A DNA stretch of 64,000 bases. Source: an uncultured Flavobacteriales bacterium. GTDB taxonomy: Bacteria; Bacteroidota; Bacteroidia; Flavobacteriales_G; Salibacteraceae. Position numbers and translations under genes: made by a program. The notes below the pieces were generated by a model. That model worked only from the letters and a program-made list of their open reading frames with translations. It ran no database searches and had not been told where the DNA came from. Shown in pieces: positions 1 through 64,000 of the stretch; the stretch's first letter is position 1; every line of letters begins with the position of its first letter. The stretch covers positions 310,001 to 374,000 of the forward strand of contig CALSRJ010000003.1 of NCBI GenBank assembly GCA_943788725.1, in the 5' to 3' direction.

Positions 1-2336
1 TTCACGCGGAGAATGTGCATGATTTTGCGTGGACGGCTGACCCAACCTATCGAATAGGGTCTGCAGAAATCGAGCTTGAAAGTGGTCATAAGGTGACCTG
101 CTATGCATTGGCCCAAGAGCCACATGCGTCGGGCTGGCAAAATGCGGCCGAGTATACCGCCAAGGTGATTGGCTTGTATTCAAAGGACATTGGAGAATAC
201 GCCTACCACAAGATGATCGTTGCAGATGCGCGCGATGGGATGGAATATCCGATGCTCACCTTAGACGGTGGAAAGGACCCAAGCTATAGAGGTCTGCTCG
301 CCCATGAGGTAGGACACAACTGGTTTTTCGGTATGGTTGGAAACAACGAAACGTATCGGGCTTCGCTGGATGAAGGCTTCACGCAGTTCCTGACTTCGTG
401 GGCCATGGTCAATTTGGAAGGAGACAGCGCTCAAGTGGGTAGTCCCTTGTTCGGATGGGATAAAGCCTTCAAAGAAATGCGCTCAAACCGCGACTTGAAT
501 GTGCATTATGGCTACTATTTCTCTGCGATCATGCGTGGTGAAAGCCCAGCTCTGAATACCCATTCTGATATGTTCGAAGGGGGGCGGGGCTATGGTCAGG
601 TGTATTCGAAGACGGGTACCATGCTTTACAACCTGCAATATGTATTGGGCGATGAGCTGTTCCTAGCCGCCTTGCAACATTATTTCTCCCAGTGGAAGTT
701 CTGTCATCCCTATTTCGAAGATTTTAGGGCATCCATCATCAACTACACCAAGGTAGACCTCAACTGGTTTTTCGATCAATGGCTGGAGTCTGAGGAGATG
801 ATTGATTATAAGCTAACCTCCTTGCGTTCTGCGGGTGAAGGAAAGTATACTATCTCGCTTGAACGCAAAGGCATGCAAATGCCCTTAGACATTCAATTGA
901 CGGATGCCGAAGGCAATGTTCATGATTATCATATTCCCAATACCTACTTCGTCAAAGAAACAGAGGCTACGGTTTTGCCGAAATGGTATGGGTGGGGCAA
1001 ATTCAATGATCGATATGAAACGGTTATTGAGCTGGATGCCGTGGTTGAGCGAGCAGAGATTGACCCCACAAAGCGATTGGCAGATGTGTACCAGCTCGAC
1101 AATTCTACGGCTACCGCGCTCAGCGTTGAATTGAATGACTTTCAGTGGGAGTACCCTACCCATGAGTATGCCATCGAATGGAACCCCATGCTCTGGTACA
1201 ATGGCTACGATGGATTAAAGCTGGGGGTGCAAGTGAGCGGTGATTATTGGAGTGTTTACCACCGCTTGGATCTGAAGATTTGGATCAATTCAGGGTTTGG
1301 GCAGCAGTTGGATGCGATCACCACTGAGGATCGTTTTCAGTTCAATCGGTTCAACTACGCCTTTTCCTACTCAGATCCTTTGCGAGAAATGGGTCGAGGT
1401 TTAAGCTATACCTGGAAGTCAAAGTGGATGGAAGGCCTGTTTGCGAATGAATTCTATTTCACCAAGCAATTTGACAACAACAAAACGGCTGTGAATTTTG
1501 GTGTCGGAGGTCTTTACCGACCATTTGATACAGACTTGAACTATTTACATTACCCCGAATTTTGGAACGCGGATCGATGGAACAACTTTACGAAGTTCAC
1601 GCTGCGTCACACCTATCGCTACCAACGAGGAAGCGAAGGCACCATCCGAGGGGAGGTGCGCAGTCCTTTTCTCGGGTCGGATTACAACTATTCTTACGTG
1701 AACCTAGAGGTCGTCAATGATAACCGATTGGCTTTTCTCAATGTTCGTACACGTGTATTTGGTCAATTTGGTCTTGGGGATGATTGGGCGCCGGAGTCGC
1801 AATTGTTTGCTGCGGGTGCAAACCCTGAGCATATGATGGATCAAGCGCTTACTCGCTCTGCAGGATTTGTTCCAACGAGTTTGTATGGTTTTGGTGGCAA
1901 CACGGGAAATTATCAAGTGGGAGGTGGTTTGGGACTTCGAGGGTACAACAACTACCTCATGCCTTCTTTCAATGGAGACAGCCTGATGCGATTTGGAAAT
2001 GCTGGACACAGCGGTGCATCATTTAGCACTGAGATTGAATTTGATGATGCCGTATCCATATTGTCGAAATGGAAGCGTATGGTGGAATTGAAGACCTATC
2101 TATTTGCGGATGCAGGGGTAATCAACATTAACCGTGCAAATGAGTCTGTAGCATGGTCCAATATCAGAATGGACGCCGGAGTTGGAGCCACCCTAGAGGT
2201 GAAAAGGTGGGGGAGGTTGTCTGGATTGAAACCGTTTAAGCTCCGATTGGATTTACCCTTGTTCTTAAATCGACCACCGGCATCAGATGAGTACTTCGCC
2301 TTTCGGTGGCTGATTGGATTTCAGCGTGCCTTCTAA
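1..2336 (+). CDS. M1 family metallopeptidase with C-terminal outer-membrane beta-barrel (5' partial)
   Basis: The reading frame is open to the left edge (codons before the track's GTG read HAEN), so the gene starts outside the window. The track start at 15 is an internal Val. The fragment carries GMEYP near residue 75 (the exopeptidase-motif position), the zinc motif HEVGH at 97-101 and the distal Glu in LDEGF about 18 residues later. It is therefore a gluzincin aminopeptidase expected to release N-terminal residues from peptides. From about residue 385 the sequence changes to alternating aromatic/polar strands, contains GGGLGLRGY (like the Omp85/BamA RGY motif) and ends in Phe, as outer-membrane barrels do. 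I infer a cell-surface or periplasmic peptidase tethered to its own barrel. The stop codon shares one base with the start of the next gene. Peptidase call strong; barrel call moderate. Confidence 0.85.
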   Translation, partial: HAENVHDFAWTADPTYRIGSAEIELESGHKVTCYALAQEPHASGWQNAAEYTAKVIGLYSKDIGEYAYHKMIVADARDGMEYPMLTLDGGKDPSYRGLLAHEVGHNWFFGMVGNNETYRASLDEGFTQFLTSWAMVNLEGDSAQVGSPLFGWDKAFKEMRSNRDLNVHYGYYFSAIMRGESPALNTHSDMFEGGRGYGQVYSKTGTMLYNLQYVLGDELFLAALQHYFSQWKFCHPYFEDFRASIINYTKVDLNWFFDQWLESEEMIDYKLTSLRSAGEGKYTISLERKGMQMPLDIQLTDAEGNVHDYHIPNTYFVKETEATVLPKWYGWGKFNDRYETVIELDAVVERAEIDPTKRLADVYQLDNSTATALSVELNDFQWEYPTHEYAIEWNPMLWYNGYDGLKLGVQVSGDYWSVYHRLDLKIWINSGFGQQLDAITTEDRFQFNRFNYAFSYSDPLREMGRGLSYTWKSKWMEGLFANEFYFTKQFDNNKTAVNFGVGGLYRPFDTDLNYLHYPEFWNADRWNNFTKFTLRHTYRYQRGSEGTIRGEVRSPFLGSDYNYSYVNLEVVNDNRLAFLNVRTRVFGQFGLGDDWAPESQLFAAGANPEHMMDQALTRSAGFVPTSLYGFGGNTGNYQVGGGLGLRGYNNYLMPSFNGDSLMRFGNAGHSGASFSTEIEFDDAVSILSKWKRMVELKTYLFADAGVININRANESVAWSNIRMDAGVGATLEVKRWGRLSGLKPFKLRLDLPLFLNRPPASDEYFAFRWLIGFQRAF

Positions 2337-3373
2337 TGGGTGCGCCGAGACTCATACTCATTGGGAGTGCTCCAAGTTCTGGAAGTACCCTCCTGGCTGA
2401 TTTACTGGACAGCACATCTTTTACGGCTTGCGGGCCTGAGTTGGAATTTTTCTGCAACCGTGCCCTTTATGATCTGGTTGCTTATAAGCGAAATCCTTCT
2501 CTGAAGAGCGAACTCTTTAGCCCGCGGACGACTTCGATTTTTCCGCGCTACGAACGCTTACATCACTACGGAACGAGCAAGGTGAGGTGGATGGAAATGA
2601 TCCAAGAGGCTCAACATCTAGAGGGACTGATTGAGCGTTTTTCCAGTAGCTTTTTGCAGTACAGAGAAAAGCCGCAAGACGGAATCGTGTTTGAAAAGAC
2701 ACCTCAAAATGTAAATGCGATCGATCGATGGATTGAATCTTCAGATCGAGCATTCATCTTTCTTGTCCGTGATCCGCTGTATGTGTTCAACAGCTTGCTG
2801 AACAGAGGTTGGGGAACCTACACGGCGTTTGCGACTTGGTTGTTGTACGCCGCTAAATGCTGGAAGTACTTGGATCACCCAAATGTGAGGGTCCTGCGAC
2901 TGGAAGATTTGGTGAAAGAACCCTTTGTGCGTGCGGCATCGCTTATTCAGTTGTACACCAAAGACCACTTGATTACTCCAGATGCACTGAGACAGGGGTT
3001 TGAACAAAACTCATATCGAAAATCAGCGTCCAAGAAATTGGATACTTGGGGCATTCAAGAAACAGCTGGTGATATTCACGATCCAAATGCGAAGGAGGTT
3101 TCTGCCGATCGAAAGGCACTATTTCAGGGACTGCTAGGAACAAAGGTCTCCGAGGAATATGCCCAACGATATGGATTGGCAGCTGTTAGTATGCTCGAAG
3201 CGTGCGAGCGCTTTGGTTACCATTATTCAGCAACTGGTGAAGCCTACATCCCTTCTCCCTCTGGAGATGAGTGGGCGCGTTTTGCGCGTAAATCATTACG
3301 GGGTATGATGGAAGGTCACGGCTCGCTGTTTGATTTTATAACCTATGCACGCGCGCTAGAACTCAGTCGATAA
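2336..3373 (+). CDS. Sulfotransferase family protein (ST1)
   Basis: A 345-residue cytoplasmic protein. The start is set at ATG 2336, which overlaps the upstream TAA by one base (TAATG). The track's GTG at 2306 would lie inside the peptidase gene. The N-terminus has a P-loop-like PAPS 5'-phosphosulfate-binding motif, GSAPSSGSTLL (about residues 10-20), and FLVRDPLYVFNSLL near residue 140 matches the 3'-phosphate-binding region of sulfotransferases. By family it would move sulfate from PAPS to a hydroxyl or amine, probably on a glycan or lipid given the neighbouring sugar genes. The acceptor cannot be read from sequence. The 3' end overlaps the convergent asparagine-synthase-like gene tail-to-tail by 11 bp. 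Confidence 0.8.
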   Translation: MGAPRLILIGSAPSSGSTLLADLLDSTSFTACGPELEFFCNRALYDLVAYKRNPSLKSELFSPRTTSIFPRYERLHHYGTSKVRWMEMIQEAQHLEGLIERFSSSFLQYREKPQDGIVFEKTPQNVNAIDRWIESSDRAFIFLVRDPLYVFNSLLNRGWGTYTAFATWLLYAAKCWKYLDHPNVRVLRLEDLVKEPFVRAASLIQLYTKDHLITPDALRQGFEQNSYRKSASKKLDTWGIQETAGDIHDPNAKEVSADRKALFQGLLGTKVSEEYAQRYGLAAVSMLEACERFGYHYSATGEAYIPSPSGDEWARFARKSLRGMMEGHGSLFDFITYARALELSR

Positions 3374-5153
3374 ATTCTTGCATCCATAGTTCGGTGAGTA
3401 CCAATTTCCAAGTCTTCTTGCCGTATTGGGCTGGATATTGAAGAACCACCTTGTCGAGGTAGTCTGCATTGAAAATACCCCTTTGTTTGAGCTGGCTGAT
3501 AGACTGTTTCGTCAGGTCACTCAGCTTATTGTCGATCCATGCATTTAAAGGGGCACCAACGCCTTTTTTGGCTTCGGTGAGTGCGGGTTGTACTACCCAC
3601 GGAGCAGCTGCCTGTTTCAATACGATTTTCCGCTTGTGACCTCTCACTTTGTGCCTAGAGGGAATGCTAAGTGCCGCATCAATGACATCGTTATCTAGAA
3701 AAGGGTACACCGGCATAACTCCTAAGTGATTCGAGAAATTCTCAAAGCGATAGAGGTGATGATTTGGACAGTTGCTGAACATGTAATGCATCAGGCCAGA
3801 GGTTGCATCTGGGAAGGGTGCTCGACTTGGATTGTATAAACGCTGTTGTATGTCGATTGAGCGATAATTGGCGTCTGTGAAAAGTGCTTTAAGTTCTTCA
3901 TCCAAGTAGCTGGCGAAAGATCTGGCGTAATATTCATCGATGGTGCTAGCCCCAGCAATTCGCTTAAACTTGTCGATGCCCTTGTGCAGATTTGGTGGCA
4001 AGAGTTTAGCTACAGGGTTCAACAAGCGCAACCACTGCCAATATTCTAAGTGTTTGAAGTAATGAAACCCACCGAAAAGTTCATCCGCGCTGAGTCCATT
4101 GATGACGTGATCATAGTTCAAATCACGCGCTATGGATGCGATGGAGTAGTATGCACCTAAAGATATTCCAGGTTGTTCGTACAGCCTCACCAGCATTTTC
4201 AGCTCCGAGGTGAAATCTTCGTACTCGAACGCCTTTATATGATGGGTGATGCCATGTTTCTTGGCCGTCAGAGAGGCTACATCATCTTCATTCATAGCGT
4301 CAAATGCTGCTCCTTTGACTTTGAAAGTGAATGCCTCTACAGATGGATCGTGATGGTGGGCAAGTGCAGTCAAATAAGCCGAGTCAACTCCTCCACTCAA
4401 TGTTGACCCAATGCGAACACCGTTGCCTACCCTTCTCTTAGTGGCTGTATTCAAGGTTTCATGCGTGAGTGCTACTGCATCCTCAAAGCGCATGTTCTCA
4501 TCGATGTTGCGCGAAGGGATTTCCCAATACTTACCCACAGACACGCTACCATCATAGAGGTTGAGAAATGCGCCTCGATCGAGAACGTGGGCGTGTTTGA
4601 AACAAGTTAGCGGTTGGTTAGGGGCTGGGTAAGCGATGTTCGTCCAGAGGCCTTCTAGATCGAGATCCTTTTGAGTAAAGAGCGATGATTTGGCTATTCC
4701 TCGTAATCCAGAACTCAGAAGTGTGGCTTTTTCAGCGTGATGATAGAATACGGTCTTTATTCCACCGCGATCTCTATACACTTGTAAGGCACCCTCTTGC
4801 TTGTTGAACTTAAATAGAGTGAATCCTCCATTTAATCTCAGAACGTCTCGGAAATCTACCTCATTTGCTTCAAAGAGAGACCGGCTCAGGATGTCGGATT
4901 GATTCGATGTTTGGTCATCGTACAATCTACCATACATGATCAACATCCAGCGGTCATCTTCTACGATGATTGGTTGTATTCGGTTGGTGATAAATGCCAG
5001 TATGCCTTCGCTTCCTCGGTTGGATAGAAGTTCGATCGTTTGAAGTGTGGATGGTTGGTCTCCCTCTAATGCGGAGGTCATTTCCTTCAGACGATCCTCG
5101 TATTGAGATGCTGGTGTGGGTTGGTCGTATAGTATGCCTGAGAATCCGATCAT
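3363..5153 (-). CDS. Asparagine-synthase-like protein lacking the glutaminase cysteine
   Basis: A 596-residue protein with asparagine synthase B layout: an N-terminal class II glutamine-amidotransferase fold (residues 1 to about 200) and a C-terminal ATP-pyrophosphatase synthetase domain with SGGVDS at 253-258. It begins MIGFSGI where family members read MCGxxGI, so the nucleophilic Cys2 is Ile. An in-frame stop lies just upstream of ATG 5153, so no alternative start restores the Cys. The synthetase half looks intact. It may use free ammonia or another amine to form an amide on a carboxylate activated by AMP. It is last in a minus-strand trio, 12 bp after the PLP decarboxylase gene. AsnB-like amidotransferases of this kind occur in polysaccharide and peptide natural-product loci. 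Free asparagine synthesis is unlikely. Substrate unknown. Confidence 0.85.
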   Translation of the reverse strand: MIGFSGILYDQPTPASQYEDRLKEMTSALEGDQPSTLQTIELLSNRGSEGILAFITNRIQPIIVEDDRWMLIMYGRLYDDQTSNQSDILSRSLFEANEVDFRDVLRLNGGFTLFKFNKQEGALQVYRDRGGIKTVFYHHAEKATLLSSGLRGIAKSSLFTQKDLDLEGLWTNIAYPAPNQPLTCFKHAHVLDRGAFLNLYDGSVSVGKYWEIPSRNIDENMRFEDAVALTHETLNTATKRRVGNGVRIGSTLSGGVDSAYLTALAHHHDPSVEAFTFKVKGAAFDAMNEDDVASLTAKKHGITHHIKAFEYEDFTSELKMLVRLYEQPGISLGAYYSIASIARDLNYDHVINGLSADELFGGFHYFKHLEYWQWLRLLNPVAKLLPPNLHKGIDKFKRIAGASTIDEYYARSFASYLDEELKALFTDANYRSIDIQQRLYNPSRAPFPDATSGLMHYMFSNCPNHHLYRFENFSNHLGVMPVYPFLDNDVIDAALSIPSRHKVRGHKRKIVLKQAAAPWVVQPALTEAKKGVGAPLNAWIDNKLSDLTKQSISQLKQRGIFNADYLDKVVLQYPAQYGKKTWKLVLTELWMQEFID

Positions 5154-5165
5154 GGACGTTTCATG

Positions 5166-6398
5166 TCAGCTCCAAAAGTTCAAAATATCCTCAAACGAAT
5201 CGCGGTCTCGGAGAATAGCGAGTTCGCTGTCTTCACCAATGATTTTAGGAAATGCCCGGCTGCAGTGCCTTGACCACAGAGCAAAGCTGTTGGCTCCCGT
5301 ATCTTGTATGATTAACCACTCTCCAGCCGTTGCCTTGGGCAGTTGGATATTCTTCGCGATATAATCCCCACCAAAGCACAAAGGCCCACCTACATCAGTG
5401 TTCATGAGGACTGAATTCACAGAAGGGTGCAGCAACATGTCGTGATGCCAAACACCGGGGTTGTAAGCTTCTCGGAGAAATAGGTCTGCTCCCACGTGCA
5501 CGATCAATACTTGGTGTTCCGGTTCGGTGGTTTTTACGTCGTGTACTTGGGTGGCCGTCCACGCAGCGTTTGCGTGATAGTAGCGGCCGAATTCGGTAAG
5601 CACTTCGAAGGAACCATCAAAGAGCTCTGGACATGCTTTGCGCAGCGCCTCCGCATAGGAGCTGATGTTGAAATCATCTCCCGCTTTGTACTCCGCTGGG
5701 AATCCGCCTCCTATATCAATGGTTCGAATGGTGTCTGGGGCAATCGCATTGATTTCTATCGCCAAGTCGATCACCTTTCGAATGGCATCTGCCATTCTGA
5801 TATAGTCAGCAGTTTGAGAGCTGGTGTGCACGTGCAGGCCACTCACCCGACCCGATGCAGATACCAACGTTTCAATGATTTGGGCGCGGTTTGCAATCGA
5901 CTCTCCGAATTTTGATCGGGCACCTGCAACACTCATTGACGCGTGTGCGCCTGTTTCGGTATGCGGGTTGATCCTGAGAAAAATACGTGCTTGTCGATTC
6001 AATTTCAAGAGTTCGCTCAGTTCTCGAAGGCTGTCGGCATTGATCACCAAACTGTCTACTTCGTTTGAAGCAATCATCTCTTGATGTGTCTTAGCAGGAC
6101 TATCCCATGCAATGAGAGGAGCTCCAGCACGCTGTGCGAGCAATACTTCCTCAAAAGAGGCACATTCCAATCCGAAACCCATGCCGGTAATGAAGTTCAG
6201 CACTTTGGAAAGTGGGTTGCTTTTCACTGCCACCGTATGGCGTGCAGCATTGCCAAAGGCAGAGGAGACTTGCTCGACACGGTTTTGAAGCACCGAAAAG
6301 TCGTAATAAATAAAGGAAGTATCGATTTCGTCGAGCAAGCTCGAAGCGCGGACTTTCTCGAATTGTTGGTTTATCCTATGTACGTCAACACGACTCAC
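5166..6398 (-). CDS. PLP-dependent decarboxylase, DapDC/ODC (fold type III) family
   Basis: A 410-residue alanine-racemase-fold decarboxylase. The PLP lysine is Lys59 in AVKSNPL. HVHTSSQ near 189-195 and IDIGGGFP at 227-234 bind the cofactor phosphate. RSKFGE near 161 and GGPLCFGGD near 337-345 correspond to the DapDC SKFG and C-E-S-x-D segments, with Cys341 kept but the following residues changed. It should decarboxylate an amino acid or aminoacyl-modified substrate. The altered substrate-contact motifs and the location outside any lysine operon argue against housekeeping LysA. Its start overlaps the stop of the upstream PLP gene (ATGA), so the two are translationally coupled. The closest functional analogy I can name is the exosortase-A-associated PLP decarboxylase family of EPS loci; that is an inference. 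Confidence 0.82.
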   Translation of the reverse strand: MSRVDVHRINQQFEKVRASSLLDEIDTSFIYYDFSVLQNRVEQVSSAFGNAARHTVAVKSNPLSKVLNFITGMGFGLECASFEEVLLAQRAGAPLIAWDSPAKTHQEMIASNEVDSLVINADSLRELSELLKLNRQARIFLRINPHTETGAHASMSVAGARSKFGESIANRAQIIETLVSASGRVSGLHVHTSSQTADYIRMADAIRKVIDLAIEINAIAPDTIRTIDIGGGFPAEYKAGDDFNISSYAEALRKACPELFDGSFEVLTEFGRYYHANAAWTATQVHDVKTTEPEHQVLIVHVGADLFLREAYNPGVWHHDMLLHPSVNSVLMNTDVGGPLCFGGDYIAKNIQLPKATAGEWLIIQDTGANSFALWSRHCSRAFPKIIGEDSELAILRDRDSFEDILNFWS

Positions 6399-7780
6399 TC
6401 TGAGTCATTGAGGATGATACGAAGGGTATCTAGCAGTTGGGTATCGTCTCGGAGGTCCAATTCTCGATCGATCAATTTTCTCACATTGAATGATCCCAAT
6501 GCCAATCGTAAGAATGACCCAGCCGCGTATGCAACCGGTTGGCCAATTGTTATCAATTCGTACTTGGGCATCCATTTGTGGCCTTCAAGGCAAATGCGCT
6601 TGTAAAGACTTTTCAATTCGTCATGGCTCAGGTAGGCACCATTCTTTTTTAACCTGAAGGATATGATGGACTTGTTGGTCTTATCCTGATCACTCATCAA
6701 TTCGAACACATCTGCGTGCTCTTCCATGTACGCCTGGATATGATTGTTCCATCGAGTCACCACCCGAATTACTTCGCTCTCTTTGTAGACGGATAGGGCC
6801 TCAAATTCGTAAATCGCAGCTTCCCAGCGCAAGAGAAGACCGTCGTTGCCTTGGTCTTTAAAGAAAGGTCGAAAGATGGAGTTATTTGGAAAGTCAAAGG
6901 ACGAGAATACGCGGTCAAATCCTTTGGATATTTCGGCTTTGCACGTGGAGGCCTGAATGCGCTTATTCAACTTCTCAGGTACAATCAAGGCACCGCAAAA
7001 AGGAGGCGATTGATAAAACTTAGAACCTGTGATCAGCAAGCTACAGTTCAGCGATAATAGATTTTGGATCAACTTCCGTGAAACACGCAACTGACAAATG
7101 TCCACCACCCACCGCACGTCAAGATCCTGGCATTCTTCGATGATGGAGACGTTATCCTCAATACCTGACTTGCTGCCAATCACCAGGTTGACGATTACCG
7201 TGTGACTCTCTTCATGTTCTTTGATGCAATCAATGATCTTCTTGCGGTGATCCAGAATTACGCCTTCGGTATTCCGGGCAGGAAATGGAATGTAATCAAT
7301 GTTTAAGGATGGATTCAGAGCCTGTGTTAGTTCAACATTTTCAATCTGCGTCTTCTCAGAGAAGAAGTTGCCCTTGTAAGCCATTACTGATCCTGAGCCC
7401 AATTCTTCAGGACAGGTAACAATATTGAGGATTGGCTTGGTCGGCGAAATGGTTGCCGAAAAGAGCAATGGGAAATAGCACAAATCGCTGCCGGAAGGAG
7501 CTAAATAAACTTCGAATGGTTCATTGCCTTCTTGTAATGCTGTTTTGATGCGACTCCGCAGATACTCGTATTTCATCGAGTAATCTGGATCGTTCAAAAG
7601 GTATTCGTAGAGTTCGTAGGTAGGAATCTTGGCCTCTTCTGTGATGAAGGAACATGTACAGGAGCCACGATTGAAAACCCCTCTAGACTTAGTTGGATTG
7701 ACGAAGTACTTATTCAACCCATGTTCATCCAAATCTAGGCGCTCATCCCCGCCTGACACCAATGCTACTTCGAAGGTCAT
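6395..7780 (-). CDS. Fold-type-I PLP enzyme, aminotransferase class V-like
   Basis: A 461-residue protein, first gene of the minus-strand trio. The likely PLP Schiff-base lysine is Lys254 in TGSKFYQSPP. The pyridine-nitrogen Asp would be Asp227 in WVVDICQ, and the small-residue segment APSGSDL near 94-100 would hold the cofactor phosphate. This arrangement fits the class V aminotransferase/desulfurase/decarboxylase superfamily, but the protein is longer than usual. The N-terminus has an unusual GSCTCSF segment. I cannot name a substrate. Coupling to a second PLP enzyme and an amide-forming synthetase suggests a small pathway that builds an unusual amino-acid or amine unit. The gene is divergent from the sulfotransferase gene at 7893 across a 112-bp intergenic region. 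Confidence 0.7.
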   Translation of the reverse strand: MTFEVALVSGGDERLDLDEHGLNKYFVNPTKSRGVFNRGSCTCSFITEEAKIPTYELYEYLLNDPDYSMKYEYLRSRIKTALQEGNEPFEVYLAPSGSDLCYFPLLFSATISPTKPILNIVTCPEELGSGSVMAYKGNFFSEKTQIENVELTQALNPSLNIDYIPFPARNTEGVILDHRKKIIDCIKEHEESHTVIVNLVIGSKSGIEDNVSIIEECQDLDVRWVVDICQLRVSRKLIQNLLSLNCSLLITGSKFYQSPPFCGALIVPEKLNKRIQASTCKAEISKGFDRVFSSFDFPNNSIFRPFFKDQGNDGLLLRWEAAIYEFEALSVYKESEVIRVVTRWNNHIQAYMEEHADVFELMSDQDKTNKSIISFRLKKNGAYLSHDELKSLYKRICLEGHKWMPKYELITIGQPVAYAAGSFLRLALGSFNVRKLIDRELDLRDDTQLLDTLRIILNDSE

Positions 7781-7892
7781 TTGGTCTTTTCTTTGTTTTA
7801 ATTCAATAGTGCAAAGAAACCCTATTCCACGGAACTGATTGGGTCGAAATAAATATTAATACCATGACGGTAGCCTATTACAGCATTTATCT

Positions 7893-8855
7893 TTGGGAAT
7901 CCATTTGCGAATCAACTATTCCATAAGAAGGAAATTCGACCGTTTGGCTCTTTTGAATAAAGTCATTGGTGTGCTCAAGCCTTGGAATTTTGTACCAAGA
8001 CAGCAGAAACGTATTTCTGATCCACTTCCGCCGGTCTTTCTAATTGGGGTTCCGCGAAGTGGTACAACGATCATCTACCAAGTGCTCACGAACTACTTTG
8101 ATATGATTTATCCCGACAATTGGACGCATGTCTTGTCGGGAAGCTTTCCATTTGGAGTGGGTCAGAGCGTTAAGCGCTTTGGCTGCAAACCTCACAACGT
8201 ATACAAGTCTTTTCACGGAAAAACATGGATGTTCGGATGGCATGCGCCAAGTGAGTTCACCCCCTTCTTTCGTAGATTTTTCAGCGATGAAGAAACCCAC
8301 TTTATTTCAGGAGACAGCGATCTAGGAACCTATCGCCAACTAAAAGAGGAGGTCGATGCTGTGAGTGCGGTTCACGGTCGTAAACTCCTGATCAAGAACC
8401 TTGGGTTGTCCTTGAAAATTACTTTTCTGAGTCGATTGTTTCCTGGGGCGAAGTTCATTCACGTGAGACGAAATGCGAAGGATGTCATACATTCCATCGA
8501 TACTATGCGCAAGCAGCTTGGTATTCCTGAAGAAGATTGGTGGTCCATTAAACCATCGAATTATCCACTTCTAAAAGGACTCGATTATCCCGATAAGCTC
8601 ATCGGTCAAGTGAAGTCGATTGACCTTGAAATTCAAGCTCAAGTCAAGCATCTGAGGCCAGAGAATGTTCTGGAGGTAGATTTTGATGGGTTTCTATTGA
8701 ATTTTGAATCTGAAATGAAAACTATTCAAACGTTCATTGGGGCGGAGAACCGTGGAGATAATGTGCTGAAGTTCATTCCCGCTAAACCCACAACTAATAG
8801 GGCGAGTTTGGACGCTTCCTTCCTCAGTGCAATTGAAACAGCCGGATTAGCATGA
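7893..8855 (+). CDS. Sulfotransferase family protein (ST2)
   Basis: PAPS-dependent sulfotransferase fold: the 5'-phosphosulfate loop IGVPRSGTT lies at about residues 51-59 and the 3'-phosphate strand FIHVRRNAKDVIHSI near 189. The start is uncertain. No in-frame ATG exists upstream, and the track's TTG at 7893 lies inside TATCTTTG, a perfect TAnnTTTG promoter element. The real start may be a downstream TTG (for example 7944 or 7953) or another non-ATG codon. The stop overlaps the next gene by ATGA. It heads a plus-strand block with GNAT, deacetylase and flippase genes, so the acceptor is probably the glycan made by this locus. It shares only the cofactor motifs with ST1 and ST3, suggesting different acceptor positions. 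Confidence 0.8.
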   Translation: MGIHLRINYSIRRKFDRLALLNKVIGVLKPWNFVPRQQKRISDPLPPVFLIGVPRSGTTIIYQVLTNYFDMIYPDNWTHVLSGSFPFGVGQSVKRFGCKPHNVYKSFHGKTWMFGWHAPSEFTPFFRRFFSDEETHFISGDSDLGTYRQLKEEVDAVSAVHGRKLLIKNLGLSLKITFLSRLFPGAKFIHVRRNAKDVIHSIDTMRKQLGIPEEDWWSIKPSNYPLLKGLDYPDKLIGQVKSIDLEIQAQVKHLRPENVLEVDFDGFLLNFESEMKTIQTFIGAENRGDNVLKFIPAKPTTNRASLDASFLSAIETAGLA

Positions 8856-9814
8856 GCATTACTACGCACATAGAAAAGGGACGATACCGCACATACTTGG
8901 ATAAGGTAACGGATGCCCCCGTATTTGCCCAGCCTTGGTTTTTAGACGTGGTATGTGGAGCAGATCAATGGTCTGCAATCGTTGTGGAGAAGAAAGGTGA
9001 AGCAATCGGTGCAATGGCCTTTAGTTTTGAAAAAGCATGGGGACAGCGTGCGATTGTGAATAGAAAAATGCAGCCTTACACATGCATTTTGATCGATGTT
9101 CCTTCCAATATGAAAGGGGTAAATGCTCGTTCACGCGAAAAGGAAGTAGTCGAAGCTATTGCGGCCAACTTGCCGAATGTTGACCGGGTCAATATCAAGC
9201 TGTATCACAATGTGCAGAATTGGTTGCCTTTTTATTGGAAGGGATTTCAGCAAACAACTTTCTATACCTATGTGATTGAATCGCGAGGTAGAAGTGTAGA
9301 AGATGTCCAGATGGACTATCGGTCCTCGGTGCGGTCAATGATTAAGAAGGCACGTAAAACGTTGACGACGACCGAGGACTTGGCAGCAGATGTCTTGATT
9401 GAACAGGCCAATAAGACTTTCGCATTGAAGAATAAACGCTACCCAAATGATCCGGATATCATAAGGCTCCTCCACCGAGAGAGCAAAGAAAAAGGGGTCG
9501 GAAAATTGATGGGTGCTGTGGATGATGAGGGCAACATTCACGCAACTATGTTCCTTTTAGAAGACGAGCGAATGGTCTATTATCTTCTTGGTGCGTCTGA
9601 TCCCGAGTATCGGAATACGGGAGGCTCAAGTCTTTTACTAGATGAAGCAATTGCCTACGCAATCGGGCGCGGAAAGGCGTTTAACTTTGAGGGCAGTATG
9701 GATCAGGGAATCGAGTCTTTCTTTAGAAGCTTTGGGTCTGAACAAATGCCCTTGATGAAGTTGAGTTTGAATCGTTCTCTAGCCATGCGCCTGTATGATC
9801 TGATCAAGAGATGA
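8852..9814 (+). CDS. GNAT/FemAB-like acyl- or aminoacyltransferase
   Basis: A 320-residue protein of the two-lobed GNAT type (BioF2/CelD-like, related in fold to FemAB). The C-terminal half carries the recognisable run DEAIAYAIGRGKAFNFEGS followed by an FFRSFG segment, typical of this family in Bacteroidota polysaccharide loci. The expected activity is transfer of an acetyl, acyl or aminoacyl group to an amine. In FemAB relatives the donor is aminoacyl-tRNA; here neither donor nor acceptor can be read. It overlaps both neighbours by ATGA, so it is translationally coupled to ST2 and to the deacetylase. A role in decorating an amino sugar or attached amino acid fits the nearby PLP trio. No signal peptide, so cytoplasmic. 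Confidence 0.7.
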   Translation: MSITTHIEKGRYRTYLDKVTDAPVFAQPWFLDVVCGADQWSAIVVEKKGEAIGAMAFSFEKAWGQRAIVNRKMQPYTCILIDVPSNMKGVNARSREKEVVEAIAANLPNVDRVNIKLYHNVQNWLPFYWKGFQQTTFYTYVIESRGRSVEDVQMDYRSSVRSMIKKARKTLTTTEDLAADVLIEQANKTFALKNKRYPNDPDIIRLLHRESKEKGVGKLMGAVDDEGNIHATMFLLEDERMVYYLLGASDPEYRNTGGSSLLLDEAIAYAIGRGKAFNFEGSMDQGIESFFRSFGSEQMPLMKLSLNRSLAMRLYDLIKR

Positions 9815-11079
9815 CCGCCACATTCCCATTCGAACTCGACCTTCCTCCGAAGGTCTCCGCTGTTGTTCGAAGCACGCTGGAACAATTTATTGCGAAGACT
9901 GAGGTGATCAATGCTTCAGGTTTTAGAATCGGTCAAGAAGGATCGGGCGCCGCCTATGAACTCTCGGCGTCCTTGGTTCAGTTTGTCGAGCAGCCCGTCG
10001 ATTGGAGGAAGGTGCTTCAAAACGGTCCGTTTATTCAAAGGAAAGACGGAAGCAAAGATTCCTTAGCGACCCTTGTTTTCATGGCGAATTACTTTCAAGA
10101 GTATGCCATTGATGCTCGTGATGACATTGGAAGAATGCCGTTCAGTGCGACCTATCAAGCGAAGTATGGAATAGAGCGAGAGGATACTTGTCTGAAGCAC
10201 TTCAAGGCATTTTTAGAAGAACACCATTTGGGGAAATGGAAGGATTGTCCGAGCCGCTTATTCGTGTCACATGATAATGACGGGTTATTTCGGAGCTTTA
10301 AGCAAGACGGGCTGTTTGCCTTAAGGAGAGGCCGCTTGGATTGGTTGCTGCGAATAGTTTTCTCGGAAGCCATGCGGAAGCCGCGTTGGTTCAACATGGA
10401 TCGCATCATGGACATCAATGATGCGTACGATTTGAAGTCTACCTTTTTTTGGTTGGTAGAGCAAGGAGATGTTTACCTAGAGAATAGGAAACTGCGCAAT
10501 TCCGATTATTCGATAGATGATCCAAGGATCCAGCGTCTAATGAAAAGAATAGAGTCGAGGGGATTTGAACAAGGATTGCACAAATCGATCAGTTCCCTGG
10601 GATTCAAAGAGGAGATTGCAAAGCTCCCTTTTTCGTGTAAGGCGAACCGAAATCACTTTCTGCGATTACGCCTCCCTGAGCATTTTCAGGAGATGGAAGA
10701 ATCTGGATTGAAGCTCGATTTTTCAGTGGGTTTTGCCGAAGAATTCGGCCTTCGAAACAATTACGCTTTGCCTTATCGTCCATATGACCTGCACCAAATG
10801 AAAACCCTTAGCGTTGTCTATGTCCCCCTTATGATCATGGATACCACCAACTGGACGTATAAGCAGTATTCGATGGCTGAATTCAGGGACAAAGCGGTGG
10901 CACTGATTGAAGAACACGATAAAAATGCCGTGATTTCTATCCTTTGGCATAACAAGTACTTTACGGATATGAAGTTTGATGGGTATTTAGACGTGTATCG
11001 TACCCTGCTGAAGTTGTGCCGTGAGCGAGGTGTTGCTGGTATTTCGCAACAAGAGTTGATCAATCAATACGCCTCATAA
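9811..11079 (+). CDS. Polysaccharide deacetylase-like protein (NodB-type, Bacteroidota form)
   Basis: A 422-residue protein. LFVSHDND near residue 150 corresponds to the THDxD catalytic/metal motif of carbohydrate esterase 4 enzymes. DINDAYDLKSTFFWLVEQG about 50 residues later is the typical second core strand and helix. A late segment with YALPYRPYDL matches the C-terminal core. Substitution of the usual first T by S is mild. The expected reaction is metal-dependent N-deacetylation of an acetylamino sugar in a chain or lipid-linked intermediate. There is no signal peptide, so it may act on cytoplasmic intermediates. The first 100 residues form an extra N-terminal domain. It overlaps the GNAT gene by ATGA and is followed 2 bp later by the flippase. 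Confidence 0.7.
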   Translation: MTATFPFELDLPPKVSAVVRSTLEQFIAKTEVINASGFRIGQEGSGAAYELSASLVQFVEQPVDWRKVLQNGPFIQRKDGSKDSLATLVFMANYFQEYAIDARDDIGRMPFSATYQAKYGIEREDTCLKHFKAFLEEHHLGKWKDCPSRLFVSHDNDGLFRSFKQDGLFALRRGRLDWLLRIVFSEAMRKPRWFNMDRIMDINDAYDLKSTFFWLVEQGDVYLENRKLRNSDYSIDDPRIQRLMKRIESRGFEQGLHKSISSLGFKEEIAKLPFSCKANRNHFLRLRLPEHFQEMEESGLKLDFSVGFAEEFGLRNNYALPYRPYDLHQMKTLSVVYVPLMIMDTTNWTYKQYSMAEFRDKAVALIEEHDKNAVISILWHNKYFTDMKFDGYLDVYRTLLKLCRERGVAGISQQELINQYAS

Positions 11080-11081
11080 GC

Positions 11082-12575
11082 ATGGGAGTAATTCGAAGAC
11101 AAAGTGCCTTTTCAAGCGTCTCATTATACGCGGGTATCGGACTCGGATTTATCCTTTCGCTTTATATCTATCCGCAATTCTTAGAGACCGAGGAGATTGG
11201 CCTGGTGCGCGTCTTAGTAGACATGGCAAAGCTCATTTCTCCCTTCTTGTTGCTGGGTGTTCCAGGCACATTTGTTCGCTATTACCCTTACTTCTCCAAT
11301 GACGATAAGGTTTTGGCATCTTTTCGATACCTCTCTCTGCTCGTGTCTGGCGTAGGGACGATTTTCGCGTTGCTCTTGTTCTATTTCTTGGAGCCGGTAT
11401 TGGTTGCGTCCTTTGCCGAAAATTCGCCACTCCTCGGTGAGTTCTTTGTTTGGCTGCCCATTTTAATTTTCCTCCTCGGTGGAGTTTCCTTATTGCGGGC
11501 TTATTACCGCTCTGATTATAACATTACCATACCGAATGTGTATGAAGTCATTGTCCTGAAATTCTTATTCATTGGCGCGGTCTTGGTGTATTTCTACATG
11601 GATCTGACGGTCGAATGGTTGGTCTACATGTACATTCTTGCGCATGCGCTGATTTTTCTGGGCTTGTTGATTACGTATGCGCGAGGCGGTCGATTGAGGT
11701 TGAACAAAGACCTCAGCTTAATCGATCCTGAGTTGCGCAAGGAGATGATACCCTACGGCCTGTTTGTCATTGCCAATATGGTCAGTGGGTCTATGATCGT
11801 GAATATTGACTCATGGATGCTGGCTTCGCTGTCTGGATTATCGGCTACGGGAATCTATGCCATAGCACTTTCTATAGGTATGGTTATCGAGCTGCCTCGG
11901 CGTTCCATTACGCAGATTGCTGTTCCGGTAATTGCGAATGCATGGAAGAATAACAACATGGGCAACATACGTGATATTTACCACAAGACCAGTTTGAACC
12001 AGCTGATTGCTGGAGGCGTGATCTTTATTCTGGTGTGGACCAACGTGGATGACCTCTTCCGGCTTATCCCCAACGGAGAGTTGTACAGCGCTGGTAAATG
12101 GGTTGTCTTCTTCATCGGTATATCGAAACTCTTCTCGATCGCTACTGGATGCAACATAGAGATTCTTCAGGTGTCTGAGCACTATCGCTATAGTTTGTGG
12201 ACCCGCATTCTCCTGATCGCCACAGCCATTGTCACCAACCTGTATTTCATTCCGAGGTATGGCATCACTGGGGCAGCAGTTGCTACCGCCATCACTTTCT
12301 TCTCCAATAACATCATACTTTTCTTGATCGTTTGGTTCAAACTTGGGCTCCAGCCATTCAAACGAACCAACCTGTATGCACTTTTATGGTTGGGGGTTAT
12401 CTACCTGATTACGGTATACTTGCCGTATCCATTCGAACTCCCCTTGGTGTTGATGGCGCTGCGAACGGTCGTTGTAGGTGTAATGTTCCTAGCGATTTTG
12501 CTGCGCTTCGACTTTTCTGAGGACCTAAGGCAATTTGTGCTTCTAGGACTGAAGAAGGCAGGACTCAGGAAGTAG
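11082..12575 (+). CDS. Oligosaccharide flippase / MOP-superfamily exporter (Wzx-like)
   Basis: A 497-residue polytopic protein with about 12-14 hydrophobic segments, opening with the VIRRQSAFSSVSLYAGIGLG segment seen in polysaccharide biosynthesis (PST/Wzx) proteins. The family flips undecaprenyl-linked oligosaccharide repeat units from the cytoplasmic to the periplasmic face of the inner membrane. It ends the plus-strand block, 2 bp after the deacetylase gene, which supports lipid-linked repeat assembly by this locus. The 3' end overlaps the convergent sulfotransferase gene tail-to-tail by 11 bp. No Wzy polymerase with clear motifs is visible, although the YfhO-like protein could fill a membrane glycosyltransfer role. 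Confidence 0.82.
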   Translation: MGVIRRQSAFSSVSLYAGIGLGFILSLYIYPQFLETEEIGLVRVLVDMAKLISPFLLLGVPGTFVRYYPYFSNDDKVLASFRYLSLLVSGVGTIFALLLFYFLEPVLVASFAENSPLLGEFFVWLPILIFLLGGVSLLRAYYRSDYNITIPNVYEVIVLKFLFIGAVLVYFYMDLTVEWLVYMYILAHALIFLGLLITYARGGRLRLNKDLSLIDPELRKEMIPYGLFVIANMVSGSMIVNIDSWMLASLSGLSATGIYAIALSIGMVIELPRRSITQIAVPVIANAWKNNNMGNIRDIYHKTSLNQLIAGGVIFILVWTNVDDLFRLIPNGELYSAGKWVVFFIGISKLFSIATGCNIEILQVSEHYRYSLWTRILLIATAIVTNLYFIPRYGITGAAVATAITFFSNNIILFLIVWFKLGLQPFKRTNLYALLWLGVIYLITVYLPYPFELPLVLMALRTVVVGVMFLAILLRFDFSEDLRQFVLLGLKKAGLRK

Positions 12576-13557
12576 GATAACCATACTCTTCCAGGTAACT
12601 ATTCAAAGCGCCATTGAGGTGTACGATCTCCTGGCCAGTAAAACCTTCCTTGTAGCGGCCGATGTGATGCGCACTCAGGTCAACTTCCAGCATATCCGCT
12701 TCCAAAGTAACTCCTACAAAAGCGCACACCTTGTCTAAAGCTTCTTGCGGAGACTGAACTAGATCTTCAAAGCGGATTTCCAGATAGCGATCAGCGTCGA
12801 TGGTTTTGCGTTGTTCTCTCCATGTTTCCATGACACCTGTATACCACGGAATGAGTTGGTCTATAGCCGTAGGCGCCCAGCGCTGTGTCTGGAGGGAACT
12901 GATCACGTCTCTAGGATCTCGAACGATGTGGAGCATCTTACCTGACGGGACTAAGGACAGCAAGTCGTGGGCCGCTAAGAGGTTGTGTGTGTTGTCTTCT
13001 TGAAAGATGGGTTTTCCTTGCACTTTTCGAATCGCATCCATGCATGCATGGATGAATCGCGCTACGATGGGCTGTAGCTCTGAGCTGGTCATCGGAGGTG
13101 CGAAGTACATCTCATTGTGCGCGATGCCTTCTTTCGAGCCAGGCCAAACGCCACGGTAGCTAAACGATCGAATGTCACGGATTAAAGCATCGATCAAGTG
13201 GTCGTACCCTGGTATCCAATTGCTCAATTCCCAACCGGCATATGCAGGTGGGGTGAAGGCTAGCCCATTTGGGTCTTTTGCCTTGGCTGCTTCAGTTTTG
13301 GCGGCCTTGCTTGCGTCTACGATGCTCAAGGATCGCAGAAAGTCCTCTAGGCGCTTGATCTGCTTGTCTGCCCTATAGGGTGACCAAAGGACGGGATAGG
13401 AGCGATAAAAATCGAGGACTCCGTCTGGGTCGGTGATAAAGCGATATTCAAAGGGAAGAGAGGCGATCGCAGCATGCCGAGACATGATCTTTTTCAAGAT
13501 GTTGGTGCCCGACCTTCCGGTTCCCGTGATGAACAGTGTATCGATCTGTTCGCGCAT
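12565..13557 (-). CDS. Sulfotransferase family protein (ST3)
   Basis: A 330-residue protein. The start is placed at ATG 13557 because it shares a base with the upstream PIG-L stop (TGATG). The track start at 13569 is a TTG inside that gene. The phosphosulfate loop ITGTGRSGTNIL lies at residues 10-21 and MLHIVRDPRDVISSL near 213 is the 3'-phosphate site, so this is a PAPS-dependent sulfotransferase. It is last in the minus-strand block with glycosyltransferase, formyltransferase and deacetylase genes, pointing to sulfation of the same glycan. Acceptor unknown. Confidence 0.82.
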   Translation of the reverse strand: MREQIDTLFITGTGRSGTNILKKIMSRHAAIASLPFEYRFITDPDGVLDFYRSYPVLWSPYRADKQIKRLEDFLRSLSIVDASKAAKTEAAKAKDPNGLAFTPPAYAGWELSNWIPGYDHLIDALIRDIRSFSYRGVWPGSKEGIAHNEMYFAPPMTSSELQPIVARFIHACMDAIRKVQGKPIFQEDNTHNLLAAHDLLSLVPSGKMLHIVRDPRDVISSLQTQRWAPTAIDQLIPWYTGVMETWREQRKTIDADRYLEIRFEDLVQSPQEALDKVCAFVGVTLEADMLEVDLSAHHIGRYKEGFTGQEIVHLNGALNSYLEEYGYPTS

Positions 13558-14204
13558 CAGATGATCCAACGGATTACTTCAAAGGCCTCCGCAAATTCTA
13601 CGTTCGCTTGAAGGCCTCGATAGTTGGCAACACCGCGGATCAATTTGTCTTTGGCATACAGTCTCTTGGATTGGGACTTGTAACACTCCATGGCCGCTAC
13701 CTTTTTTGCAACATCCGATTCATTCAGTTCGATGAAGCACTGCGAGGCGAATTGGAAATTGTTCCAAATGAATTCATACCCCAGTAAGGTGGTATTCTTA
13801 AATGCTCGCTTGGCTTCCATGCTCACGGTTCCATGGTCCTGATGAATGTCATAGCTGGATGGACAAAACACAAGGTCAGGTTTGTACTCCTTGTTCAAGC
13901 CAACCATGCTTTCTAGAATTTCTTGCCGATCTCGAGGGAAGTACCTGACTTTGAAGTCGAGAATGACCAAGTCTTCTGAAGGAATGCCTAAGGTGCTTGT
14001 GGCAGCTTTCACTTCGTGGGATAGCACATCAGATGGAAATCCTTCCGGAACCGATTCCTCGCAGGTGGAAAAAGCAACGTAAACCACTTTTTTTCCAAGT
14101 GATAGCAGTTTATGGATGGTGCCACCACAACCAAGTTCTCCGTCGTCGGTGTGCGGCGCCAGGACTAGTACGGTATCGAAGGCATTAAGCGCTGAAGTCT
14201 TCAT
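13557..14204 (-). CDS. PIG-L (LmbE-like) family deacetylase
   Basis: A 215-residue zinc-dependent N-deacetylase. The N-terminal APHTDDGELGCGG is the PHxDD metal and catalytic motif, and DIHQDHGTV near 128 supplies the remaining His ligand. Family members remove acetyl groups from GlcNAc-type residues on lipid- or nucleotide-linked intermediates. Its start overlaps the formyltransferase gene by 20 bp, so the two are tightly coupled. A plausible logic is that this enzyme exposes an amine that the formyltransferase then formylates. The order of the two steps is inference. Confidence 0.85.
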   Translation of the reverse strand: MKTSALNAFDTVLVLAPHTDDGELGCGGTIHKLLSLGKKVVYVAFSTCEESVPEGFPSDVLSHEVKAATSTLGIPSEDLVILDFKVRYFPRDRQEILESMVGLNKEYKPDLVFCPSSYDIHQDHGTVSMEAKRAFKNTTLLGYEFIWNNFQFASQCFIELNESDVAKKVAAMECYKSQSKRLYAKDKLIRGVANYRGLQANVEFAEAFEVIRWII

Positions 14205-15498
14205 AAGCGGTGTCGAATTCGTTGCAAACTTCTCGAAAACCCACCATGCGTAGGTTCGATGTTAAGTTCTCTTGTGACAATATTCGGAAAGTTTCGTCGG
14301 CTATCTCCGCTTCCATGCGGAGAGTTACGTAGATGGGTATGTTGATGGTGCGACTTTCGACGACCGCTTGTTGGATTATTTCGATCGCACTATCGGCGGT
14401 TTTCATGATGATATGAGGAACCTCGAGAAGACCATTGTGGTAGCGATAAGGCTGAGTATCCACAATATTTAGCGAGGCTACATCTCTGAATTCTTTGCTA
14501 GAAACGGCAACAACGCTTTTGCGTTGAAAGGCCTCCACGATCGGGAAGTACTCCTCTAGATCGAGCGGAGAGCCAAGCATAACTCCCTGATCTGTTGCAT
14601 CGCCAATGCTATTCCTAAGCTCCTTTCGCTGCAAGGCATCGCCGCCCGTGAGGGTGGTCTTGAAACGAGGTGGGTTTGGAATGCTAACCACAGAGAGGGG
14701 AGACTCGTCCGCTGAAAGTACATCCCCTTTGGGAGTAAGCACGCAAAGGCGCACTCCTGGAGCGTGCACGGCTTGTGGGGGGAGACGATGCCCGCGAAAA
14801 GGTGGAAAGTCCATCGCTCGCATGAAGCGTTCCTTTTGTTCAGGGAGCCAATCCCATTGAAGCTGACCTCCGAAGGGTTCGCCTCGCAATTGATAGGTAG
14901 CCTCAGTTTCAGATTGTTTTTTGAGCTTCAGAAGCCCATTGTCAAAATGAGGTAGCGCCCGTTCAAACATCCGTTTGCCGGCAAACATCAATTTAATGTA
15001 CAGCGTATAGGCGTTGTCTTCGGTTTCGATGATCACCTTTTCCTGGTCTGCAATCGGGCCGTTGTCAACGCCCGTCTCCATTTTGTGCAGGGTGATGCCG
15101 CAGTAGGGCTCTCCTTTGATGATGGACCAAGGAATAGGCCGTGATCCGCGATTTTTTGGGAGGTAGGCGGTATGGAAATTGAAGATTCCTAGCTTTGGTA
15201 TTCCCAGTACCTCTTCTTTGAACAATTCACTCCAAAAGCAGGAGAAAATCACATCTAATTGCAATGCATTCAATAGCTCCAATGAGGCTTTCGAATTGAC
15301 TTTCATTCCGAAATGAACCGGAAGGCCGTGCGATTGAGCCAAAGACGCCAGAGAGCGATGTCCGAGATCTTCATGCCAAATGCGCATGCCTGGTTCGTCA
15401 TCTCTGCTGAAGACACCGAGTACTTCATGCCCTTGTTCTAGCAAGGTGTCTAATAGAATACAACTCAATTCCTTGCTGCCTATGACAACCGTTCTCAT
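14185..15498 (-). CDS. Formyltransferase family protein (sugar N-formyltransferase-like) with C-terminal extension
   Basis: A 437-residue protein. The first 200 residues follow the methionyl-tRNA/sugar formyltransferase fold: FNFHTAYLP supplies the catalytic Asn-x-His and METGVDNGPI the catalytic Asp. The segment around MRAMDFPPFRGHRLPP resembles the small C-terminal domain of sugar formyltransferases. The expected reaction uses N10-formyl-tetrahydrofolate to formylate an amino-sugar amine. A further 170 or so residues at the C-terminus match nothing I recognise, so the protein is longer than usual. The start overlaps the GT4 stop by ATGA. Housekeeping Fmt is unlikely because of the glycan context and the extension. 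Confidence 0.78.
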   Translation of the reverse strand: MRTVVIGSKELSCILLDTLLEQGHEVLGVFSRDDEPGMRIWHEDLGHRSLASLAQSHGLPVHFGMKVNSKASLELLNALQLDVIFSCFWSELFKEEVLGIPKLGIFNFHTAYLPKNRGSRPIPWSIIKGEPYCGITLHKMETGVDNGPIADQEKVIIETEDNAYTLYIKLMFAGKRMFERALPHFDNGLLKLKKQSETEATYQLRGEPFGGQLQWDWLPEQKERFMRAMDFPPFRGHRLPPQAVHAPGVRLCVLTPKGDVLSADESPLSVVSIPNPPRFKTTLTGGDALQRKELRNSIGDATDQGVMLGSPLDLEEYFPIVEAFQRKSVVAVSSKEFRDVASLNIVDTQPYRYHNGLLEVPHIIMKTADSAIEIIQQAVVESRTINIPIYVTLRMEAEIADETFRILSQENLTSNLRMVGFREVCNEFDTAYEDFSA

Positions 15499-16793
15499 GG
15501 AGTAATGCGATTGAGGAGGGACGCAAGGACGGATGTGCTTCCCTTGCGGCTGAATTGTTTGAACTTGTCATTGCCTGTGACCATTGGTGATGGGTGGGTT
15601 TGGTATTCCTTGAAGTAACGAACCAACCAATCTTTTATTCGATCTGTATCGGCGTAGTCGAGCATCGGATCTTTACCACACTCCAGAAGAAGATCCGCGG
15701 CATTACCATCTTTTGGACCGATGCTGAGTATGGGTCTGCGCGATGCGAGGTATTCGAATAGTTTTCCCGTCAGGATGCTCTTGTTGCCACTGTCTTGTGG
15801 AATGGGCAAGAGCAAGGCCTGAGAAGCCATCATTCGTTCGATGGCTTCTTTGTGTGGAACAAAGGGTAAAAGCTCGACCATACCCATGATTCCCGCCTCC
15901 GAGAGACCCTGCTTCACTTCATCAGCGATGTTGCCGGTAATCCTGAGTTTGAAGTTTGACTTGAAGGCTTCGTTTTCATTGGCAAGGGAAGCGATTGCTT
16001 GCCAAAGGCCAGTTACGTTTTGAAAGGCCTTCAGATTCCCTACATAGGAGAGCGTGAATTCCTTGTATGGAGCAGGGTTTAGGTGTAAAAGATCCTCTTC
16101 ATCGTATCCATTAGGAATGAAAACAATCTCCCTTGCACGGGCTTCAAATTCTGCCTTTAAACCAGGAGATGCCACGACCATCGCGTTTGCTTCGGTAGCG
16201 ACCATGTCTTCCAGGTCTTGATCCCGTTGTCGGGTACTTTCCGTTCGGTTTAGGAAGGCGTTGTAATAGATATTGGTCCATGGATCACGGAAGTCTGCAA
16301 TCCATGGAATGCTATTTTCCCGATGCAGTCGCTCGCCCACCAAATGCGTACTGTGGGGTGGGCCAGTAGTAATGATGACTGCCGGTTGTTCGACTTTGAT
16401 GATGCGGAGTGCTTCGGGAAGCGAATAGACGTTCCATCCTACGCGAGCGTCAGGCACAAAGAGGTTTGCCCTTACATAGTTGGAGAAGCGCGCAAAGAAA
16501 CCCTGCTTGCCTTTGATGTTTCCCATGCCCACCTCAATGCTCTTTCCTTTTTTACCTCTTAAGGCGTTGTAAATTGCAAAAGGTTCAAGTGTAGCCGTCT
16601 TGTGCACTTTCAAATCCGAAGGAATATCCTCGGTGAGGCTTTCGTCCTGCGAGGGATAACTTCCATTACGAACGGTGACGATGATGGGCTCCCAGCCTTC
16701 GTCTGGTAAGTACTTGCAGAACTTCAACCAACGTTGTACGCCGGGTCCGGAACCCGGTGGCCAATAGTACGTCAGTATCAGTGCTTTTTTCAA
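15495..16793 (-). CDS. Glycosyltransferase family 4 (GT-B fold)
   Basis: A 432-residue cytoplasmic or membrane-associated glycosyltransferase. It opens with ALILTYYWPPGSGPGVQRW, the common start of this GT4 group in Bacteroidota surface-polysaccharide loci. The C-terminal donor-binding half has TGKLFEYLASRRPILSIG, where the conserved E of the E-x7-E region sits. It should transfer a nucleotide-activated sugar to a lipid-linked acceptor. It lies 6 bp after the YfhO-like gene and overlaps the formyltransferase start, so all five genes of this block probably form one transcript. Sugar specificity cannot be judged. Confidence 0.85.
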   Translation of the reverse strand: MKKALILTYYWPPGSGPGVQRWLKFCKYLPDEGWEPIIVTVRNGSYPSQDESLTEDIPSDLKVHKTATLEPFAIYNALRGKKGKSIEVGMGNIKGKQGFFARFSNYVRANLFVPDARVGWNVYSLPEALRIIKVEQPAVIITTGPPHSTHLVGERLHRENSIPWIADFRDPWTNIYYNAFLNRTESTRQRDQDLEDMVATEANAMVVASPGLKAEFEARAREIVFIPNGYDEEDLLHLNPAPYKEFTLSYVGNLKAFQNVTGLWQAIASLANENEAFKSNFKLRITGNIADEVKQGLSEAGIMGMVELLPFVPHKEAIERMMASQALLLPIPQDSGNKSILTGKLFEYLASRRPILSIGPKDGNAADLLLECGKDPMLDYADTDRIKDWLVRYFKEYQTHPSPMVTGNDKFKQFSRKGSTSVLASLLNRITP

Positions 16794-16799
16794 TGGAGA

Positions 16800-19298
16800 T
16801 CAGTCCTCGCGTTGTTTCTTAAGGTGAAAATAGATCAGTCCGCCGGCGAACAATAGGAACAATACGGATCCGGCCAATGATACGTTCATACCCAGCCTGA
16901 AGGAGCTTGGGTTAAATCGCATTTCTACCACATGCTCCCCTGCAGGAATCTTGATGGCCCGCAGCACATAGTTGACGCGTTCAATTTCCGCTGGCGCACC
17001 GTCGATGGTAGCTTCCCAGCCTTCTCCGTAATAGACTTCCGAAAAGACACCGAGACCATCTTGGTCATTTTTGGAGGTGTACTTCAAGTACTTAGGAGAC
17101 ATATCGGTCAATTGAATCGCGGCATTGGCTGACTTGCCGAAGTTGTAGCTGTACAATGAGGCTTCGTACGCTGCACTTACGATGGCAGTGCTATTGGGAT
17201 CGAATTGAGCCAGAGCAGCCATCTCTTCGTCGGCCGTGCCCACTTTTTGGATGGTTTCCACAAACCAAGCATTTCCGCAGGCTGAGCGATTCAATACCGC
17301 CCCACCTGGGTTATTAGCCTGGACGATGAAGTACTTCGTGTTCAACATGTTGTAAACTGGCATTTGCTGAGCAACTGCTGGGTTCATGATCACTTGATCA
17401 CCCTGCTGCATCAATCCACCATTTAACTTTTGAAGTTGTGCGTTTAATTCGTTTTCAATCAAGTCTTGGTATCGCTGCAATTTGGCGGCGTGATGCCCAC
17501 CCACGTTTTCGTGATGATAGCAGGTCAGGCCATCAGTCCAAGGACTGCGTGTTACATTGATGACACGGTAATGCGGGTCAGGATCTTGCAGAATGGCTTG
17601 ATCGGCGAGAGAGGGTCGGAATTGCTGCTCAAAGTCGCGTTGACTTACAAAGTCATCGTTGTTGAGGTAGCGCTTACTTACGTGCCACATGTCTGCCAAG
17701 TACACGAGGCCGATGATCATTATGACGGCAGTTAGTTTCATCTTGCCCTTATCGTGATACCAGATCACAAACGCCGTCACGGCCATCACCAATGTGCTGA
17801 TGAACCAGTCCGACAAATACCTAGATTTTCGGTCTGCAAGCAAGGCTTCGTAGATGGCGTCTATGCCCCATGGCGAGTTCTTCCCTTGATAACTAGCATC
17901 CTTTGAACCTACCCAATCGTTGAGCAATCCGTAGAGGAAGAGCAAGAGCATCAATCCACCCGCAATGTAGACGGCGTATTTCAAAGCTTTGTTCAATTCA
18001 GATTTGTCTACTTCTCCGCTGAGGATGCGATGCAGTCCTAGTATCCCCATCAGAGGAATGGCCAATCCGGCAATGGCAAGGGCCATGGAAGGCGTTCTAA
18101 ACTTGTTGTAAAGCGGGAAGTAGTCGAATAAAAATCCGGTTACCATCTCAAAATGCCGTCCCCATGAAATTACCAGCGACATGACAATGATGCTCAATAG
18201 CCAAGCACGCGTAGGGCCATTTAGGAGGAAAATGGAGAGGATGAAAAGGAAAATGAAACCCGCTCCTAAATAAACCGTTCCTAGCAAGAAGGGTTGATCT
18301 CCGACATACATCGGGCCTTGAGCCAGGATGCCTTCTTTCTGCTGTTTGTTCAGCTGAAAGCTCTTCAGTGCTTCTTCCACATTTCCACCTTCAGGCAGTG
18401 GCTCACTGGTCGCGCCACCCATGAAGGAAGGAACTACCAAGGTCATGGTTTCTAAGGGGCCATAAGACCATCGCATGGCGTAATCTCGATCCAGACCGCC
18501 CTTGTCTTTGGCGTCTTTGCTGCTCAGTTCTGATTTCCCACCTCGAATCGTTTCTTGGCTGTGCTCATACGCATTGTAGAGTTTGGCGGTGTTTGGCAAT
18601 AAGCCGCCGATGGCTGCCAAGGCCAATATTCCGACTGCCTTTGCGAAATCAGGCAAGGTCTTTTCCTTGATTGCTTGAATCAGGTATACTATGCCTACCA
18701 CAATGGAAATCAACAAAAAGTAATACAGGATTTGGAAGTGGTTTCCATTGATCATTAGACCTACAAATACCAAGGTCATCAATGAACCTATGAGTCGTTT
18801 TCGCCTTAGCGCCAAAACGACTCCGCCAACTGCAGGGGCCATGTATCCGATCGAGACAACCTTCGTCACGTGACCGGCTACCAACGATACAATGAGGTTC
18901 GTGGAAATTCCGTAGGTGAGCGATGCGGCTAGTGCGAGCCATGGATTGACCCCCATGGCTACAAGCAGGATGAAGAAGCCGAGCATGGTGACGAACAAGA
19001 CATTCGCCGTGCGTGGGAAGGTTCTGCGCACCACTTTGTCCAGCATGAGCGCGACGTTGGTGCTGTACTCTGTTCCGATATGAAACGCTGTCATTCCACT
19101 GAAAACACGCGTAGTCCAAAGCGGCTCTTCTCCGTTGGCATCACGGTACTCACGAATCTCTTTGGCCTGGGCGATGTTCTTAACGATGTCGTCTTGAACG
19201 AGTCGTTTGCCCTGCAATACAGGTGAACAATAGAGGATGGATGTCAACAGAATGACAACAACCGAGATGATGTGCGGAGAATATTTTTTCCAATCCAT
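16800..19298 (-). CDS. YfhO-family polytopic membrane protein (GT-C-like)
   Basis: An 832-residue inner-membrane protein with about 12 or more hydrophobic helices in the first 550 residues and a C-terminal periplasmic domain ending in the run GEHVVEMRFNPSSFRLGM plus one last helix. This layout is that of the YfhO family, thought to be GT-C-type membrane glycosyltransferases working with polyprenyl-linked sugars. It is first in the minus-strand glycan block, 6 bp before the GT4 gene, and could load a sugar onto a chain or carrier in the periplasm. The start at ATG 19298 follows a 78-bp gap from DUF4834. Family call is good; exact reaction unknown. Confidence 0.75.
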   Translation of the reverse strand: MDWKKYSPHIISVVVILLTSILYCSPVLQGKRLVQDDIVKNIAQAKEIREYRDANGEEPLWTTRVFSGMTAFHIGTEYSTNVALMLDKVVRRTFPRTANVLFVTMLGFFILLVAMGVNPWLALAASLTYGISTNLIVSLVAGHVTKVVSIGYMAPAVGGVVLALRRKRLIGSLMTLVFVGLMINGNHFQILYYFLLISIVVGIVYLIQAIKEKTLPDFAKAVGILALAAIGGLLPNTAKLYNAYEHSQETIRGGKSELSSKDAKDKGGLDRDYAMRWSYGPLETMTLVVPSFMGGATSEPLPEGGNVEEALKSFQLNKQQKEGILAQGPMYVGDQPFLLGTVYLGAGFIFLFILSIFLLNGPTRAWLLSIIVMSLVISWGRHFEMVTGFLFDYFPLYNKFRTPSMALAIAGLAIPLMGILGLHRILSGEVDKSELNKALKYAVYIAGGLMLLLFLYGLLNDWVGSKDASYQGKNSPWGIDAIYEALLADRKSRYLSDWFISTLVMAVTAFVIWYHDKGKMKLTAVIMIIGLVYLADMWHVSKRYLNNDDFVSQRDFEQQFRPSLADQAILQDPDPHYRVINVTRSPWTDGLTCYHHENVGGHHAAKLQRYQDLIENELNAQLQKLNGGLMQQGDQVIMNPAVAQQMPVYNMLNTKYFIVQANNPGGAVLNRSACGNAWFVETIQKVGTADEEMAALAQFDPNSTAIVSAAYEASLYSYNFGKSANAAIQLTDMSPKYLKYTSKNDQDGLGVFSEVYYGEGWEATIDGAPAEIERVNYVLRAIKIPAGEHVVEMRFNPSSFRLGMNVSLAGSVLFLLFAGGLIYFHLKKQRED

Positions 19299-19376
19299 GG
19301 ATGAATGACTTTATGAGGAAAACAAAGAAACCAAAAAAAGCAGGCAATGAACGGAGAAGTTCAAGTCCCGAAAGCT

Positions 19377-19634
19377 TCAGACTTCCTCGTAATCGACGTA
19401 CTCGCCATCTTCCGATGAAGATGAATTGTCGCTTTTTGGGGCTGTCTTTCGGATGGTTACTTCTCCTTCTTGATAGATTTTCTCCCCATCTTCACGCGTA
19501 CGCATGCGTTCTTGCATGCCTTCACTCGCTTTTTTTACAAAGTACTTGGCTGCCCAAGGCAACAAGTAGCGCGAGATGAGTCGCATAGCCAGGTAGATGA
19601 TCAAAAAGATCCCTAGAATGCGTATTAAACCCAT
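19377..19634 (-). CDS. DUF4834 family small membrane protein
   Basis: An 85-residue protein with one N-terminal helix (IRILGIFLIIYLAMRLISRYLLPWAAKYF) and a charged tail ending in acidic and Tyr residues. The LLPW...YF pattern is typical of DUF4834, a small Bacteroidota family without known function. Its start codon touches the carB stop (19634 shared), so it is probably co-transcribed with and translationally coupled to carB. No role can be given. Confidence 0.7.
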   Translation of the reverse strand: MGLIRILGIFLIIYLAMRLISRYLLPWAAKYFVKKASEGMQERMRTREDGEKIYQEGEVTIRKTAPKSDNSSSSEDGEYVDYEEV

Positions 19635-22453
19635 TAGCGCGACAGATAAAGATTACGTTCTGAATAGACTTGCTTGAAGTATTCGTCTTTTAGGTCCTTG
19701 ATAAAGTAGATCGCCTCTCCAGTTGACTTCATCTCAGGGCCAAGCTCTTTGGCTACTTCTGGGAATTTGTCAAATGAGAAAACGGGCAATTTAATCGCGT
19801 ACCCTTCTTTGTGCGGATTGAAATTGAAATCCTTGACCTTCATTTCTCCTAGCATCACTTTCGTCGCGTAGTTGACGTAAGGCTCGCGATAAGCCTTTGC
19901 AATGAAGGGCACCGTGCGTGACGCACGTGGATTCGCCTCGATGACATATACCTTTTCGTCCTTGACAGCGAATTGGATATTGATCAAGCCCACTGTTTCC
20001 AGCTCTACGGCGATCTTTTGTGTGTATTCTTCGATTTGACGCATGACATCTTCACTCAGGTCGAAGGCAGGAAGCACGGCACTAGAATCTCCCGAGTGAA
20101 TGCCCGCAGGCTCTATGTGCTCCATGATGCCGATGATATAAGTGTCTTCGCCATCGCAAATCGCATCGGCTTCAGCTTCAATCGCACCTTCTAAAAAGTG
20201 GTCGAGCAACACGTTGTTGTCTGGCATGTCTCTGAAGATATTGATGACATGCGTTTCCAATTCCTCTTCGTTGATCACGATTTTCATGCCTTGACCTCCT
20301 AAAACATAGCTAGGGCGTACCAACAATGGGTAGCCAAGCGTCCGCGAAAGCTCAATGGCTTCTTCTGCTGTTTCAACCGCACCGTACTCAGGGTATGGAA
20401 TCTGTAGCTTTTTGAGTGTGTCTGAAAAACGACCTCGGTCCTCTGCTAGGTCGAGTGCCTGGTAGCTTGTTCCAAAAATCTTGATACCAAAACGTTCGAG
20501 CTTTTCTGCAAGTTTCAAGGCGGTCTGCCCACCCAACTGCACGATCACCCCTTCTGGCTTTTCGTGCTCGATGATGTCATAGATGTGCTCCCAGAAAACA
20601 GGCTCGAAGTAGAGCTTGTCTGCGGTATCAAAGTCTGTCGACACCGTTTCAGGATTGCAATTGATCATGATGGTCTCATAACCACATTCTTTCGCGGCAA
20701 GCACGCCATGCACACAGCAATAATCAAACTCGATTCCTTGTCCAATTCGGTTCGGACCTGAACCGAGCACTACAACTTTCTTCCGGTCGGTTGAGACGCT
20801 TTCGTTCTCCCCTTCGAACGAAGAGTAGTAATACGGCGTTTCTGCCTTGAATTCTGCTGCACAGGTATCTACGAGTTTGTAGACGCGATTCACGCCCATC
20901 TCCACTCTTTTCTCACGCACTTGACTTTCTAAGCATCCTAAGAGGTGAGCAATCTGTCGATCTGCATATCCTTTTTGCTTCGCATCCCAAAGCAATTCCC
21001 TGGTCAATGTATCCAGGGTGTGCTTTTCGATTTGCTTCTCAATGCTGATCAATTCGTCGATTTGATGCAAAAACCAAGGGTCGATTTTCGTTTTCTCATA
21101 AATCGTATCGAATCGGATGCCCAATTTGATGGCGTCGTAAATGTGGAAGAGTCGGTTCCAACTCGGATTCGCTAAGCTGTGCAGGATGACGTCTTGGTCC
21201 TTGAGTTCTTTACCGTCGGCACCCAGCCCATTTCTCCGAATTTCAAGGGATTGACAGGCTTTTTGCAATGCTTCTTGGAAGGAGCGGCCAATGCCCATCA
21301 CCTCACCAACGGATTTCATTTGTAGTCCAAGCAAGCGATCCGCGCCTTTGAATTTGTCGAAGTTCCAACGTGGAATCTTCACAATGACGTAGTCAAGCGT
21401 TGGCTCGAAAAAGGCACTGGTATTTCCGGTGATCTGATTGTTCAGCTCATCTAGGTTGTATCCGATGGCAAGCTTCGCTGCCACTTTTGCAATAGGATAT
21501 CCAGTAGCCTTGGAAGCGAGTGCTGACGAACGACTCACGCGCGGATTGATCTCGATGGCGATGATCTCTTCTTTTTCGTCAGGACTTACCGCAAACTGGA
21601 CATTACATCCTCCAGCAAAGTCTCCAATGGAACGCATGAGTAAGATGGCCATGTCGCGCATCCGTTGAAAGGTGCGGTCGGAAAGGGTCATTGCTGGAGC
21701 TACCGTGATTGAATCTCCTGTGTGAATGCCCATCGGATCCATATTCTCTACCGAACAAATGATGGCCACGTTGTCGTTCGCGTCGCGCAACAGCTCCAAT
21801 TCAAACTCCTTCCAACCAAATAGGGCCTTGTCAATCATGACCTCGTGGATAGGAGAAGCGTGAAGGCCTCGCTCCAATTTTTTGTCAAATTCATCCTTGT
21901 GGTAGACAAAAGATGCTCCTGTTCCACCTAGGGTGTACGAAGGACGGATGACCAAAGGAAACCCGAATTTTTGCGCAATTTCTTTTCCTTCAAGGAAGGA
22001 TCGAGCGGTATCTGCGGGTGCATATCCAACCCCAATCTTGTCGAGCAGCTTGCGAAACGCTTCACGGTTTTCAGTGATGTCGATTGCGTCGATGTCTACC
22101 CCGATCATGCGCACATTGAATTCATCCCACAAACCCTGCTTGTCGCATTCAATGGCTAGGTTCAAAGCTGTCTGCCCTCCCATGGTGGGCAACACAGCAT
22201 CGATCTGAGGTTGTTCTTCGAGGATCTGACGAATGTATTTCGGCTCCAACGGACGCAGGTATACGTGCTCTGCTGTCACCGGATCCGTCATGATGGTGGC
22301 GGGATTACTGTTGATCAAGCTGACCTCAATTCCTTCTTCGCGCAGCGATTTCGCCGCTTGGCTTCCAGAATAGTCGAACTCACAGGCTTGGCCGATAATG
22401 ATCGGTCCGCTCCCGATGATCAGGACGGATTTGATGCTATTGTCTCTAGGCAT
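19634..22453 (-). CDS. carB: Carbamoyl-phosphate synthase large subunit, short form
   Basis: A 939-residue CarB that makes carbamoyl phosphate from bicarbonate, ammonia and two ATP for arginine and pyrimidine synthesis. It begins with SVLIIGSGPIIIGQACEFDYSG and shows the two homologous ATP-grasp halves, the second opening with VVVLGSGPNRIGQGIEFDYC near residue 555. Enterobacterial CarB has about 1073 residues. Here the protein stops right after the second synthetase half, so the C-terminal MGS-like allosteric domain is absent. I recall similarly short CarB proteins in other Bacteroidota, so this is probably lineage-typical rather than a truncation. The small subunit carA is not in the window. 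A 185-bp intergenic region separates it from the divergent DUF5687 gene. Confidence 0.95.
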   Translation of the reverse strand: MPRDNSIKSVLIIGSGPIIIGQACEFDYSGSQAAKSLREEGIEVSLINSNPATIMTDPVTAEHVYLRPLEPKYIRQILEEQPQIDAVLPTMGGQTALNLAIECDKQGLWDEFNVRMIGVDIDAIDITENREAFRKLLDKIGVGYAPADTARSFLEGKEIAQKFGFPLVIRPSYTLGGTGASFVYHKDEFDKKLERGLHASPIHEVMIDKALFGWKEFELELLRDANDNVAIICSVENMDPMGIHTGDSITVAPAMTLSDRTFQRMRDMAILLMRSIGDFAGGCNVQFAVSPDEKEEIIAIEINPRVSRSSALASKATGYPIAKVAAKLAIGYNLDELNNQITGNTSAFFEPTLDYVIVKIPRWNFDKFKGADRLLGLQMKSVGEVMGIGRSFQEALQKACQSLEIRRNGLGADGKELKDQDVILHSLANPSWNRLFHIYDAIKLGIRFDTIYEKTKIDPWFLHQIDELISIEKQIEKHTLDTLTRELLWDAKQKGYADRQIAHLLGCLESQVREKRVEMGVNRVYKLVDTCAAEFKAETPYYYSSFEGENESVSTDRKKVVVLGSGPNRIGQGIEFDYCCVHGVLAAKECGYETIMINCNPETVSTDFDTADKLYFEPVFWEHIYDIIEHEKPEGVIVQLGGQTALKLAEKLERFGIKIFGTSYQALDLAEDRGRFSDTLKKLQIPYPEYGAVETAEEAIELSRTLGYPLLVRPSYVLGGQGMKIVINEEELETHVINIFRDMPDNNVLLDHFLEGAIEAEADAICDGEDTYIIGIMEHIEPAGIHSGDSSAVLPAFDLSEDVMRQIEEYTQKIAVELETVGLINIQFAVKDEKVYVIEANPRASRTVPFIAKAYREPYVNYATKVMLGEMKVKDFNFNPHKEGYAIKLPVFSFDKFPEVAKELGPEMKSTGEAIYFIKDLKDEYFKQVYSERNLYLSR

Positions 22454-22638
22454 GTCAAGTGGAAATTACAATTGTCCAAATTGTGCGCGAAGGTATATGC
22501 TGAAAATCAAATGACCGCCCAATGTCGATAAGATGTGAATAACCTCTTGGAAGTTGATTTCCGTCCGTTCTTTTTTGGTGACCGTCTGTCACTTTTCTCC
22601 TTGTTCCTCATCGCAGAAGTGACTTATTTCGACGCACG

Positions 22639-24144
22639 ATGAAAAACCTACTTCAGATCATCGCCTTGGATTGGAAGGGTTCCACGCGCTCTCCTATATG
22701 TCACCGCAAGGTTATTGTGAACGTATTCTTGGCCTTGACCTTCATCTACCTGATCGGCAACTTACTAGTACTAGGCATTTTCTTGGACGACATCCTCATC
22801 AAGGTTCCGATCGATGGGGTGGACTATCAAACCTATGGGCCAAGCTTTGTTTTGCGACGCTTGAACCGTTACCTGATCTATTATTTCTTCCTGGATTTCA
22901 TAGTGCGCTACTTCATGCAGAAGTTACCCGCGATGTCGATCCAACCTTACCTACACCTCCCGATTCGAAAGTCTTCGTTGGTACATTTCATGTTGGTCAA
23001 GACGGTTTGGAGTCCCTTCAACCTGGTACACTTGATACTCTTGGGTCCTTTTATGGTTGAGGTATTCGACAACCTACCGCTCTCCCAAGCGCTCGGCTGG
23101 GTTTCTGGCATAATCGCCATCGTTTACTTCGCAAACTACTTCTTACTCTTCATCAAACGCACTTCAGAAGTAGACACGCGGGTGTACGTCGGTTTGTTGC
23201 TTTCACTGGCTCTGTTGGTTGGGTTGCATTGGTATGATATGGTCGATTTTAACGCCATTTCTACTCGGCTGTTCGACGCCTTGTTCCTCCAGCCTTGGCT
23301 GGCGACTGTGGTCTTGCTCCTGCTCGCAGTGGCTTATTTTATCAATTTTAAGTACTTGAAGGGGAACATGTACTTGAGCCGCATTTCCAAAGTGAAGAGG
23401 GCTGAGGTCTCGTATGTTGGGGCAGGCATTCTATCCCGATTTGGATTGGTGGGGCGATTGACCGAATTGGAGTTCAAATTTATATGGCGCAATAAGCGAC
23501 CACGTTCCGTCTTTTTGATGACCATCCTATTTTTAGGATATGGACTGCTCGTATTTCCTCAAGATGAATACGCGGGGAATTACTTGATGTACATTCTGTT
23601 CAGCATCATCATTACAGGAATGTTTATGCTCAACTACGGTCAGTACCTCTTGGGATGGGAAGGCACTCATTTTGATCACGTGCTTACACGCAATGTTTCT
23701 TTCAAAGACTATTACATGAGCAAGTTTCTCCTCTTTGCCGTTGTGAGCGGAGCGGCCATGATCCTTTCCACACCCTATGCCTACTTCGGAACGGAAATCT
23801 TGTTGGTGCTTTTTTCTGTGTTCCTCTTCAACCTCGGAGTCAATGCACACATCGTGATGTTTTTCGGATCGATGAATCCTAAAAAGATTGACGTCACTCA
23901 GGGGACGATGTTCAATTGGCAAGGTGCGGGCGCTGCACAATTCATGTTGATGATACCTGGATTGGGTGCGCCGCTTGGACTTTACGGACTGGGCTTGCTG
24001 TTTTGGGATGAAATGGGTGCGGTAGCATTGATTGGAGTGGCAGGGCTGTTAGGACTGGCCGGAACGCGGTATTGGATACAGATGCTGGCCGGGTGGTTGA
24101 GGAAACAGCGGTATGAAATATCAAATGATTTTAGAAATCAATAA
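22639..24144 (+). CDS. DUF5687 family membrane protein, probable ABC permease
   Basis: A 501-residue polytopic protein with roughly 12 hydrophobic helices and no enzymatic motif. The start MKNLLQIIALDWKGSTRSP and the pairing 9 bp upstream of an ABC ATPase gene match DUF5687, a Bacteroidota family regarded as an ABC-2-like permease. Together the two genes probably form an inner-membrane exporter of unknown substrate. A hairpin-like repeat (GTGAC cgtct GTCAC, 22578-22592) lies in the leader. Function beyond transport cannot be inferred. Confidence 0.75.
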   Translation: MKNLLQIIALDWKGSTRSPICHRKVIVNVFLALTFIYLIGNLLVLGIFLDDILIKVPIDGVDYQTYGPSFVLRRLNRYLIYYFFLDFIVRYFMQKLPAMSIQPYLHLPIRKSSLVHFMLVKTVWSPFNLVHLILLGPFMVEVFDNLPLSQALGWVSGIIAIVYFANYFLLFIKRTSEVDTRVYVGLLLSLALLVGLHWYDMVDFNAISTRLFDALFLQPWLATVVLLLLAVAYFINFKYLKGNMYLSRISKVKRAEVSYVGAGILSRFGLVGRLTELEFKFIWRNKRPRSVFLMTILFLGYGLLVFPQDEYAGNYLMYILFSIIITGMFMLNYGQYLLGWEGTHFDHVLTRNVSFKDYYMSKFLLFAVVSGAAMILSTPYAYFGTEILLVLFSVFLFNLGVNAHIVMFFGSMNPKKIDVTQGTMFNWQGAGAAQFMLMIPGLGAPLGLYGLGLLFWDEMGAVALIGVAGLLGLAGTRYWIQMLAGWLRKQRYEISNDFRNQ

Positions 24145-24152
24145 TTGAAAGC

Positions 24153-24884
24153 ATGGAGATCAAATTCTCTCAATTGACGAAGAAATATGGCGATTACACT
24201 GCCGTCGCCGTCGAAGACTTGCACATTCCTTCTGGCGAAAGCTTTGGGTTAGTAGGCAACAATGGGGCTGGTAAAACCACGCTTTTTAGGTGCCTGATCG
24301 ACCTCATTGAGCCCGATACCGGGTTTGCGATGATCGACGGGAAAAGCACCCAGGAGAGCGAGCAATGGAAACACGACACGGGGAGTTATCTCGATGAGAA
24401 TTTTTTAGTGGGACACCTACTTCCTGAGGAATACTTTGATTTCATCGCTTCGATCAACGGCATAAGAGAAACCGATCTGAAAGCCCGCTTGCAATCATTT
24501 GAACCCTTGTTTAATGATGAGATTCTGGGGGGTAAAAAGCTGATTCGTGACCTTTCAAAGGGAAACCAGAAGAAGGTTGGCATTGCTGCAGCGCTGCTGG
24601 CAGACATAAAAGTGTTGGTCCTCGATGAGCCTTTCGCTAACTTGGATCCTTCTACGCAAATCCGACTGAAGGAATTGCTCAAACAACTAAAGCATGACCG
24701 GGGAGTAACCATGCTGATTTCGAGCCATGACCTGAGTCACGTGACCGATGTTTGTGAGCGCATCGTTTTGTTGGAAAAAGGAAAACTGATCAGGGATATC
24801 CGCACCTCTGCGGACACTTTGCGCGACCTAGAGGCCTACTTCGCGCAAGTAGGAAATGGGATAGGTCAGGAGGAAGCCATATAA
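24153..24884 (+). CDS. ABC transporter ATP-binding protein
   Basis: A 243-residue nucleotide-binding subunit. Walker A is GNNGAGKTTLF near 36-46, the signature is LSKGNQKKVG near 136 (LSKGN instead of LSGGQ, common in ABC-2 ATPases), and Walker B is KVLVLDEPFANLD with the catalytic Glu. It powers the DUF5687 permease encoded 9 bp upstream. The 3' end overlaps the convergent CPBP gene by 19 bp. Confidence 0.9.
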   Translation: MEIKFSQLTKKYGDYTAVAVEDLHIPSGESFGLVGNNGAGKTTLFRCLIDLIEPDTGFAMIDGKSTQESEQWKHDTGSYLDENFLVGHLLPEEYFDFIASINGIRETDLKARLQSFEPLFNDEILGGKKLIRDLSKGNQKKVGIAAALLADIKVLVLDEPFANLDPSTQIRLKELLKQLKHDRGVTMLISSHDLSHVTDVCERIVLLEKGKLIRDIRTSADTLRDLEAYFAQVGNGIGQEEAI

Positions 24885-25783
24885 GCCAAGAGCTCCATCA
24901 GACCAGCAATGCCCATGTGTACGATGCACCCACCGATAATGTGTCGTTGGTAAAGGGCAATTACCCCGAGCAGGTATCCTCCAAAAATGCTGCTGATGGC
25001 TTCTCCGAGGGGTTTGTTGATGTGCAACATGCAATAGATCACAACCATGGGCAGCACCACATCCTTTCCTAGAAAGCGCGATAGACCAATGATCAAGGCG
25101 CCCCGAAAAATCAGCTCTACGCGAATAAAGTCTAGTAAGTAGAAACCTTCGAATATGGCCGTCATCTGCTGGAGGCTTAGTCCAAAAACCGATTGGTAGC
25201 GGTTCGCTTTGAACATCGGGTAGGTGTCTAAGAAATGCGCTTGAGAGGAAGCCCAAATCAGCAGAGGAAGCATTAAGAGCAGCAAGCCGAAGTAGGGTAG
25301 GTAGTTGTGCTTCTTTCGAATGCTCAAACCGTAGAACCCGTCGACCTTGCCTTTGTCGTGCACATAGAACAGGATGCCAAGCCCGACAAAGACGACGATC
25401 GACCCGAGAGAATTGAAAAGGATGCGCATTAAGTAATACTGTTCCATTTGGGAAAAACCGCTGACCCAATCCCGGGCGAAAAGCAATGAACTACTCAACG
25501 TTGCTATAGCTATAATCGAAAAGCTCGAGATGAGAAAGTCTTTGTTCTTGAATGGAGCAGTGCCTGACTTGATCAAGACCGCTCCATAGTAGCTTAGGTA
25601 GAAGACCGCGCCATTGAACCAGAGGTAGCTCCAATTAGAGATACCTTTAAAGAGATCGTTTTTGAACTCGAAATAATAATTGCCTAAAAGCAGGAGTGTC
25701 AACAACAGTCCGGTCAGCAAGTAGGAGCGTGGAGTGTAGTCATCTTTGACGTGATGAACGAGCTCTTTCCAGATCTGATGCAT
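24866..25783 (-). CDS. CPBP/CAAX-protease-like membrane protein, degenerate first motif
   Basis: A 305-residue inner-membrane protein with about eight hydrophobic segments. The C-terminal 90 residues look like the CPBP (Abi/Rce1) domain: VELIFRG at 222-228 corresponds to EExxxR, CMLH at 251-254 to the FxxxH His, and HMGIAG to the last His motif. The first Glu of EExxxR is Val222. That Glu is considered catalytic in Rce1-type enzymes, so activity is doubtful or uses the remaining Glu223. It is divergent from the DUF1684 gene with a 39-bp spacer and convergent with the ABC ATPase gene. Confidence 0.65.
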   Translation of the reverse strand: MHQIWKELVHHVKDDYTPRSYLLTGLLLTLLLLGNYYFEFKNDLFKGISNWSYLWFNGAVFYLSYYGAVLIKSGTAPFKNKDFLISSFSIIAIATLSSSLLFARDWVSGFSQMEQYYLMRILFNSLGSIVVFVGLGILFYVHDKGKVDGFYGLSIRKKHNYLPYFGLLLLMLPLLIWASSQAHFLDTYPMFKANRYQSVFGLSLQQMTAIFEGFYLLDFIRVELIFRGALIIGLSRFLGKDVVLPMVVIYCMLHINKPLGEAISSIFGGYLLGVIALYQRHIIGGCIVHMGIAGLMELLAYMASS

Positions 25784-25792
25784 TCGATTTTC

Positions 25793-25800
25793 TTACTTTG
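25793..25800 (+). promoter_or_regulatory. Possible -7 element for the DUF1684 gene
   Basis: TTACTTTG differs at one base from the Bacteroidota TAnnTTTG -7 consensus and ends 22 nt before ATG 25823, a spacing close to the better candidates in this window. No TTG -33 element is evident. Confidence 0.3.
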
Positions 25801-25822
25801 ATTATCATTACACGGAGAAACA

Positions 25823-26461
25823 ATGTTAGTCACATGTTCACATATTCGGTATGCCCTTGTCGTCATTATTGCAATGGCAGCGTATGATCTGTTTGGGCAG
25901 TCGAAGCCATCAGAGTATGAACTGAACATCGTTAAGGGCAGAAAGGCAAAGGACAAGGAGCTGGGGTCTAGAAGACATTCGCCCTTGCAGCCAGAGGATC
26001 GAAAGCATTTTGATGGGTTGCATTATTTTGACGTAGACGTAAAGTGGAAAATGAACGCTCATTTTCAAAAGGTCGACGAAGGTGATACTACGGATATCAT
26101 GACTTCATCGGGTAAGGCAAAACGATTTTACGAGTACGGCATCCTCATCTTTGAACATTTAGGAGCGGCTGATACGCTTACGGCGTACATGCGGATTTGG
26201 CCTGAAGGATTTGATTCTCCGTATGATCCATACTTATTCGTGCCCTTCACGGACCTTTCTACGGGGCAATCTACTTACGGAGGGGGAAGGTACCTCGACA
26301 TCGGCGTGCCTGAGACGAATGGCGACCAGACCTTGGACTTCAACCTGTGCTATAATCCATACTGCGCCTATGGAGGTGGGTTTTCTTGTCCGATCCCTCC
26401 CAAAAAGAACTTTTTAGACATGTACGTTGAGGCGGGTGAGCGTGATTACGGAGAGCACTGA
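25823..26461 (+). CDS. DUF1684 family exported protein
   Basis: A 212-residue protein with an N-terminal hydrophobic stretch (YALVVIIAMAAYDLFGQ) that looks like a signal peptide. The C-terminal half has the DUF1684 hallmarks YDPYLFVPFTDLSTG, YGGGRYLDIGVPE and LDFNLCYNPYCAYGGGFSC. The conserved Cys pair and Gly/Tyr-rich core suggest a folded periplasmic domain. The biochemical role of DUF1684 is not established to my knowledge. The gene ends 2 bp before the convergent HDAC-family gene. Confidence 0.8.
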   Translation: MLVTCSHIRYALVVIIAMAAYDLFGQSKPSEYELNIVKGRKAKDKELGSRRHSPLQPEDRKHFDGLHYFDVDVKWKMNAHFQKVDEGDTTDIMTSSGKAKRFYEYGILIFEHLGAADTLTAYMRIWPEGFDSPYDPYLFVPFTDLSTGQSTYGGGRYLDIGVPETNGDQTLDFNLCYNPYCAYGGGFSCPIPPKKNFLDMYVEAGERDYGEH

Positions 26462-26463
26462 TT

Positions 26464-27372
26464 TCAACCAAAGTAATGCATAGCGAGCCGGTAGGTGTTG
26501 GCGTGTGCTTGCACGATGTTCGATATGATCGGCGAATACCCGCCACCCATTGACACCTGAAGTGGAATGCCGAGCGCCTTGCATTTTTCCAATACCATGC
26601 GGTCACGTTCCTTGCAACCTTCTACGCTGACTCCCAATTTCCCTAGCTTATCAGAGCTTAAAATATCCACTCCTGCTTGGAAGAATATGAATTCTGGCTC
26701 TAATTGATCTACGGTCTTGCCGAGATGATTGTAGAGTAGTTCAAGGTAGTGGTCGTCCCCAATTTTATCGGGGAGGCCGATGTCAAGGTCAGATTGTTCT
26801 TTGCGGAAAGGGTAGTTCTTCTCGCCGTGCATACTGAACGTAAAAACGCGTTTGTCTCCTTGAAAAATGCGGGCGGTTCCATTGCCCTGATGCACATCGA
26901 GGTCCACTACTAAGATCCGTTTGATTCCATGATTAATTATCAGATGATGCGCCGCGAGGGCAATGTCATTAAGCAGACAAAACCCCTCTGCACGATCTCG
27001 ATAGGCGTGATGTGTACCCCCAGCGATGTTAAAGGCACACTCGGATTGAAGCAATGCCCTTTCCGCGCCGATTACGGTACCATTACAGATGATGGTTTCG
27101 CGCTCGATCAATTTGCTTGAATGCGGAAAACCACTGGCTCGTTGCTCTTTGGGGGTGAGTTGTAGGTTCTTTAGGCGATCCCAATATTCTTTGGAGTGGG
27201 TGGTGAGGATTTGCTCTTCCGTCAGTGGACCAGGAGCGAAGAGTTGTTCGCGTTGGATGGTACCCTCATAAAGCAGTTGCTCTGGGATGAGGTCATACTT
27301 TTCCATCGGGAAACGATGTCCGTCCGGCAAAGGATGCGCGTAGATCTCAGACCATGCAATTGGAATAGACAT
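26464..27372 (-). CDS. Histone deacetylase-family (AcuC/APAH-like) amidohydrolase
   Basis: A 302-residue zinc amidohydrolase of the arginase/deacetylase superfamily. GGTHHAYRDRAEGFC (His121-His122) holds the catalytic His pair, and VVDLDVHQGNG (Asp159, His161) supplies zinc ligands. SMGGGY near the C-terminus supplies the conserved Tyr. Bacterial members remove acetyl groups from acetyl-lysine, acetylpolyamines or similar amides; the substrate here is open. It is 26 bp downstream of the thioredoxin-like gene and likely shares its transcript. Confidence 0.88.
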   Translation of the reverse strand: MSIPIAWSEIYAHPLPDGHRFPMEKYDLIPEQLLYEGTIQREQLFAPGPLTEEQILTTHSKEYWDRLKNLQLTPKEQRASGFPHSSKLIERETIICNGTVIGAERALLQSECAFNIAGGTHHAYRDRAEGFCLLNDIALAAHHLIINHGIKRILVVDLDVHQGNGTARIFQGDKRVFTFSMHGEKNYPFRKEQSDLDIGLPDKIGDDHYLELLYNHLGKTVDQLEPEFIFFQAGVDILSSDKLGKLGVSVEGCKERDRMVLEKCKALGIPLQVSMGGGYSPIISNIVQAHANTYRLAMHYFG

Positions 27373-27398
27373 GATCCTAATAACCCGTAAATGCTGTT

Positions 27399-27947
27399 TT
27401 AGTTGGCTTGCTCAGGGGCGGGAAAGAGGGAGACGAAATTGCTCATGTAGTCCTCGTACTGAACTCCTTGGGAAGCGCCCTCTACGAAATATCGCATGAT
27501 TGGCTCGAACTGTTTCGGAGCTTTGTACCCTGGAAGGATCTGGATGCGCTGGAACTCTGCGTTGAGGAAAATGAAGCTCGGGTAGCTCAATTTGTTATCG
27601 AGCAGAGATGCCGCGAGTTGGTGCGTACTGCGCTTTCTGTCGGGCTGTGGGTTGACAAAGGTGTATCCATTGAATTCAATGGTGTCTTTCATTTCGGCAT
27701 CCATTTTTACCGCGTAGTAGTGCTCGTTCATGTATTCGGCGATCACTGGATTCGCGAAGGTGCTTGCATCCATTTTCTTGCACCATCCGCACCAGTCGGT
27801 ATAGGTGTCAACGAAGATCAATCGGGGTTCATCGTTGTTGGCTGCAACTGCTTCGTTCCAGGACATCCAATTGATTTTGGCAGGTGCTTGCGCAACGGTG
27901 TTCAGTGCGAATGCAAAGAGGAAAAAGAGCGTATAAAACGAATTCAT
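27399..27947 (-). CDS. Exported thioredoxin-like protein
   Basis: A 182-residue protein from ATG 27947, chosen because it gives a clean signal peptide (MNSFYTLFFLFAFALNTVAQ). The track start 10 codons earlier puts a mixed stretch ahead of it. DTYTDWCGWCKKMD carries the redox CGWC at 53-56, in the Thioredoxin_7/DUF255-like setting common in Bacteroidota. The likely job is thiol-disulfide exchange in the periplasm. Sits 26 bp before the HDAC-family gene; no functional link is evident. Confidence 0.85.
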   Translation of the reverse strand: MNSFYTLFFLFAFALNTVAQAPAKINWMSWNEAVAANNDEPRLIFVDTYTDWCGWCKKMDASTFANPVIAEYMNEHYYAVKMDAEMKDTIEFNGYTFVNPQPDRKRSTHQLAASLLDNKLSYPSFIFLNAEFQRIQILPGYKAPKQFEPIMRYFVEGASQGVQYEDYMSNFVSLFPAPEQAN

Positions 27948-27984
27948 GGGGCTAAAGTTACAGATTATCAGACGCATGAAAATG

Positions 27985-28026
27985 AAGAAAGGCAGCCATT
28001 AATGCATATTAACAACCGCCTTTCTT
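27985..28026 (-). terminator. Hairpin terminator after the POT transporter gene
   Basis: A 9-bp perfect outer stem (AAGAAAGGC/GCCTTTCTT) encloses an inner TTAAT/ATTAA stem. It lies 23 bp beyond the transporter stop on the minus strand and is followed there by T-rich CATTTTC. This suits a factor-independent terminator, though the T tract is interrupted. Confidence 0.5.
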
Positions 28027-28048
28027 TGATTTTTAAGATTCGTTTCGG

Positions 28049-29533
28049 CTATTTCACGCCGTGCATTAGCTTTTCCAACGACTTGTTGGCAACGATGATA
28101 ATCACAGCGATTCCGAGCAATACGACACCTATCGTAGAGAATACGCTCATGTATTTACCCAGTCCCTCGGCAACTGTCAAAGCCGCACCATTATCTCCGT
28201 GCCCTCCCGTAAGCGTTGCGATTTTACCACCTACGTAGTTGGCAATTGCGAAGCTGAGGAACCAGCCACCCATGGCCGTTGCGGCAATCTTCTTTGGAGC
28301 GAGTTTGGTTACCATAGAAAGTCCAATCGGCGAGAGGAATAACTCACCTGTTGTATGCAGAAGGTATAGGAAGAACAGTGTCAACAATGGCACCTGAAAG
28401 GCGTCATTGACGAACATAAGCCCTACTTGTGTTGCCAGGAAGCCAGCGGCGAGCTGAATGATACCGAAGGCGAACTTCAACGGAATACTCGGGTTTTTGC
28501 CGATGTTGGCCAGTTTTACCCACATCACTGAGAAAATGGATCCGAATACGATAATGAAAAACGGATTGAAAAACTGCGTCATGGAAGCCGGCATTAACCA
28601 GCCCATTATTTCTCGGTCAACGTTTCTGTCAGCGAATAGAGTCAAGGAGGTTCCAGCTTGCTCAAAACATGCCCAGAACGTAATGTTGATGATCATGAAG
28701 ATGATCAATGCAATCATTCGGTCCTTCCAAACGGCAGTTCCTTGTTCTTTATCTGCTTCAATTCCTGAGCTGATTAAATTCCAAGCAACGTACACAAACA
28801 ACGCAAGGAGTATGTAATCGAGAATTTCGTTTTGAGATATAAGTACGTAGCAAAGAGGAATAAGAAGAAGAGATCCTAAAGAGATTGCCCAAGCCATGTT
28901 TATTGGGCCTAGGACCTTCTTTTTCCCTGCTTCGGTAATTTCTAATCCACTCGCTGCTGAGTAATTCTTGCGTCCAGACCAAAAGATGAGCAAGCCAGTG
29001 AGCATACCCAGACCTGCCAGTCCAAATCCTTTTTCAAAGCCATATGTTTCGCCAACGTACGCTACGACCGTTGTTGCCAGCAGGGCTCCAATGTTAATGC
29101 CGATATAGAAAATGGTAAACCCAGAGTCCCGTCGTGGGTCGTCATCTTCGTACAGTTTACCTACAATGGTGGAGATGTTTGCTTTGAAGTAGCCATTGCC
29201 AACAATGAGGGCTCCCATTCCAACCAACAAGAAAAAATCATTTCCTCCAAGGATGAGGAATTCACCAATCGCCATAAGGATTGCTCCGAGCATGACGGCA
29301 AAGCGATAGCCCAAATACTGATCCGCCATACGTCCACCAAGAATTGGTGCAGCGTAGACTAAGCCCGTGTAGGCTCCATAGATCAACGATGCCTCAGCAT
29401 CCCCTTTCATCAAAGATTTGACGAGAAAGAGAGTCAAGAGGACCCGCATTCCGTAGTAACAGAAACGTTCCCACATCTCCGAAAAGAACAGGGTCATTAA
29501 GCCATCGGGATGGCCTTGTTTTACTTCGCTCAT
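28049..29533 (-). CDS. POT/PTR family proton-dependent peptide transporter
   Basis: A 494-residue MFS protein with about 12-14 transmembrane helices. FFSEMWERFCYYGMR near the start is the ExxERF motif that couples protons to substrate in POT (PepT/DtpA-type) carriers. FTIFYIGINIGALL is the second family signature. It imports di- and tripeptides with protons across the inner membrane. It begins 21 bp after the DPP-IV-type peptidase stop, so the two are probably one operon linking peptide cleavage to uptake. Confidence 0.93.
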   Translation of the reverse strand: MSEVKQGHPDGLMTLFFSEMWERFCYYGMRVLLTLFLVKSLMKGDAEASLIYGAYTGLVYAAPILGGRMADQYLGYRFAVMLGAILMAIGEFLILGGNDFFLLVGMGALIVGNGYFKANISTIVGKLYEDDDPRRDSGFTIFYIGINIGALLATTVVAYVGETYGFEKGFGLAGLGMLTGLLIFWSGRKNYSAASGLEITEAGKKKVLGPINMAWAISLGSLLLIPLCYVLISQNEILDYILLALFVYVAWNLISSGIEADKEQGTAVWKDRMIALIIFMIINITFWACFEQAGTSLTLFADRNVDREIMGWLMPASMTQFFNPFFIIVFGSIFSVMWVKLANIGKNPSIPLKFAFGIIQLAAGFLATQVGLMFVNDAFQVPLLTLFFLYLLHTTGELFLSPIGLSMVTKLAPKKIAATAMGGWFLSFAIANYVGGKIATLTGGHGDNGAALTVAEGLGKYMSVFSTIGVVLLGIAVIIIVANKSLEKLMHGVK

Positions 29534-29554
29534 AGCGTTGCTGGTTTTAAGTGT

Positions 29555-31726
29555 TTAGAGGTTTTCAGTAAGAAAGTTCGTGATCTTGGTGAAGAGGTGA
29601 AAACGTGCATTTCCACCATAGATACCATGATTCCGGTCGGGGTAAATATAGAAATCAAATTGCTTGTCCGATTCGATCAGTGCATCCACCATCTCTACTG
29701 CATTTTGGAAGTGGACATTATCGTCAGCCGTTCCATGGATGAGCAGGTAATTTCCTTTCATCTTATCCGTGTGATTGATTGGGGAATTTTGATCATACCC
29801 ATCGGCATTGTCTTGTGGCAAGCCCATGTATCGCTCCGTGTAGATGTTGTCGTAATAGCGCCAATTGCTCACCGGTGCCACGGCTACGGCAGTTTTGAAG
29901 TGCTCGGCTCCCTTGAAGAGGCATAGGCTACTCATGTATCCACCATAGCTCCATCCCCAAATGCCGATACGTGATCCATCAACGTAAGATTGAGAAGCAA
30001 GCCATTTCGCTGCTTCGATTTGATCCATGGTTTCATACTTGCCCAGTTGTCGATACGTAAGGGTTCTGAAATCTTTACCGCGGGCACCTGTTCCTCGGTT
30101 GTCAATGGATACGATAATGTATCCCTTTTGGGCCATCATGTGATACCAAAATGAATTTCCTCCCATGCCATTGGATACGGTCTGTGAACCAGGTCCGCCA
30201 TAGACATACATCAAGATAGGATATTTTTTCTTCTTGTCAAAGTCGCTTGGTTTGATCATCCATCCGTTGAGCTTGACGCCTTCACTCGTGGTCATGTCAA
30301 AAAACTCCTGTTTGGGAAGGTTATACCCTTTCAGTGTTTCTTTGAGTTCAGCGTTGTCCTCTAAGGTGCGGATGTCTTTGCCAGAAGCATTCTTAAGTGT
30401 TACCGTTTGTGGCGTATTTGCGTCGCCGTGGTACAAAATGAAGTACTGATAGCCGGCACTAAAGCTAGCGCGAGAGGTGCCGCTTTTTGGACTTAACAAT
30501 TGTGGCTCTCCACCTTTTAAAGAGACGCTGTAGATCTCCGTATTGTAGACTTCAGTCCTGCTAGCACTAAAATACAAGTTCTCGGTCTTCGGGTCGTAGC
30601 CAATGAATTGCTTCACTTCCCAGTCGCCGTTTGTGATCTGCTTGCCATTGCTTCCATCAATGTCGTATCGATAAAGGTGGAAGAATCCGTCCTTTTCGGA
30701 GCGCCAAATGAAACCGGCATTTTTGCCGTAGAATGTGAGGTCATCGCTGATCTCAATGTAGGTGTCGCTGGCCTCTTTATAAATAGTCTTTCTACTGAAA
30801 TCACTCGTGTTCACCAAATCGATTTCGAGTATGTTTTGCAAACGAGGCATTTTCATAACTGCTAATAGGTTGGCGTCTTGCGTCCACTTAATTCGCGGTA
30901 TGTATTCGTAATCACCAATGTCAAGCACGTTCGTTGATGCCGCGCTCAGGTCATATACCTGAATCGTAACCTTCGAATTGTCCTCCCCTGCCTTTGGGTA
31001 CTTGAACGTGTAGTCTTCTGGGTAGAGCGTGTTGAAAACCGGCATATGAAACTCCTTTACCTCGCTTTCGTCAAAACGGTAGTAGGCAATTTTCTTTCCG
31101 TCAGGCGACCAGAAGAAGGCCTGATCAAATGCAAATTCTTCTTCGTAAACCCAATCTGCAAAACCGTTGATGATTTTGTTGTGCTCGCCGTCCTTGGTGA
31201 TTTGGGTAGCCGATCCAGTAGCGTAATCTTGGATGTAAATATTGTTTTCTTGCACGTAGGCGATGCTTTTTCCATCCGGCGAAAGGGTTGCATGCCGTTG
31301 CTTTTCGCCTGTTGCCAGTTGTCGTGCTTTTCTTTCTTTTAGATCAACTATGTAGTAGTGTTCCTTGGTGGAGTGGCGATAAATGCTCTCTTGGTCAAAT
31401 GGGATCAACGCGAAACGCTCCTGGGTTGAGAATCGATACCCGTTGATCGTCGCATCATCGTTACCTGTCAATTGCTGCAATTCCTCATCAGAAAGGATGG
31501 TGACTACCTTTTCTCCGGTGGCATAGCTGTACTTATTAATCTCATTTCCTTTTTCACCTCGGTCGAGGGTAGTGTAGTGGATGCCATCGTTCATGGACGA
31601 TAATCCATAGACAGAACGCTGCCTGAAAGTTCCTTTCTTCCAGATGTCTTCAAGGGTAATGTCTTGTGCGCTAAGGGATAACGTAAGCGCGAGTAAAGCG
31701 GTTGTGAATATGTTTTTTAGAATCAT
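29555..31726 (-). CDS. S9 family prolyl oligopeptidase, dipeptidyl peptidase IV type
   Basis: A 723-residue exported serine peptidase. Start chosen at ATG 31726, which gives the signal peptide MILKNIFTTALLALTLSLSAQ; the track start adds 42 unlikely residues. The N-terminal part is a DPP-IV beta-propeller, and FADWVYEEEFAFDQAFFW contains the Glu pair that binds the substrate amino terminus. The catalytic hydrolase domain has Ser593 in GWSYGGYMS, and DDNVHFQN and DRNHGIYG carry the likely Asp and His. It removes X-Pro dipeptides in the periplasm, which the downstream POT transporter could import. Confidence 0.93.
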   Translation of the reverse strand: MILKNIFTTALLALTLSLSAQDITLEDIWKKGTFRQRSVYGLSSMNDGIHYTTLDRGEKGNEINKYSYATGEKVVTILSDEELQQLTGNDDATINGYRFSTQERFALIPFDQESIYRHSTKEHYYIVDLKERKARQLATGEKQRHATLSPDGKSIAYVQENNIYIQDYATGSATQITKDGEHNKIINGFADWVYEEEFAFDQAFFWSPDGKKIAYYRFDESEVKEFHMPVFNTLYPEDYTFKYPKAGEDNSKVTIQVYDLSAASTNVLDIGDYEYIPRIKWTQDANLLAVMKMPRLQNILEIDLVNTSDFSRKTIYKEASDTYIEISDDLTFYGKNAGFIWRSEKDGFFHLYRYDIDGSNGKQITNGDWEVKQFIGYDPKTENLYFSASRTEVYNTEIYSVSLKGGEPQLLSPKSGTSRASFSAGYQYFILYHGDANTPQTVTLKNASGKDIRTLEDNAELKETLKGYNLPKQEFFDMTTSEGVKLNGWMIKPSDFDKKKKYPILMYVYGGPGSQTVSNGMGGNSFWYHMMAQKGYIIVSIDNRGTGARGKDFRTLTYRQLGKYETMDQIEAAKWLASQSYVDGSRIGIWGWSYGGYMSSLCLFKGAEHFKTAVAVAPVSNWRYYDNIYTERYMGLPQDNADGYDQNSPINHTDKMKGNYLLIHGTADDNVHFQNAVEMVDALIESDKQFDFYIYPDRNHGIYGGNARFHLFTKITNFLTENL

Positions 31727-31818
31727 GTGTCGCACGGTTTGGAAGGCAGCCGAAAATAGGAAATATTTGGTCGGACGTTGCGAGGCGCGCTGCCGGTGAT
31801 GAACTTTGTGATGAAACG

Positions 31819-33213
31819 ATGAAAGAATTGGACCCGAAACATATAGAGGCACTCGTCTCCATTGTAGGAGAAAGCGCTTGTAAGACAGACCTAGAAGCCC
31901 GTAAGGAGTACGGTCACGACGAGACAGAAGACCTCAATTTCCCGCCAGCAATAGTTGTCAAACCTTCTTCTGTTAAGGAGGTCTCAGAAGTGCTTGGCTT
32001 TGCCAATGCGCATGGGATTCCGGTGACACCCATAGGAGCCCGCACGGGACTAAGTGGTGGTGCATTATCAATTCACGGAGGCATCGGACTCAGCATGGAA
32101 CGGTTTAACCGCATCCTCCACATCGATGAAAAGAACTTGCAGGCAACGGTAGAGCCGGGAGTAATCACGCAAGTGTTTCAAGATGCTGTAAAAGAGAAAG
32201 GATTGATGTATCCCCCAGACCCAGCTAGTCGAGGCAGTTGCTTTATCGGAGGCAATGTCGCCGAGAATTCAGGAGGGCCAAAGGCAGTGAAATACGGGGT
32301 GACCAAAGACTATGTCCTCAACCTCGAAGTCGTTTTGCCAAGTGGCGAGGTGATTTGGACTGGCGCTAACACACTTAAGAATAGCACAGGATACAACTTT
32401 ACCCAATTGTTGGTAGGAAGTGAAGGGACCCTTGGCGTTATTACCAAGATTGTGATGCGCTTGATTCCTCACCCGACCCAAGACCTGTTGATGTTGGTGC
32501 CTTTCAGGTCGGCTGAAAAGGCTTGCGAGGCGGTGAGTGAAATCTTCCGACAAGGCATCGTTCCCAGTGGAATGGAATTCATGGAGCGCGATGCGATTGA
32601 GTATGCCATGGACTTCATCGGTGAGGAACCCGTGCCGCTTGGTGCGGAGGATGCTGCCCACTTACTCATAGAAGTGGATGGAAATGATTTGGATGCGTTG
32701 ATGGGCGATTGTGAACGAATCGCTGAAGTCGTGGAAAAGTTTGATTGTGGAGAGATCTTGTTTGCAGAAGACCAAGCGAAGAAGGATCAACTATGGAAAT
32801 TGAGGCGGAGGGTCGGAGAGGCAGTAAAGGCTCAATCCATTTATAAAGAGGAAGATACCGTCGTGCCACGTTTTGAGCTTCCTGCCTTGTTGAAGGCGGT
32901 GAAAGAGATCGGAAAGCTCTACGGCTTCAGAAGTGTATGTTATGGACATGCTGGCGACGGAAATCTCCATGTAAATATTCTCCGAGACGAAATGTGCGAG
33001 GAAGACTGGAATAAGACCACCAAGGAAGGCATTCGCGCACTTTTTGAACGGGTGAAAGCTTTGGGAGGAACCATCTCAGGTGAACACGGCATTGGCTTGG
33101 TGCAAAAGGATTACATGGACATCATGTTCTCCAAAGGCCATCTGGAGTTGATGCGTTCGATCAAACGATCGTTTGACCCGAAAGGCATCTTAAACCCAGG
33201 AAAGATCTTCTGA
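31819..33213 (+). CDS. FAD-linked oxidase, GlcD/D-lactate dehydrogenase type
   Basis: A 464-residue flavoprotein. PAIVVKPSSVKEVSEVL opens the FAD_binding_4 domain, PIGARTGLSGGA is the FAD pyrophosphate loop, and the C-terminal domain shows GHAGDGNLHVNI and SGEHGIGLVQK, typical of GlcD and D-lactate/2-hydroxyglutarate dehydrogenases. It oxidises a 2-hydroxy acid to a 2-oxo acid. The substrate is not decided by sequence. There are no GlcE/GlcF partners next to it, so it may act alone. It is divergent from the DPP-IV gene across 92 bp. Confidence 0.88.
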   Translation: MKELDPKHIEALVSIVGESACKTDLEARKEYGHDETEDLNFPPAIVVKPSSVKEVSEVLGFANAHGIPVTPIGARTGLSGGALSIHGGIGLSMERFNRILHIDEKNLQATVEPGVITQVFQDAVKEKGLMYPPDPASRGSCFIGGNVAENSGGPKAVKYGVTKDYVLNLEVVLPSGEVIWTGANTLKNSTGYNFTQLLVGSEGTLGVITKIVMRLIPHPTQDLLMLVPFRSAEKACEAVSEIFRQGIVPSGMEFMERDAIEYAMDFIGEEPVPLGAEDAAHLLIEVDGNDLDALMGDCERIAEVVEKFDCGEILFAEDQAKKDQLWKLRRRVGEAVKAQSIYKEEDTVVPRFELPALLKAVKEIGKLYGFRSVCYGHAGDGNLHVNILRDEMCEEDWNKTTKEGIRALFERVKALGGTISGEHGIGLVQKDYMDIMFSKGHLELMRSIKRSFDPKGILNPGKIF

Positions 33214-33246
33214 CCATCAAGCGATAGCGGATATAGGGTCGTCGGT

Positions 33247-33254
33247 TACCTTCG
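33247..33254 (+). promoter_or_regulatory. Possible -7 element for the M1 lipoprotein gene
   Basis: TACCTTCG is a one-base variant of TAnnTTTG and ends 22 nt before ATG 33277. No convincing TTG -33 element precedes it. Confidence 0.35.
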
Positions 33255-33276
33255 CGCGGCCAAACACGCATTTACC

Positions 33277-35142
33277 ATGAATAGAATATACGTTGTACTG
33301 ATCGCCTTGGCACTGATAGGCTGTGGAGGAACTGAAACTACCACCAACGATAAAGAAGAATCCTCGGAATCTGAACACCTGGTACACTCCTTTGCGATTC
33401 CTGCGGAGGCTAAGGTTACCCATTTGAACCTCGAAGCAGAGGTGGATTTTGAAACCCGACAGATTACAGCTACGGCCAATTACAAGATTGACGCTCGTGA
33501 AGGAGCGGAACGGATCATTCTAGATATGGATGGTCTGACTATCAGAGCGGTGCGGATAGATGGTGCTGATTCCAAACAATGGTGGATTGGTGAAGCGGTA
33601 GCATTTTTAGGACAACCGCTTGAGATTGCAATCAATGATACCGTTCGGGAGGTGAGCATCGATTACGTTACTGCATCGGATGCAAGGGCTTTGCAATGGC
33701 TGACTCCCCAGCAGACCGCGGGAAAAGAACAGCCTTTTCTTTTTACACAATCCCAAGCGATTTTAGCACGTACATGGATACCTTGCCAAGATAGCCCAGG
33801 TATTCGATATACCTATGAAGCTACGGTTAAGGTCCCCGCGGGACTGATGGCTGTAATGAGCGCGTCAAATCCGGTGGCTGTTGATTCTAGCGGTGTCTAT
33901 CACTTTGAGATGAATCAACGCATTCCAAGCTACCTGATGGCTTTGGCAGTGGGAGAGTTGAATTTTAAATCGGTAGGAGACCGCACGGGAGTCTATGCCG
34001 AACCCAGCATCTTAGAGGCTGCAGCCTTTGAATTTGAAGACATGCAAAAGATGCTGGAAGCTGCGGAGAACATTTACGGGGCCTACGCTTGGGAGCGGTA
34101 TGATGTGATTGTCCTTCCACCGAGCTTCCCATTCGGTGGGATGGAGAATCCACGGTTGACCTTTGCTACACCCACCATCTTGGCGGGCGACAAGTCTTTG
34201 ACGGCTTTGGTAGCGCATGAACTTGCGCACAGTTGGAGTGGGAACTTGGTGACCAACCGCACCTGGAATGACTTCTGGCTAAACGAAGGCTTCACTGTAT
34301 ATTTCGAGCGGAGAATCATGGAAGCGGTGTATGGGAAGGAATACGCCGATATGCTAGCTGTGCTGGGAATGCAAGACCTGGAGCGGGAATTGGAGCATCT
34401 GGCAGATGTTCCTGATGATACTCGATTGAAGCTAAGCTTAGAGGGTAGAGATCCTGACGATGGCATGAGCGATATCGCGTATGAGAAGGGATACTTCTTA
34501 CTCCGAACAGTGGAAGAAAATGTAGGTCGTGAGCGATTCGACGCATTCCTCAAACACCACTTTACCGGGCACGCTTTCAGTACCATTACCACAGAAGAAT
34601 TCTTGGCAAATCTCAAGGCCGAACTGTTGAATGGCGACCAAGCTCAATACGATGCATTGCTGATTGATCAATGGGTATACGAAGCCGGTATCCCCAGTAA
34701 CATGACGCAGGTTGAATCTGCGTTATTCGCTCAAGTTGATCAGCAAATAGACGGGTGGCTAGCAGGAGGGGAAGCGATGGAGATCGATACAGCTGGATGG
34801 ACTACGCATCAGTGGTTGCATTTTCTCCGGCATCAACCTGCTACCCAACCCTTGGAGCGCATCAAGGAATTGGACCGGGCGTTTGATTTTACAAACAGCG
34901 GCAACAGCGAAATAGCAGCAGAGTGGTTTGTCTTGGCGATTGCCACCGATTACCATCCAGCAGATGGGGCGATTGATCGTTTTTTAACCGAAGTAGGACG
35001 ACGCAAATTCTTGGTTCCGATCTACAAAGCCTTAGTGGAACAAGACCCCACCCTAGAGCGAGCGAAGATGATATATCTCACGGCTAGACCGAACTATCAT
35101 TCGGTTTCAACATCTACCTTAGATGCGTTGTTGAAACTCTAA
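33277..35142 (+). CDS. M1 family aminopeptidase lipoprotein, leukotriene-A4-hydrolase-like
   Basis: A 621-residue lipoprotein with signal MNRIYVVLIALALIGCGG and a lipobox Cys near residue 16. FPFGGMENP is the exopeptidase motif. HELAHSW at 314-320 is the zinc HExxH, with the third ligand in WLNEGFTVYFE. The order and C-terminal helical domain match the LTA4H-like M1 branch. It is expected to trim N-terminal residues from peptides at the envelope. The proline dehydrogenase gene starts 6 bp later, so proline freed from peptides could feed the next enzyme; this link is inference. Confidence 0.92.
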   Translation: MNRIYVVLIALALIGCGGTETTTNDKEESSESEHLVHSFAIPAEAKVTHLNLEAEVDFETRQITATANYKIDAREGAERIILDMDGLTIRAVRIDGADSKQWWIGEAVAFLGQPLEIAINDTVREVSIDYVTASDARALQWLTPQQTAGKEQPFLFTQSQAILARTWIPCQDSPGIRYTYEATVKVPAGLMAVMSASNPVAVDSSGVYHFEMNQRIPSYLMALAVGELNFKSVGDRTGVYAEPSILEAAAFEFEDMQKMLEAAENIYGAYAWERYDVIVLPPSFPFGGMENPRLTFATPTILAGDKSLTALVAHELAHSWSGNLVTNRTWNDFWLNEGFTVYFERRIMEAVYGKEYADMLAVLGMQDLERELEHLADVPDDTRLKLSLEGRDPDDGMSDIAYEKGYFLLRTVEENVGRERFDAFLKHHFTGHAFSTITTEEFLANLKAELLNGDQAQYDALLIDQWVYEAGIPSNMTQVESALFAQVDQQIDGWLAGGEAMEIDTAGWTTHQWLHFLRHQPATQPLERIKELDRAFDFTNSGNSEIAAEWFVLAIATDYHPADGAIDRFLTEVGRRKFLVPIYKALVEQDPTLERAKMIYLTARPNYHSVSTSTLDALLKL

Positions 35143-35148
35143 TTAGCG

Positions 35149-36363
35149 ATGGAAAAGCCACACATTGATCACAGCGAATTCCCACCCTTGAGTTTTAGGG
35201 ATTTCTCTACCGCCTTTGCCCATTTGAGCGACAGTGAATTGAGGTTTTCGTATTGGTTGTTTCGTTTCATGAACAAAGAATGGATGACATCCATGGGCAC
35301 TTCCCTAGCGGAGGTTGCACTCAAATGGGGGATTCCCTTGAGTTGGGCGGTAAAGCCGACGATATTTCGCGTGTTCTGCGGTGGAGAGACCATTTTGGAG
35401 TCACTGCGCGCCGTTGAAAAACTCGGGGTGAATGGCATTGGTGCAATCCTAGATTATTCTGTGGAAGGGCAAGAGAAGGAAGCCGAGTTTGGGAAGACCG
35501 AGACCGAAATTGTGCGCATCATTCAGCTGGCAAAGGACAACCCGAGTATTCCAGTCTCGTGCATCAAGGTCAGTGGTATCGCATCGAATGTATTGTTGGA
35601 GAAACTGTCTTCCGGCGCGGATCTCACCGATTCTGAGAAGATCGCGGCACAGCATCTTCAGCAACGTTTTGAAAGAATTTGCCAGGCGGCCTATGACAAT
35701 GGTGTTCCCCTCTATGTAGATGCAGAGGAGAGTTGGATTCAAGTCGCCATTGATCGATTGGTAGAAACCATGATGGCGCGCTACAATCAAGACAAAGCGA
35801 TCATTTTCCAGACGATACAGATGTTTCGTCACGATCGACTCGCTTACTATGCGGACCTCATTGCGAAAGGAAGGAGAGAGGGGTTTAAAATCGGGATGAA
35901 GATCGTCCGAGGTGCCTACCTTGACAAAGAGAATGCTCGTGCTGAAGAGAGGGGTTATGCTACTCCTATTCAGCCAGATAAGGCAGCTACAGATCGCGAC
36001 TATAATGCGTCTCTCAAATTGAGCGTTGAGAACATCGATTGGGTAGAGATATGCGCTGGAACCCACAACGAGGAGAGCGCGATTTACTTAACGGAATTGA
36101 TGGCTGAGCACGGCTTGCAGAACAACCATCCGCACATCTATTTCTCCCAGCTCTACGGCATGAGCGACTACATGAGTTTTAACCTAGCGGCTTCGGGTTA
36201 TAACGTTTCGAAGTACCTACCCTATGGCCCGGTAAAGGCCACCTTGCCTTATCTCATACGCAGGGCAAAGGAAAACACGGCCATTGCAGGACAAATGGGC
36301 AAGGAGTACAGCATGATCGTAAACGAAAGAAAACGAAGAAGAACAGAATCCTTCGAAGCATAA
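35149..36363 (+). CDS. Proline dehydrogenase family protein
   Basis: A 404-residue PRODH TIM-barrel flavoprotein. Core segments are SCIKVSGIAS, VPLYVDAEESWIQ, FQTIQMFRHDRL, GMKIVRGAYLDKENARAEERGY and CAGTHNEES, which fit the FAD and substrate sites. It oxidises L-proline to 1-pyrroline-5-carboxylate and reduces the quinone pool. It is monofunctional, with no PutA-type P5C dehydrogenase domain. It follows the M1 peptidase gene by 6 bp. Its stop codon sits 1 bp before the first REP-like repeat. Confidence 0.93.
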   Translation: MEKPHIDHSEFPPLSFRDFSTAFAHLSDSELRFSYWLFRFMNKEWMTSMGTSLAEVALKWGIPLSWAVKPTIFRVFCGGETILESLRAVEKLGVNGIGAILDYSVEGQEKEAEFGKTETEIVRIIQLAKDNPSIPVSCIKVSGIASNVLLEKLSSGADLTDSEKIAAQHLQQRFERICQAAYDNGVPLYVDAEESWIQVAIDRLVETMMARYNQDKAIIFQTIQMFRHDRLAYYADLIAKGRREGFKIGMKIVRGAYLDKENARAEERGYATPIQPDKAATDRDYNASLKLSVENIDWVEICAGTHNEESAIYLTELMAEHGLQNNHPHIYFSQLYGMSDYMSFNLAASGYNVSKYLPYGPVKATLPYLIRRAKENTAIAGQMGKEYSMIVNERKRRRTESFEA

Positions 36364-36414
36364 CCCAAAGCCCCGTAAGGGGCGACACACCCAAAGCCCC
36401 GTAAGGGGCGACAT
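36364..36414. repeat. Two direct REP-like hairpin repeats upstream of the transposase
   Basis: Two copies of the 25-mer beginning CCCAAAGCCCCGTAAGGGGC (36364-36388 and 36390-36414) differ only at the last base. Each holds a GCCCC-GTAA-GGGGC hairpin followed by GACA. Read on the minus strand they begin ATGTCGCCCC, the same head as the copies after the transposase, so the two sets are in inverted orientation around the gene. Confidence 0.85.
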
Positions 36415-36509
36415 ATAAAAAAGCGCAAAATGTCGATTTTACCAAGGCATTTTCGCATGTTAGGTCAAGATCAGAAGCCCTAATTTCCCATGGATATCAA
36501 GTCCAATTC

Positions 36510-36980
36510 GTGGCAAATACTTATTCCCAAATAACCATCCAACTTGTGTTTTCTGTCAAACATCGAGAGGCGTTGGTTGAACCGAAGTTCAAGAATTTGT
36601 TGGAAATGTACATCACGGGAATCATCCAAGCCTACGGGCATAAATTGCTGGCCATATCGCGTATGCCTGACCATTGTCACATCTTGGTTGGGCTCAACCC
36701 AAATCAATCAATATCTGAATTGGTGCGATTGATCAAATCGAATTCATCGAAGTACATCAACGAGCAAAAATTCTGTCGCAAGAAATTTGGATGGCAAAAT
36801 GGATATGGAGCATTTTCTTACTCTTTGGAGGCGATGAGCAATGTGGCTGCTTACATCGAAAATCAGGAGGAGCATCACCGGAAAAAGGCGTTTAAGATGG
36901 AATACATCGACCTGCTGGAAACGTATGATGTGGATTACGAAGAGAATTATCTCTTCGATTGGAATATACTTCCGGATTGA
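36510..36980 (+). CDS. REP-associated tyrosine transposase (IS200-like, Y1 HUH)
   Basis: A 156-residue single-strand DNA transposase. The HUH motif is His-Cys-His at 55-57 in MPDHCHILVG and the probable catalytic Tyr is Tyr115 in VAAYIENQ. It starts at GTG 36510 (MANTYSQI by family alignment); the ATG at 36490 is out of frame. Inverted pairs of GC-rich hairpins flank it on both sides, the layout of RAYT genes, which are usually domesticated and act on the hairpins rather than moving as a normal IS. No target duplication is visible. Confidence 0.9.
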   Translation: MANTYSQITIQLVFSVKHREALVEPKFKNLLEMYITGIIQAYGHKLLAISRMPDHCHILVGLNPNQSISELVRLIKSNSSKYINEQKFCRKKFGWQNGYGAFSYSLEAMSNVAAYIENQEEHHRKKAFKMEYIDLLETYDVDYEENYLFDWNILPD

Positions 36981-36981
36981 T

Positions 36982-37025
36982 ATGTCGCCCCTTTGGGGCT
37001 GATGATGTTTCGCCCCTTTGGGGCT
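36982..37025. repeat. Two REP-like hairpin repeats downstream of the transposase
   Basis: ATGTCGCCCCTTTGGGGCT (36982-37000) and TGTTTCGCCCCTTTGGGGCT (37006-37025) each form a GCCCC-TTT-GGGGC hairpin. The second is followed by TTTTTAT, so it could also end transcription of the transposase on the plus strand. Loops differ from the upstream set (TTT versus the complement of GTAA), but the ATGTCGCCCC head is shared. Confidence 0.85.
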
Positions 37026-37027
37026 TT

Positions 37028-38137
37028 TTATTTGGGGAGTAGTTTTAGTGTTTTTGCTCGGTTTAGTTTCCCGTTTTCGGTTTCGGCGAAGGCGTCCAAG
37101 TAAAGGATCTCTTTTGGAAGTTCATGCTTGTGAAGGTCTCTTCTGAGGTCTTCGATGAGATCGGTTTGGTCCGTTTCACTTAAAGGCTGACTCTCAATGA
37201 TCAGGACCACGCGCTCGCCCAATTTCTCGTCCTTTAGCCCTGCGAAAAAGAAGTTAGTGTTCAGGTACGGCTTCGCGAGCTTCTCTATTACTTCGGGGAT
37301 GACCTTAACGCCTCCGCTGTTGATCATGTTATCCGCCCTTCCTACCCAGTGGAAGGAGCGGTCATTTTCAAGTCGAATGATGTCATTGGTTATCAGAGGG
37401 TTTTCGGGTAATAGGTCTGATTTGATAATCAAACAATCGCGTTCGTCTTTGTCAATCTCTATGCCTTCCAATACCATAAAAGGCGTATTTCGTTCTGCAC
37501 CATTGATACGGCGAAGCGCTACGTGCGAAATGGTTTCGGTCATGCCAAAAGATTCATAAATCTCATTTGGCCAGTTGCTCACTCTTTCGTCTAAGCGAGG
37601 ATCTACTTGGCCTCCGCCCACGATGATCTTCTTCACTTTCTTCCATTGTTCGGAGGCAGCTGGATCTTCGGTGATGTTGTAAAGCTGCATAGGAACAACA
37701 GCAGCAAAATCTATGCTTTTACCGTTAGGGAGTTCTGGAGTAGCCGTGGTATCTGCTATGTGGAGGTCTAGGTCTCCGATGATAGATCGGGCAATCATCA
37801 TTTTACCGCCGATGAATCGATTGGGCATGCAAAGCAGGGCGCTGTCGCCTGGCTTCAAAGCCAAAAAGTCTAGGGTGCGCTTTGCACTTGCCAAAATGTG
37901 TTCCTTCTTTATCTTGATATTCTTCGGCCGGCCAGTACTTCCAGATGTCCTCGCTTGAATCCAATCTTTCGTGTTGCTCCAGTCGACAACGAATTCCAAT
38001 ATATCTTCCAATTCGCCGATGCCATAGCCTTCTTGTAACTGCTGTTGTGCGTGTGCTCTCCATTCGTGCAAAGACCGCTTTCGGCCGTCAATTGAGAGGC
38101 TCTTGAACTTTTTCCACTCGGGTGTTTCGCTTATCAT
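37028..38137 (-). CDS. menE: o-Succinylbenzoate-CoA ligase, short form
   Basis: A 369-residue acyl-adenylate-forming enzyme for menaquinone synthesis, joining CoA to o-succinylbenzoate. ARTSGSTGRPKNIKIKK is the phosphate-binding loop, YESFGMTETISHVALR the substrate/adenylate motif, and WVGRADNMINSGGVKV the hinge. The start at ATG 38137 makes an ATGA overlap with the menC stop; an ATG 21 bp upstream (38158) is possible but overlaps more. It is shorter than the roughly 450-residue enterobacterial enzyme, with a compact N-terminal domain as I recall for other Bacteroidota MenE. Context with menC supports the name. Confidence 0.85.
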   Translation of the reverse strand: MISETPEWKKFKSLSIDGRKRSLHEWRAHAQQQLQEGYGIGELEDILEFVVDWSNTKDWIQARTSGSTGRPKNIKIKKEHILASAKRTLDFLALKPGDSALLCMPNRFIGGKMMIARSIIGDLDLHIADTTATPELPNGKSIDFAAVVPMQLYNITEDPAASEQWKKVKKIIVGGGQVDPRLDERVSNWPNEIYESFGMTETISHVALRRINGAERNTPFMVLEGIEIDKDERDCLIIKSDLLPENPLITNDIIRLENDRSFHWVGRADNMINSGGVKVIPEVIEKLAKPYLNTNFFFAGLKDEKLGERVVLIIESQPLSETDQTDLIEDLRRDLHKHELPKEILYLDAFAETENGKLNRAKTLKLLPK

Positions 38138-39177
38138 ATGATTGCAGTTAGGTCCCATTTTTTACTGGGATCAAAACGAATGATCTGGCCTTGAAGATAC
38201 AGAGGAGAATCGAAATTGTTGGTGTACAATCCTCCTGTCCCAAGTCCTTGGGGAAGCTGGACGTCTTTCTCAAAGGTGTATTGGGCGATGGCGTTGAGGC
38301 CTACATTGCTTTCTAGGGCCGATGTGATCCACCATCGAGTGCTTTGTGCCTCGGCCAAACGGATCCATTCATCCGAACCTTTTATGCCGCCATGTAAGGA
38401 GGGTTTAAGAATGATGTATTGGGGTTTGATGTTCTCAATCAGGCTTTTCTTTTCTTCGAATCCGCATATACCGATCAGCTCTTCATCCAGTGCAATGGGT
38501 AAGGGTGTTATTTCGCAAAGCCGGGCCATGGCTTCCCACTGCCCCTGTGCTATGGGTTGCTCTATGGAGTGCAGGTCATACGCAGCTAGCTTATTCAATT
38601 TTTCTAGGGCTTCATCGGGTTTGAAGGCTCCATTTGCATCCACCCTGAGTTCAATGTCTCCTCCAAATTCGTTACGGATGAAGTGAAGCAAATGGAGCTC
38701 TGTTTCAAAGTCGATGGCTCCTATCTTCAACTTTACACAGGCAAATCCTTGTTGGATCTTTTCTACGATCTGCTCTCGCATGAAGGTGCGTTCGCCCATC
38801 CATATTAGACCGTTGATCTGCATTCCCTGCGAACCGTTGGTGAAATGGTTGGCGTAGAGATGCTTTGATCCTTTAGCTTCCACATCTAACAGCAGGGTTT
38901 CCAGACCAAATTGGATAGAAGGATAGGCATCCAGGTCGGGAAAGGAAGTACTGCCTTCTCTGAGGCTTTGACATACTATGTCCAGCGTATGTTCATAGTC
39001 CTTCATCGGATCGGGGCTGAGCCCTTCGATCATGCTGCACTCGCCCAAGGCTGGATACGGAAAAGTATCATCTTCCCAGATCAGGAAATAAGAATCCTTG
39101 GTAGTCAACACGCCTCGTGAGGTGCCGCTCGGACGTTTGAACTGGAGGGTATATTTCTTCCAACGGACTTGTGCCAT
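38134..39177 (-). CDS. menC: o-Succinylbenzoate synthase
   Basis: A 347-residue enolase-superfamily enzyme that dehydrates SHCHC to o-succinylbenzoate in menaquinone synthesis. Catalytic Lys is in CVKLKIGA; metal ligands are in LRVDANGAF, HSIEQP and ALDEELIG, the standard D-E-D/E order. Start at ATG 39177 preferred over the TTG three codons earlier. The stop overlaps menE by ATGA. The leader is an unusual purine-rich, C-free tract (see the repeat entry). Other men genes are outside the window. Confidence 0.88.
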   Translation of the reverse strand: MAQVRWKKYTLQFKRPSGTSRGVLTTKDSYFLIWEDDTFPYPALGECSMIEGLSPDPMKDYEHTLDIVCQSLREGSTSFPDLDAYPSIQFGLETLLLDVEAKGSKHLYANHFTNGSQGMQINGLIWMGERTFMREQIVEKIQQGFACVKLKIGAIDFETELHLLHFIRNEFGGDIELRVDANGAFKPDEALEKLNKLAAYDLHSIEQPIAQGQWEAMARLCEITPLPIALDEELIGICGFEEKKSLIENIKPQYIILKPSLHGGIKGSDEWIRLAEAQSTRWWITSALESNVGLNAIAQYTFEKDVQLPQGLGTGGLYTNNFDSPLYLQGQIIRFDPSKKWDLTAII

Positions 39178-39184
39178 GAAGCGC

Positions 39185-39244
39185 AAGGTAGGGGAATTGG
39201 GAAATTAGAGGATGGGAGAATTAGATGATTAGAGAATGGGAAAG
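39185..39244. repeat. 60-nt C-free low-complexity tract before menC
   Basis: The plus strand has no C for 60 nt, built from repeated GGGA, GAATTAGA and GATTAGAGAAT words. It lies directly upstream of the menC start, so the menC leader RNA would contain no G over this stretch. Confidence 0.6.
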
Positions 39245-39383
39245 CGAGGAGGCGATAGACGGTGGCACTCCCATAAAAACAAGTGGGGTCCTTTGATCAT
39301 TCGGCGCAGGGTGTTTTGAATTCAACGAGGAACCATGCTGCATGAATCCAGCGCAAGCACAGGAGGGAATAGAATGGAGTCGG

Positions 39384-39400
39384 AGCCCCTAATGGGGGCT
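39384..39400. other. Hairpin just after accA
   Basis: AGCCCC-TAATG-GGGGCT forms a GC-rich stem 2 bp beyond the accA stop on the minus strand. There is no T tract, so terminator status is uncertain. Confidence 0.35.
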
Positions 39401-39402
39401 TC

Positions 39403-40362
39403 TCAGCCTTCTACGTACACTCCCATGCCGCTGTATTTTTCAATACGAGCGTTGGTACGGCTTTCTGGCTTGAGGCGCTTCAAGGCATCGTACTGCTTCA
39501 AGATCTCATTCTTTACATTTTCGAAAGCTTCCGTAGGGTTGCAATGCGCGCCTCCTAGGGGTTCTTTGATGATGCCATCGATGAGGCCGTTGTCCAGCAT
39601 ATTATCTGCGGTCAACTTGAGTGCGTCCGCCGCAATTTCTTTGTAATCCCAGCTTCTCCACAGAATGGACGAACAAGACTCTGGAGAGATGACCGAATAC
39701 CACGTGTACTCCATCATCAGCACCTTGTCTGCTACTCCAATGCCCAATGCGCCTCCTGAAGCACCTTCACCAATGATGATGGCGATGACCGGTACGCGCA
39801 GGTTAAACATCTCGTAAATATTTCGTGCGATGGCTTCTCCTTGGCCGCGCTCTTCAGCTTCTAGACCAGGGAAAGCTCCTGGAGTATCGATGAAACAAAC
39901 AATGGGCTTGTTGAATTTTTCTGCCAGTCTAAAGAGACGCAAAGCCTTGCGGTATCCCTCAGGGTTTGCCATTCCGAAGTTTCGGTACTGGCGCATTTTG
40001 GTGTTGATGCCTTTTTGCTGACCTACAAACATGAAGGTCTTTCCATCAATGCTTCCAAAACCGCCTACCATGGCCTTGTCATCACGCACGCCTCGGTCTC
40101 CGTGCAGCTCGATGAAGTCGCCGCCGGTTACGGCTTGGATGTAGGCTAGGGTGTACGGGCGCTCGGGATGACGACTAACCTGCACCTTTTGCCACGGTGA
40201 AAGGTTTTTATAGATCTCTTTACGCGTGCTAACAAGCTTTGTCTCGAGCTCCTTGATGGATGCTACGCTCTTGAGCTTGCTCTTCTCCTTTACTTGACGA
40301 AGATTTTCGAGCTGTTCTTCCAGTTCTTGGATCGGCTTTTCGAAATCGAGGTATACTGCCAT
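39403..40362 (-). CDS. accA: Acetyl-CoA carboxylase carboxyltransferase subunit alpha
   Basis: A 319-residue AccA, full length. It moves CO2 from carboxybiotin to acetyl-CoA with AccD in the first step of fatty-acid synthesis. [38 protein letters not shown] and [13 protein letters not shown] are family hallmarks, and the N-terminus has the usual coiled helix ([18 protein letters not shown]). A strong promoter match lies 19 nt ahead of the start, and a GC hairpin follows the stop, so it may be a single-gene unit. Confidence 0.96.
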
Positions 40363-40381
40363 AGAGATTCGTTTGAGGGGT

Positions 40382-40409
40382 CAAATGTAAGAGATTGATG
40401 GACTATCAA
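40382..40409 (-). promoter_or_regulatory. Bacteroidota-type promoter for accA
   Basis: On the minus strand TTG - 17 nt - TACATTTG - 19 nt - ATG. Both elements match the Bacteroidota sigma consensus (TTG at -33, TAnnTTTG at -7) with standard spacing. This is the best promoter match seen in the window. Confidence 0.6.
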
Positions 40410-40453
40410 GCCGCTCTTCTCGCAGAATGCATTCGTTAGATACACATGAAGAA

Positions 40454-41311
40454 TCAGGCAGGCAATGCAGCAGTTAGCTTCACAGCTTCTGAGGCTTCCT
40501 TTACATCATGTACCCTTAAGATGTTGACGCCCCGCAATAATGCCAAGGTGTTTAAGACCGTCGTTCCATTCAGGGCTTCCTCTGGTGAGGTGCCCAATAC
40601 CTTGTTGATCATGCTCTTCCTAGAAAATCCACAAAGTATTGGAACGCCAAGAACTTGGAATTGGTCCAGGTCACTGAGTAGTTGATAGTTGTGTTCCAAG
40701 CTCTTCCCAAAGCCGAATCCCGGATCAACGATCACGTCATGCACGCCGATTCGGCGCAATGTGTCAAGGCGCTGGATGAAAAAGGAAAGTACTTCTTCGG
40801 TCACATCAACATACTCAGGTGCATCCTGCATGGTTTCTGGAGTGCCCTGCATGTGCATCAAAACGTAGGGGACTTGCAGCTCGGCAATGGTGGCGAACAT
40901 TTGCTCGTCTAGCTGGCCTCCGCTGACGTCGTTGATCATGTCGGCGCCCGCATCCACAGCCGCCCTAGCAACGGAAGATCGATAAGTGTCAACAGAGAGA
41001 ACGGCAGTGGGGAATTGTGCGCGTAATAAGGTCACGGCTGGGATGAGTCGCTCCATCTCCTCAGCTTCGGTCACTCCGGGTGCCTTTGGTCGGGTGGATA
41101 CCGCACCTATGTCGAGGATGGCGGCGCCAGCTTGCAAATGAAGCTTGGCCTTTTCTATGAGTTTAGAGGCCTCGTTGTACTTTCCGCCGTCAAAGAATGA
41201 ATCAGGTGTTACGTTGAGAATCCCCATCACTGCGGGTGTGGAAAGATCGATCAAAATGCCTCGGCAGTTGACCGTTCGTTTTTTCGGAATTGCTGTACTT
41301 TGCTCGCTCAT
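40454..41311 (-). CDS. folP: Dihydropteroate synthase
   Basis: A 285-residue TIM-barrel enzyme joining p-aminobenzoate to the pterin pyrophosphate in folate synthesis. MGILNVTPDSFFDGGKY is the pyrophosphate loop. LDIGAVSTRPKAPGVTEAEE, ADMINDVSGG and VDPGFGFGKSLEHN are the remaining signatures; the substrate loop reads GAVSTRPKAPG where GxESTRPG is usual, a mild difference. Divergent from DUF1599, with 17 bp between the starts. Confidence 0.94.
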   Translation of the reverse strand: MSEQSTAIPKKRTVNCRGILIDLSTPAVMGILNVTPDSFFDGGKYNEASKLIEKAKLHLQAGAAILDIGAVSTRPKAPGVTEAEEMERLIPAVTLLRAQFPTAVLSVDTYRSSVARAAVDAGADMINDVSGGQLDEQMFATIAELQVPYVLMHMQGTPETMQDAPEYVDVTEEVLSFFIQRLDTLRRIGVHDVIVDPGFGFGKSLEHNYQLLSDLDQFQVLGVPILCGFSRKSMINKVLGTSPEEALNGTTVLNTLALLRGVNILRVHDVKEASEAVKLTAALPA

Positions 41312-41328
41312 AGATGTGACGAAAATAG

Positions 41329-41865
41329 ATGGAACAAACGCTCAAACAATACGACGCCGCTTTTTTGAAATGCCGTGAGATCTTTTTCAAGAAGACCACG
41401 GACTATGGCACTGCTTGGCGCATACTGCGACCTAAGTCGCTGACGGATCAGATCTTCATCAAAGCACAGCGTATCCGAACCATTGAAGAGACAGGAGAAA
41501 ACAAGGTGGGTGAAGACGTGGGCGATGAATTTGTTGGCATCGTGAATTATTGCATCATGGCCTTGGTGCAATTGGAGCTCCCCGAATCTGAAGGAATGGA
41601 ATTAGGCGCAGAACGAGCCACTGAGGTGTACGATCAGAAAGCCACTTTGGCGCGTGATCTCATGATCAAGAAGAATACCGACTACGGTGAGGCTTGGCGA
41701 GACATGCGGGTGAGCTCATTGACTGACCTGATCTTGATGAAGATCTTACGCATCCGCCAGATCGAAGACAACAAGGGAAAAACCCTGATCTCTGAAGGCA
41801 TCGATGCCAATTACCTCGACATGATGAATTACGCCCTGTTCGCGCTCATCCGCTTGGCTGAATGA
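41329..41865 (+). CDS. DUF1599 protein with two tandem repeats (Nmad1-related)
   Basis: A 178-residue all-helical protein made of two copies of one unit. KKTTDYGTAWRILRPKSLTD in the first half aligns with KKNTDYGEAWRDMRVSSLTD in the second, each followed by a KxxRIRxIE helix. This is DUF1599, also called nucleotide modification associated domain 1. Biochemical role is not established. It is 7 bp upstream of a glycosyltransferase gene and may be co-transcribed, with no clear functional link. A candidate TACTTTG promoter core lies at 41296-41302. Confidence 0.85.
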   Translation: MEQTLKQYDAAFLKCREIFFKKTTDYGTAWRILRPKSLTDQIFIKAQRIRTIEETGENKVGEDVGDEFVGIVNYCIMALVQLELPESEGMELGAERATEVYDQKATLARDLMIKKNTDYGEAWRDMRVSSLTDLILMKILRIRQIEDNKGKTLISEGIDANYLDMMNYALFALIRLAE

Positions 41866-41872
41866 TCCGAGC

Positions 41873-43111
41873 ATGGCTAGACTGCTCATCCTTAGCAACG
41901 TCCATGTAGAACCGAAATCTTCGGCGGCTGGACGGCGTATGCTGCAGCTCATGCGTGCATTCCTGGCTAAGGGTTATCAAATCACCTACGCGACGACGGC
42001 AGGGGAAAGCGTGTACGCGCATGATCTTTCTTCGGAAGGAATAGCCAACGCGAAGGTGGAAGTAAATGACACGGGCTTCGATGCTTGGGTGCAGCAGATC
42101 GACCCGACCCTTGTGCTTTTTGATCGTTTCATGGTGGAAGAGCAATTCGGTTGGCGTGTGAGGATCCATTGTCCGTCTGCCATTCGCATCTTGGATACGG
42201 AAGACTTGCATTGCTTGCGTTATGCCCGGGAAGCAGCTGTCAAAGAGAGGCGTTCCTTTGTGGAGGAGGATTTGTACCGGGATATTGCCTTCAGAGAAAT
42301 CGCAAGTATCCTCCGCTGTGACCTTAGCTTGATGATTTCTTCATATGAAATGGCTTTGTTACAGCGCGTATTTAGTGTAGATGCTTCTTTGTTGCATTAC
42401 ATGCCTTTTTTGGAGGATCCCAATAGTGATGCGTCTAAACAAAGCTGGCTTTCGTTTGAGCAGCGGGCTCACTTCATTTCAATTGGGAATTTCATGCACG
42501 CTCCAAACTTGGATGCGGTGAAGCAGTTGAAGGAGGTCGTTTGGCCCAAGATCCGCGCCAGATTGCCGAAGGTTGAATTGCATGTTTACGGTGCCTATCC
42601 AACACAGCAAGTGTTGGAGTGGAACGATCCAATGCATGGCTTCTTGGTGAAGGGGAGGGCAGAAGAGGCAGAAGCAGTGATCGGTCAGGCACGCGTGATG
42701 CTTGCGCCCTTGCGCTTTGGTGCAGGGTTGAAAGGAAAACTGGTCGACGCGATGCGTTGCGGCACGCCAAGCGTTACCTCGACTATCGGTGCGGAAGGGA
42801 TGTTGCTCGGAAAGGATTGGCCAGGAAGGGTAGAGGATGAGGAGGATGCGTTTGTCCATGCGGCGGTTGACTTGTACTCAGAAGAAGCGCGCTGGAACGA
42901 TGTACAAATGCATTGTACAGACTTGATCAACGGTGCGTTTAACGGCAAAGGGCATGTGCTTTTGTTTTGGAATCGCATGGATCATTTAATGGCTGAACTC
43001 GAGCAACATCGCAGAGCGAATTTTATGGGTGGGATGCTTTGGCACCATTCTACGCGGAGCACGGAGTACATGTCTAAGTGGATCGAGGCAAAGAATAAAG
43101 GGCAGCGCTAA
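41873..43111 (+). CDS. Glycosyltransferase family 4-like protein
   Basis: A 412-residue GT-B glycosyltransferase. The N-terminus LLILSNVHVEPKSSAAGRRM is the acceptor-side start; the C-terminal donor domain has VYGAYPTQQV, MLAPLRFGAGLKGKLVDAM and CGTPSVTSTIGAEGM. These match GT4 enzymes that bind nucleotide-sugar diphosphates. It stands alone, away from the main glycan locus, after DUF1599. It ends 8 bp before the convergent carbonic anhydrase gene. Confidence 0.82.
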   Translation: MARLLILSNVHVEPKSSAAGRRMLQLMRAFLAKGYQITYATTAGESVYAHDLSSEGIANAKVEVNDTGFDAWVQQIDPTLVLFDRFMVEEQFGWRVRIHCPSAIRILDTEDLHCLRYAREAAVKERRSFVEEDLYRDIAFREIASILRCDLSLMISSYEMALLQRVFSVDASLLHYMPFLEDPNSDASKQSWLSFEQRAHFISIGNFMHAPNLDAVKQLKEVVWPKIRARLPKVELHVYGAYPTQQVLEWNDPMHGFLVKGRAEEAEAVIGQARVMLAPLRFGAGLKGKLVDAMRCGTPSVTSTIGAEGMLLGKDWPGRVEDEEDAFVHAAVDLYSEEARWNDVQMHCTDLINGAFNGKGHVLLFWNRMDHLMAELEQHRRANFMGGMLWHHSTRSTEYMSKWIEAKNKGQR

Positions 43112-43119
43112 GGGGTATG

Positions 43120-43929
43120 CTACTCAATGACATGTAAGGTCACAGTTCTGTCGTTGAGGTCTTGCTTCAGTCTGTAATTATTGGTTGGCATCAACACCTT
43201 CAATGCAGCCACCTGCTCATGAGATACGGTGATTGGATGTTTAAAAACGATCCACTCCACGGATTCGGTGCACGGTGGTGTCGTCAAAGATCCAGCATAC
43301 AAGAAGTAATCTAAAATATCTGGTAAATTTTGGTTGAGGTCATATCCAGCATGCACTACTTTCTTTTCCTGTGGTTGGAGTGGAAGATAACTCTCAAGAA
43401 ACTGAAAGGGCTCACTGCTCAATCCTTCCTGGGCCATGATGCTTAAAACGAGGAAATTGTCATGTTTACCCTGGTGCACCATATGGAGTTCGAGGGGATA
43501 TCGGATTCCGTTCACAGTATGCTCCGCAGGCTCATGAAAGTGCATCTGGAGCAGATCAAACCGCTCGTTATTGTAAATGACAAAGTCGCCACGTTCAAAG
43601 CTGTATTGGATGGTATGTCCATTGTTCAGCACATCATGAATCTTGGTATACGGCGCATAATTGATTTCAAAATTGAGTACTGTCTCTTTGACATTCTCCG
43701 TAAAACATTCGATGATGTTGATGGGTGATTGGTGCTCTCCCCCACATGCAGAACCAAGGTGTTCAATCTCATCCCAATATTCTGGCCCGGTTTCTCCGTC
43801 GTAGCTCCATTCGGGCGTTGGGCTACTTGGTTGCCCTTGATCATCGGAGGGTAAGCTGATGGAAATCATGACGAAAATGGCAATGAGCGAAACGCCAATG
43901 CCCAGTTTCAATCTGGATCTTCGAATCAT
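43120..43929 (-). CDS. Alpha-class carbonic anhydrase, membrane-anchored or exported
   Basis: A 269-residue protein from ATG 43929 (the track start is a TTG seven codons earlier). An N-terminal hydrophobic segment LGIGVSLIAIFVMISISL follows basic residues, so it is exported or anchored. WSYDGETGPEYWDEI, CGGEHQSPINI, MHFHEPAEHTVNG and LELHMVHQ are alpha-CA hallmarks, with the three zinc His present, and TTPPCTESVEW is the conserved C-terminal core. It interconverts CO2 and bicarbonate in the periplasm. Confidence 0.94.
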   Translation of the reverse strand: MIRRSRLKLGIGVSLIAIFVMISISLPSDDQGQPSSPTPEWSYDGETGPEYWDEIEHLGSACGGEHQSPINIIECFTENVKETVLNFEINYAPYTKIHDVLNNGHTIQYSFERGDFVIYNNERFDLLQMHFHEPAEHTVNGIRYPLELHMVHQGKHDNFLVLSIMAQEGLSSEPFQFLESYLPLQPQEKKVVHAGYDLNQNLPDILDYFLYAGSLTTPPCTESVEWIVFKHPITVSHEQVAALKVLMPTNNYRLKQDLNDRTVTLHVIE

Positions 43930-44140
43930 ATCGACCAGTTTAGATACCAAATGAACAAAAGCCCTCCGTGTGGAAAATTGTTCGATATCAGCAAAGGGAC
44001 TGATAATAGAATGCTTATGATGCTATAAATCAATCAAGAGGGGCTCCAAAAAATGGGTCGGACGATAGGTTAATTAGGGTTAGCCTTTTGTCAATGTGAT
44101 GTACGATTGACGGCCAAATAAAGTTTCGAAAGGACAGAAT

Positions 44141-44725
44141 TTATTGAAAGAAGACTGCTCCCGTGCGTTTGGTGTATGTCTCGCCATTGGAGAGGGTAAC
44201 CTGTACTTCAACTTCAAAACCCAAGGTATCATTGTCTGGTTCGGCATTCAAATAGAGTTCATACCACTGTGTTCGAATATTCTCCTCTTGACCATCGATG
44301 AATGCATCGATGGTTGTGGTGTCCAGATCCGCTCGGATGCTGAACAAACCGGTGATGGTATCCCCTGCTTGGATGTCCTGATTGAAATCGTTGACGGTAG
44401 TGACAACGATGCTTTCAAAACGTTCATTCTTTGCTCCTAGGTCACCGGGTTCGGGGCATGAACAGGCCATGGCACTTTGGATGAATGGATTCGTGAACGA
44501 CATCGATGCAAGGTATTCTACCTCCAACGAGAGGGCGATTCCGGCATACTCATGCTTGGCAATCGGTTTATCCAGGTTGACAAATCCGCTCATCATTGAG
44601 ATGTGCCCGGTTTGTACATTGGATATGTCGAAGTATGGGTCTTCTATTTCTGGGCAGCGGCAACGGGTGCAGTTTGGAAGAAAGATGACTCCGCTGAAGA
44701 GGAGAAGAAGGAAGGTGCGTTTCAT
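44141..44725 (-). CDS. Hypothetical Cys-rich lipoprotein
   Basis: A 194-residue protein with a lipoprotein signal (MKRTFLLLLFSGVIFLPNC), followed by CRCPE and, later, CSCPEPG, so Cys are clustered. The rest is beta-rich with no motif I recognise. It is probably tethered in the periplasm or outer membrane. It stands alone, with 190 bp to carbonic anhydrase and 294 bp to the GreA-like gene. No function proposed. Confidence 0.65.
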   Translation of the reverse strand: MKRTFLLLLFSGVIFLPNCTRCRCPEIEDPYFDISNVQTGHISMMSGFVNLDKPIAKHEYAGIALSLEVEYLASMSFTNPFIQSAMACSCPEPGDLGAKNERFESIVVTTVNDFNQDIQAGDTITGLFSIRADLDTTTIDAFIDGQEENIRTQWYELYLNAEPDNDTLGFEVEVQVTLSNGETYTKRTGAVFFQ

Positions 44726-45019
44726 AGGCGTGGTGTCGGGTGCTTAACGGAGCTAGATGCACTTTTCTTGTCTGACGCTAAAATAATAACAGCGCCGCAG
44801 GGCTCACTGCTCCGATCGATTTTTCGGCAATGAAAGGCTTTGGGCTCGTTGTATAGCGCAAGAGAAATCAGCGGCTAAACTTTTGGGCGAAAAGCGAAAA
44901 TGCCTTGAAATCTTTTGCGCTGGTGGGCATTGGCCTCGGCCTCACTTCTCCAAACCAATCATCTGCTTATTCGCATGGCAGAAATGCATGCTCAAAATGC
45001 CCTATGCGTTGTCTTTCTC
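44726..45019. other. Intergenic stretch without visible features
   Basis: 294 nt between the lipoprotein start and the GreA-like stop. I see no tRNA, strong hairpin, conserved promoter match or repeat. The short plus-strand ORFs here look like chance frames. Confidence 0.5.
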
Positions 45020-45475
45020 CTAATAGATCTCCACGACGGTATGCGCCATGCCGTTGACCGAACAAGTTTCTCCTTTTCCAAGGTCCAGCAATTCTTTTCC
45101 CAGAGGGCTTTGCACAGAGATTCCCGTGACGGGCCAGTTTTCAACGACTACATTGCCAAAGGCGAGTCCTATGAACAAGTTATGACGTTGGGTTCGCACA
45201 ATGCATCCAGGTCCGACGATTTCTTGTGAAGGCTGACGCTCAAGAGCGTCGAGTTCATGCAGAAGGCGTTTTTCAGCATCTACTTGTTGCGAAAGGGTGG
45301 CCATTTCCATATGGGTCATTGCCCGCTCCGTATCGTGTTTGTCTCCGGCTGTGCTCTTCGCGTTGGACGCATTTGCGGATTGAAGTTCGAGCAGGCTTTC
45401 ACGCATCGTTGACAATCTAGCCAATAGATGCTGACGTACGCCTGCAATGACCGTCAATCTGTCTGGTGGATTCAT
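45020..45475 (-). CDS. GreA/GreB C-terminal-domain-like protein
   Basis: A 151-residue protein with an N-terminal helical region and a C-terminal half containing [16 protein letters not shown] and [18 protein letters not shown], which matches the FKBP-like C-terminal domain of Gre factors (SPLGxALLG). The acidic coiled-coil tip of real GreA is not obvious, so it may bind RNA polymerase without cleavage activity. The start overlaps the RluF stop by ATGA. A Gre-like role is inference. Confidence 0.65.
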
Positions 45476-46353
45476 CTGCTACGGCCTTTGTTATTCCTGC
45501 CCTTAGGCTTAGGACGGGCGGTTCTTCCCTTTGCAGAGGCGAACTTCTTTTTGGGCCGATTCTCTTGACGGGGAGGTGTGGTTTTTTTCGGTTTAGACGA
45601 GGGTGATTTTTTCTTTGGCTTTGGATCTGCTGTCTTGCTTGAATCTTTCAGCACCTCTTCCATCTTCAACACTTCGTCTTCGGTGAAAGGGCGCCACTGT
45701 CCGCTACCCACGTCCAATGTCATGTGCATGATCCGTGTACGCTTCAGTTTCATCACTTCGTACCCAAAGTATTCGCACATTCTTCGGATCTGTCGATTCA
45801 TTCCTTGTGTCAAGGTGATGCGAAAGGTGAATGCAGCAATCTGTTCCACTTTACACTTTCGGGTGACCTTTCCGAGGATAGGCACGCCTGTACTCATCTT
45901 TTGGATAAAGTCGTCGGTGACGCGCTGGTCAACGGTCACCTCATATTCCTTCTCGTGATCGTTTCCGGCGCGTAGGATCTTGTTCACAATGTCTCCGTCG
46001 CTCGTCATGAAGATCAAGCCCTCGCTGTCCTTGTCTAGGCGACCGATTGGGAAAACACGCGTTGGGTAATTGACGTAGTCTACGATGTTATCCCGTTCTC
46101 CTTTGGTATCAGTGGTGGTCACGATGCCGGGAGGCTTGTTAAAGACTAGGTAGACCCTGTCCTCATGGTTGTTTTCTACTTCACGCCCGTCTACGCGCAC
46201 TTTGTCGTTGCGCTTCACGCGTTGGCCGGTAGACGGATTTTTGCCGTTGATGCTGACACGGCCAAGTTCCACTAAGCGGTCGGCTTCCCTGCGTGAACAG
46301 ATGCCAGCTTCGCTTAGGAATTTATTGATCCGTATGCCCTCGTTTCCACTCAT
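45472..46353 (-). CDS. rluF: RluF-like 23S rRNA pseudouridine synthase with basic tail
   Basis: A 293-residue enzyme; start set at ATG 46353 rather than the upstream GTG. An S4 RNA-binding domain ([20 protein letters not shown]) is followed by the catalytic [10 protein letters not shown] with its Asp. [20 protein letters not shown] is the C-terminal RluB/F motif. Residues from about 245 on form a Lys/Arg/Pro-rich tail that probably binds rRNA. The MKLKRTRI run favours RluF over RluB. Lies between an ABC exporter gene (39 bp upstream) and the GreA-like gene (ATGA overlap). Confidence 0.88.
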
Positions 46354-46392
46354 GAATTGCGGCCATGAAAGTAGCACTAATTGGCACGCACA

Positions 46393-48222
46393 TTATTGGT
46401 ACCCTGCCGCCTGCAGGTTAAAGAGCTCAGCGTAGAGGAGGTCATTCTTGATCAAATCTTCATGTGTGCCAATTTCAAGCACTTTTCCATCCTGCAGTAC
46501 CATGATCCGATCGGCGATACGCACTGTGCTGAATCGGTGTGAGATAATGACTGCCGTTTTACCGATGGTCAGTTTAATGAATCGATCGAAAGCCTCCGTC
46601 TCGGCGCGTGCATCCAGGGCAGAAGTCGGCTCATCCAAGATCATCACTTGAGCATCCTTCATGTAAGCCCTCGCAATTGCGATCTTCTGCCATTGTCCTC
46701 CAGAAAGGTCTTTACCTCGTTTGAATCGCTTGCCCAATTGTTGGTCAATGCCCTCTGGTAGCTCTGAGATTACCTGATCTGCCAGACTGCGTTGCGCTGC
46801 ATCGGTGATGCGCAATTCATTTTCAATTTCTTCAATGGCACCCACCGCGATGTTTTCGCGAAGCGTCAATTCAAATTTCACGAAGTCTTGGAAGATCACC
46901 CCGAAGTAGGCTTGATACTGATCAGCGTCGTATTGCTGAATCGGTATACCATCTAAAAGAATTTCTCCTTCCGTTGGAACATAAAAGCCCAGAAGTAACT
47001 TGATCAACGTTGTTTTTCCAGCGCCATTCTCTCCTACAAAGGCCAGTTTCTCTCCTGATTTCAAGGTAAAACTGACATTGCGAACGACCCATTTATCTGT
47101 GTTCGGATACTTAAATCCAACATCCTTGAAAGCAAATCCTTCTGAGATTTTTTCGGGCATGGGAAGCTTTGGCTCGTCGTTTTCATCGATAAAGCGCAGG
47201 TCGAGGAATTCGAAATAGTCTTGGAGGTAGAGGGCCCGTTCTGTGATGGAGGTGAACCGCGTGAAAAACCCTTGCAATTTGCTCCGGAGTCGGTTGAAGG
47301 AGCCGGATAAAAAGGTGAGGTCTCCAAGGCTGAAAACACCTATCACGGTGCGGTAAACAATCAGAACGTAGGCTCCATAATACGTGCCTGTGCCTACGAT
47401 ATTGAAGAATGAGCCCCACCGAGCGCGTTGGCCTGCGAGCTTTTTACTAGCGATGTAGTAGATATTGGATAGTTCTTTGAACCGATCTGCGATGTAGCCA
47501 GAGAGAGCGAAAAGCTTCACTTCTTTTGCCGTGATGTCGCTCGCCCCAGCGTATCGCAGGTAATCCAATTCGCGGCGTTCCTGTGTCCAGCTGCGTGCTA
47601 GGGAGTAGCTCGTACCGCTGAACTTTATCTCGTTCATGATGGTCGGAACTACGGAGATGACTAAGAGTAGTATCAGCCATGGCTCAAAGACGATTACACC
47701 GCCGAGTAATGACACGATGACGATGATGTCTTCTCCTTGGGTAAGGACATTGGACATCAAGCCTACGCGTCCTGTAGTTTGCTGACGCGCTCGCTCGAGC
47801 TTGTCATAGAATTCAGAGTCTTCTAATTGAGAAAGCTTGATTTCCGCCGTTTTTCGAATGATGGTGACCGATGACTTGATCGAATACTGGTCTCCGAGTA
47901 GGGCGTCAGTGTAGGATATGCCCCGACGCAACAGATCTGACCCAATTGCCAAAGCGAACTCGGTTGCAATCAAGATCCACATGTGGTCAAGATCTTTGGT
48001 TTCTAGAGCGATCTGAAGCACTACTTCGTCGACGATCAGCTTGCCTACGTACAACATACCCAAAGGAAGAAAGGCGCTGATAACGCGGCCGATCAGGTTG
48101 GTGTAGAAGAGGGATGGGTTGACCGCGCTGATCTCTCTAAAGAATCGAGGAATAAACTTCAGAGAAGCGAAGCTTTCACGAAAATTGATCTTCTGAGGTT
48201 CGAGGGTGCGTCGTTTTGCCAT
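46393..48222 (-). CDS. ABC exporter, fused permease and ATPase
   Basis: A 609-residue half-transporter with about six transmembrane helices in residues 40-330 and a C-terminal ATPase. Walker A is GENGAGKTTLIKLL, the signature is LSGGQWQKIAIARAY, and Walker B is VMILDEPTSALD, followed by the H-loop IISHRF. It should act as a dimer exporting lipid, peptide or drug. No substrate clue; it is 77 bp after the PDZ-hydrolase gene and 39 bp before rluF. Confidence 0.9.
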   Translation of the reverse strand: MAKRRTLEPQKINFRESFASLKFIPRFFREISAVNPSLFYTNLIGRVISAFLPLGMLYVGKLIVDEVVLQIALETKDLDHMWILIATEFALAIGSDLLRRGISYTDALLGDQYSIKSSVTIIRKTAEIKLSQLEDSEFYDKLERARQQTTGRVGLMSNVLTQGEDIIVIVSLLGGVIVFEPWLILLLVISVVPTIMNEIKFSGTSYSLARSWTQERRELDYLRYAGASDITAKEVKLFALSGYIADRFKELSNIYYIASKKLAGQRARWGSFFNIVGTGTYYGAYVLIVYRTVIGVFSLGDLTFLSGSFNRLRSKLQGFFTRFTSITERALYLQDYFEFLDLRFIDENDEPKLPMPEKISEGFAFKDVGFKYPNTDKWVVRNVSFTLKSGEKLAFVGENGAGKTTLIKLLLGFYVPTEGEILLDGIPIQQYDADQYQAYFGVIFQDFVKFELTLRENIAVGAIEEIENELRITDAAQRSLADQVISELPEGIDQQLGKRFKRGKDLSGGQWQKIAIARAYMKDAQVMILDEPTSALDARAETEAFDRFIKLTIGKTAVIISHRFSTVRIADRIMVLQDGKVLEIGTHEDLIKNDLLYAELFNLQAAGYQ

Positions 48223-48299
48223 TGATTAGTGTTAGGCAAAAAGTTGGCCATCGCTTCACTTCTGCCATTACGGCACGGACTTTTTTCAAAAGGGGCGAA

Positions 48300-49670
48300 T
48301 TATCTGAATCTATCCATCCAGGTGATGGCCTTAGCGGCGACACCTTCGTGGTAGGCTTCTCGAAGGTATTTTCCGTATTGCCCAGAGTTCAAAGCTTCCA
48401 TTTGTTCGTCCATGGTTTCGAAGTTGACAAAACCGTGATCTGCGTTTGGAATGATGGCATACTCGGCGTGGTTTGGATGAACAGAATTTACGGTTCGCGC
48501 AATGGCTTTTACGTGATCCGAATTCAAGGCCTGGATGTCGAACTCTCCGTAGATCGCCAGTACGTTGCCTTTATAATTCAACCAAGCTTCGGTGATGTTT
48601 TGCTCGTTCAGCGTTTGCCAGAATACCATGTGCCTTCCGATGTATTGATCTTCTTTGATTCCTTCGGTTGTCTCTTCGTACGCTATAAACGCTGCATGTC
48701 GTTCGAGCAGTGTTTCTGAGGACACTTTATTAAAGAGGAAATCATAGTGAAACGGAATGGCCAGTCTAGATACCTCTTCGACCCGTTCAAATGAATTGCC
48801 GAACAGTTCTGCTTGAACGCGCGTCATTTCAATCATGTATTCGTACCAAGACTTGATGGCTGTGCCGTAGGTCATGACGCCCTTGGGCTGCATTTCAGCG
48901 GCGAGAATGGGTGCTACAATTCCGCCCATGGAATGCCCGAACAAGAAGATGTTGCTCGCGTCAATGTCATCGCGCTTTGCGAGTGCCTTGCATCCTTCTG
49001 TAAATGCTTTCAACTCAACATCAAAGCCAGTGGTTTGACAAGGCGTGTCGGATTTGCTGTCCCCAACTCCGGGTTTGTCCACACGAAAGACGGCATAACC
49101 CGCCTTTACAAAGTCGTCCATGATTCTGCGAAGCGTGATGTTTTGGCTGAAAGGAAACTCGGTAGTGGAGCAGGTGTAGCCTTGTATGAAGAAAACAACC
49201 GGAGGCTTGGTTTTCCCTTCGGGGAGCATCATGATCGAACGGAGGGAGGTTCCATCGTAGTCTACTTGTCCGTAAGTCACACTGCCGTATTCGCTGGTTT
49301 CCAATGGTCGTCCCAAAATCTTTCCACTTTGTTGCATGCTTTTCCCTGCGCGTAACCATTTCAATACCACTTCATCTCCAGCTTCGTAAGATGCGATGAT
49401 CTCTGTAACGAGCCTTGGCTCTACGGCATCCTTATCGTCGATGGATAAGAGGATGTCTCCGCTTTCCATTCCCAACTCACTAGCTGTTGAGTTGGGGAAT
49501 ACACGTCCGGCTAGCACTCCGTTTCTATATCCGAGCTCTGACAAACGAAGGGAGTCAGGAACGGGCTGCATCTGGATGCCCAAGAAGGCACTGCGCTTTA
49601 AGGTTTGTGCTCCCCCTAGGTTGGGAAGAAAGAAGAACAGAGCAAGGAATACAGAGATGTAAATTTTCAT
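48300..49670 (-). CDS. Exported alpha/beta hydrolase with N-terminal PDZ domain
   Basis: A 456-residue protein. The start at ATG 49670 gives the signal MKIYISVFLALFFFLPNLGGAQ; the track start is 18 codons upstream. Residues 25-110 resemble a PDZ domain (AGRVFPNSTASELGMESGDILLSIDD). The rest is an alpha/beta hydrolase with GHSMGG holding the Ser nucleophile and IPNADHGF the His. The PDZ could bind peptide C-termini and deliver them to the hydrolase. Probably a periplasmic esterase or peptidase. Confidence 0.8.
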   Translation of the reverse strand: MKIYISVFLALFFFLPNLGGAQTLKRSAFLGIQMQPVPDSLRLSELGYRNGVLAGRVFPNSTASELGMESGDILLSIDDKDAVEPRLVTEIIASYEAGDEVVLKWLRAGKSMQQSGKILGRPLETSEYGSVTYGQVDYDGTSLRSIMMLPEGKTKPPVVFFIQGYTCSTTEFPFSQNITLRRIMDDFVKAGYAVFRVDKPGVGDSKSDTPCQTTGFDVELKAFTEGCKALAKRDDIDASNIFLFGHSMGGIVAPILAAEMQPKGVMTYGTAIKSWYEYMIEMTRVQAELFGNSFERVEEVSRLAIPFHYDFLFNKVSSETLLERHAAFIAYEETTEGIKEDQYIGRHMVFWQTLNEQNITEAWLNYKGNVLAIYGEFDIQALNSDHVKAIARTVNSVHPNHAEYAIIPNADHGFVNFETMDEQMEALNSGQYGKYLREAYHEGVAAKAITWMDRFR

Positions 49671-49818
49671 GGCGCAACCATTTGATAAACAAGAATAGCA
49701 TTTTGAATCGCTGACGATAACCACTCCTTGACGACTCGTGAGAATTGATGTGAAAGCTCGTCAAGAGGCCAGGACGTTAACCACCTGTTAATCGAACATC
49801 CTGTCGACGCAGAGGTTT

Positions 49819-49826
49819 TATTTTTG
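49819..49826 (+). promoter_or_regulatory. Bacteroidota-type -7 element before the BT_3928-like gene
   Basis: TATTTTTG is a full TAnnTTTG match ending 21 nt before ATG 49848. A clear TTG -33 element is missing. It overlaps the track's TTG start, which supports the ATG start. Confidence 0.45.
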
Positions 49827-49847
49827 TCATCCAACAAAGACACGAAC

Positions 49848-51194
49848 ATGCTAAACCGTATTTCAAGACTTCTTGTAGGTTCCCTCTTCATTGTATCGGG
49901 ATTGATCAAGGCCAATGACCCCATAGGTTTTTCTTATAAAATGAACGACTATTTCGCTCCTGGCGTGTTGAATATGCCTTGGGCAGATGCCTGGGCACTT
50001 GAATTGAGCGTATTGGTTTGTGTAGCGGAGATCGTGCTGGGTGTAGCTGTTCTCTTTGGGGCTCGGATGCGACTTGCTGGCTGGTCTTTGCTGATTTTGA
50101 TGGTGTTTTTCACCTTTCTTACCGGGTATACGGCCATTGCCAATTGGTTATTTGATAACCCAGAAGCTGGCATCACAGGAGCTATGGAAGGACTGTTCGG
50201 CTTCGTGATACGAGAGGACTATAGCTACATGAAAGATTGCGGCTGCTTTGGGGATGCCATCAAGCTCAATCCATGGGAGTCCTTTGTGAAAGATTTGGTG
50301 CTTTTGGTTTTCACCCTTGTGATATTCAAGCACCGCAATACCACCAAACCATCGGAGTTAAGGACGGACCTCGTCAACCTAGGTATTTCTCTTCTGTTGA
50401 TTTCAGGTTTTGCATTGGGTATGCTAGGGTGGTCCTTTCCCATTTGGTTCTCATTGGTCACATTTGGGGTACTCCTAGGTATCAAACAATTCATGACCCA
50501 CGCCAACCGTGATTGGATCATGGCTGCGGGTGCGACGTTGATCAGTTTTGGTTTTTCTTATTACTGCATTGAACACCTTCCGGTCAAGGATTTTAGACCC
50601 TATAAGATTGGGAACAACATTGCAGAACTCAAAGAATGTCCACCAGACGCGCCTAAAGATGTTTACGAGGATACATGGTATTACAAAGTGAATGGTGAAG
50701 TCAAATCTTACACTACCGAGGAAGAACCCTGGAATATCGAGGGCGCTGAATTCGTTGATCGAGAGACGGAATTGATCTTCAAAGGCTGCGAACCTCCCAT
50801 TCATGATTTCGTGCTGGAAGACTTCGATGGAAATGGCTTGACGGATGACATTCTCGCCGAACGTTTCATTTTCCTCGCCGTCAGCTATGACATCAAAAAG
50901 GCCAATCAGGATGCGCAGGCGGCGTTCAATGCAGTGAATGACGGAGCGATGAACGATCCAGACGGAGGTCCTTATATGTATGGCTTGGCAGCCAATTCCT
51001 ACGAAGAAGTGGAGCCTTTTCGCCACGATAATCAAGTTACCTATGATGTCTTGACGGGTGATGCAACCATGTTAAAGACCATCATTCGCTCAAATCCCGG
51101 TCTTATTCTGCTGAAGGAAGGGACGGTGATCGGCAAGTGGCATTACAATGATGTTCCAAGCTACGACGAGATCAAGTCGACCCTTCTGAAATAG
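49848..51194 (+). CDS. BT_3928-like protein: DoxX/MauE-type membrane domain plus C-terminal domain
   Basis: A 448-residue protein from ATG 49848. The N-terminal 140 residues form a four-helix DoxX/MauE-like domain (LVGSLFIVSGLIKANDPIGF), followed by KDCGCFGD, the paired-Cys motif seen in MauE-type proteins, and then more helices. The C-terminal 180 residues look thioredoxin-like in fold but lack a CxxC. A role in periplasmic redox or membrane quinone chemistry is possible but not shown. The tpiA gene follows after 51 bp on the same strand. Confidence 0.78.
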   Translation: MLNRISRLLVGSLFIVSGLIKANDPIGFSYKMNDYFAPGVLNMPWADAWALELSVLVCVAEIVLGVAVLFGARMRLAGWSLLILMVFFTFLTGYTAIANWLFDNPEAGITGAMEGLFGFVIREDYSYMKDCGCFGDAIKLNPWESFVKDLVLLVFTLVIFKHRNTTKPSELRTDLVNLGISLLLISGFALGMLGWSFPIWFSLVTFGVLLGIKQFMTHANRDWIMAAGATLISFGFSYYCIEHLPVKDFRPYKIGNNIAELKECPPDAPKDVYEDTWYYKVNGEVKSYTTEEEPWNIEGAEFVDRETELIFKGCEPPIHDFVLEDFDGNGLTDDILAERFIFLAVSYDIKKANQDAQAAFNAVNDGAMNDPDGGPYMYGLAANSYEEVEPFRHDNQVTYDVLTGDATMLKTIIRSNPGLILLKEGTVIGKWHYNDVPSYDEIKSTLLK

Positions 51195-51245
51195 TATTGC
51201 CCATCTTTTGTCTGCCAACTCGCATGCGCGTTTTAATATTGCACT

Positions 51246-52007
51246 ATGCGAAGACGACTGATAGCAGGCAATTGGAAGATGAACACACACTGGAACGAAG
51301 CTTTGACGCTCGTAGCCGAGTTGGTGCATACAGAAGCACAAGAGAATTGGGCGGATACGGACGTTGCCATCTTTCCCCCATCCCTTTATTCAAGGCATGC
51401 GATTGAATTCATCCAGAATGCCAAAAGTGGCATTGCTGTGGGTGTCCAAAATTGTGCATCTACCGAGAATGGCGCTTATACGGGTGAACTCTCAGCGAGC
51501 ATGATCCGTGAAATAGGGGCAAAGGCTGTGCTCATTGGTCATTCTGAACGACGGGAGTATTTCCAAGAGACCAACGAGACACTTCTCGCTAAGACAAAAC
51601 TTGCTTTAAGTGCCCAGCTGACGCCTTACTTCTGTTGCGGAGAACTCCTTCAGGATAGAAAATCAGACCAGCACAAGGAGGTAGTGACGCGACAGCTTTC
51701 TAGCACTGTATTGACCTTGTCTAAAGAAGACATGCTGACGACCGTGATTGCCTACGAACCTGTATGGGCCATAGGAACCGGGGAAACGGCTAGTCCTGAA
51801 CAAGCGCAAGAGATGCATGCTTTGATCCGTCAACTTATTGCTGATGCTTTCGGTCGAGAAGTTGCCGATGTCGTGCGTATTCTCTACGGAGGAAGCATGA
51901 AGCCTGACAACGCGGACGCATTGCTCTCTCAGCCAGATGTAGATGGAGGTCTCATCGGTGGAGCTTCTTTAAAAGCTGCTGATTTCAGCGCAATCATTCG
52001 CGCTTAA
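51246..52007 (+). CDS. tpiA: Triosephosphate isomerase
   Basis: A 253-residue TIM. RRRLIAGNWKMN has the substrate Asn and Lys, LIGHSERRE the catalytic His, and VIAYEPVWAIGTG the catalytic Glu. The phosphate loop is ILYGGSMKPDN. It interconverts DHAP and glyceraldehyde-3-phosphate in glycolysis and gluconeogenesis. Full length with no unusual features; ends 2 bp before the convergent floA gene. Confidence 0.97.
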   Translation: MRRRLIAGNWKMNTHWNEALTLVAELVHTEAQENWADTDVAIFPPSLYSRHAIEFIQNAKSGIAVGVQNCASTENGAYTGELSASMIREIGAKAVLIGHSERREYFQETNETLLAKTKLALSAQLTPYFCCGELLQDRKSDQHKEVVTRQLSSTVLTLSKEDMLTTVIAYEPVWAIGTGETASPEQAQEMHALIRQLIADAFGREVADVVRILYGGSMKPDNADALLSQPDVDGGLIGGASLKAADFSAIIRA

Positions 52008-52009
52008 TT

Positions 52010-53029
52010 TTAGCTATCTCCTTTTCCTTTATTTCCAAGGGTGCTACCGCCTAATGGACCCTTGTCCTTTGGCTTTGCGATGTTCTCGCGCATTTCAGTA
52101 TCTGCCATGATATTGCGATAGCGCTGATAATCCATAATGCCGAGGTTTCCACTTCTGAATGCTTCGGCGATGGCCTTTGGAATTTCGGCTTCGGCTTCGA
52201 TTACGCGAGCTTTAGCCTCCTGGGCTTTAGCTTTCATTTCTTGCTCAAGGGCTACCGCCATTGCGCGGCGTTCTTCGGCGCGTGCTTGGGCAATGTTCTT
52301 GTCGGCTTCTGCTTGGTCTATCTGAAGTTCTGCCCCGATGTTTTTCCCGATGTCAACGTCTGCGATGTCGATCGAAAGGATTTCAAATGCCGTTCCTGAA
52401 TCCAATCCACGTGCGAGCACAACCTTAGAAATGCTATCAGGGTTTTCAAGGACTTTCTTGTGGCTCTCGGCCGAACCAATAGAAGTAACGATACCTTCGC
52501 CCACACGGGCTAGAATCGTGTCTTCTCCGGCACCACCCACCAATTGGTTGATGTTGGCGCGCACGGTAACCCTTGCTTTAGCAATGAGCTGAATACCATC
52601 TTTGGCAACCGCTGTTACCGGAGGCGTATCGATCACTTTTGGATTCACGCTCATGGTCACCGCTTCAAACACATCACGTCCCGCGAGGTCGATCGCCGTT
52701 GCCATGTTGAAGTCGAGTGGGATGTTTGCCTTGTCAGCTGAAATAAGGGCGTTGACGACGTTCTGGACGTGTCCACCCGCCAGGAAGTGGGCTTCCATCT
52801 TGTCTGAACTGATTTCAATTCCTGCTTTTTTCGCATTGATCATCGCGTTTACGATGATGCTAGGTGGCACCTTTCTCCAACGCATGAAGATCAAGTCGAT
52901 CAGCGAAACTTTGGTAGTGGTTAAAACTGCTTGAAACCACAATCCAACAGGTACAAAATAGAGGAGTACCCAAAGTCCAACGATGGAGAGGATGACAACG
53001 AGAATCAATAGGCCTATTCCTTCTAACAT
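52010..53029 (-). CDS. floA: Flotillin-like protein FloA (SPFH, UPF0365)
   Basis: A 339-residue membrane protein. It has an N-terminal hydrophobic hairpin ([28 protein letters not shown]), an SPFH domain ([37 protein letters not shown]) and a long Ala/Glu-rich helix ([20 protein letters not shown]). FloA organises membrane microdomains. It starts 3 bp after the NfeD stop, and NfeD is its usual partner, so the two probably act together. Last of a four-gene operon. Confidence 0.93.
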
Positions 53030-53032
53030 GTG

Positions 53033-53491
53033 TTATTTCTTTATTACTGTGATCTTGGTTCCTTCAATGTTAGTGATTTCAACCGAGGAATGTGCGTCGA
53101 TGTACTCACCCTTTGAGCTCACCTCGTAGAAGTGTTCGTTGAACATCGCTTTTCCCATAGGATTCAATCGACTAATAGCCTCACCAACGTCACCCACAGC
53201 TAATCCTTCCGTGGGGCGATCCACTTTGGAGTCGATGCCTGATTTCAAACTAAGCTTTTGCCAAGTCTTTGCTCGAAAGGCCAGAAGGACTAGGCCAATC
53301 GATATGAGCCCGGTGGCGGCTAGGGTATAATTTCCGAAGGCAGGACTCACGTTATAGGCTAAAAAGAGGCAAGCCAACATCAATACGGCTCCTGCAATGC
53401 CAGGTATTCCTACCCCTGGAACCAGAAAGATTTCGATGAGCACCAGACCAATCGCAATGACCAATAAAAGGATGATGATGGTTGGGCTCAT
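53033..53491 (-). CDS. NfeD family membrane protein
   Basis: A 152-residue protein with three or four hydrophobic segments followed by a soluble OB-fold-like domain (GEAISRLNPMGKAMFNEHFYEV, then SKGEYIDAHSSVEITNIEG). This is the short NfeD form without the N-terminal ClpP-like protease. NfeD and flotillin genes are commonly paired and thought to act together in membrane organisation. It is 8 bp after the M48 gene and 3 bp before floA. Confidence 0.88.
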   Translation of the reverse strand: MSPTIIILLLVIAIGLVLIEIFLVPGVGIPGIAGAVLMLACLFLAYNVSPAFGNYTLAATGLISIGLVLLAFRAKTWQKLSLKSGIDSKVDRPTEGLAVGDVGEAISRLNPMGKAMFNEHFYEVSSKGEYIDAHSSVEITNIEGTKITVIKK

Positions 53492-53499
53492 GAGGCTTG

Positions 53500-54291
53500 T
53501 TATTTCTTGTAGTATTTCATCGCCTCTGGCATGAATTCTTCGAGGTCGGCAATCCGGGTCTCGTCGCTAGGATGCGTACTCAAAAATTCTGGTGGTTTCT
53601 GTCCGCCAAGTGCTGCCATGCGTTTCCAAAACTCCACGGCCTCCTGAGGGTTGTATCCTGCCATTGCCATGAAGATCAATCCCATTTTATCTGCCTCTGA
53701 TTCGTGGGTTCGCGAGAATTTGAGCATACCCAATTGGCTGCCGACGCCGAAAGATTGTAGCAGCAGTCCTTGTGCCAGTTCTGGTTGTTCTGACAAGGCA
53801 ACCGAAAGTCCAATACCACCTGCCTGAACGATGAGTCCTTGGCTCATGCGCTCGTTTCCGTGGCGTGCCACAGCATGGGCTATTTCGTGTCCCATAACAA
53901 CAGCGATGCCGCTTGCTGTTTTGGTAATGGGTAAGATGCCTGTGTAGAAGACTACTTTCCCACCAGGCATGCACCAAGCATTGACTGTTGGGTCATCTAC
54001 GACATTAAATTCCCACTCAAAGCCTTTTATGCGCTTCGATTGTCCTTTGTCGTGGAGGAATTTTTCCACTGACTTGGAAATCTTATCTCCAACTTCCCGA
54101 ACATTTCTAGTGTCTTGGTTTCCGTTGGCCAATGCTTTGTTTTCGGAAAGGAAAGTTTGGTATGCCGTAAGACTCATTGACATGAGTTGGCTTTCGGGAA
54201 GCATGTTCATTTGCCTTCTTCCAGTGATCGGAACCTTAGAGCAGGAGATCAAGAAGAGGGTTAAGCCTAGGATGGAAAAGAATCTTTTCAT
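53500..54291 (-). CDS. M48 family metalloprotease lipoprotein (LoiP/BepA-like)
   Basis: A 263-residue lipoprotein; start at ATG 54291, which overlaps the ClpS stop (ATGA). The signal MKRFFSILGLTLFLISC has its lipobox Cys at 17. The zinc motif is HEIAHAVARH (HExxH at 135-139) and ESEADKMGLIFMAMAGY contains the third ligand. It is likely a periplasmic endopeptidase handling misfolded outer-membrane proteins, by analogy with LoiP and BepA. Second gene of the clpS operon. Confidence 0.9.
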   Translation of the reverse strand: MKRFFSILGLTLFLISCSKVPITGRRQMNMLPESQLMSMSLTAYQTFLSENKALANGNQDTRNVREVGDKISKSVEKFLHDKGQSKRIKGFEWEFNVVDDPTVNAWCMPGGKVVFYTGILPITKTASGIAVVMGHEIAHAVARHGNERMSQGLIVQAGGIGLSVALSEQPELAQGLLLQSFGVGSQLGMLKFSRTHESEADKMGLIFMAMAGYNPQEAVEFWKRMAALGGQKPPEFLSTHPSDETRIADLEEFMPEAMKYYKK

Positions 54292-54566
54292 GGTTCGATC
54301 ACGGCAGCTAGTCCGCGTTGTTGAAGTTGCTTGCAAAGGGGGTGAAGTTTCTCTAGTTCGCCGTGTTTCACATCGCACTTACCCTTGGTATGCACGATCC
54401 AGGCTACTTGTTCGGCTTGTTCGGAGGAATGGCGGCAAATTTCAATGAGGGAATCGATCACGTGATCGAACGTATTCTCGTCGTCGTTGTAGAGCATCAA
54501 GGCTAACGGCTCGGCCGTTTCAATTTGTAGATCCGTGATCTCCTGAGTTTCGGTACTAAAGCGCAT
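54288..54566 (-). CDS. clpS: ATP-dependent Clp protease adaptor ClpS
   Basis: A 92-residue N-end rule adaptor that hands substrates to ClpA/ClpC. LMLYNDDENTFDHVIDSL is the N-degron pocket region and AWIVHTKGKCDVKHGELEKL the core after it. The track start at 54590 is a TTG and ATG 54587 is possible, but both lie in or at a TATTTTTG promoter element. ATG 54566 is 21 nt beyond it and gives a family-typical length. It heads an operon with M48, NfeD and FloA genes. Confidence 0.88.
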   Translation of the reverse strand: MRFSTETQEITDLQIETAEPLALMLYNDDENTFDHVIDSLIEICRHSSEQAEQVAWIVHTKGKCDVKHGELEKLHPLCKQLQQRGLAAVIEP

Positions 54567-54587
54567 CGCACTGGTTTTTGAGGACAT

Positions 54588-54595
54588 CAAAAATA
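54588..54595 (-). promoter_or_regulatory. Bacteroidota-type -7 element before clpS
   Basis: TATTTTTG on the minus strand is a full TAnnTTTG match ending 21 nt before ATG 54566. The track start TTG 54590 falls inside it, which argues for the downstream start. A 12-bp palindrome ATAAGCGCTTAT (54593-54604) overlaps it. Confidence 0.45.
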
Positions 54596-54612
54596 AGCGC
54601 TTATCGCCACCG

Positions 54613-57600
54613 TTACAACTTCTCGGCCTGTGCTTGTGTTAATCCTTTGCTGCGAAGTTCTTGGGCTCGCTGATCTGCTTCGGCCTGTGAACTAAAAGAG
54701 CCGTAGTAATAAGAACTGCTTCCATCAGGATTGGAAACTTTGTCTACTCCTTCGCTGCTGAGCATCAAGATTTGTGAAGCTTGTTGCACGGGCACGTCAC
54801 CAGTGTAGTTGCCAAGAATGATACGGAAGCTTCCTATAGCGTTAGGTTGTGGAGCGGATTGCACCGGAGCAGGTGTTCCGCCAGTAGTACCCCTAATTTG
54901 TTCAACCCCTACACGCACTCCGTCACGATACGCTGTGACAAAGGCATCCGCTACGCCGAGGGCTCGGGCCTCGTCACGTGCTCGGGTTGCGTCGCTTTCA
55001 TTGTCGAACTTACCCGTGGTATAACGATAAAGTCCGCTGCTGAGGTTCTCTTGCAGCAGTGGAGTCATGTTGTAGATATCTGCGGAACCCACTGGTTTGG
55101 AATAAACGCCCACTTGAACCGTGTAGAAGCTTCCTGGGATGTTCTCAACAGCCTGAATTTCTAGCGGTCCTTGCTTGATGAATTGAGTTTGGATCGGTGC
55201 GCTTGGACTGGCACCTCCAATGTTTCCACCGCCACCACCACCCTGAGGGGCAATGGATGCAATTGATGCACCACCTTCTACCGCGCGAGCTTGTGTCATT
55301 GAAACGCGCTTTCCATTCAAGTAGGCGACCACGAAAGCATCCTGGTAACCGATAGACTGAATGCGCGACTTGGCCGCATCTGCCGCGTAGAAGTTGCTGA
55401 ACTCTCCAGCTGAATAGCGGATAAACCCTTGTGGAGTCGATTCGCCCACAATCGGCGAGATGCCTTTGAATGCATCCTGACGAATCGCATTTCTAAACGC
55501 ACCGATCTGTACTTTGTACAACAGTCCGCTTGGTAGGGGCGGATCAACCGGAATGGGGTTGGTTTCGCTGTAGGTGCTCGTTGAAGTTGTCTCTTCAATT
55601 TCAAAAATGGTCTGGGTCAGCACATCTTCCTGCACCTGAAGTCGACTGTTGTCCTGAGCAACGGGTGCGTTGAGTTTAAATGCTTCCCCTTGGTTCAGAG
55701 GATCTACTTCCTGGGTGTTTGTGTCGGTTTGATCGTTCTGAGAGAGGTCGATTTGTTCTGGAACAGGAGGAAGTGTGACATCCGCAACGGCAAGGTCATT
55801 CTTCGGCTCGTCATTGTAGAAGGCGAGGACGTTCATGTACGCCTCTTCCGGACGGGAAAGCAATTGGCGATTTGCTTCGTTCTCAATGTAGGTGGCTTCA
55901 CGTGTTAGCTGAGCAATCATGGTTGAGATGCTATCCGAACGCTCAAAATCTTTATAGGCCTGATTGGCCAAGGCTACCCGTGAATTTCCATTGGCATCTT
56001 CGATGGGTGCTGTTGCGGACCGCTCGAGCAACCCACTGCCTCGCTCGCTGAATTGGGCTTTCAACTGACGCAGCTTAGAAACCTCCCTTCGTATGGAGTC
56101 GGCGATGATCTTTTGGTCGTTGTAATCTAGGTATTCAATGGTGAAGCGAACGTCTTCTTTTTCGTTTGGATTCAAGGTGCGTTCAGCGACAGGCAATACT
56201 ACCTCTTGTCCGGGCAAAATGATAAAGTTCTGCTCGATGGTAGCTGTTTCAACCACTTGCATTTCTTCCGCTAGGTTTGAAGCAAGGTTTGCCTTTTGCT
56301 GCATGATCATGGCGTCGTCTTGCATCTTTTGAGCTTCAGCGATGGCAGGCAAGCGTACTTTCTTCTTTCGAATGGCCTCCGCCTCTTGCATCGCGGTACG
56401 CGCATTCAACGACATGTTATCTGCCTCAGCTTTCAAGTCAGTAGCGATGGCTGATTGCTTTTCCGAGGGAAGCTTTTGGCTGGCATCCATGGTGAGTACC
56501 TGGGTCTCAACTGCAGATAGTTTTTGTTCAGCTTCTGCATAGAAGACCGATTCCATTTGAACAATCTTCAGCTGCTTCTCCCTTGCGTCGAGTTCTTCTT
56601 GGATCTCTCGTTTCTTTTTCTTCTTTTTCGTTTCAGCGAGCTCCGTTTCTAGAGCATCCACTTGACCCTTTGCTTGAGCAGTAGCCTCTGCTTTAGTATT
56701 GGCTTCTGCAGCGTAGGTTTCAACCGCCTCGTTTTCTACAGGAATATACCCTTCAAAGCGCTCGCTTCCCTTAACCATTACATTAGATGGGGCCGATGGA
56801 CCGTTCACCGCTAGTTCAGGGTTCAAGGAGTCCAACGAAACTTGCACACGCTCTTTTTGAACATTCAAATCGATCATTTTGGCCGTGAGGGCCTGCTTTT
56901 GAGCTGGATCCTGTGTGTTGGCGATCCTTGCTTCTGTCTTTACCTTTTCGTTTTGGAGCGCAATCATCCAATTCTTGTTGAGCGTTTCCAGTTCGGCTTT
57001 TCTAAGGACTGGATTTGGATTCTCTAATATTTGCGTTTCGATTTGTTGGAAGGCGCTCGCATTGTAGTTGTCTACGAATTCATAGATCTGTTGTTGAAGC
57101 AATCCTTGCGACGCGTTGATGGCTTGTGCCATTTCCGCGTTGTCGATAGATGCATTGATCTCGCCGGCCTTATCTTCAATTTTACTTCGGAAAGCGGCTA
57201 TTTCTTCGGCGAGGCTCTCCAAATCATTGCGCTCTTCAATCGATTCTGAAGATTGAATCAATTCGCCAAAAAAGGCAAGTTCAGTAGCGAGTGCGTCAGA
57301 CCAGTCTTGATACACCTGTGCATGCTTTAATCGTTCTTCTGCGCTAGAGTTGGCCGTTAAAGGAGGTAAAGTATCTAGGTTGGCTTGAAAATCTTTGTTG
57401 ACAGAAACGACGCTCGGAGGGAGGCCTTCAGAAGCAGATGCGTCGAGGGGAGCTCCGAAGTCGACTGGATTTGTTGTGTTTGTGGTTTCTTGAGGCGCAT
57501 CGGCCGAATTTGCTCCTTGATTTGTGGAAGCAGTCGTGGCCGTGTTTGCTTCCGCTGATCCGTTCGGTTCAGATTCTTCGTTCACGGTTTCTTCGATACG

Positions 57601-60420
57601 ATCGGCTACTGCGTTTGATGCCGCTTGATCACTCAAATCTGCGATGTTCTGATAGCTCTGCATCGCCAGGTCTTCCTTCGTCGCTTTCTCTTCCTCAAGT
57701 GCTTTGATGGCGTCGTCGATTTCTACGAGCTTCTTGCCTTTGGTTTCTTGTCGTTTAGCTTCTTGCAGCGAATCGATGCGAACGCCGATGTTTTCTGCCC
57801 AGCTGTCATAAAGTTCGGCTTTTCTGCTCTCGGCAATGATCGGATCTTCGGCATTACCAGCGTTTTCTATCTCTCTGGTGAAGTACTGGTCAAGATCTCC
57901 GGAGACAATTTCTGGCTCCGATTCTTCCGCTTCAATGGCCTTGATTTGGTCATTGAGGTTATTCGATGACTCAGACCCAGTCGTTGAGGGTGTGGATACA
58001 TCGTCGCTCGGGTCTACGGAAGATTTGGGTTGTCCGTTGTTACCTGTTGCCGTTTCCCCTAACGTGCTTTCCAACGAAGCCGTCTCAGTGTCATTCTCAG
58101 GCGTGTTTGTTTTGCGACTATCGCCCAAACTCTCGTCCATAGCCAAGCCCGCTTCTTTAGGAGCCACAAAAGCGAGCAGTGCTGGGTCAGACTTTGCTTT
58201 TTCATTTAACTCTCCTTGTAGGCGATTTAAGGAACCGACATCTACCTTCAGCAGATTTTGATCTGCATAAGTATCTGCCAATTGTAGTAAGTCTTTGGTG
58301 GTGTTGTAATAGGCAAGCGCATTGTCTTTTTGCTGCACAAGAGCTACAAGCTCTTTGCTCGCTCGGTCAAGGGAAGCTTCTTTTTCAGGTTTTACAGATT
58401 CTGCCTCTGCAATTTGGGTTTCAAGTTCTTCCTTGATCAGGTCATCTTTGGTGTTCTCGATCTCTTGGCGGTAGTACGCCACTTCTTCATCAATGGCATC
58501 AACAGATCCTTCCAAATCTTCCACTTCGGCCAACTTGCTTTCATACGCTGAAATGGTTGGATCCAATCGTTTTTCAAAATTCTCCTCCAGTTGGTCCTCA
58601 AACTTCTCGAGCGACTTGAAGTTGTTTTTCGTAGCAGCAAGCTGGGTGTACTGTGCATTGAAAGCCGCATCGTCAATCCCAGAGCTTTTCAAAACGCCCA
58701 ACGTGCCTTCCATCTGTTCAAGCGCTACTTCTCGACGTTCTGCCTCCTTGCGATAACCGGAAGCAAGTTCAGCTGCAATAGCTGCTTCGGCTACCTCCAT
58801 GGTCTCTGACCCGCTTTTCTTTTGCTGGGCCACATCGTACAAGGTGGATGCCTTTGCATTCAAGGTATTGGTTTCTTCCTCCAATGTGCGGATGGCACGT
58901 TCAGCCAGAGCGAGCCTTTCTTCGCGCGGTGTGTCGTCCATTTTGGTTCCTTCGCTGGTGCTCTTGGATCCGTCATCGATGATTTCAAGCGTACTCTCGA
59001 TGTCTTCTTCGGTCGTGTTTACAGATAGACTGGCTTGTCGCTTTAGGATTTCCGCCGTCAATAACTGCTCATCTTCGATTGGATCGTCGAAGTGGTTGAT
59101 GATTTGCAATTGTTCTTGCCCATCTACCATGACCAATTTCATTTCTTGCCTGAACTGTTTCAAGCCCTTTTCACGAGGTACCTCTACAATTCCGCTGTGT
59201 ATGGCATCGCTTTCTTCTGCTTCTACGAGAAACTTGTATTTACCACTCCCCTTCAAATCCAATAGGTAATTTCCGAACTGGCGATCGGCCTCGTACACCC
59301 CTATCGTTTTGTTTTGAACCATGTCTTCTACCGTAATCTTGGCTTTTTTGGATCCCTCGTATTCGAACACCCCTTTGATCAACGTCAGGTCAAGAGGGAT
59401 GCGCTCCATTCCGATGCGGTAGACCGTTACTTGCTTGTTCGTGGTTTCGCGGTTACTGGCAAACCAAGCCGTAGTCTCTTCCAAGTCTGAAATGAACATA
59501 AAGTCATCCCATGGAGTGTTGATTGCAAACTCCATGTTGATAGGCGGTGACCACGTTCCATCTCCTCGGCGGGTGCTTTTGAAGATGTCATACCCTCCCA
59601 TGCTGTTGTGTCCCTTAGATGCGAAGTAGAGGGTATTTCCTTCTGGATGAATGAAGGGGTAGTCCTCATCAAGGACCGTGTTGATGGTTGCGTCCAATTT
59701 TTCGGGCGTGGTCCATCCTGTTCCAAGCTTTTGGATGAAGTAGAGGTCTTTTCCGGTTGCGTTCTTATCGGAAAAGGAGGCGAAGTAGATCAGGTCAGCG
59801 TCTTGCTGAAAGTACATGAGCAATTTAGCGTCTCTTTTCTTATCCTCCTCTGACATGAAGTCTTCTGGCTTGACGATGATCTTCCCACCAAAATCTGTCA
59901 GGTCATAGTTGCGATAGAAGTCGCTCCGAGGGAGGACACTTCGCTGCACGACCGAAATGTCGGTGAAGCTGGATACCAAGTCCTTCCCTTGTTTGCACTG
60001 CTCAATGTGGTGATCTACGAGGGCCGACTCAGGTTCTTTTTTTGATGAGAGGGGTTTGTACTTCTCGTACTGCTCAATTGCCTTGTCGAACCGATAATTG
60101 AGATGAAGTCCTAAACCGTAATAGAAATAAGCGAGGGGCGGCACATCCTGTTGTTCCGTGGCGAACTTCAGGTACTTGATGGGCTCTTCCTTGTCTTGGA
60201 TGGTGAAGAGTTGACACACACCAAATCGATAATTGTATTCTGCACTTTGAAGATTAATGCTCAGAAGGGTAGAGTACAACTTCGACGCTTCCTCATAGTC
60301 TTCCTGCTGAAATAGTTCGAGCGCTTGCGCGTTCAATTCTTCCTCAGACTCTTGCGCATGCAAGGAAGTCAGAGAAAATAGGGTTAGCAGCAAGACTGCG
60401 ATGTATGGTCGGATATTCAA
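54613..60420 (-). CDS. Giant envelope protein: TPR, PD40 propeller, coiled coil, three SPOR domains
   Basis: A 1935-residue exported protein (signal MNIRPYIAVLLLTLFSLTSLHAQ; start is TTG 60420, no nearby ATG). Residues 25-150 are TPR-like. Residues 170-340 hold PD40/WD40-like blades (HPEGNTLYFASKGHNSMGGY). Residues about 400-1560 are long acidic and coiled-coil segments, with a lysine run (KKKKKK) near 1260. Three SPOR domains end the protein: LLYKVQIGAFR near 1631, SFYTVQVGVYS near 1762 and SFRIILGNYTG near 1862, each followed by a YYxGxF-type segment. The TPR-PD40 start resembles PorE-type proteins of the type IX secretion and gliding system, but these end in OmpA; here three SPOR domains could bind glycan-denuded peptidoglycan. 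Function inferred as envelope scaffold. Confidence 0.82.
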   Translation of the reverse strand: MNIRPYIAVLLLTLFSLTSLHAQESEEELNAQALELFQQEDYEEASKLYSTLLSINLQSAEYNYRFGVCQLFTIQDKEEPIKYLKFATEQQDVPPLAYFYYGLGLHLNYRFDKAIEQYEKYKPLSSKKEPESALVDHHIEQCKQGKDLVSSFTDISVVQRSVLPRSDFYRNYDLTDFGGKIIVKPEDFMSEEDKKRDAKLLMYFQQDADLIYFASFSDKNATGKDLYFIQKLGTGWTTPEKLDATINTVLDEDYPFIHPEGNTLYFASKGHNSMGGYDIFKSTRRGDGTWSPPINMEFAINTPWDDFMFISDLEETTAWFASNRETTNKQVTVYRIGMERIPLDLTLIKGVFEYEGSKKAKITVEDMVQNKTIGVYEADRQFGNYLLDLKGSGKYKFLVEAEESDAIHSGIVEVPREKGLKQFRQEMKLVMVDGQEQLQIINHFDDPIEDEQLLTAEILKRQASLSVNTTEEDIESTLEIIDDGSKSTSEGTKMDDTPREERLALAERAIRTLEEETNTLNAKASTLYDVAQQKKSGSETMEVAEAAIAAELASGYRKEAERREVALEQMEGTLGVLKSSGIDDAAFNAQYTQLAATKNNFKSLEKFEDQLEENFEKRLDPTISAYESKLAEVEDLEGSVDAIDEEVAYYRQEIENTKDDLIKEELETQIAEAESVKPEKEASLDRASKELVALVQQKDNALAYYNTTKDLLQLADTYADQNLLKVDVGSLNRLQGELNEKAKSDPALLAFVAPKEAGLAMDESLGDSRKTNTPENDTETASLESTLGETATGNNGQPKSSVDPSDDVSTPSTTGSESSNNLNDQIKAIEAEESEPEIVSGDLDQYFTREIENAGNAEDPIIAESRKAELYDSWAENIGVRIDSLQEAKRQETKGKKLVEIDDAIKALEEEKATKEDLAMQSYQNIADLSDQAASNAVADRIEETVNEESEPNGSAEANTATTASTNQGANSADAPQETTNTTNPVDFGAPLDASASEGLPPSVVSVNKDFQANLDTLPPLTANSSAEERLKHAQVYQDWSDALATELAFFGELIQSSESIEERNDLESLAEEIAAFRSKIEDKAGEINASIDNAEMAQAINASQGLLQQQIYEFVDNYNASAFQQIETQILENPNPVLRKAELETLNKNWMIALQNEKVKTEARIANTQDPAQKQALTAKMIDLNVQKERVQVSLDSLNPELAVNGPSAPSNVMVKGSERFEGYIPVENEAVETYAAEANTKAEATAQAKGQVDALETELAETKKKKKKREIQEELDAREKQLKIVQMESVFYAEAEQKLSAVETQVLTMDASQKLPSEKQSAIATDLKAEADNMSLNARTAMQEAEAIRKKKVRLPAIAEAQKMQDDAMIMQQKANLASNLAEEMQVVETATIEQNFIILPGQEVVLPVAERTLNPNEKEDVRFTIEYLDYNDQKIIADSIRREVSKLRQLKAQFSERGSGLLERSATAPIEDANGNSRVALANQAYKDFERSDSISTMIAQLTREATYIENEANRQLLSRPEEAYMNVLAFYNDEPKNDLAVADVTLPPVPEQIDLSQNDQTDTNTQEVDPLNQGEAFKLNAPVAQDNSRLQVQEDVLTQTIFEIEETTSTSTYSETNPIPVDPPLPSGLLYKVQIGAFRNAIRQDAFKGISPIVGESTPQGFIRYSAGEFSNFYAADAAKSRIQSIGYQDAFVVAYLNGKRVSMTQARAVEGGASIASIAPQGGGGGGNIGGASPSAPIQTQFIKQGPLEIQAVENIPGSFYTVQVGVYSKPVGSADIYNMTPLLQENLSSGLYRYTTGKFDNESDATRARDEARALGVADAFVTAYRDGVRVGVEQIRGTTGGTPAPVQSAPQPNAIGSFRIILGNYTGDVPVQQASQILMLSSEGVDKVSNPDGSSSYYYGSFSSQAEADQRAQELRSKGLTQAQAEKL

Positions 60421-60451
60421 AACAGTTAGTCGAGTATGTAATAATCCAAGG

Positions 60452-60494
60452 TAAAAGTCCTAAAGAAGGGGGTTGATAAAACCCTCTAAAGGAC
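60452..60494 (-). terminator. Hairpin terminator after plsY
   Basis: An imperfect 38-nt inverted repeat (outer GTCCT/AGGAC, inner GGGTT/AACCC) lies 41 nt past the plsY stop on the minus strand and is followed there by TTTTA. Directly after it, a TACCTTGG sequence 25 nt before the giant gene start may be the -7 element for that gene. Confidence 0.5.
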
Positions 60495-60534
60495 TGATTT
60501 TGCTCATTGCAATGTGAATAACGCTGGGACTGTG

Positions 60535-61194
60535 TTAATCGTCTTCAGCGGCCTGCTTGATCAGGTTCTTCAGGGAGATGTTTGCGCGGTTTTCTTCACG
60601 TCTGAAAAGACGCTCAATATTCTTCTGATGCGTTATCAGCACTAGGATTGCGACGAACATAGAAAACACAATCAGACTGGGAACTGTGGTCTGATAGATC
60701 AACACTATGATGAACGGAAAGCTCAACGCAGCGGTCATGCTTCCAAGCGAAACGAAGCGTGTAATCGCAAAAACAACGATAAATATGCCCAAAGCGATCA
60801 ATGCACCTTGATGATGTACTGCGAGCATGAGGCCTAAAAGTGTAGCAATTCCTTTACCTCCTCGAAATCCTGCAAAAACAGGGAAAATATGCCCGATAAC
60901 GGCAGCAATGCCCAAGGCCAATTGATAATTGACAAAGGCAGCATCGGTGATGGGTTCTTCCGCAAAAAATACGACCAATTTCACGGCAGCAAACCCTTTG
61001 AGGGCGTCGATGAGCAGTACAGGTATGCCTGCCTTCTTACCCAGTACCCGGAAAGTATTCGTCGCTCCAGCGTTACCACTTCCGTACTCCCTAACATCGG
61101 TGTCATAGAAGATTTTCCCCACCCATACGGCCGTTGGAATAGAACCTAGAAAGTAGGCTAGAAGCAAAGAAAGGATGGTGGGTATCGTTACCAT
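60535..61194 (-). CDS. plsY: Acyl-phosphate:glycerol-3-phosphate acyltransferase
   Basis: A 219-residue inner-membrane enzyme with about five or six helices. GSGNAGATNTFRVLGKKAGI and FRGGKGIATLLG are the two phosphate-binding PlsY motifs; a third Gly-rich segment follows. It acylates glycerol-3-phosphate with acyl-phosphate to start phospholipid synthesis. It starts 38 bp after the large unknown gene and is followed by a terminator-like hairpin. Confidence 0.95.
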   Translation of the reverse strand: MVTIPTILSLLLAYFLGSIPTAVWVGKIFYDTDVREYGSGNAGATNTFRVLGKKAGIPVLLIDALKGFAAVKLVVFFAEEPITDAAFVNYQLALGIAAVIGHIFPVFAGFRGGKGIATLLGLMLAVHHQGALIALGIFIVVFAITRFVSLGSMTAALSFPFIIVLIYQTTVPSLIVFSMFVAILVLITHQKNIERLFRREENRANISLKNLIKQAAEDD

Positions 61195-61232
61195 TACAAG
61201 GGCGCGAAGTTAATACTAACTGATTTTGGCCA

Positions 61233-64000
61233 TTAGAATTTGCTTAGGAAGTCGTCTTTGCGTCGTTTGCTGCCGAGCATGAAACTATAAGGTGATTGTC
61301 CTTTCTCGACTTTCACCTTTCTTTTATCTGCCTTCAGGTCTGTGATTGATGTGTTGAATTCATCCAAGCTTGAATAGGCCTGCATGATGTTGCGAGAATA
61401 CTTGAAAAACCACCAAGTATCCTTGTCGGCCTCCAGGTAAATGTTGATCTCGGGAATTCGCCCAACCACTACTTCTACCTTGCCGGTCACCTTAACGTTG
61501 ACTTGGCGCTTGCCAATGTTTCCAATGCCAATTTTGCCGGTTGATTGGTAGGAGTCGGTTTCTGCGTTCCACTTCAAGTGTACTTCAGTCAAGAAGAAGT
61601 TTTTCTCGAGTTCGGACGGGAACCTCCTAAATTCACCGGTGAGGGTGATGGTAGATATTAACTTATCCGCATCATCCGTTCCAATCAATTCGCGCAAGCC
61701 TTTTTGGTAGGTGTCGCGCTCAAAATCTGATGGTTCGCCCAGGGCGTTTTCGGCCATGATCTTACCCATATCGTCGATCAGCTTATTCTCAAAAAAGAAA
61801 TCAAGCAAAATCATTATGTCCAAGTCAACTTTGTCTTCTTGTAGGTCATGGGAAATGTTTCCAACCGTCATCAGGTCGAGTTGGCCTGGATTGAGCCCAA
61901 AGCCCATTTTGCCTTCTGAGTAGACTTTACAGCCTTCTGATTGTAAGCTCATATACTGACCTGGCAGACTTGCTTGCGTGAGTTTATTGATGTTCGAAAT
62001 CCGATATTCTTTCACGGATTCATTGTAATGAATGTATCCCGATGCAGGAAGCAACTCGGGGTGGTCTTCCTTTAGTTTCTTTGACAAGAAAGAAGAATAG
62101 ATCGCTCCCGTATCTTGGTTCAAGACAATGGACGATGTAAGGATGTCGCCATCTGCATTGCTAATCGTTTTGTCAACCGGGATGTACAGATCGTCTGGGT
62201 CAACTACCGACTTAAATTTGAACCAACTCAGAGGAATTGCCGAACTGCACTGATGCCGCAGTCTGGAATATCCATTGAATGTGAGTGATTTGTTGGCGGC
62301 CTCCAATCTTACAGCTCCCCGGTACTCGAAATAAGGACTCAAGGTAAACCCTCGGGTACTGTCGATGTCTCCCTTTGCATAAGTCTGGAAACTACTGTCT
62401 ACGCCTACCGAATTGAAACGGATTTGTTGACGGTCCCCGTTTAAGTCCTTGTAGTTGTATACGCCTGTTCCGAAGTAGTCTCTTCGCGCATAGATGTCGA
62501 CGGTTGCGCTGTCGATCCGATGGTACTTGGTAATGGCATTCGCTACAACCTTGCAGTTGGTCAAGGTCTTCATTTTCGCCTTTTTCAAGATGGTAATCAG
62601 TCCGCTGTCAGGATAGACTAATGCATCTGCTACTTTAATGAATTCAATTTCCTTAGCGTCGATGATTGAATTCTTGATGTCATACCGTGCTGCTGGAGAG
62701 TAGAATTCCAATGAGTCTTGGTCAGGGTGAGTGGAAATAAACCGAGAACCTTCAAATTGCATGGCTCCAGCACTCGTAGCTTTCGAGGTTTTTCCACCAG
62801 ACAGTTCGATGGCTTCTTGGTCCATGTACCAAGTAAATCGATCCATGTAGGCGATGTACTGGTTCGCTGGAAATTCCATTTTTGACGTTCCACCATTTGA
62901 CACGAAGTCGCCTTTTCTCAAAGCGAAATCGACATCGGCGGTAACATCATTTGTCTTGAAGAAGAAACCTTCAAAGGCAGACACATCCGACTTGAGTCGG
63001 AAGTCGGCGGTATCACTGTGGAATCCGCTGAAGTTGAAATCAAATTTATTCGATTCCAATTCTGCTTTGTCAAACTCGAACAGGCCATTTCCAGTCAAGT
63101 CTTCTGGAGTCAAGTCGAGTCCCCCCGTCAATTCACTACCATCGTACATGATGAACGGAGATTTGGTCGACTCGCAATGCAAGAGGTCGTCGTAAGGTTG
63201 CCAGCGCTGCTTGATGTCCTTGCCCGTGGTGGGTGGGTACTCCACCGGTGACATTTGTTCTTCAATGACAAAGGATGTTGCTACGGTCTGCATTTCTTCA
63301 GGAAGGAAAAGGAAGTCTTTCGAACGCGTCGTACTCGCCAGGTATTTCAGTTTCCCCGAACCTTTTAGTCCGTCGTGACTCAGTTTGATGGTGTCATTGA
63401 ATTTGCCTTTTCCACGATATAGTTCGTAGCCGCCTGGCGGGGTGTTCCGGATGAAGCCTAGGGCGTAATCTTCTTGTACGGTCAAGGTCTCTTCAAACTC
63501 CGGGAAAATATCAGCACTGGCGAAGCGTCCTGGGAATGCGACACGTTCACTCCTGAAATTATCGAGACTGTCGAATATAAAGGGGTCGAGTTCAAAGTAG
63601 AAGTTCTCCCGGTTGTACGACTTACCCTGAATTCCAGACCGATCGTAGTAGGTGTATGAAAGGTCGTGACTGGTAAAGATGGGATACTCATCGAATTGCT
63701 GGATACCCGATTTATTTCCGGGGTCGTCAATTTCGAGGGTGCCATTTACATCTTCAATTACGGTGGTCACACGCGTGAGTTGCTCTCTTCCGGTCGCCGT
63801 TTTTTCACCCGTCGCAACGATCAATCGAGTGGAGTCGACGTTGGGCATTTCAAGCTTAAAGGAGTCGTAAGAGAATTTGAAGTTGCTTCCAAAGAATTCG
63901 AGGCGACCCGCCTTGATCACACCAGAGAAGTCGAAGTCGCGGTTCTTACTCATCGTAATGGTTCCATTCTGAGGAAATAAGACCACTTGGTGAGAATCGG
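61233..64000 (-). CDS. Large unknown beta-rich protein (5' partial)
   Basis: The frame is open to the right edge (codons before the track's GTG read DSHQV), so the start lies outside. The 917-residue fragment is strand-rich with recurring patterns: FDFSGVIKAGRLEFFGSNFKF, GLFEFDKAELESNKFDF and GYIHYNESVKEYRI. The C-terminus is basic (GSKRRKDDFLSKF). I recognise no enzyme motif. The repeated shape could fit a beta-helix or AsmA-like filament on the outer face of the envelope; I cannot confirm this. It precedes plsY on the same strand by 38 bp. Confidence 0.6.
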   Translation of the reverse strand, partial: DSHQVVLFPQNGTITMSKNRDFDFSGVIKAGRLEFFGSNFKFSYDSFKLEMPNVDSTRLIVATGEKTATGREQLTRVTTVIEDVNGTLEIDDPGNKSGIQQFDEYPIFTSHDLSYTYYDRSGIQGKSYNRENFYFELDPFIFDSLDNFRSERVAFPGRFASADIFPEFEETLTVQEDYALGFIRNTPPGGYELYRGKGKFNDTIKLSHDGLKGSGKLKYLASTTRSKDFLFLPEEMQTVATSFVIEEQMSPVEYPPTTGKDIKQRWQPYDDLLHCESTKSPFIMYDGSELTGGLDLTPEDLTGNGLFEFDKAELESNKFDFNFSGFHSDTADFRLKSDVSAFEGFFFKTNDVTADVDFALRKGDFVSNGGTSKMEFPANQYIAYMDRFTWYMDQEAIELSGGKTSKATSAGAMQFEGSRFISTHPDQDSLEFYSPAARYDIKNSIIDAKEIEFIKVADALVYPDSGLITILKKAKMKTLTNCKVVANAITKYHRIDSATVDIYARRDYFGTGVYNYKDLNGDRQQIRFNSVGVDSSFQTYAKGDIDSTRGFTLSPYFEYRGAVRLEAANKSLTFNGYSRLRHQCSSAIPLSWFKFKSVVDPDDLYIPVDKTISNADGDILTSSIVLNQDTGAIYSSFLSKKLKEDHPELLPASGYIHYNESVKEYRISNINKLTQASLPGQYMSLQSEGCKVYSEGKMGFGLNPGQLDLMTVGNISHDLQEDKVDLDIMILLDFFFENKLIDDMGKIMAENALGEPSDFERDTYQKGLRELIGTDDADKLISTITLTGEFRRFPSELEKNFFLTEVHLKWNAETDSYQSTGKIGIGNIGKRQVNVKVTGKVEVVVGRIPEINIYLEADKDTWWFFKYSRNIMQAYSSLDEFNTSITDLKADKRKVKVEKGQSPYSFMLGSKRRKDDFLSKF

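Follow-up and report, generated by a model that had tools for sequence, protein, structure and literature searches.

Organization of the locus

The window analysed here is a stretch of 64,000 nucleotides (contig C3:310001-374000) in the 2.9 Mb genome of an uncultured Flavobacteriales bacterium. Positions 2336-19298 hold 13 adjacent ORFs, which we letter A to M; as an earlier note on this DNA had described, neighbours within a block overlap or are separated by tiny gaps. To their left lies an M1-peptidase-like gene (15-2336, plus strand), a flank that our genus mapping finds kept across the genus, and beyond M lies the conserved right flank, carB (19634-22453). Elsewhere in the window, an ORF at 36510-36980 resembles an IS200/REP-type transposase when its sequence is read by eye.

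Gene A (2336-3373, plus strand) encodes a sulfotransferase, ST1, whose orthologues were found solely where an AsnB-like protein lacking the glutaminase cysteine adjoins the D–C pair. The next three genes are on the minus strand: B (3363-5153), an AsnB-like protein (Asn_synthase) that retains the SGGVDS ATP-pyrophosphatase motif and has Ile in place of the glutaminase Cys2 (MIGFSG); C (5166-6398), a LysA-like fold-III PLP decarboxylase of the Orn/DAP/Arg decarboxylase family, paralogous to the true LysA; and D (6395-7780), which overlaps the start of C and encodes an unnamed protein that we predict to be a fold-type-I (class-V-like) PLP enzyme with Lys254 as its Schiff-base lysine. Four plus-strand genes follow, encoding a second sulfotransferase, ST2 (E, 7893-8855), a GNAT/FemAB-like acyltransferase that is a VimA-like paralogue (F, 8852-9814), a VimE-like sugar deacetylase paralogue (G, 9811-11079) and a Wzx-type flippase (H, 11082-12575).

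The remaining five genes, all on the minus strand, form a core that is conserved in the genus. They encode a third sulfotransferase, ST3 (I, 12565-13569), a PIG-L (BshB-like) deacetylase (J, 13557-14204), a sugar N-formyltransferase with an ArnA/WbkC-like N-terminal domain and an additional C-terminal domain (K, 14185-15498), a GT4-like glycosyltransferase (L, 15495-16793) and a YfhO-like membrane glycosyltransferase (M, 16800-19298). Besides the flippase, M is the sole multi-spanning membrane protein of the locus, in which no Wzy family match was obtained and no O-antigen ligase identified.

The three sulfotransferases named in the earlier note are borne out, with A, E and I all matching Sulfotransfer_3 (7.9e-11, 7.5e-16 and 1.9e-24, respectively). 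They have diverged from one another, giving either no BLAST match or 23-24% identity. As for the two deacetylases that had been proposed, J is a PIG-L protein, whereas G is a deacetylase only by weak similarity (54.9 bits to the VimE model NF053580, which has a cut-off of 440).

Variation of the locus across the genus

Twelve genomes of one genus of uncultured Flavobacteriales were mapped with profiles built in this analysis. The gene order is M1 peptidase, variable genes, D (with or without C), variable genes, flippase, ST3, PIG-L deacetylase, formyltransferase, GT4, YfhO and carB. Of the 11 genomes in which a contig spans the core from ST3 to YfhO, 10 have all of it. All 13 genus members searched possess D in an otherwise changing cassette: at the locus, 8 of the 12 mapped members have C, 3 have AsnB and 2 the VimA and VimE pair, and in other members the centre consists of NeuB, cytidylyltransferase, hexapeptide acetyltransferase and DegT genes. 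Overall, the flanks are conserved and the centre is swapped in 11-12 relatives. Conserved ends with an exchanged centre are typical of O-antigen and capsule loci, and this is a lineage-specific, cassette-swapped surface-glycan locus of the O-antigen or anionic-polysaccharide type. As a glycan locus it is ordinary.

The N-terminal domain of K matches the ArnA/WbkC N-formyltransferases (2bln, E 1.7e-24, 33% identity), and its N107, H109 and D145 are invariant, in agreement with the formyltransferase proposed earlier. Since K neighbours the PIG-L-type deacetylase J, it is a fair deduction that the two together exchange an acetyl for a formyl group on an amino sugar. Formation of the sulfate donor PAPS requires APS kinase, and an APS kinase gene is present in the genome. 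Thus, the conserved flanks with a swapped centre, the APS kinase and the ArnA/WbkC fold of K all support the earlier proposal of a sulfated, N-formylated surface glycan.

The PLP enzyme D and its partner decarboxylase

D has no match in Pfam or NCBIfam, and PDB sequence searches, both with D itself and with a D profile, returned nothing useful. A structure model (pLDDT 88.6, built with 26 aligned sequences) gave 961 PDB structure matches at E<=0.001, including 3f0h (Foldseek, 5.1e-14) and PhnW (TMt 0.72). With 10-15% identity, D lies near class-V aminotransferases, AEP transaminase and cysteine desulfurases in its predicted fold, and Lys254, Asp227 and Arg425 are invariant in the 26 sequences. 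On the strength of this model, D is predicted to be a fold-type-I PLP enzyme that binds PLP via Lys254 and Asp227. A role as cysteine desulfurase was considered and set aside: SufS and IscS are among the fold matches, but D has a different sequence around Lys254 (TGSKF), and no conserved cysteine was seen by eye at the expected C-terminal loop.

C scores 196 bits with the LysA equivalog model, below the cut-off of 298, and the true LysA of the same genome, on contig C1, scores 386 bits. Over 76 aligned sequences C keeps the catalytic Lys59, His191, Arg309 and Cys341. Compared with the genome's own LysA, Phe342 (75/76) takes the place of the glutamate that follows the cysteine, and Asn370 (75/76) that of the GAY tyrosine. 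In known LysA structures this glutamate contacts the distal amine of DAP and, because it is replaced here, the substrate of C probably lacks a distal amine.

In a scan covering a single genome of each species, 346 confirmed relatives of D were found, and the best 80 of these, which lean towards close relatives, were analysed. In 63 (profile search) to 64 (tblastn) of these 80 loci, C is the gene immediately downstream of D, in the same orientation. The two genes overlap or are at most 90 bp apart in 63/80, the commonest overlap being 4 bp. D–C is thus a constant unit, of which AsnB and the sulfotransferases are occasional partners; most D–C pairs occur without sulfotransferases and without B. 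The pair lies in sugar-nucleotide loci in Saprospiraceae, among UDP-sugar dehydrogenase, DegT and CapD-like genes, and elsewhere some pairs adjoin housekeeping genes, such as a helicase (locus L061) or, in Cryomorphaceae, MBL-rhodanese and TauE genes. Given such neighbours, and given that B and sulfotransferases are missing from most pairs, the amine may not be specific to glycans. The Cryomorphaceae neighbours had raised the possibility of a role in sulfur metabolism, which we left aside when these flanks proved not to be retained in Lishizhenia-labelled MAGs, where the block of TseH-like gene, D and C alone persists.

Several variants of the pair are recorded here. In 27/69 loci (e.g. L113:8916-9953), the gene directly upstream of D–C encodes a TseH-like/DUF6695 protein of PF25218, a family that takes its name from a T6SS effector. 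In Crocinitomicaceae-type loci (L089, L091, L095-L097, L100, L146), a VimA-like protein and a PurT-like gene replace C after D. Remote D homologues in L065, L066 and L067 (26-27% identity) have no adjacent C and belong to ORFs of greater length (690 and 523 aa); two of them are extended at the N-terminus. Pairs also occur in MAGs labelled as a cyanobacterium and as Acidimicrobiales (L105, L125), possibly mis-binned Bacteroidota contigs, and a Calditrichota MAG (L117) carries AsnB–D–C.

The AsnB-like protein B and the sulfotransferase ST1

The N-terminus of B reads MIGFSG, against MCG in glutamine-dependent enzymes (an AsnB on locus L046, for comparison, starts MCG), whilst SGGVDS is present. 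Since Cys2 is absent, B should not be a glutamine-dependent amidotransferase. Its matches to lasso and ikarugamycin cyclase models are weak. Ligases with an AsnB fold and no such cysteine are known, namely beta-lactam synthetase, carbapenam synthetase and the lasso cyclases.

Profile searches of the best 80 of the 346 D loci found 8 AsnB-superfamily proteins, five AsnB-like proteins close to D–C having been added by this type of search. All 8 lie within 1.2 kb of D–C, six of them within 100 bp, and none has Cys2 (0/8). The relatives in L092, L117, L123, L127 and L139 share only 15-20% identity with B, and in four the PP-loop is degenerate; they may therefore be separate recruitments.

Orthologues of ST1 occur in four of the loci, each with a Cys-less AsnB: two in near relatives (L078, L079), one in another family of the order (L090) and one in Saprospiraceae (L123), where ST1 (37.6% identity) is placed between C and AsnB. 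Beyond the near relatives, sulfotransferases are found in 11 of 69 loci and AsnB in 6. The earlier note had paired a PLP/AsnB trio with the sulfotransferases. The D–C part of this trio is constant, but AsnB joins it in just 8 of the 80 loci; the association with sulfotransferases holds for a specific minority module, A–B–C–D, which recurs, and not for D–C in general. Sulfotransferases accompany a minority of the homologous loci, which by the note's own criterion largely refutes the trio as a glycan-specific unit.

The F–G pair, type IX secretion and exosortases

F matches Acetyltransf_6 (3.2e-10) and FemAB (7.3e-6). A better VimE than G (149.8 bits, also under the cut-off of 440), with a FemAB-like neighbour, is encoded on C3 at ∼219-221 kb (L158:11965-14209), beside radC and upp and away from the Wbp-like cluster. 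F and G are ∼25% identical to this second pair over the aligned parts (for F, 25% over 162 aa). F–G is a divergent second pair in the VimA–VimE arrangement, and it resembles the VimA–VimE of the T9SS linking-sugar pathway more than it does the exosortase-A set.

The linking sugar that anchors T9SS cargo in P. gingivalis is proposed to be deacetylated by VimE and to receive a serine from VimA; the sugar needs Wbp, VimE and VimA, and WbpS amidates a uronate to a uronamide (PMC7468200). VimA of T. forsythia is proposed to add glycine instead, and the link between exosortase-system FemAB proteins and VimA has already been made (PMC7468200). The present genome encodes ∼100 proteins with T9SS tails, as well as C25 peptidases of the PorU type. 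At ∼78-89 kb of contig C3 (L172:2-11317), ORFs recognized by eye as GldKLMN-like genes precede a sugar-nucleotide cluster on the opposite strand, which has a DegT aminotransferase, an acetyltransferase and two UDP-sugar dehydrogenases. These are candidate Wbp genes for a di-N-acetyl uronic acid, among which WbpB was not identified. One of the dehydrogenases is split into ORFs 5995-6405 and 6407-7297 of L172.

Exosortase-A EPS loci combine a PLP decarboxylase, AsnB-like and FemAB-like proteins, a deacetylase and glycosyltransferases. The corresponding models detect the present genes far below their cut-offs: TIGR03099 (decarboxylase) gives 135.8 bits against 478 and TIGR03108 (amidotransferase) 128.6 against 817. 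The acyl-CoA/AMP ligase model TIGR03098 has no match among the 13 proteins at E<=0.01, and no exosortase was found in the locus. The earlier statement that no exosortase is present is true of the window but not of the genome, which has an exosortase X on contig C1 at ∼906 kb (192.7 bits, cut-off 170). This gene (L161:18113-18769) and that of an XrtX-associated membrane protein (below cut-off, 17665-18126) border a second glycan locus, in which several sulfotransferases are encoded; this genome with T9SS thus also has an exosortase. Literature searches on combinations of exosortase, FemAB, AsnB and sulfotransferase, and on a Cys-less AsnB with uronamide, returned nothing.

Proposed pathway and alternatives

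We propose that in the core J would deacetylate, K N-formylate and I sulfate the glycan, with L and M as transferases and H flipping the product. The exchangeable centre would here consist of the VimE/VimA-like pair and the four-gene module A–B–C–D. G would strip an N-acetyl group and F put an amino acid on the freed amine. D would prepare an amino-acid substrate, which C would decarboxylate to an amine; B would adenylate a carboxylate, for example that of a uronic acid, and couple it to this amine without ammonia from glutamine, and A would sulfate the product or its sugar. What the sequences show is the gene content and architecture of the locus, the coupling of D to C, the altered pocket of C, the loss of Cys2 and the recurrence of A–B–C–D; all substrates, the amine made, its ligation and its link to the glycan are put forward as proposals. 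The most economical reading of A–B–C–D is that an amine is made and then joined to a carboxylate of the glycan as an amide, independently of glutamine. The reading as a whole, a cassette-swapped glycan locus with a D–C amine, ligation by B and sulfation by ST1, we regard as having about an even chance of being correct. The new element is the module of D–C amine and Cys-less ligase, the product of which we infer; it is the unusual part of an otherwise ordinary locus. A bolder form of this reading seems to us unlikely. In it, the pair and this ligase would be a hitherto undescribed module that makes an amine open to sulfation and attaches it by amide ligation to bacterial surface glycans; an N-substituted uronamide would result where WbpS-type enzymes give a plain one, and in some hosts the module could supply the amine on which T9SS cargo is coupled.

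The main alternative is that the amine pathway of D–C is a general one, serving the envelope or small molecules (a lipid, for instance, or a free polyamine-like compound), and that the pair sits in the glycan locus of this genus by position alone, with B and the sulfotransferases as independent glycan genes. The occurrence of D–C without glycan genes in many Flavobacteriales, beside the TseH-like gene (27/69) or a helicase, argues for it, as does the presence of D in 13/13 genus members amid an otherwise changing cassette. The tight placement of AsnB-like proteins at D–C in scattered lineages, all without Cys2, speaks against it, and so does the position of the Saprospiraceae pairs among UDP-sugar dehydrogenase, DegT and CapD-like genes. 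We consider this alternative somewhat doubtful.

It is also conceivable that the locus makes a second, A-LPS-like glycan for anchoring T9SS cargo, with F–G and the D–C-derived group forming an alternative linking sugar to which PorU would couple cargo. The likeness of F–G to VimA–VimE fits this, together with the T9SS tails, the PorU-type C25 peptidases, the Wbp-like set beside gldKLMN and the dependence of the P. gingivalis linking sugar on Wbp, VimE and VimA, with WbpS required for its uronamide (PMC7468200). However, a better VimE–VimA pair lies elsewhere (149.8 versus 54.9 bits), and VimA and VimE are at the locus in 2/12 genus members, whereas T9SS is expected in all, which makes this reading quite improbable. 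Least probable, in our estimation very much so, is the version of the earlier note, an exosortase-A-related route in which PLP decarboxylase, AsnB amidotransferase and FemAB form one unit. The decarboxylase, AsnB-like, FemAB-like and deacetylase genes do occur together here, and TIGR03099 and TIGR03108 are detectable, but the shortfall of both scores, the lack of a TIGR03098-type ligase, the missing Cys2 of B and the co-occurrence of these genes in a minority of homologous loci all count against it.

The analysis singles out a family of 346 D relatives that is without a sequence match in Pfam, NCBIfam or the PDB and has a decarboxylase as its constant partner, and also AsnB-fold proteins without the glutaminase nucleophile that are repeatedly associated with D–C. 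The proposed amine and amide pathway is a concrete hypothesis on how marine Bacteroidota might make new glycan amides, with which the T9SS linking-sugar pathway can be compared.

Comparison with known systems

The flippase and the variable content between conserved flanks are shared with Wzx/Wzy polysaccharide loci. ArnA and WbkC are 27-34% identical to the N-terminal domain of K and have the N-H-D residues in common with it, but K has an extra C-terminal domain of ∼200 aa without an assigned fold. C shares with LysA and the BtrK-type decarboxylases a fold-III PLP decarboxylase architecture with catalytic lysine and cysteine. It differs from LysA in its distal pocket (CF not CE, GAN not GAY), and the genome has a separate, true LysA.

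Like beta-lactam and carbapenam synthetases and lasso cyclases, B has an Asn-synthetase ATP site without a working glutaminase; unlike in those systems, no peptide or beta-lactam genes were seen, and B adjoins D–C and a sulfotransferase in a glycan locus. With the XrtA/PEP-CTERM EPS loci (TIGR03099, TIGR03098, TIGR03108, TIGR03019) the locus has a PLP decarboxylase, AsnB-like and FemAB-like proteins, a deacetylase and glycosyltransferases in common, but the models are far under cut-off or absent, there is no AMP-ligase and no exosortase, and the unnamed D is found instead. The Wbp/Vim pathway of P. gingivalis and T. forsythia is matched by adjacent VimA-like and VimE-like proteins and an AsnB-family protein, in a host with T9SS and with Wbp-like genes elsewhere. 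Here, in contrast, F–G are remote paralogues under the VimE cut-off, B is without the glutaminase cysteine, and D–C, three sulfotransferases and an N-formyltransferase are additional.

Follow-up and report, generated by a model that had tools for sequence, protein, structure and literature searches.

The window analyzed here, a 64,000-nucleotide stretch of DNA, encodes a 1,935-residue protein whose N-terminal region is reminiscent of PorE and whose C terminus is predicted to bind the cell wall through SPOR domains, raising the question of which envelope process this combination serves. The coupling of outer membrane, wall, and division in Bacteroidota without a recognizable TolB is poorly explained; the sole observation made here in support of this view is the near absence of TolB_N from the order, with one weak match among 33 genomes. 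A large, single-copy, conserved, and putatively wall-binding scaffold without a named family is a concrete candidate for such TolB-less coupling.

Reading frame and domain architecture

The gene is a single intact open reading frame with exact coordinates, strand, and length (Table 1). From the N to the C terminus, the protein comprises a signal peptide, a TPR domain, PD40 blades, a β-sandwich resembling a carboxypeptidase-regulatory-like domain (CRD), a helix-and-linker stretch of ~1,100 residues, and the series SPOR1-SPOR2-SPOR3. The preliminary description had read the locus as one 1935-residue protein, a reading borne out by the intact frame and by orthologues that keep the same domain join. 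An artefact of sequencing or assembly, in which two genes have been mis-joined, can be dismissed with near certainty: the same join is seen in a full-length orthologue of 90% identity and in many independent assemblies, and domain-wise dN/dS (ω) against that orthologue is 0.006-0.08 in the measurable regions, a rough estimate with several dS values above 1. Constraint is strongest in the head and in the SPOR1/2 regions. The expectation that homologues ending in OmpA would expose a mis-joined frame fails, as full-length orthologues keep the join. A mis-joined frame is ruled out by dozens of single-frame orthologues of ~1,480-3,100 residues with the same domain order, a conservation that exceeds chance. 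The opposite-strand frame at 54781-55164 and other long frames antisense to the gene show no sign of being genes.

Table 1. Features of the gene and its conserved neighbors, in window coordinates
Feature	Residues	Position	Strand	Basis
Whole gene, TTG start	1,935 in total	54613..60420	-	Full-length orthologue with 90% identity
Sec (type I) signal peptide (...SLTSLHA/QE), without lipobox	~1-22	60355..60420	-	Sequence
TPR domain	24-150	59971..60351	-	Pfam TPR_2/TPR_16 (weak); AlphaFold helices; Foldseek
PD40 β-propeller blades	200-340	59401..59823	-	Orthologue matches; NCBIfam PorE model; AlphaFold strands
CRD-like β-sandwich	341-443	59092..59400	-	Orthologue CarbopepD_reg matches; AlphaFold strands
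First helical region	500-760	58141..58923	-	AlphaFold helices of ≤62 residues, short turns between
Variable middle, helix-rich stretches and S/T/D/N-rich linkers	761-1235	56716..58140	-	Composition
Second helical region	1236-1540	55801..56715	-	AlphaFold, pLDDT mostly >90; helices of ≤46 residues, short turns
Linker, largely disordered	1541-1629	55534..55800	-	AlphaFold pLDDT <50 over much of the linker
SPOR1; conserved Q1638, A1641, F1642, R1668	1630-1709	55294..55533	-	Pfam; invariant in 53 sequences; AlphaFold
SPOR2; conserved Q1769, nearly invariant R1799	1762-1840	54901..55137	-	Family profile, 98 bits; AlphaFold
SPOR3; SPOR fold lacking the glycan-contact Gln (here Ile)	1864-1935	54616..54831	-	hhalign; AlphaFold pLDDT ~95
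PlsY (glycerol-3-phosphate acyltransferase), upstream		60535..61194	-	Pfam 4.5e-58; immediately upstream in 28/40 fetched loci
Protein X, C-terminal part, continuing past the window end		61233..63998	-	Next to or near the gene in 32/40 fetched loci
ClpS, downstream		54288..54590	-	Pfam 4.6e-17; adjacent in 34/40 fetched loci
M48 lipoprotease (BepA/LoiP-like), NfeD, FloA		52010..54378	-	Rest of the conserved run

No true lipobox is found in the protein or among 52 scanned orthologues. The pattern itself matched in three of the 52, each time upstream of the real signal peptide, because over-long start calls add stretches before it. The protein is real, encoded once, and secreted.

In the head, the TPR domain is weak by sequence in Pfam and clear by fold, with Foldseek aligning it to TPR structures at a target TM of ~0.8 (the top two matches of the head, of low TM, were disregarded). 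TPR families are present in many of the 23 scanned orthologues, and TPR proteins were also matched in a PDB sequence search. The PD40 signal of the protein alone is weak (Pfam, 16.7 bits, E 0.007); PD40 is matched in 19 of the 23 orthologues, at best with 3e-10. The NCBIfam model for PorE, NF052230, aligns with residues 206-401 (5e-22), as does the model for CHU_0125 of Cytophaga hutchinsonii with the PD40 region (2e-21), both being confined to residues 204-401. The CRD is the weakest part of the head, resting on CarbopepD_reg_2 in 3/23 orthologues and on model strands. The AlphaFold model of residues 21-760 (mean pLDDT 87) contains the TPR head, propeller strands, the β-sandwich, and helices with short turns. 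The PorE-like combination of TPR and PD40 that had been proposed for this locus therefore holds, by fold for TPR and by the orthologue matches and PorE model for PD40.

Such a head could belong to an accessory component of the machinery for type IX secretion (T9SS) or gliding, the PorE-like portion joining the T9SS and the SPOR tail, rather than OmpA, anchoring it to the wall. The genome does encode ~100 proteins with type IX sorting domains, which together with the resemblance to PorE favors this role. The score against NF052230 is, however, 77.9 bits for a cut-off of 600 bits, the genome has separate PorE-like OmpA genes that are better PorE candidates (476 bits, C3:475355-477244), and no T9SS gene is among the identified immediate neighbors. 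We regard a T9SS role as unlikely.

The middle of the protein does not bear out the coiled coil of ~1100 residues, potentially a very long rod, that had been envisaged. AlphaFold models covered residues 21-760 and 1236-1935, in which no helix exceeds 62 residues; residues 761-1235 were judged from composition and periodicity. The latter residues form the least conserved large region, with 38-47% identity to the orthologues at L078 and L079. S/T/D/N-rich breaks occur near residues 751-850 and 951-1000 by composition, and AlphaFold places a disordered linker around 1560-1600. Seven-residue (3.5-residue) periodicity is weak in most windows of the middle, as compared with z ~3 for the Lpp and GCN4 controls. 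The short helices of the modeled regions, the low-complexity linkers, and the mostly absent heptad signal argue against an uninterrupted rod of ~1,100 residues; a single rod is not supported, and the models suggest helical segments with short turns and disordered linkers.

In the tail, Pfam recognizes two SPOR stretches (family total of 35.3 bits for a cut-off of 21), and SPOR is found in 22/23 orthologues. The third copy is related to SPOR1 by profile-profile comparison (hhalign, 98.7%, E 4e-16); in the genome of the window, its score against the family profile of SPOR1/2 is only 7.9 bits. The AlphaFold model of residues 1236-1935 (mean pLDDT 85) folds into helices, disordered linkers, and three SPOR domains. 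A PDB sequence search weakly matched the SPOR3 region to the SPOR domain of CwlC (E 0.03). With Foldseek, the tail model had no significant PDB match (best E 0.13), an outcome probably due to the dominance of long helices in a multi-domain model. Three SPOR domains are present in 34 of 53 sequences and two in 19, one of the latter being cut by a contig end. The three tandem SPOR domains of the preliminary description are thus present as folds, with the qualification that SPOR3 lacks the glutamine and the copy number is two or three. Its placement of a SPOR tail where OmpA is usual also stands, as SPOR exceeds the Pfam cut-off and OmpA has no match in the protein or the 23 scanned orthologues. 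Domain searches and structure prediction together matched both SPOR (Pfam, AlphaFold) and PD40 (orthologue profiles).

SPOR domains recognize denuded glycan, which is enriched at septa, and not intact wall; in RlpA, Q270 contacts the glycan, and a role of Q270 and R309 in binding denuded glycan has been shown (PMC6895207). Mapped onto RlpA through the shared motifs V-Q-x-G-A-F and R-Y-x-x-G, as we read them, the Q270 equivalent occurs in every SPOR1 and SPOR2 of the 53 sequences; the R309 equivalent never varies in SPOR1 and is kept in 51/53 copies of SPOR2. SPOR3 has an ω of 0.05 against the orthologue at L077 (rough, several dS being >1) and therefore appears to be kept under purifying selection despite the lost glutamine.

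Distribution and gene neighborhood

Full-length single-frame orthologues occur in the genus, the family, and the order, as well as in many families of the Bacteroidia. Of the order-level genomes, 31/33 carry the tandem SPOR region in one copy each; in the two exceptions the head is present and contigs end inside the gene. The region is found in 109/247 relatives. In 297 phylum-wide draws, the region is matched over most of its length in only two genomes and in two pieces in one further genome. Brumimicrobium salinarum and many uncultured Flavobacteriales are among the named matches, but the titles of some metagenome-bin records seem to be wrong. The orthologues at L124, L140, and L148 are by far the longest (~3,030-3,130 residues) and owe much of their additional length to the middle. 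Two class-level relatives, L073 (5972-9523; 1,183 residues) and L074 (5881-10620; 1,579 residues), have syntenic genes adjoining ClpS-NfeD-FloA that encode the same head and a single degenerate SPOR-like end; the tail therefore varies within the family. The protein is uncharacterized and spread over many Bacteroidia families. Literature searches limited to open-licence papers returned no description of a TPR/PD40 head with a SPOR tail, and no named family was found that joins a TPR/PD40/CRD-like head to such a tail: the domains are known and newly combined.

The gene lies in a conserved run, X-PlsY-[gene]-ClpS-M48-NfeD-FloA, which in its fuller form reads DoxX-TpiA-PrmA-X-PlsY-[gene]-ClpS-M48-NfeD-FloA. 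Many relatives share the downstream part from ClpS to FloA (52010-54590). Protein X (~1,495 residues; full copy at L077:1914-6398) has a signal peptide, is strongly conserved at 47% mean column identity, and matches no Pfam or NCBIfam family. Its co-occurrence with the gene was considered as a sign of functional coupling; X is present in 213/247 relatives as compared with the 109/247 for tandem SPOR, which indicates synteny and no specific co-inheritance.

A putative scaffold on the septal wall

The features that bear on function are the predicted Sec signal without a lipid anchor, the TPR/PD40/CRD-like head, the helices and linkers, and the modeled SPOR folds, two of which keep the residues predicted to grip peptide-free glycan. 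We give a probability of roughly 0.5 to the reading that the protein is a secreted, soluble periplasmic scaffold that sits on denuded, mainly septal, peptidoglycan through SPOR1 and SPOR2 while its head binds a partner. SPOR1 and SPOR2 would dock the protein on denuded peptidoglycan, and because septal amidases produce this glycan, the protein would concentrate at division sites. SPOR3 may have a structural or accessory role. Like other TPR/propeller heads, the head would engage a partner, either periplasmic or at the outer membrane, and the helical middle and its linkers would span the gap flexibly, not as a rigid rod. The protein could in this way tie an envelope complex, perhaps the machinery of outer-membrane constriction or assembly, to the dividing wall.

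An Amidase_3 match and a SPOR match lie in one 446-residue frame elsewhere in the genome (G000:C3:409106-410254), so the type of enzyme that makes denuded glycan is present. TolB_N is absent from the 1,935-residue protein and has no match in its genome at E 0.001; with TolB_N essentially absent from the order, another propeller protein could serve division-linked outer-membrane work. Together, the amidase and the lack of a TolB_N match make a division role plausible, although they are not proof of it. Against a tether, no outer-membrane anchor is visible, such that tethering would depend on the putative head interaction. Against a division role, the conserved neighbors PlsY, ClpS, PrmA, and TpiA are housekeeping genes that do not point to division.

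The protein might alternatively be a general spacer or stabilizer between the outer membrane and the wall along the whole cell, as a giant Pal or Lpp would be, and not restricted to the septum. Its size, conservation, single copy per genome, and predicted wall-binding tail would suit this function, as would the alignment of its PD40 region with CHU_0125, a Pal homologue (PMC5891637). A spacer nonetheless seems doubtful, as the protein has no lipid anchor and the glycan that SPOR recognizes is septum-enriched rather than that of the intact wall.

The septal scaffold can also be cast in a more specific form, in which the protein does the job of TolB-Pal in Bacteroidia that lack TolB, its propeller head coupling outer-membrane invagination to the septal wall through SPOR domains that read denuded glycan. 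We consider this form speculative and improbable.

Comparison with known envelope proteins

PorE (PG1058), a periplasmic protein of type IX secretion, consists of a TPR domain, a β-propeller (PD40), a CRD, and a peptidoglycan-binding C terminus (PMC5053529). Similar to PorE, the 1,935-residue protein has the N-terminal order TPR, propeller, CRD, and it is predicted to be exported to the periplasm and to bind the wall through its C terminus. It differs in ending in SPOR rather than OmpA_C, having no lipoprotein signal, and containing ~1,100 additional helical and linker residues. With no OmpA, no lipobox, and a PorE model score below the cut-off, the protein is not PorE. PorE-type heads are therefore found combined with a different wall-binding module, making a "PorE-like head" separable from a "type IX component".

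CHU_0125 is a Pal-like envelope integrity protein, named "outer membrane integrity protein" in NCBIfam (PMC5891637). Whereas CHU_0125 has an OmpA/Pal end, the protein described here does not, and it scores 76 bits against the CHU_0125 model for a cut-off of 620 bits. With FtsN, DamX, DedD, and RlpA it shares the SPOR fold and, in SPOR1 and SPOR2, the glycan-contact Gln and Arg; unlike these proteins, it has two or three SPOR domains in tandem, no visible membrane anchor, a TPR/propeller head, and a very large size. As in TolB-Pal, a periplasmic propeller would work with a wall-binding module (PMC7391070); here, in contrast, propeller and wall module are carried on one chain, with SPOR in place of the OmpA-like domain.
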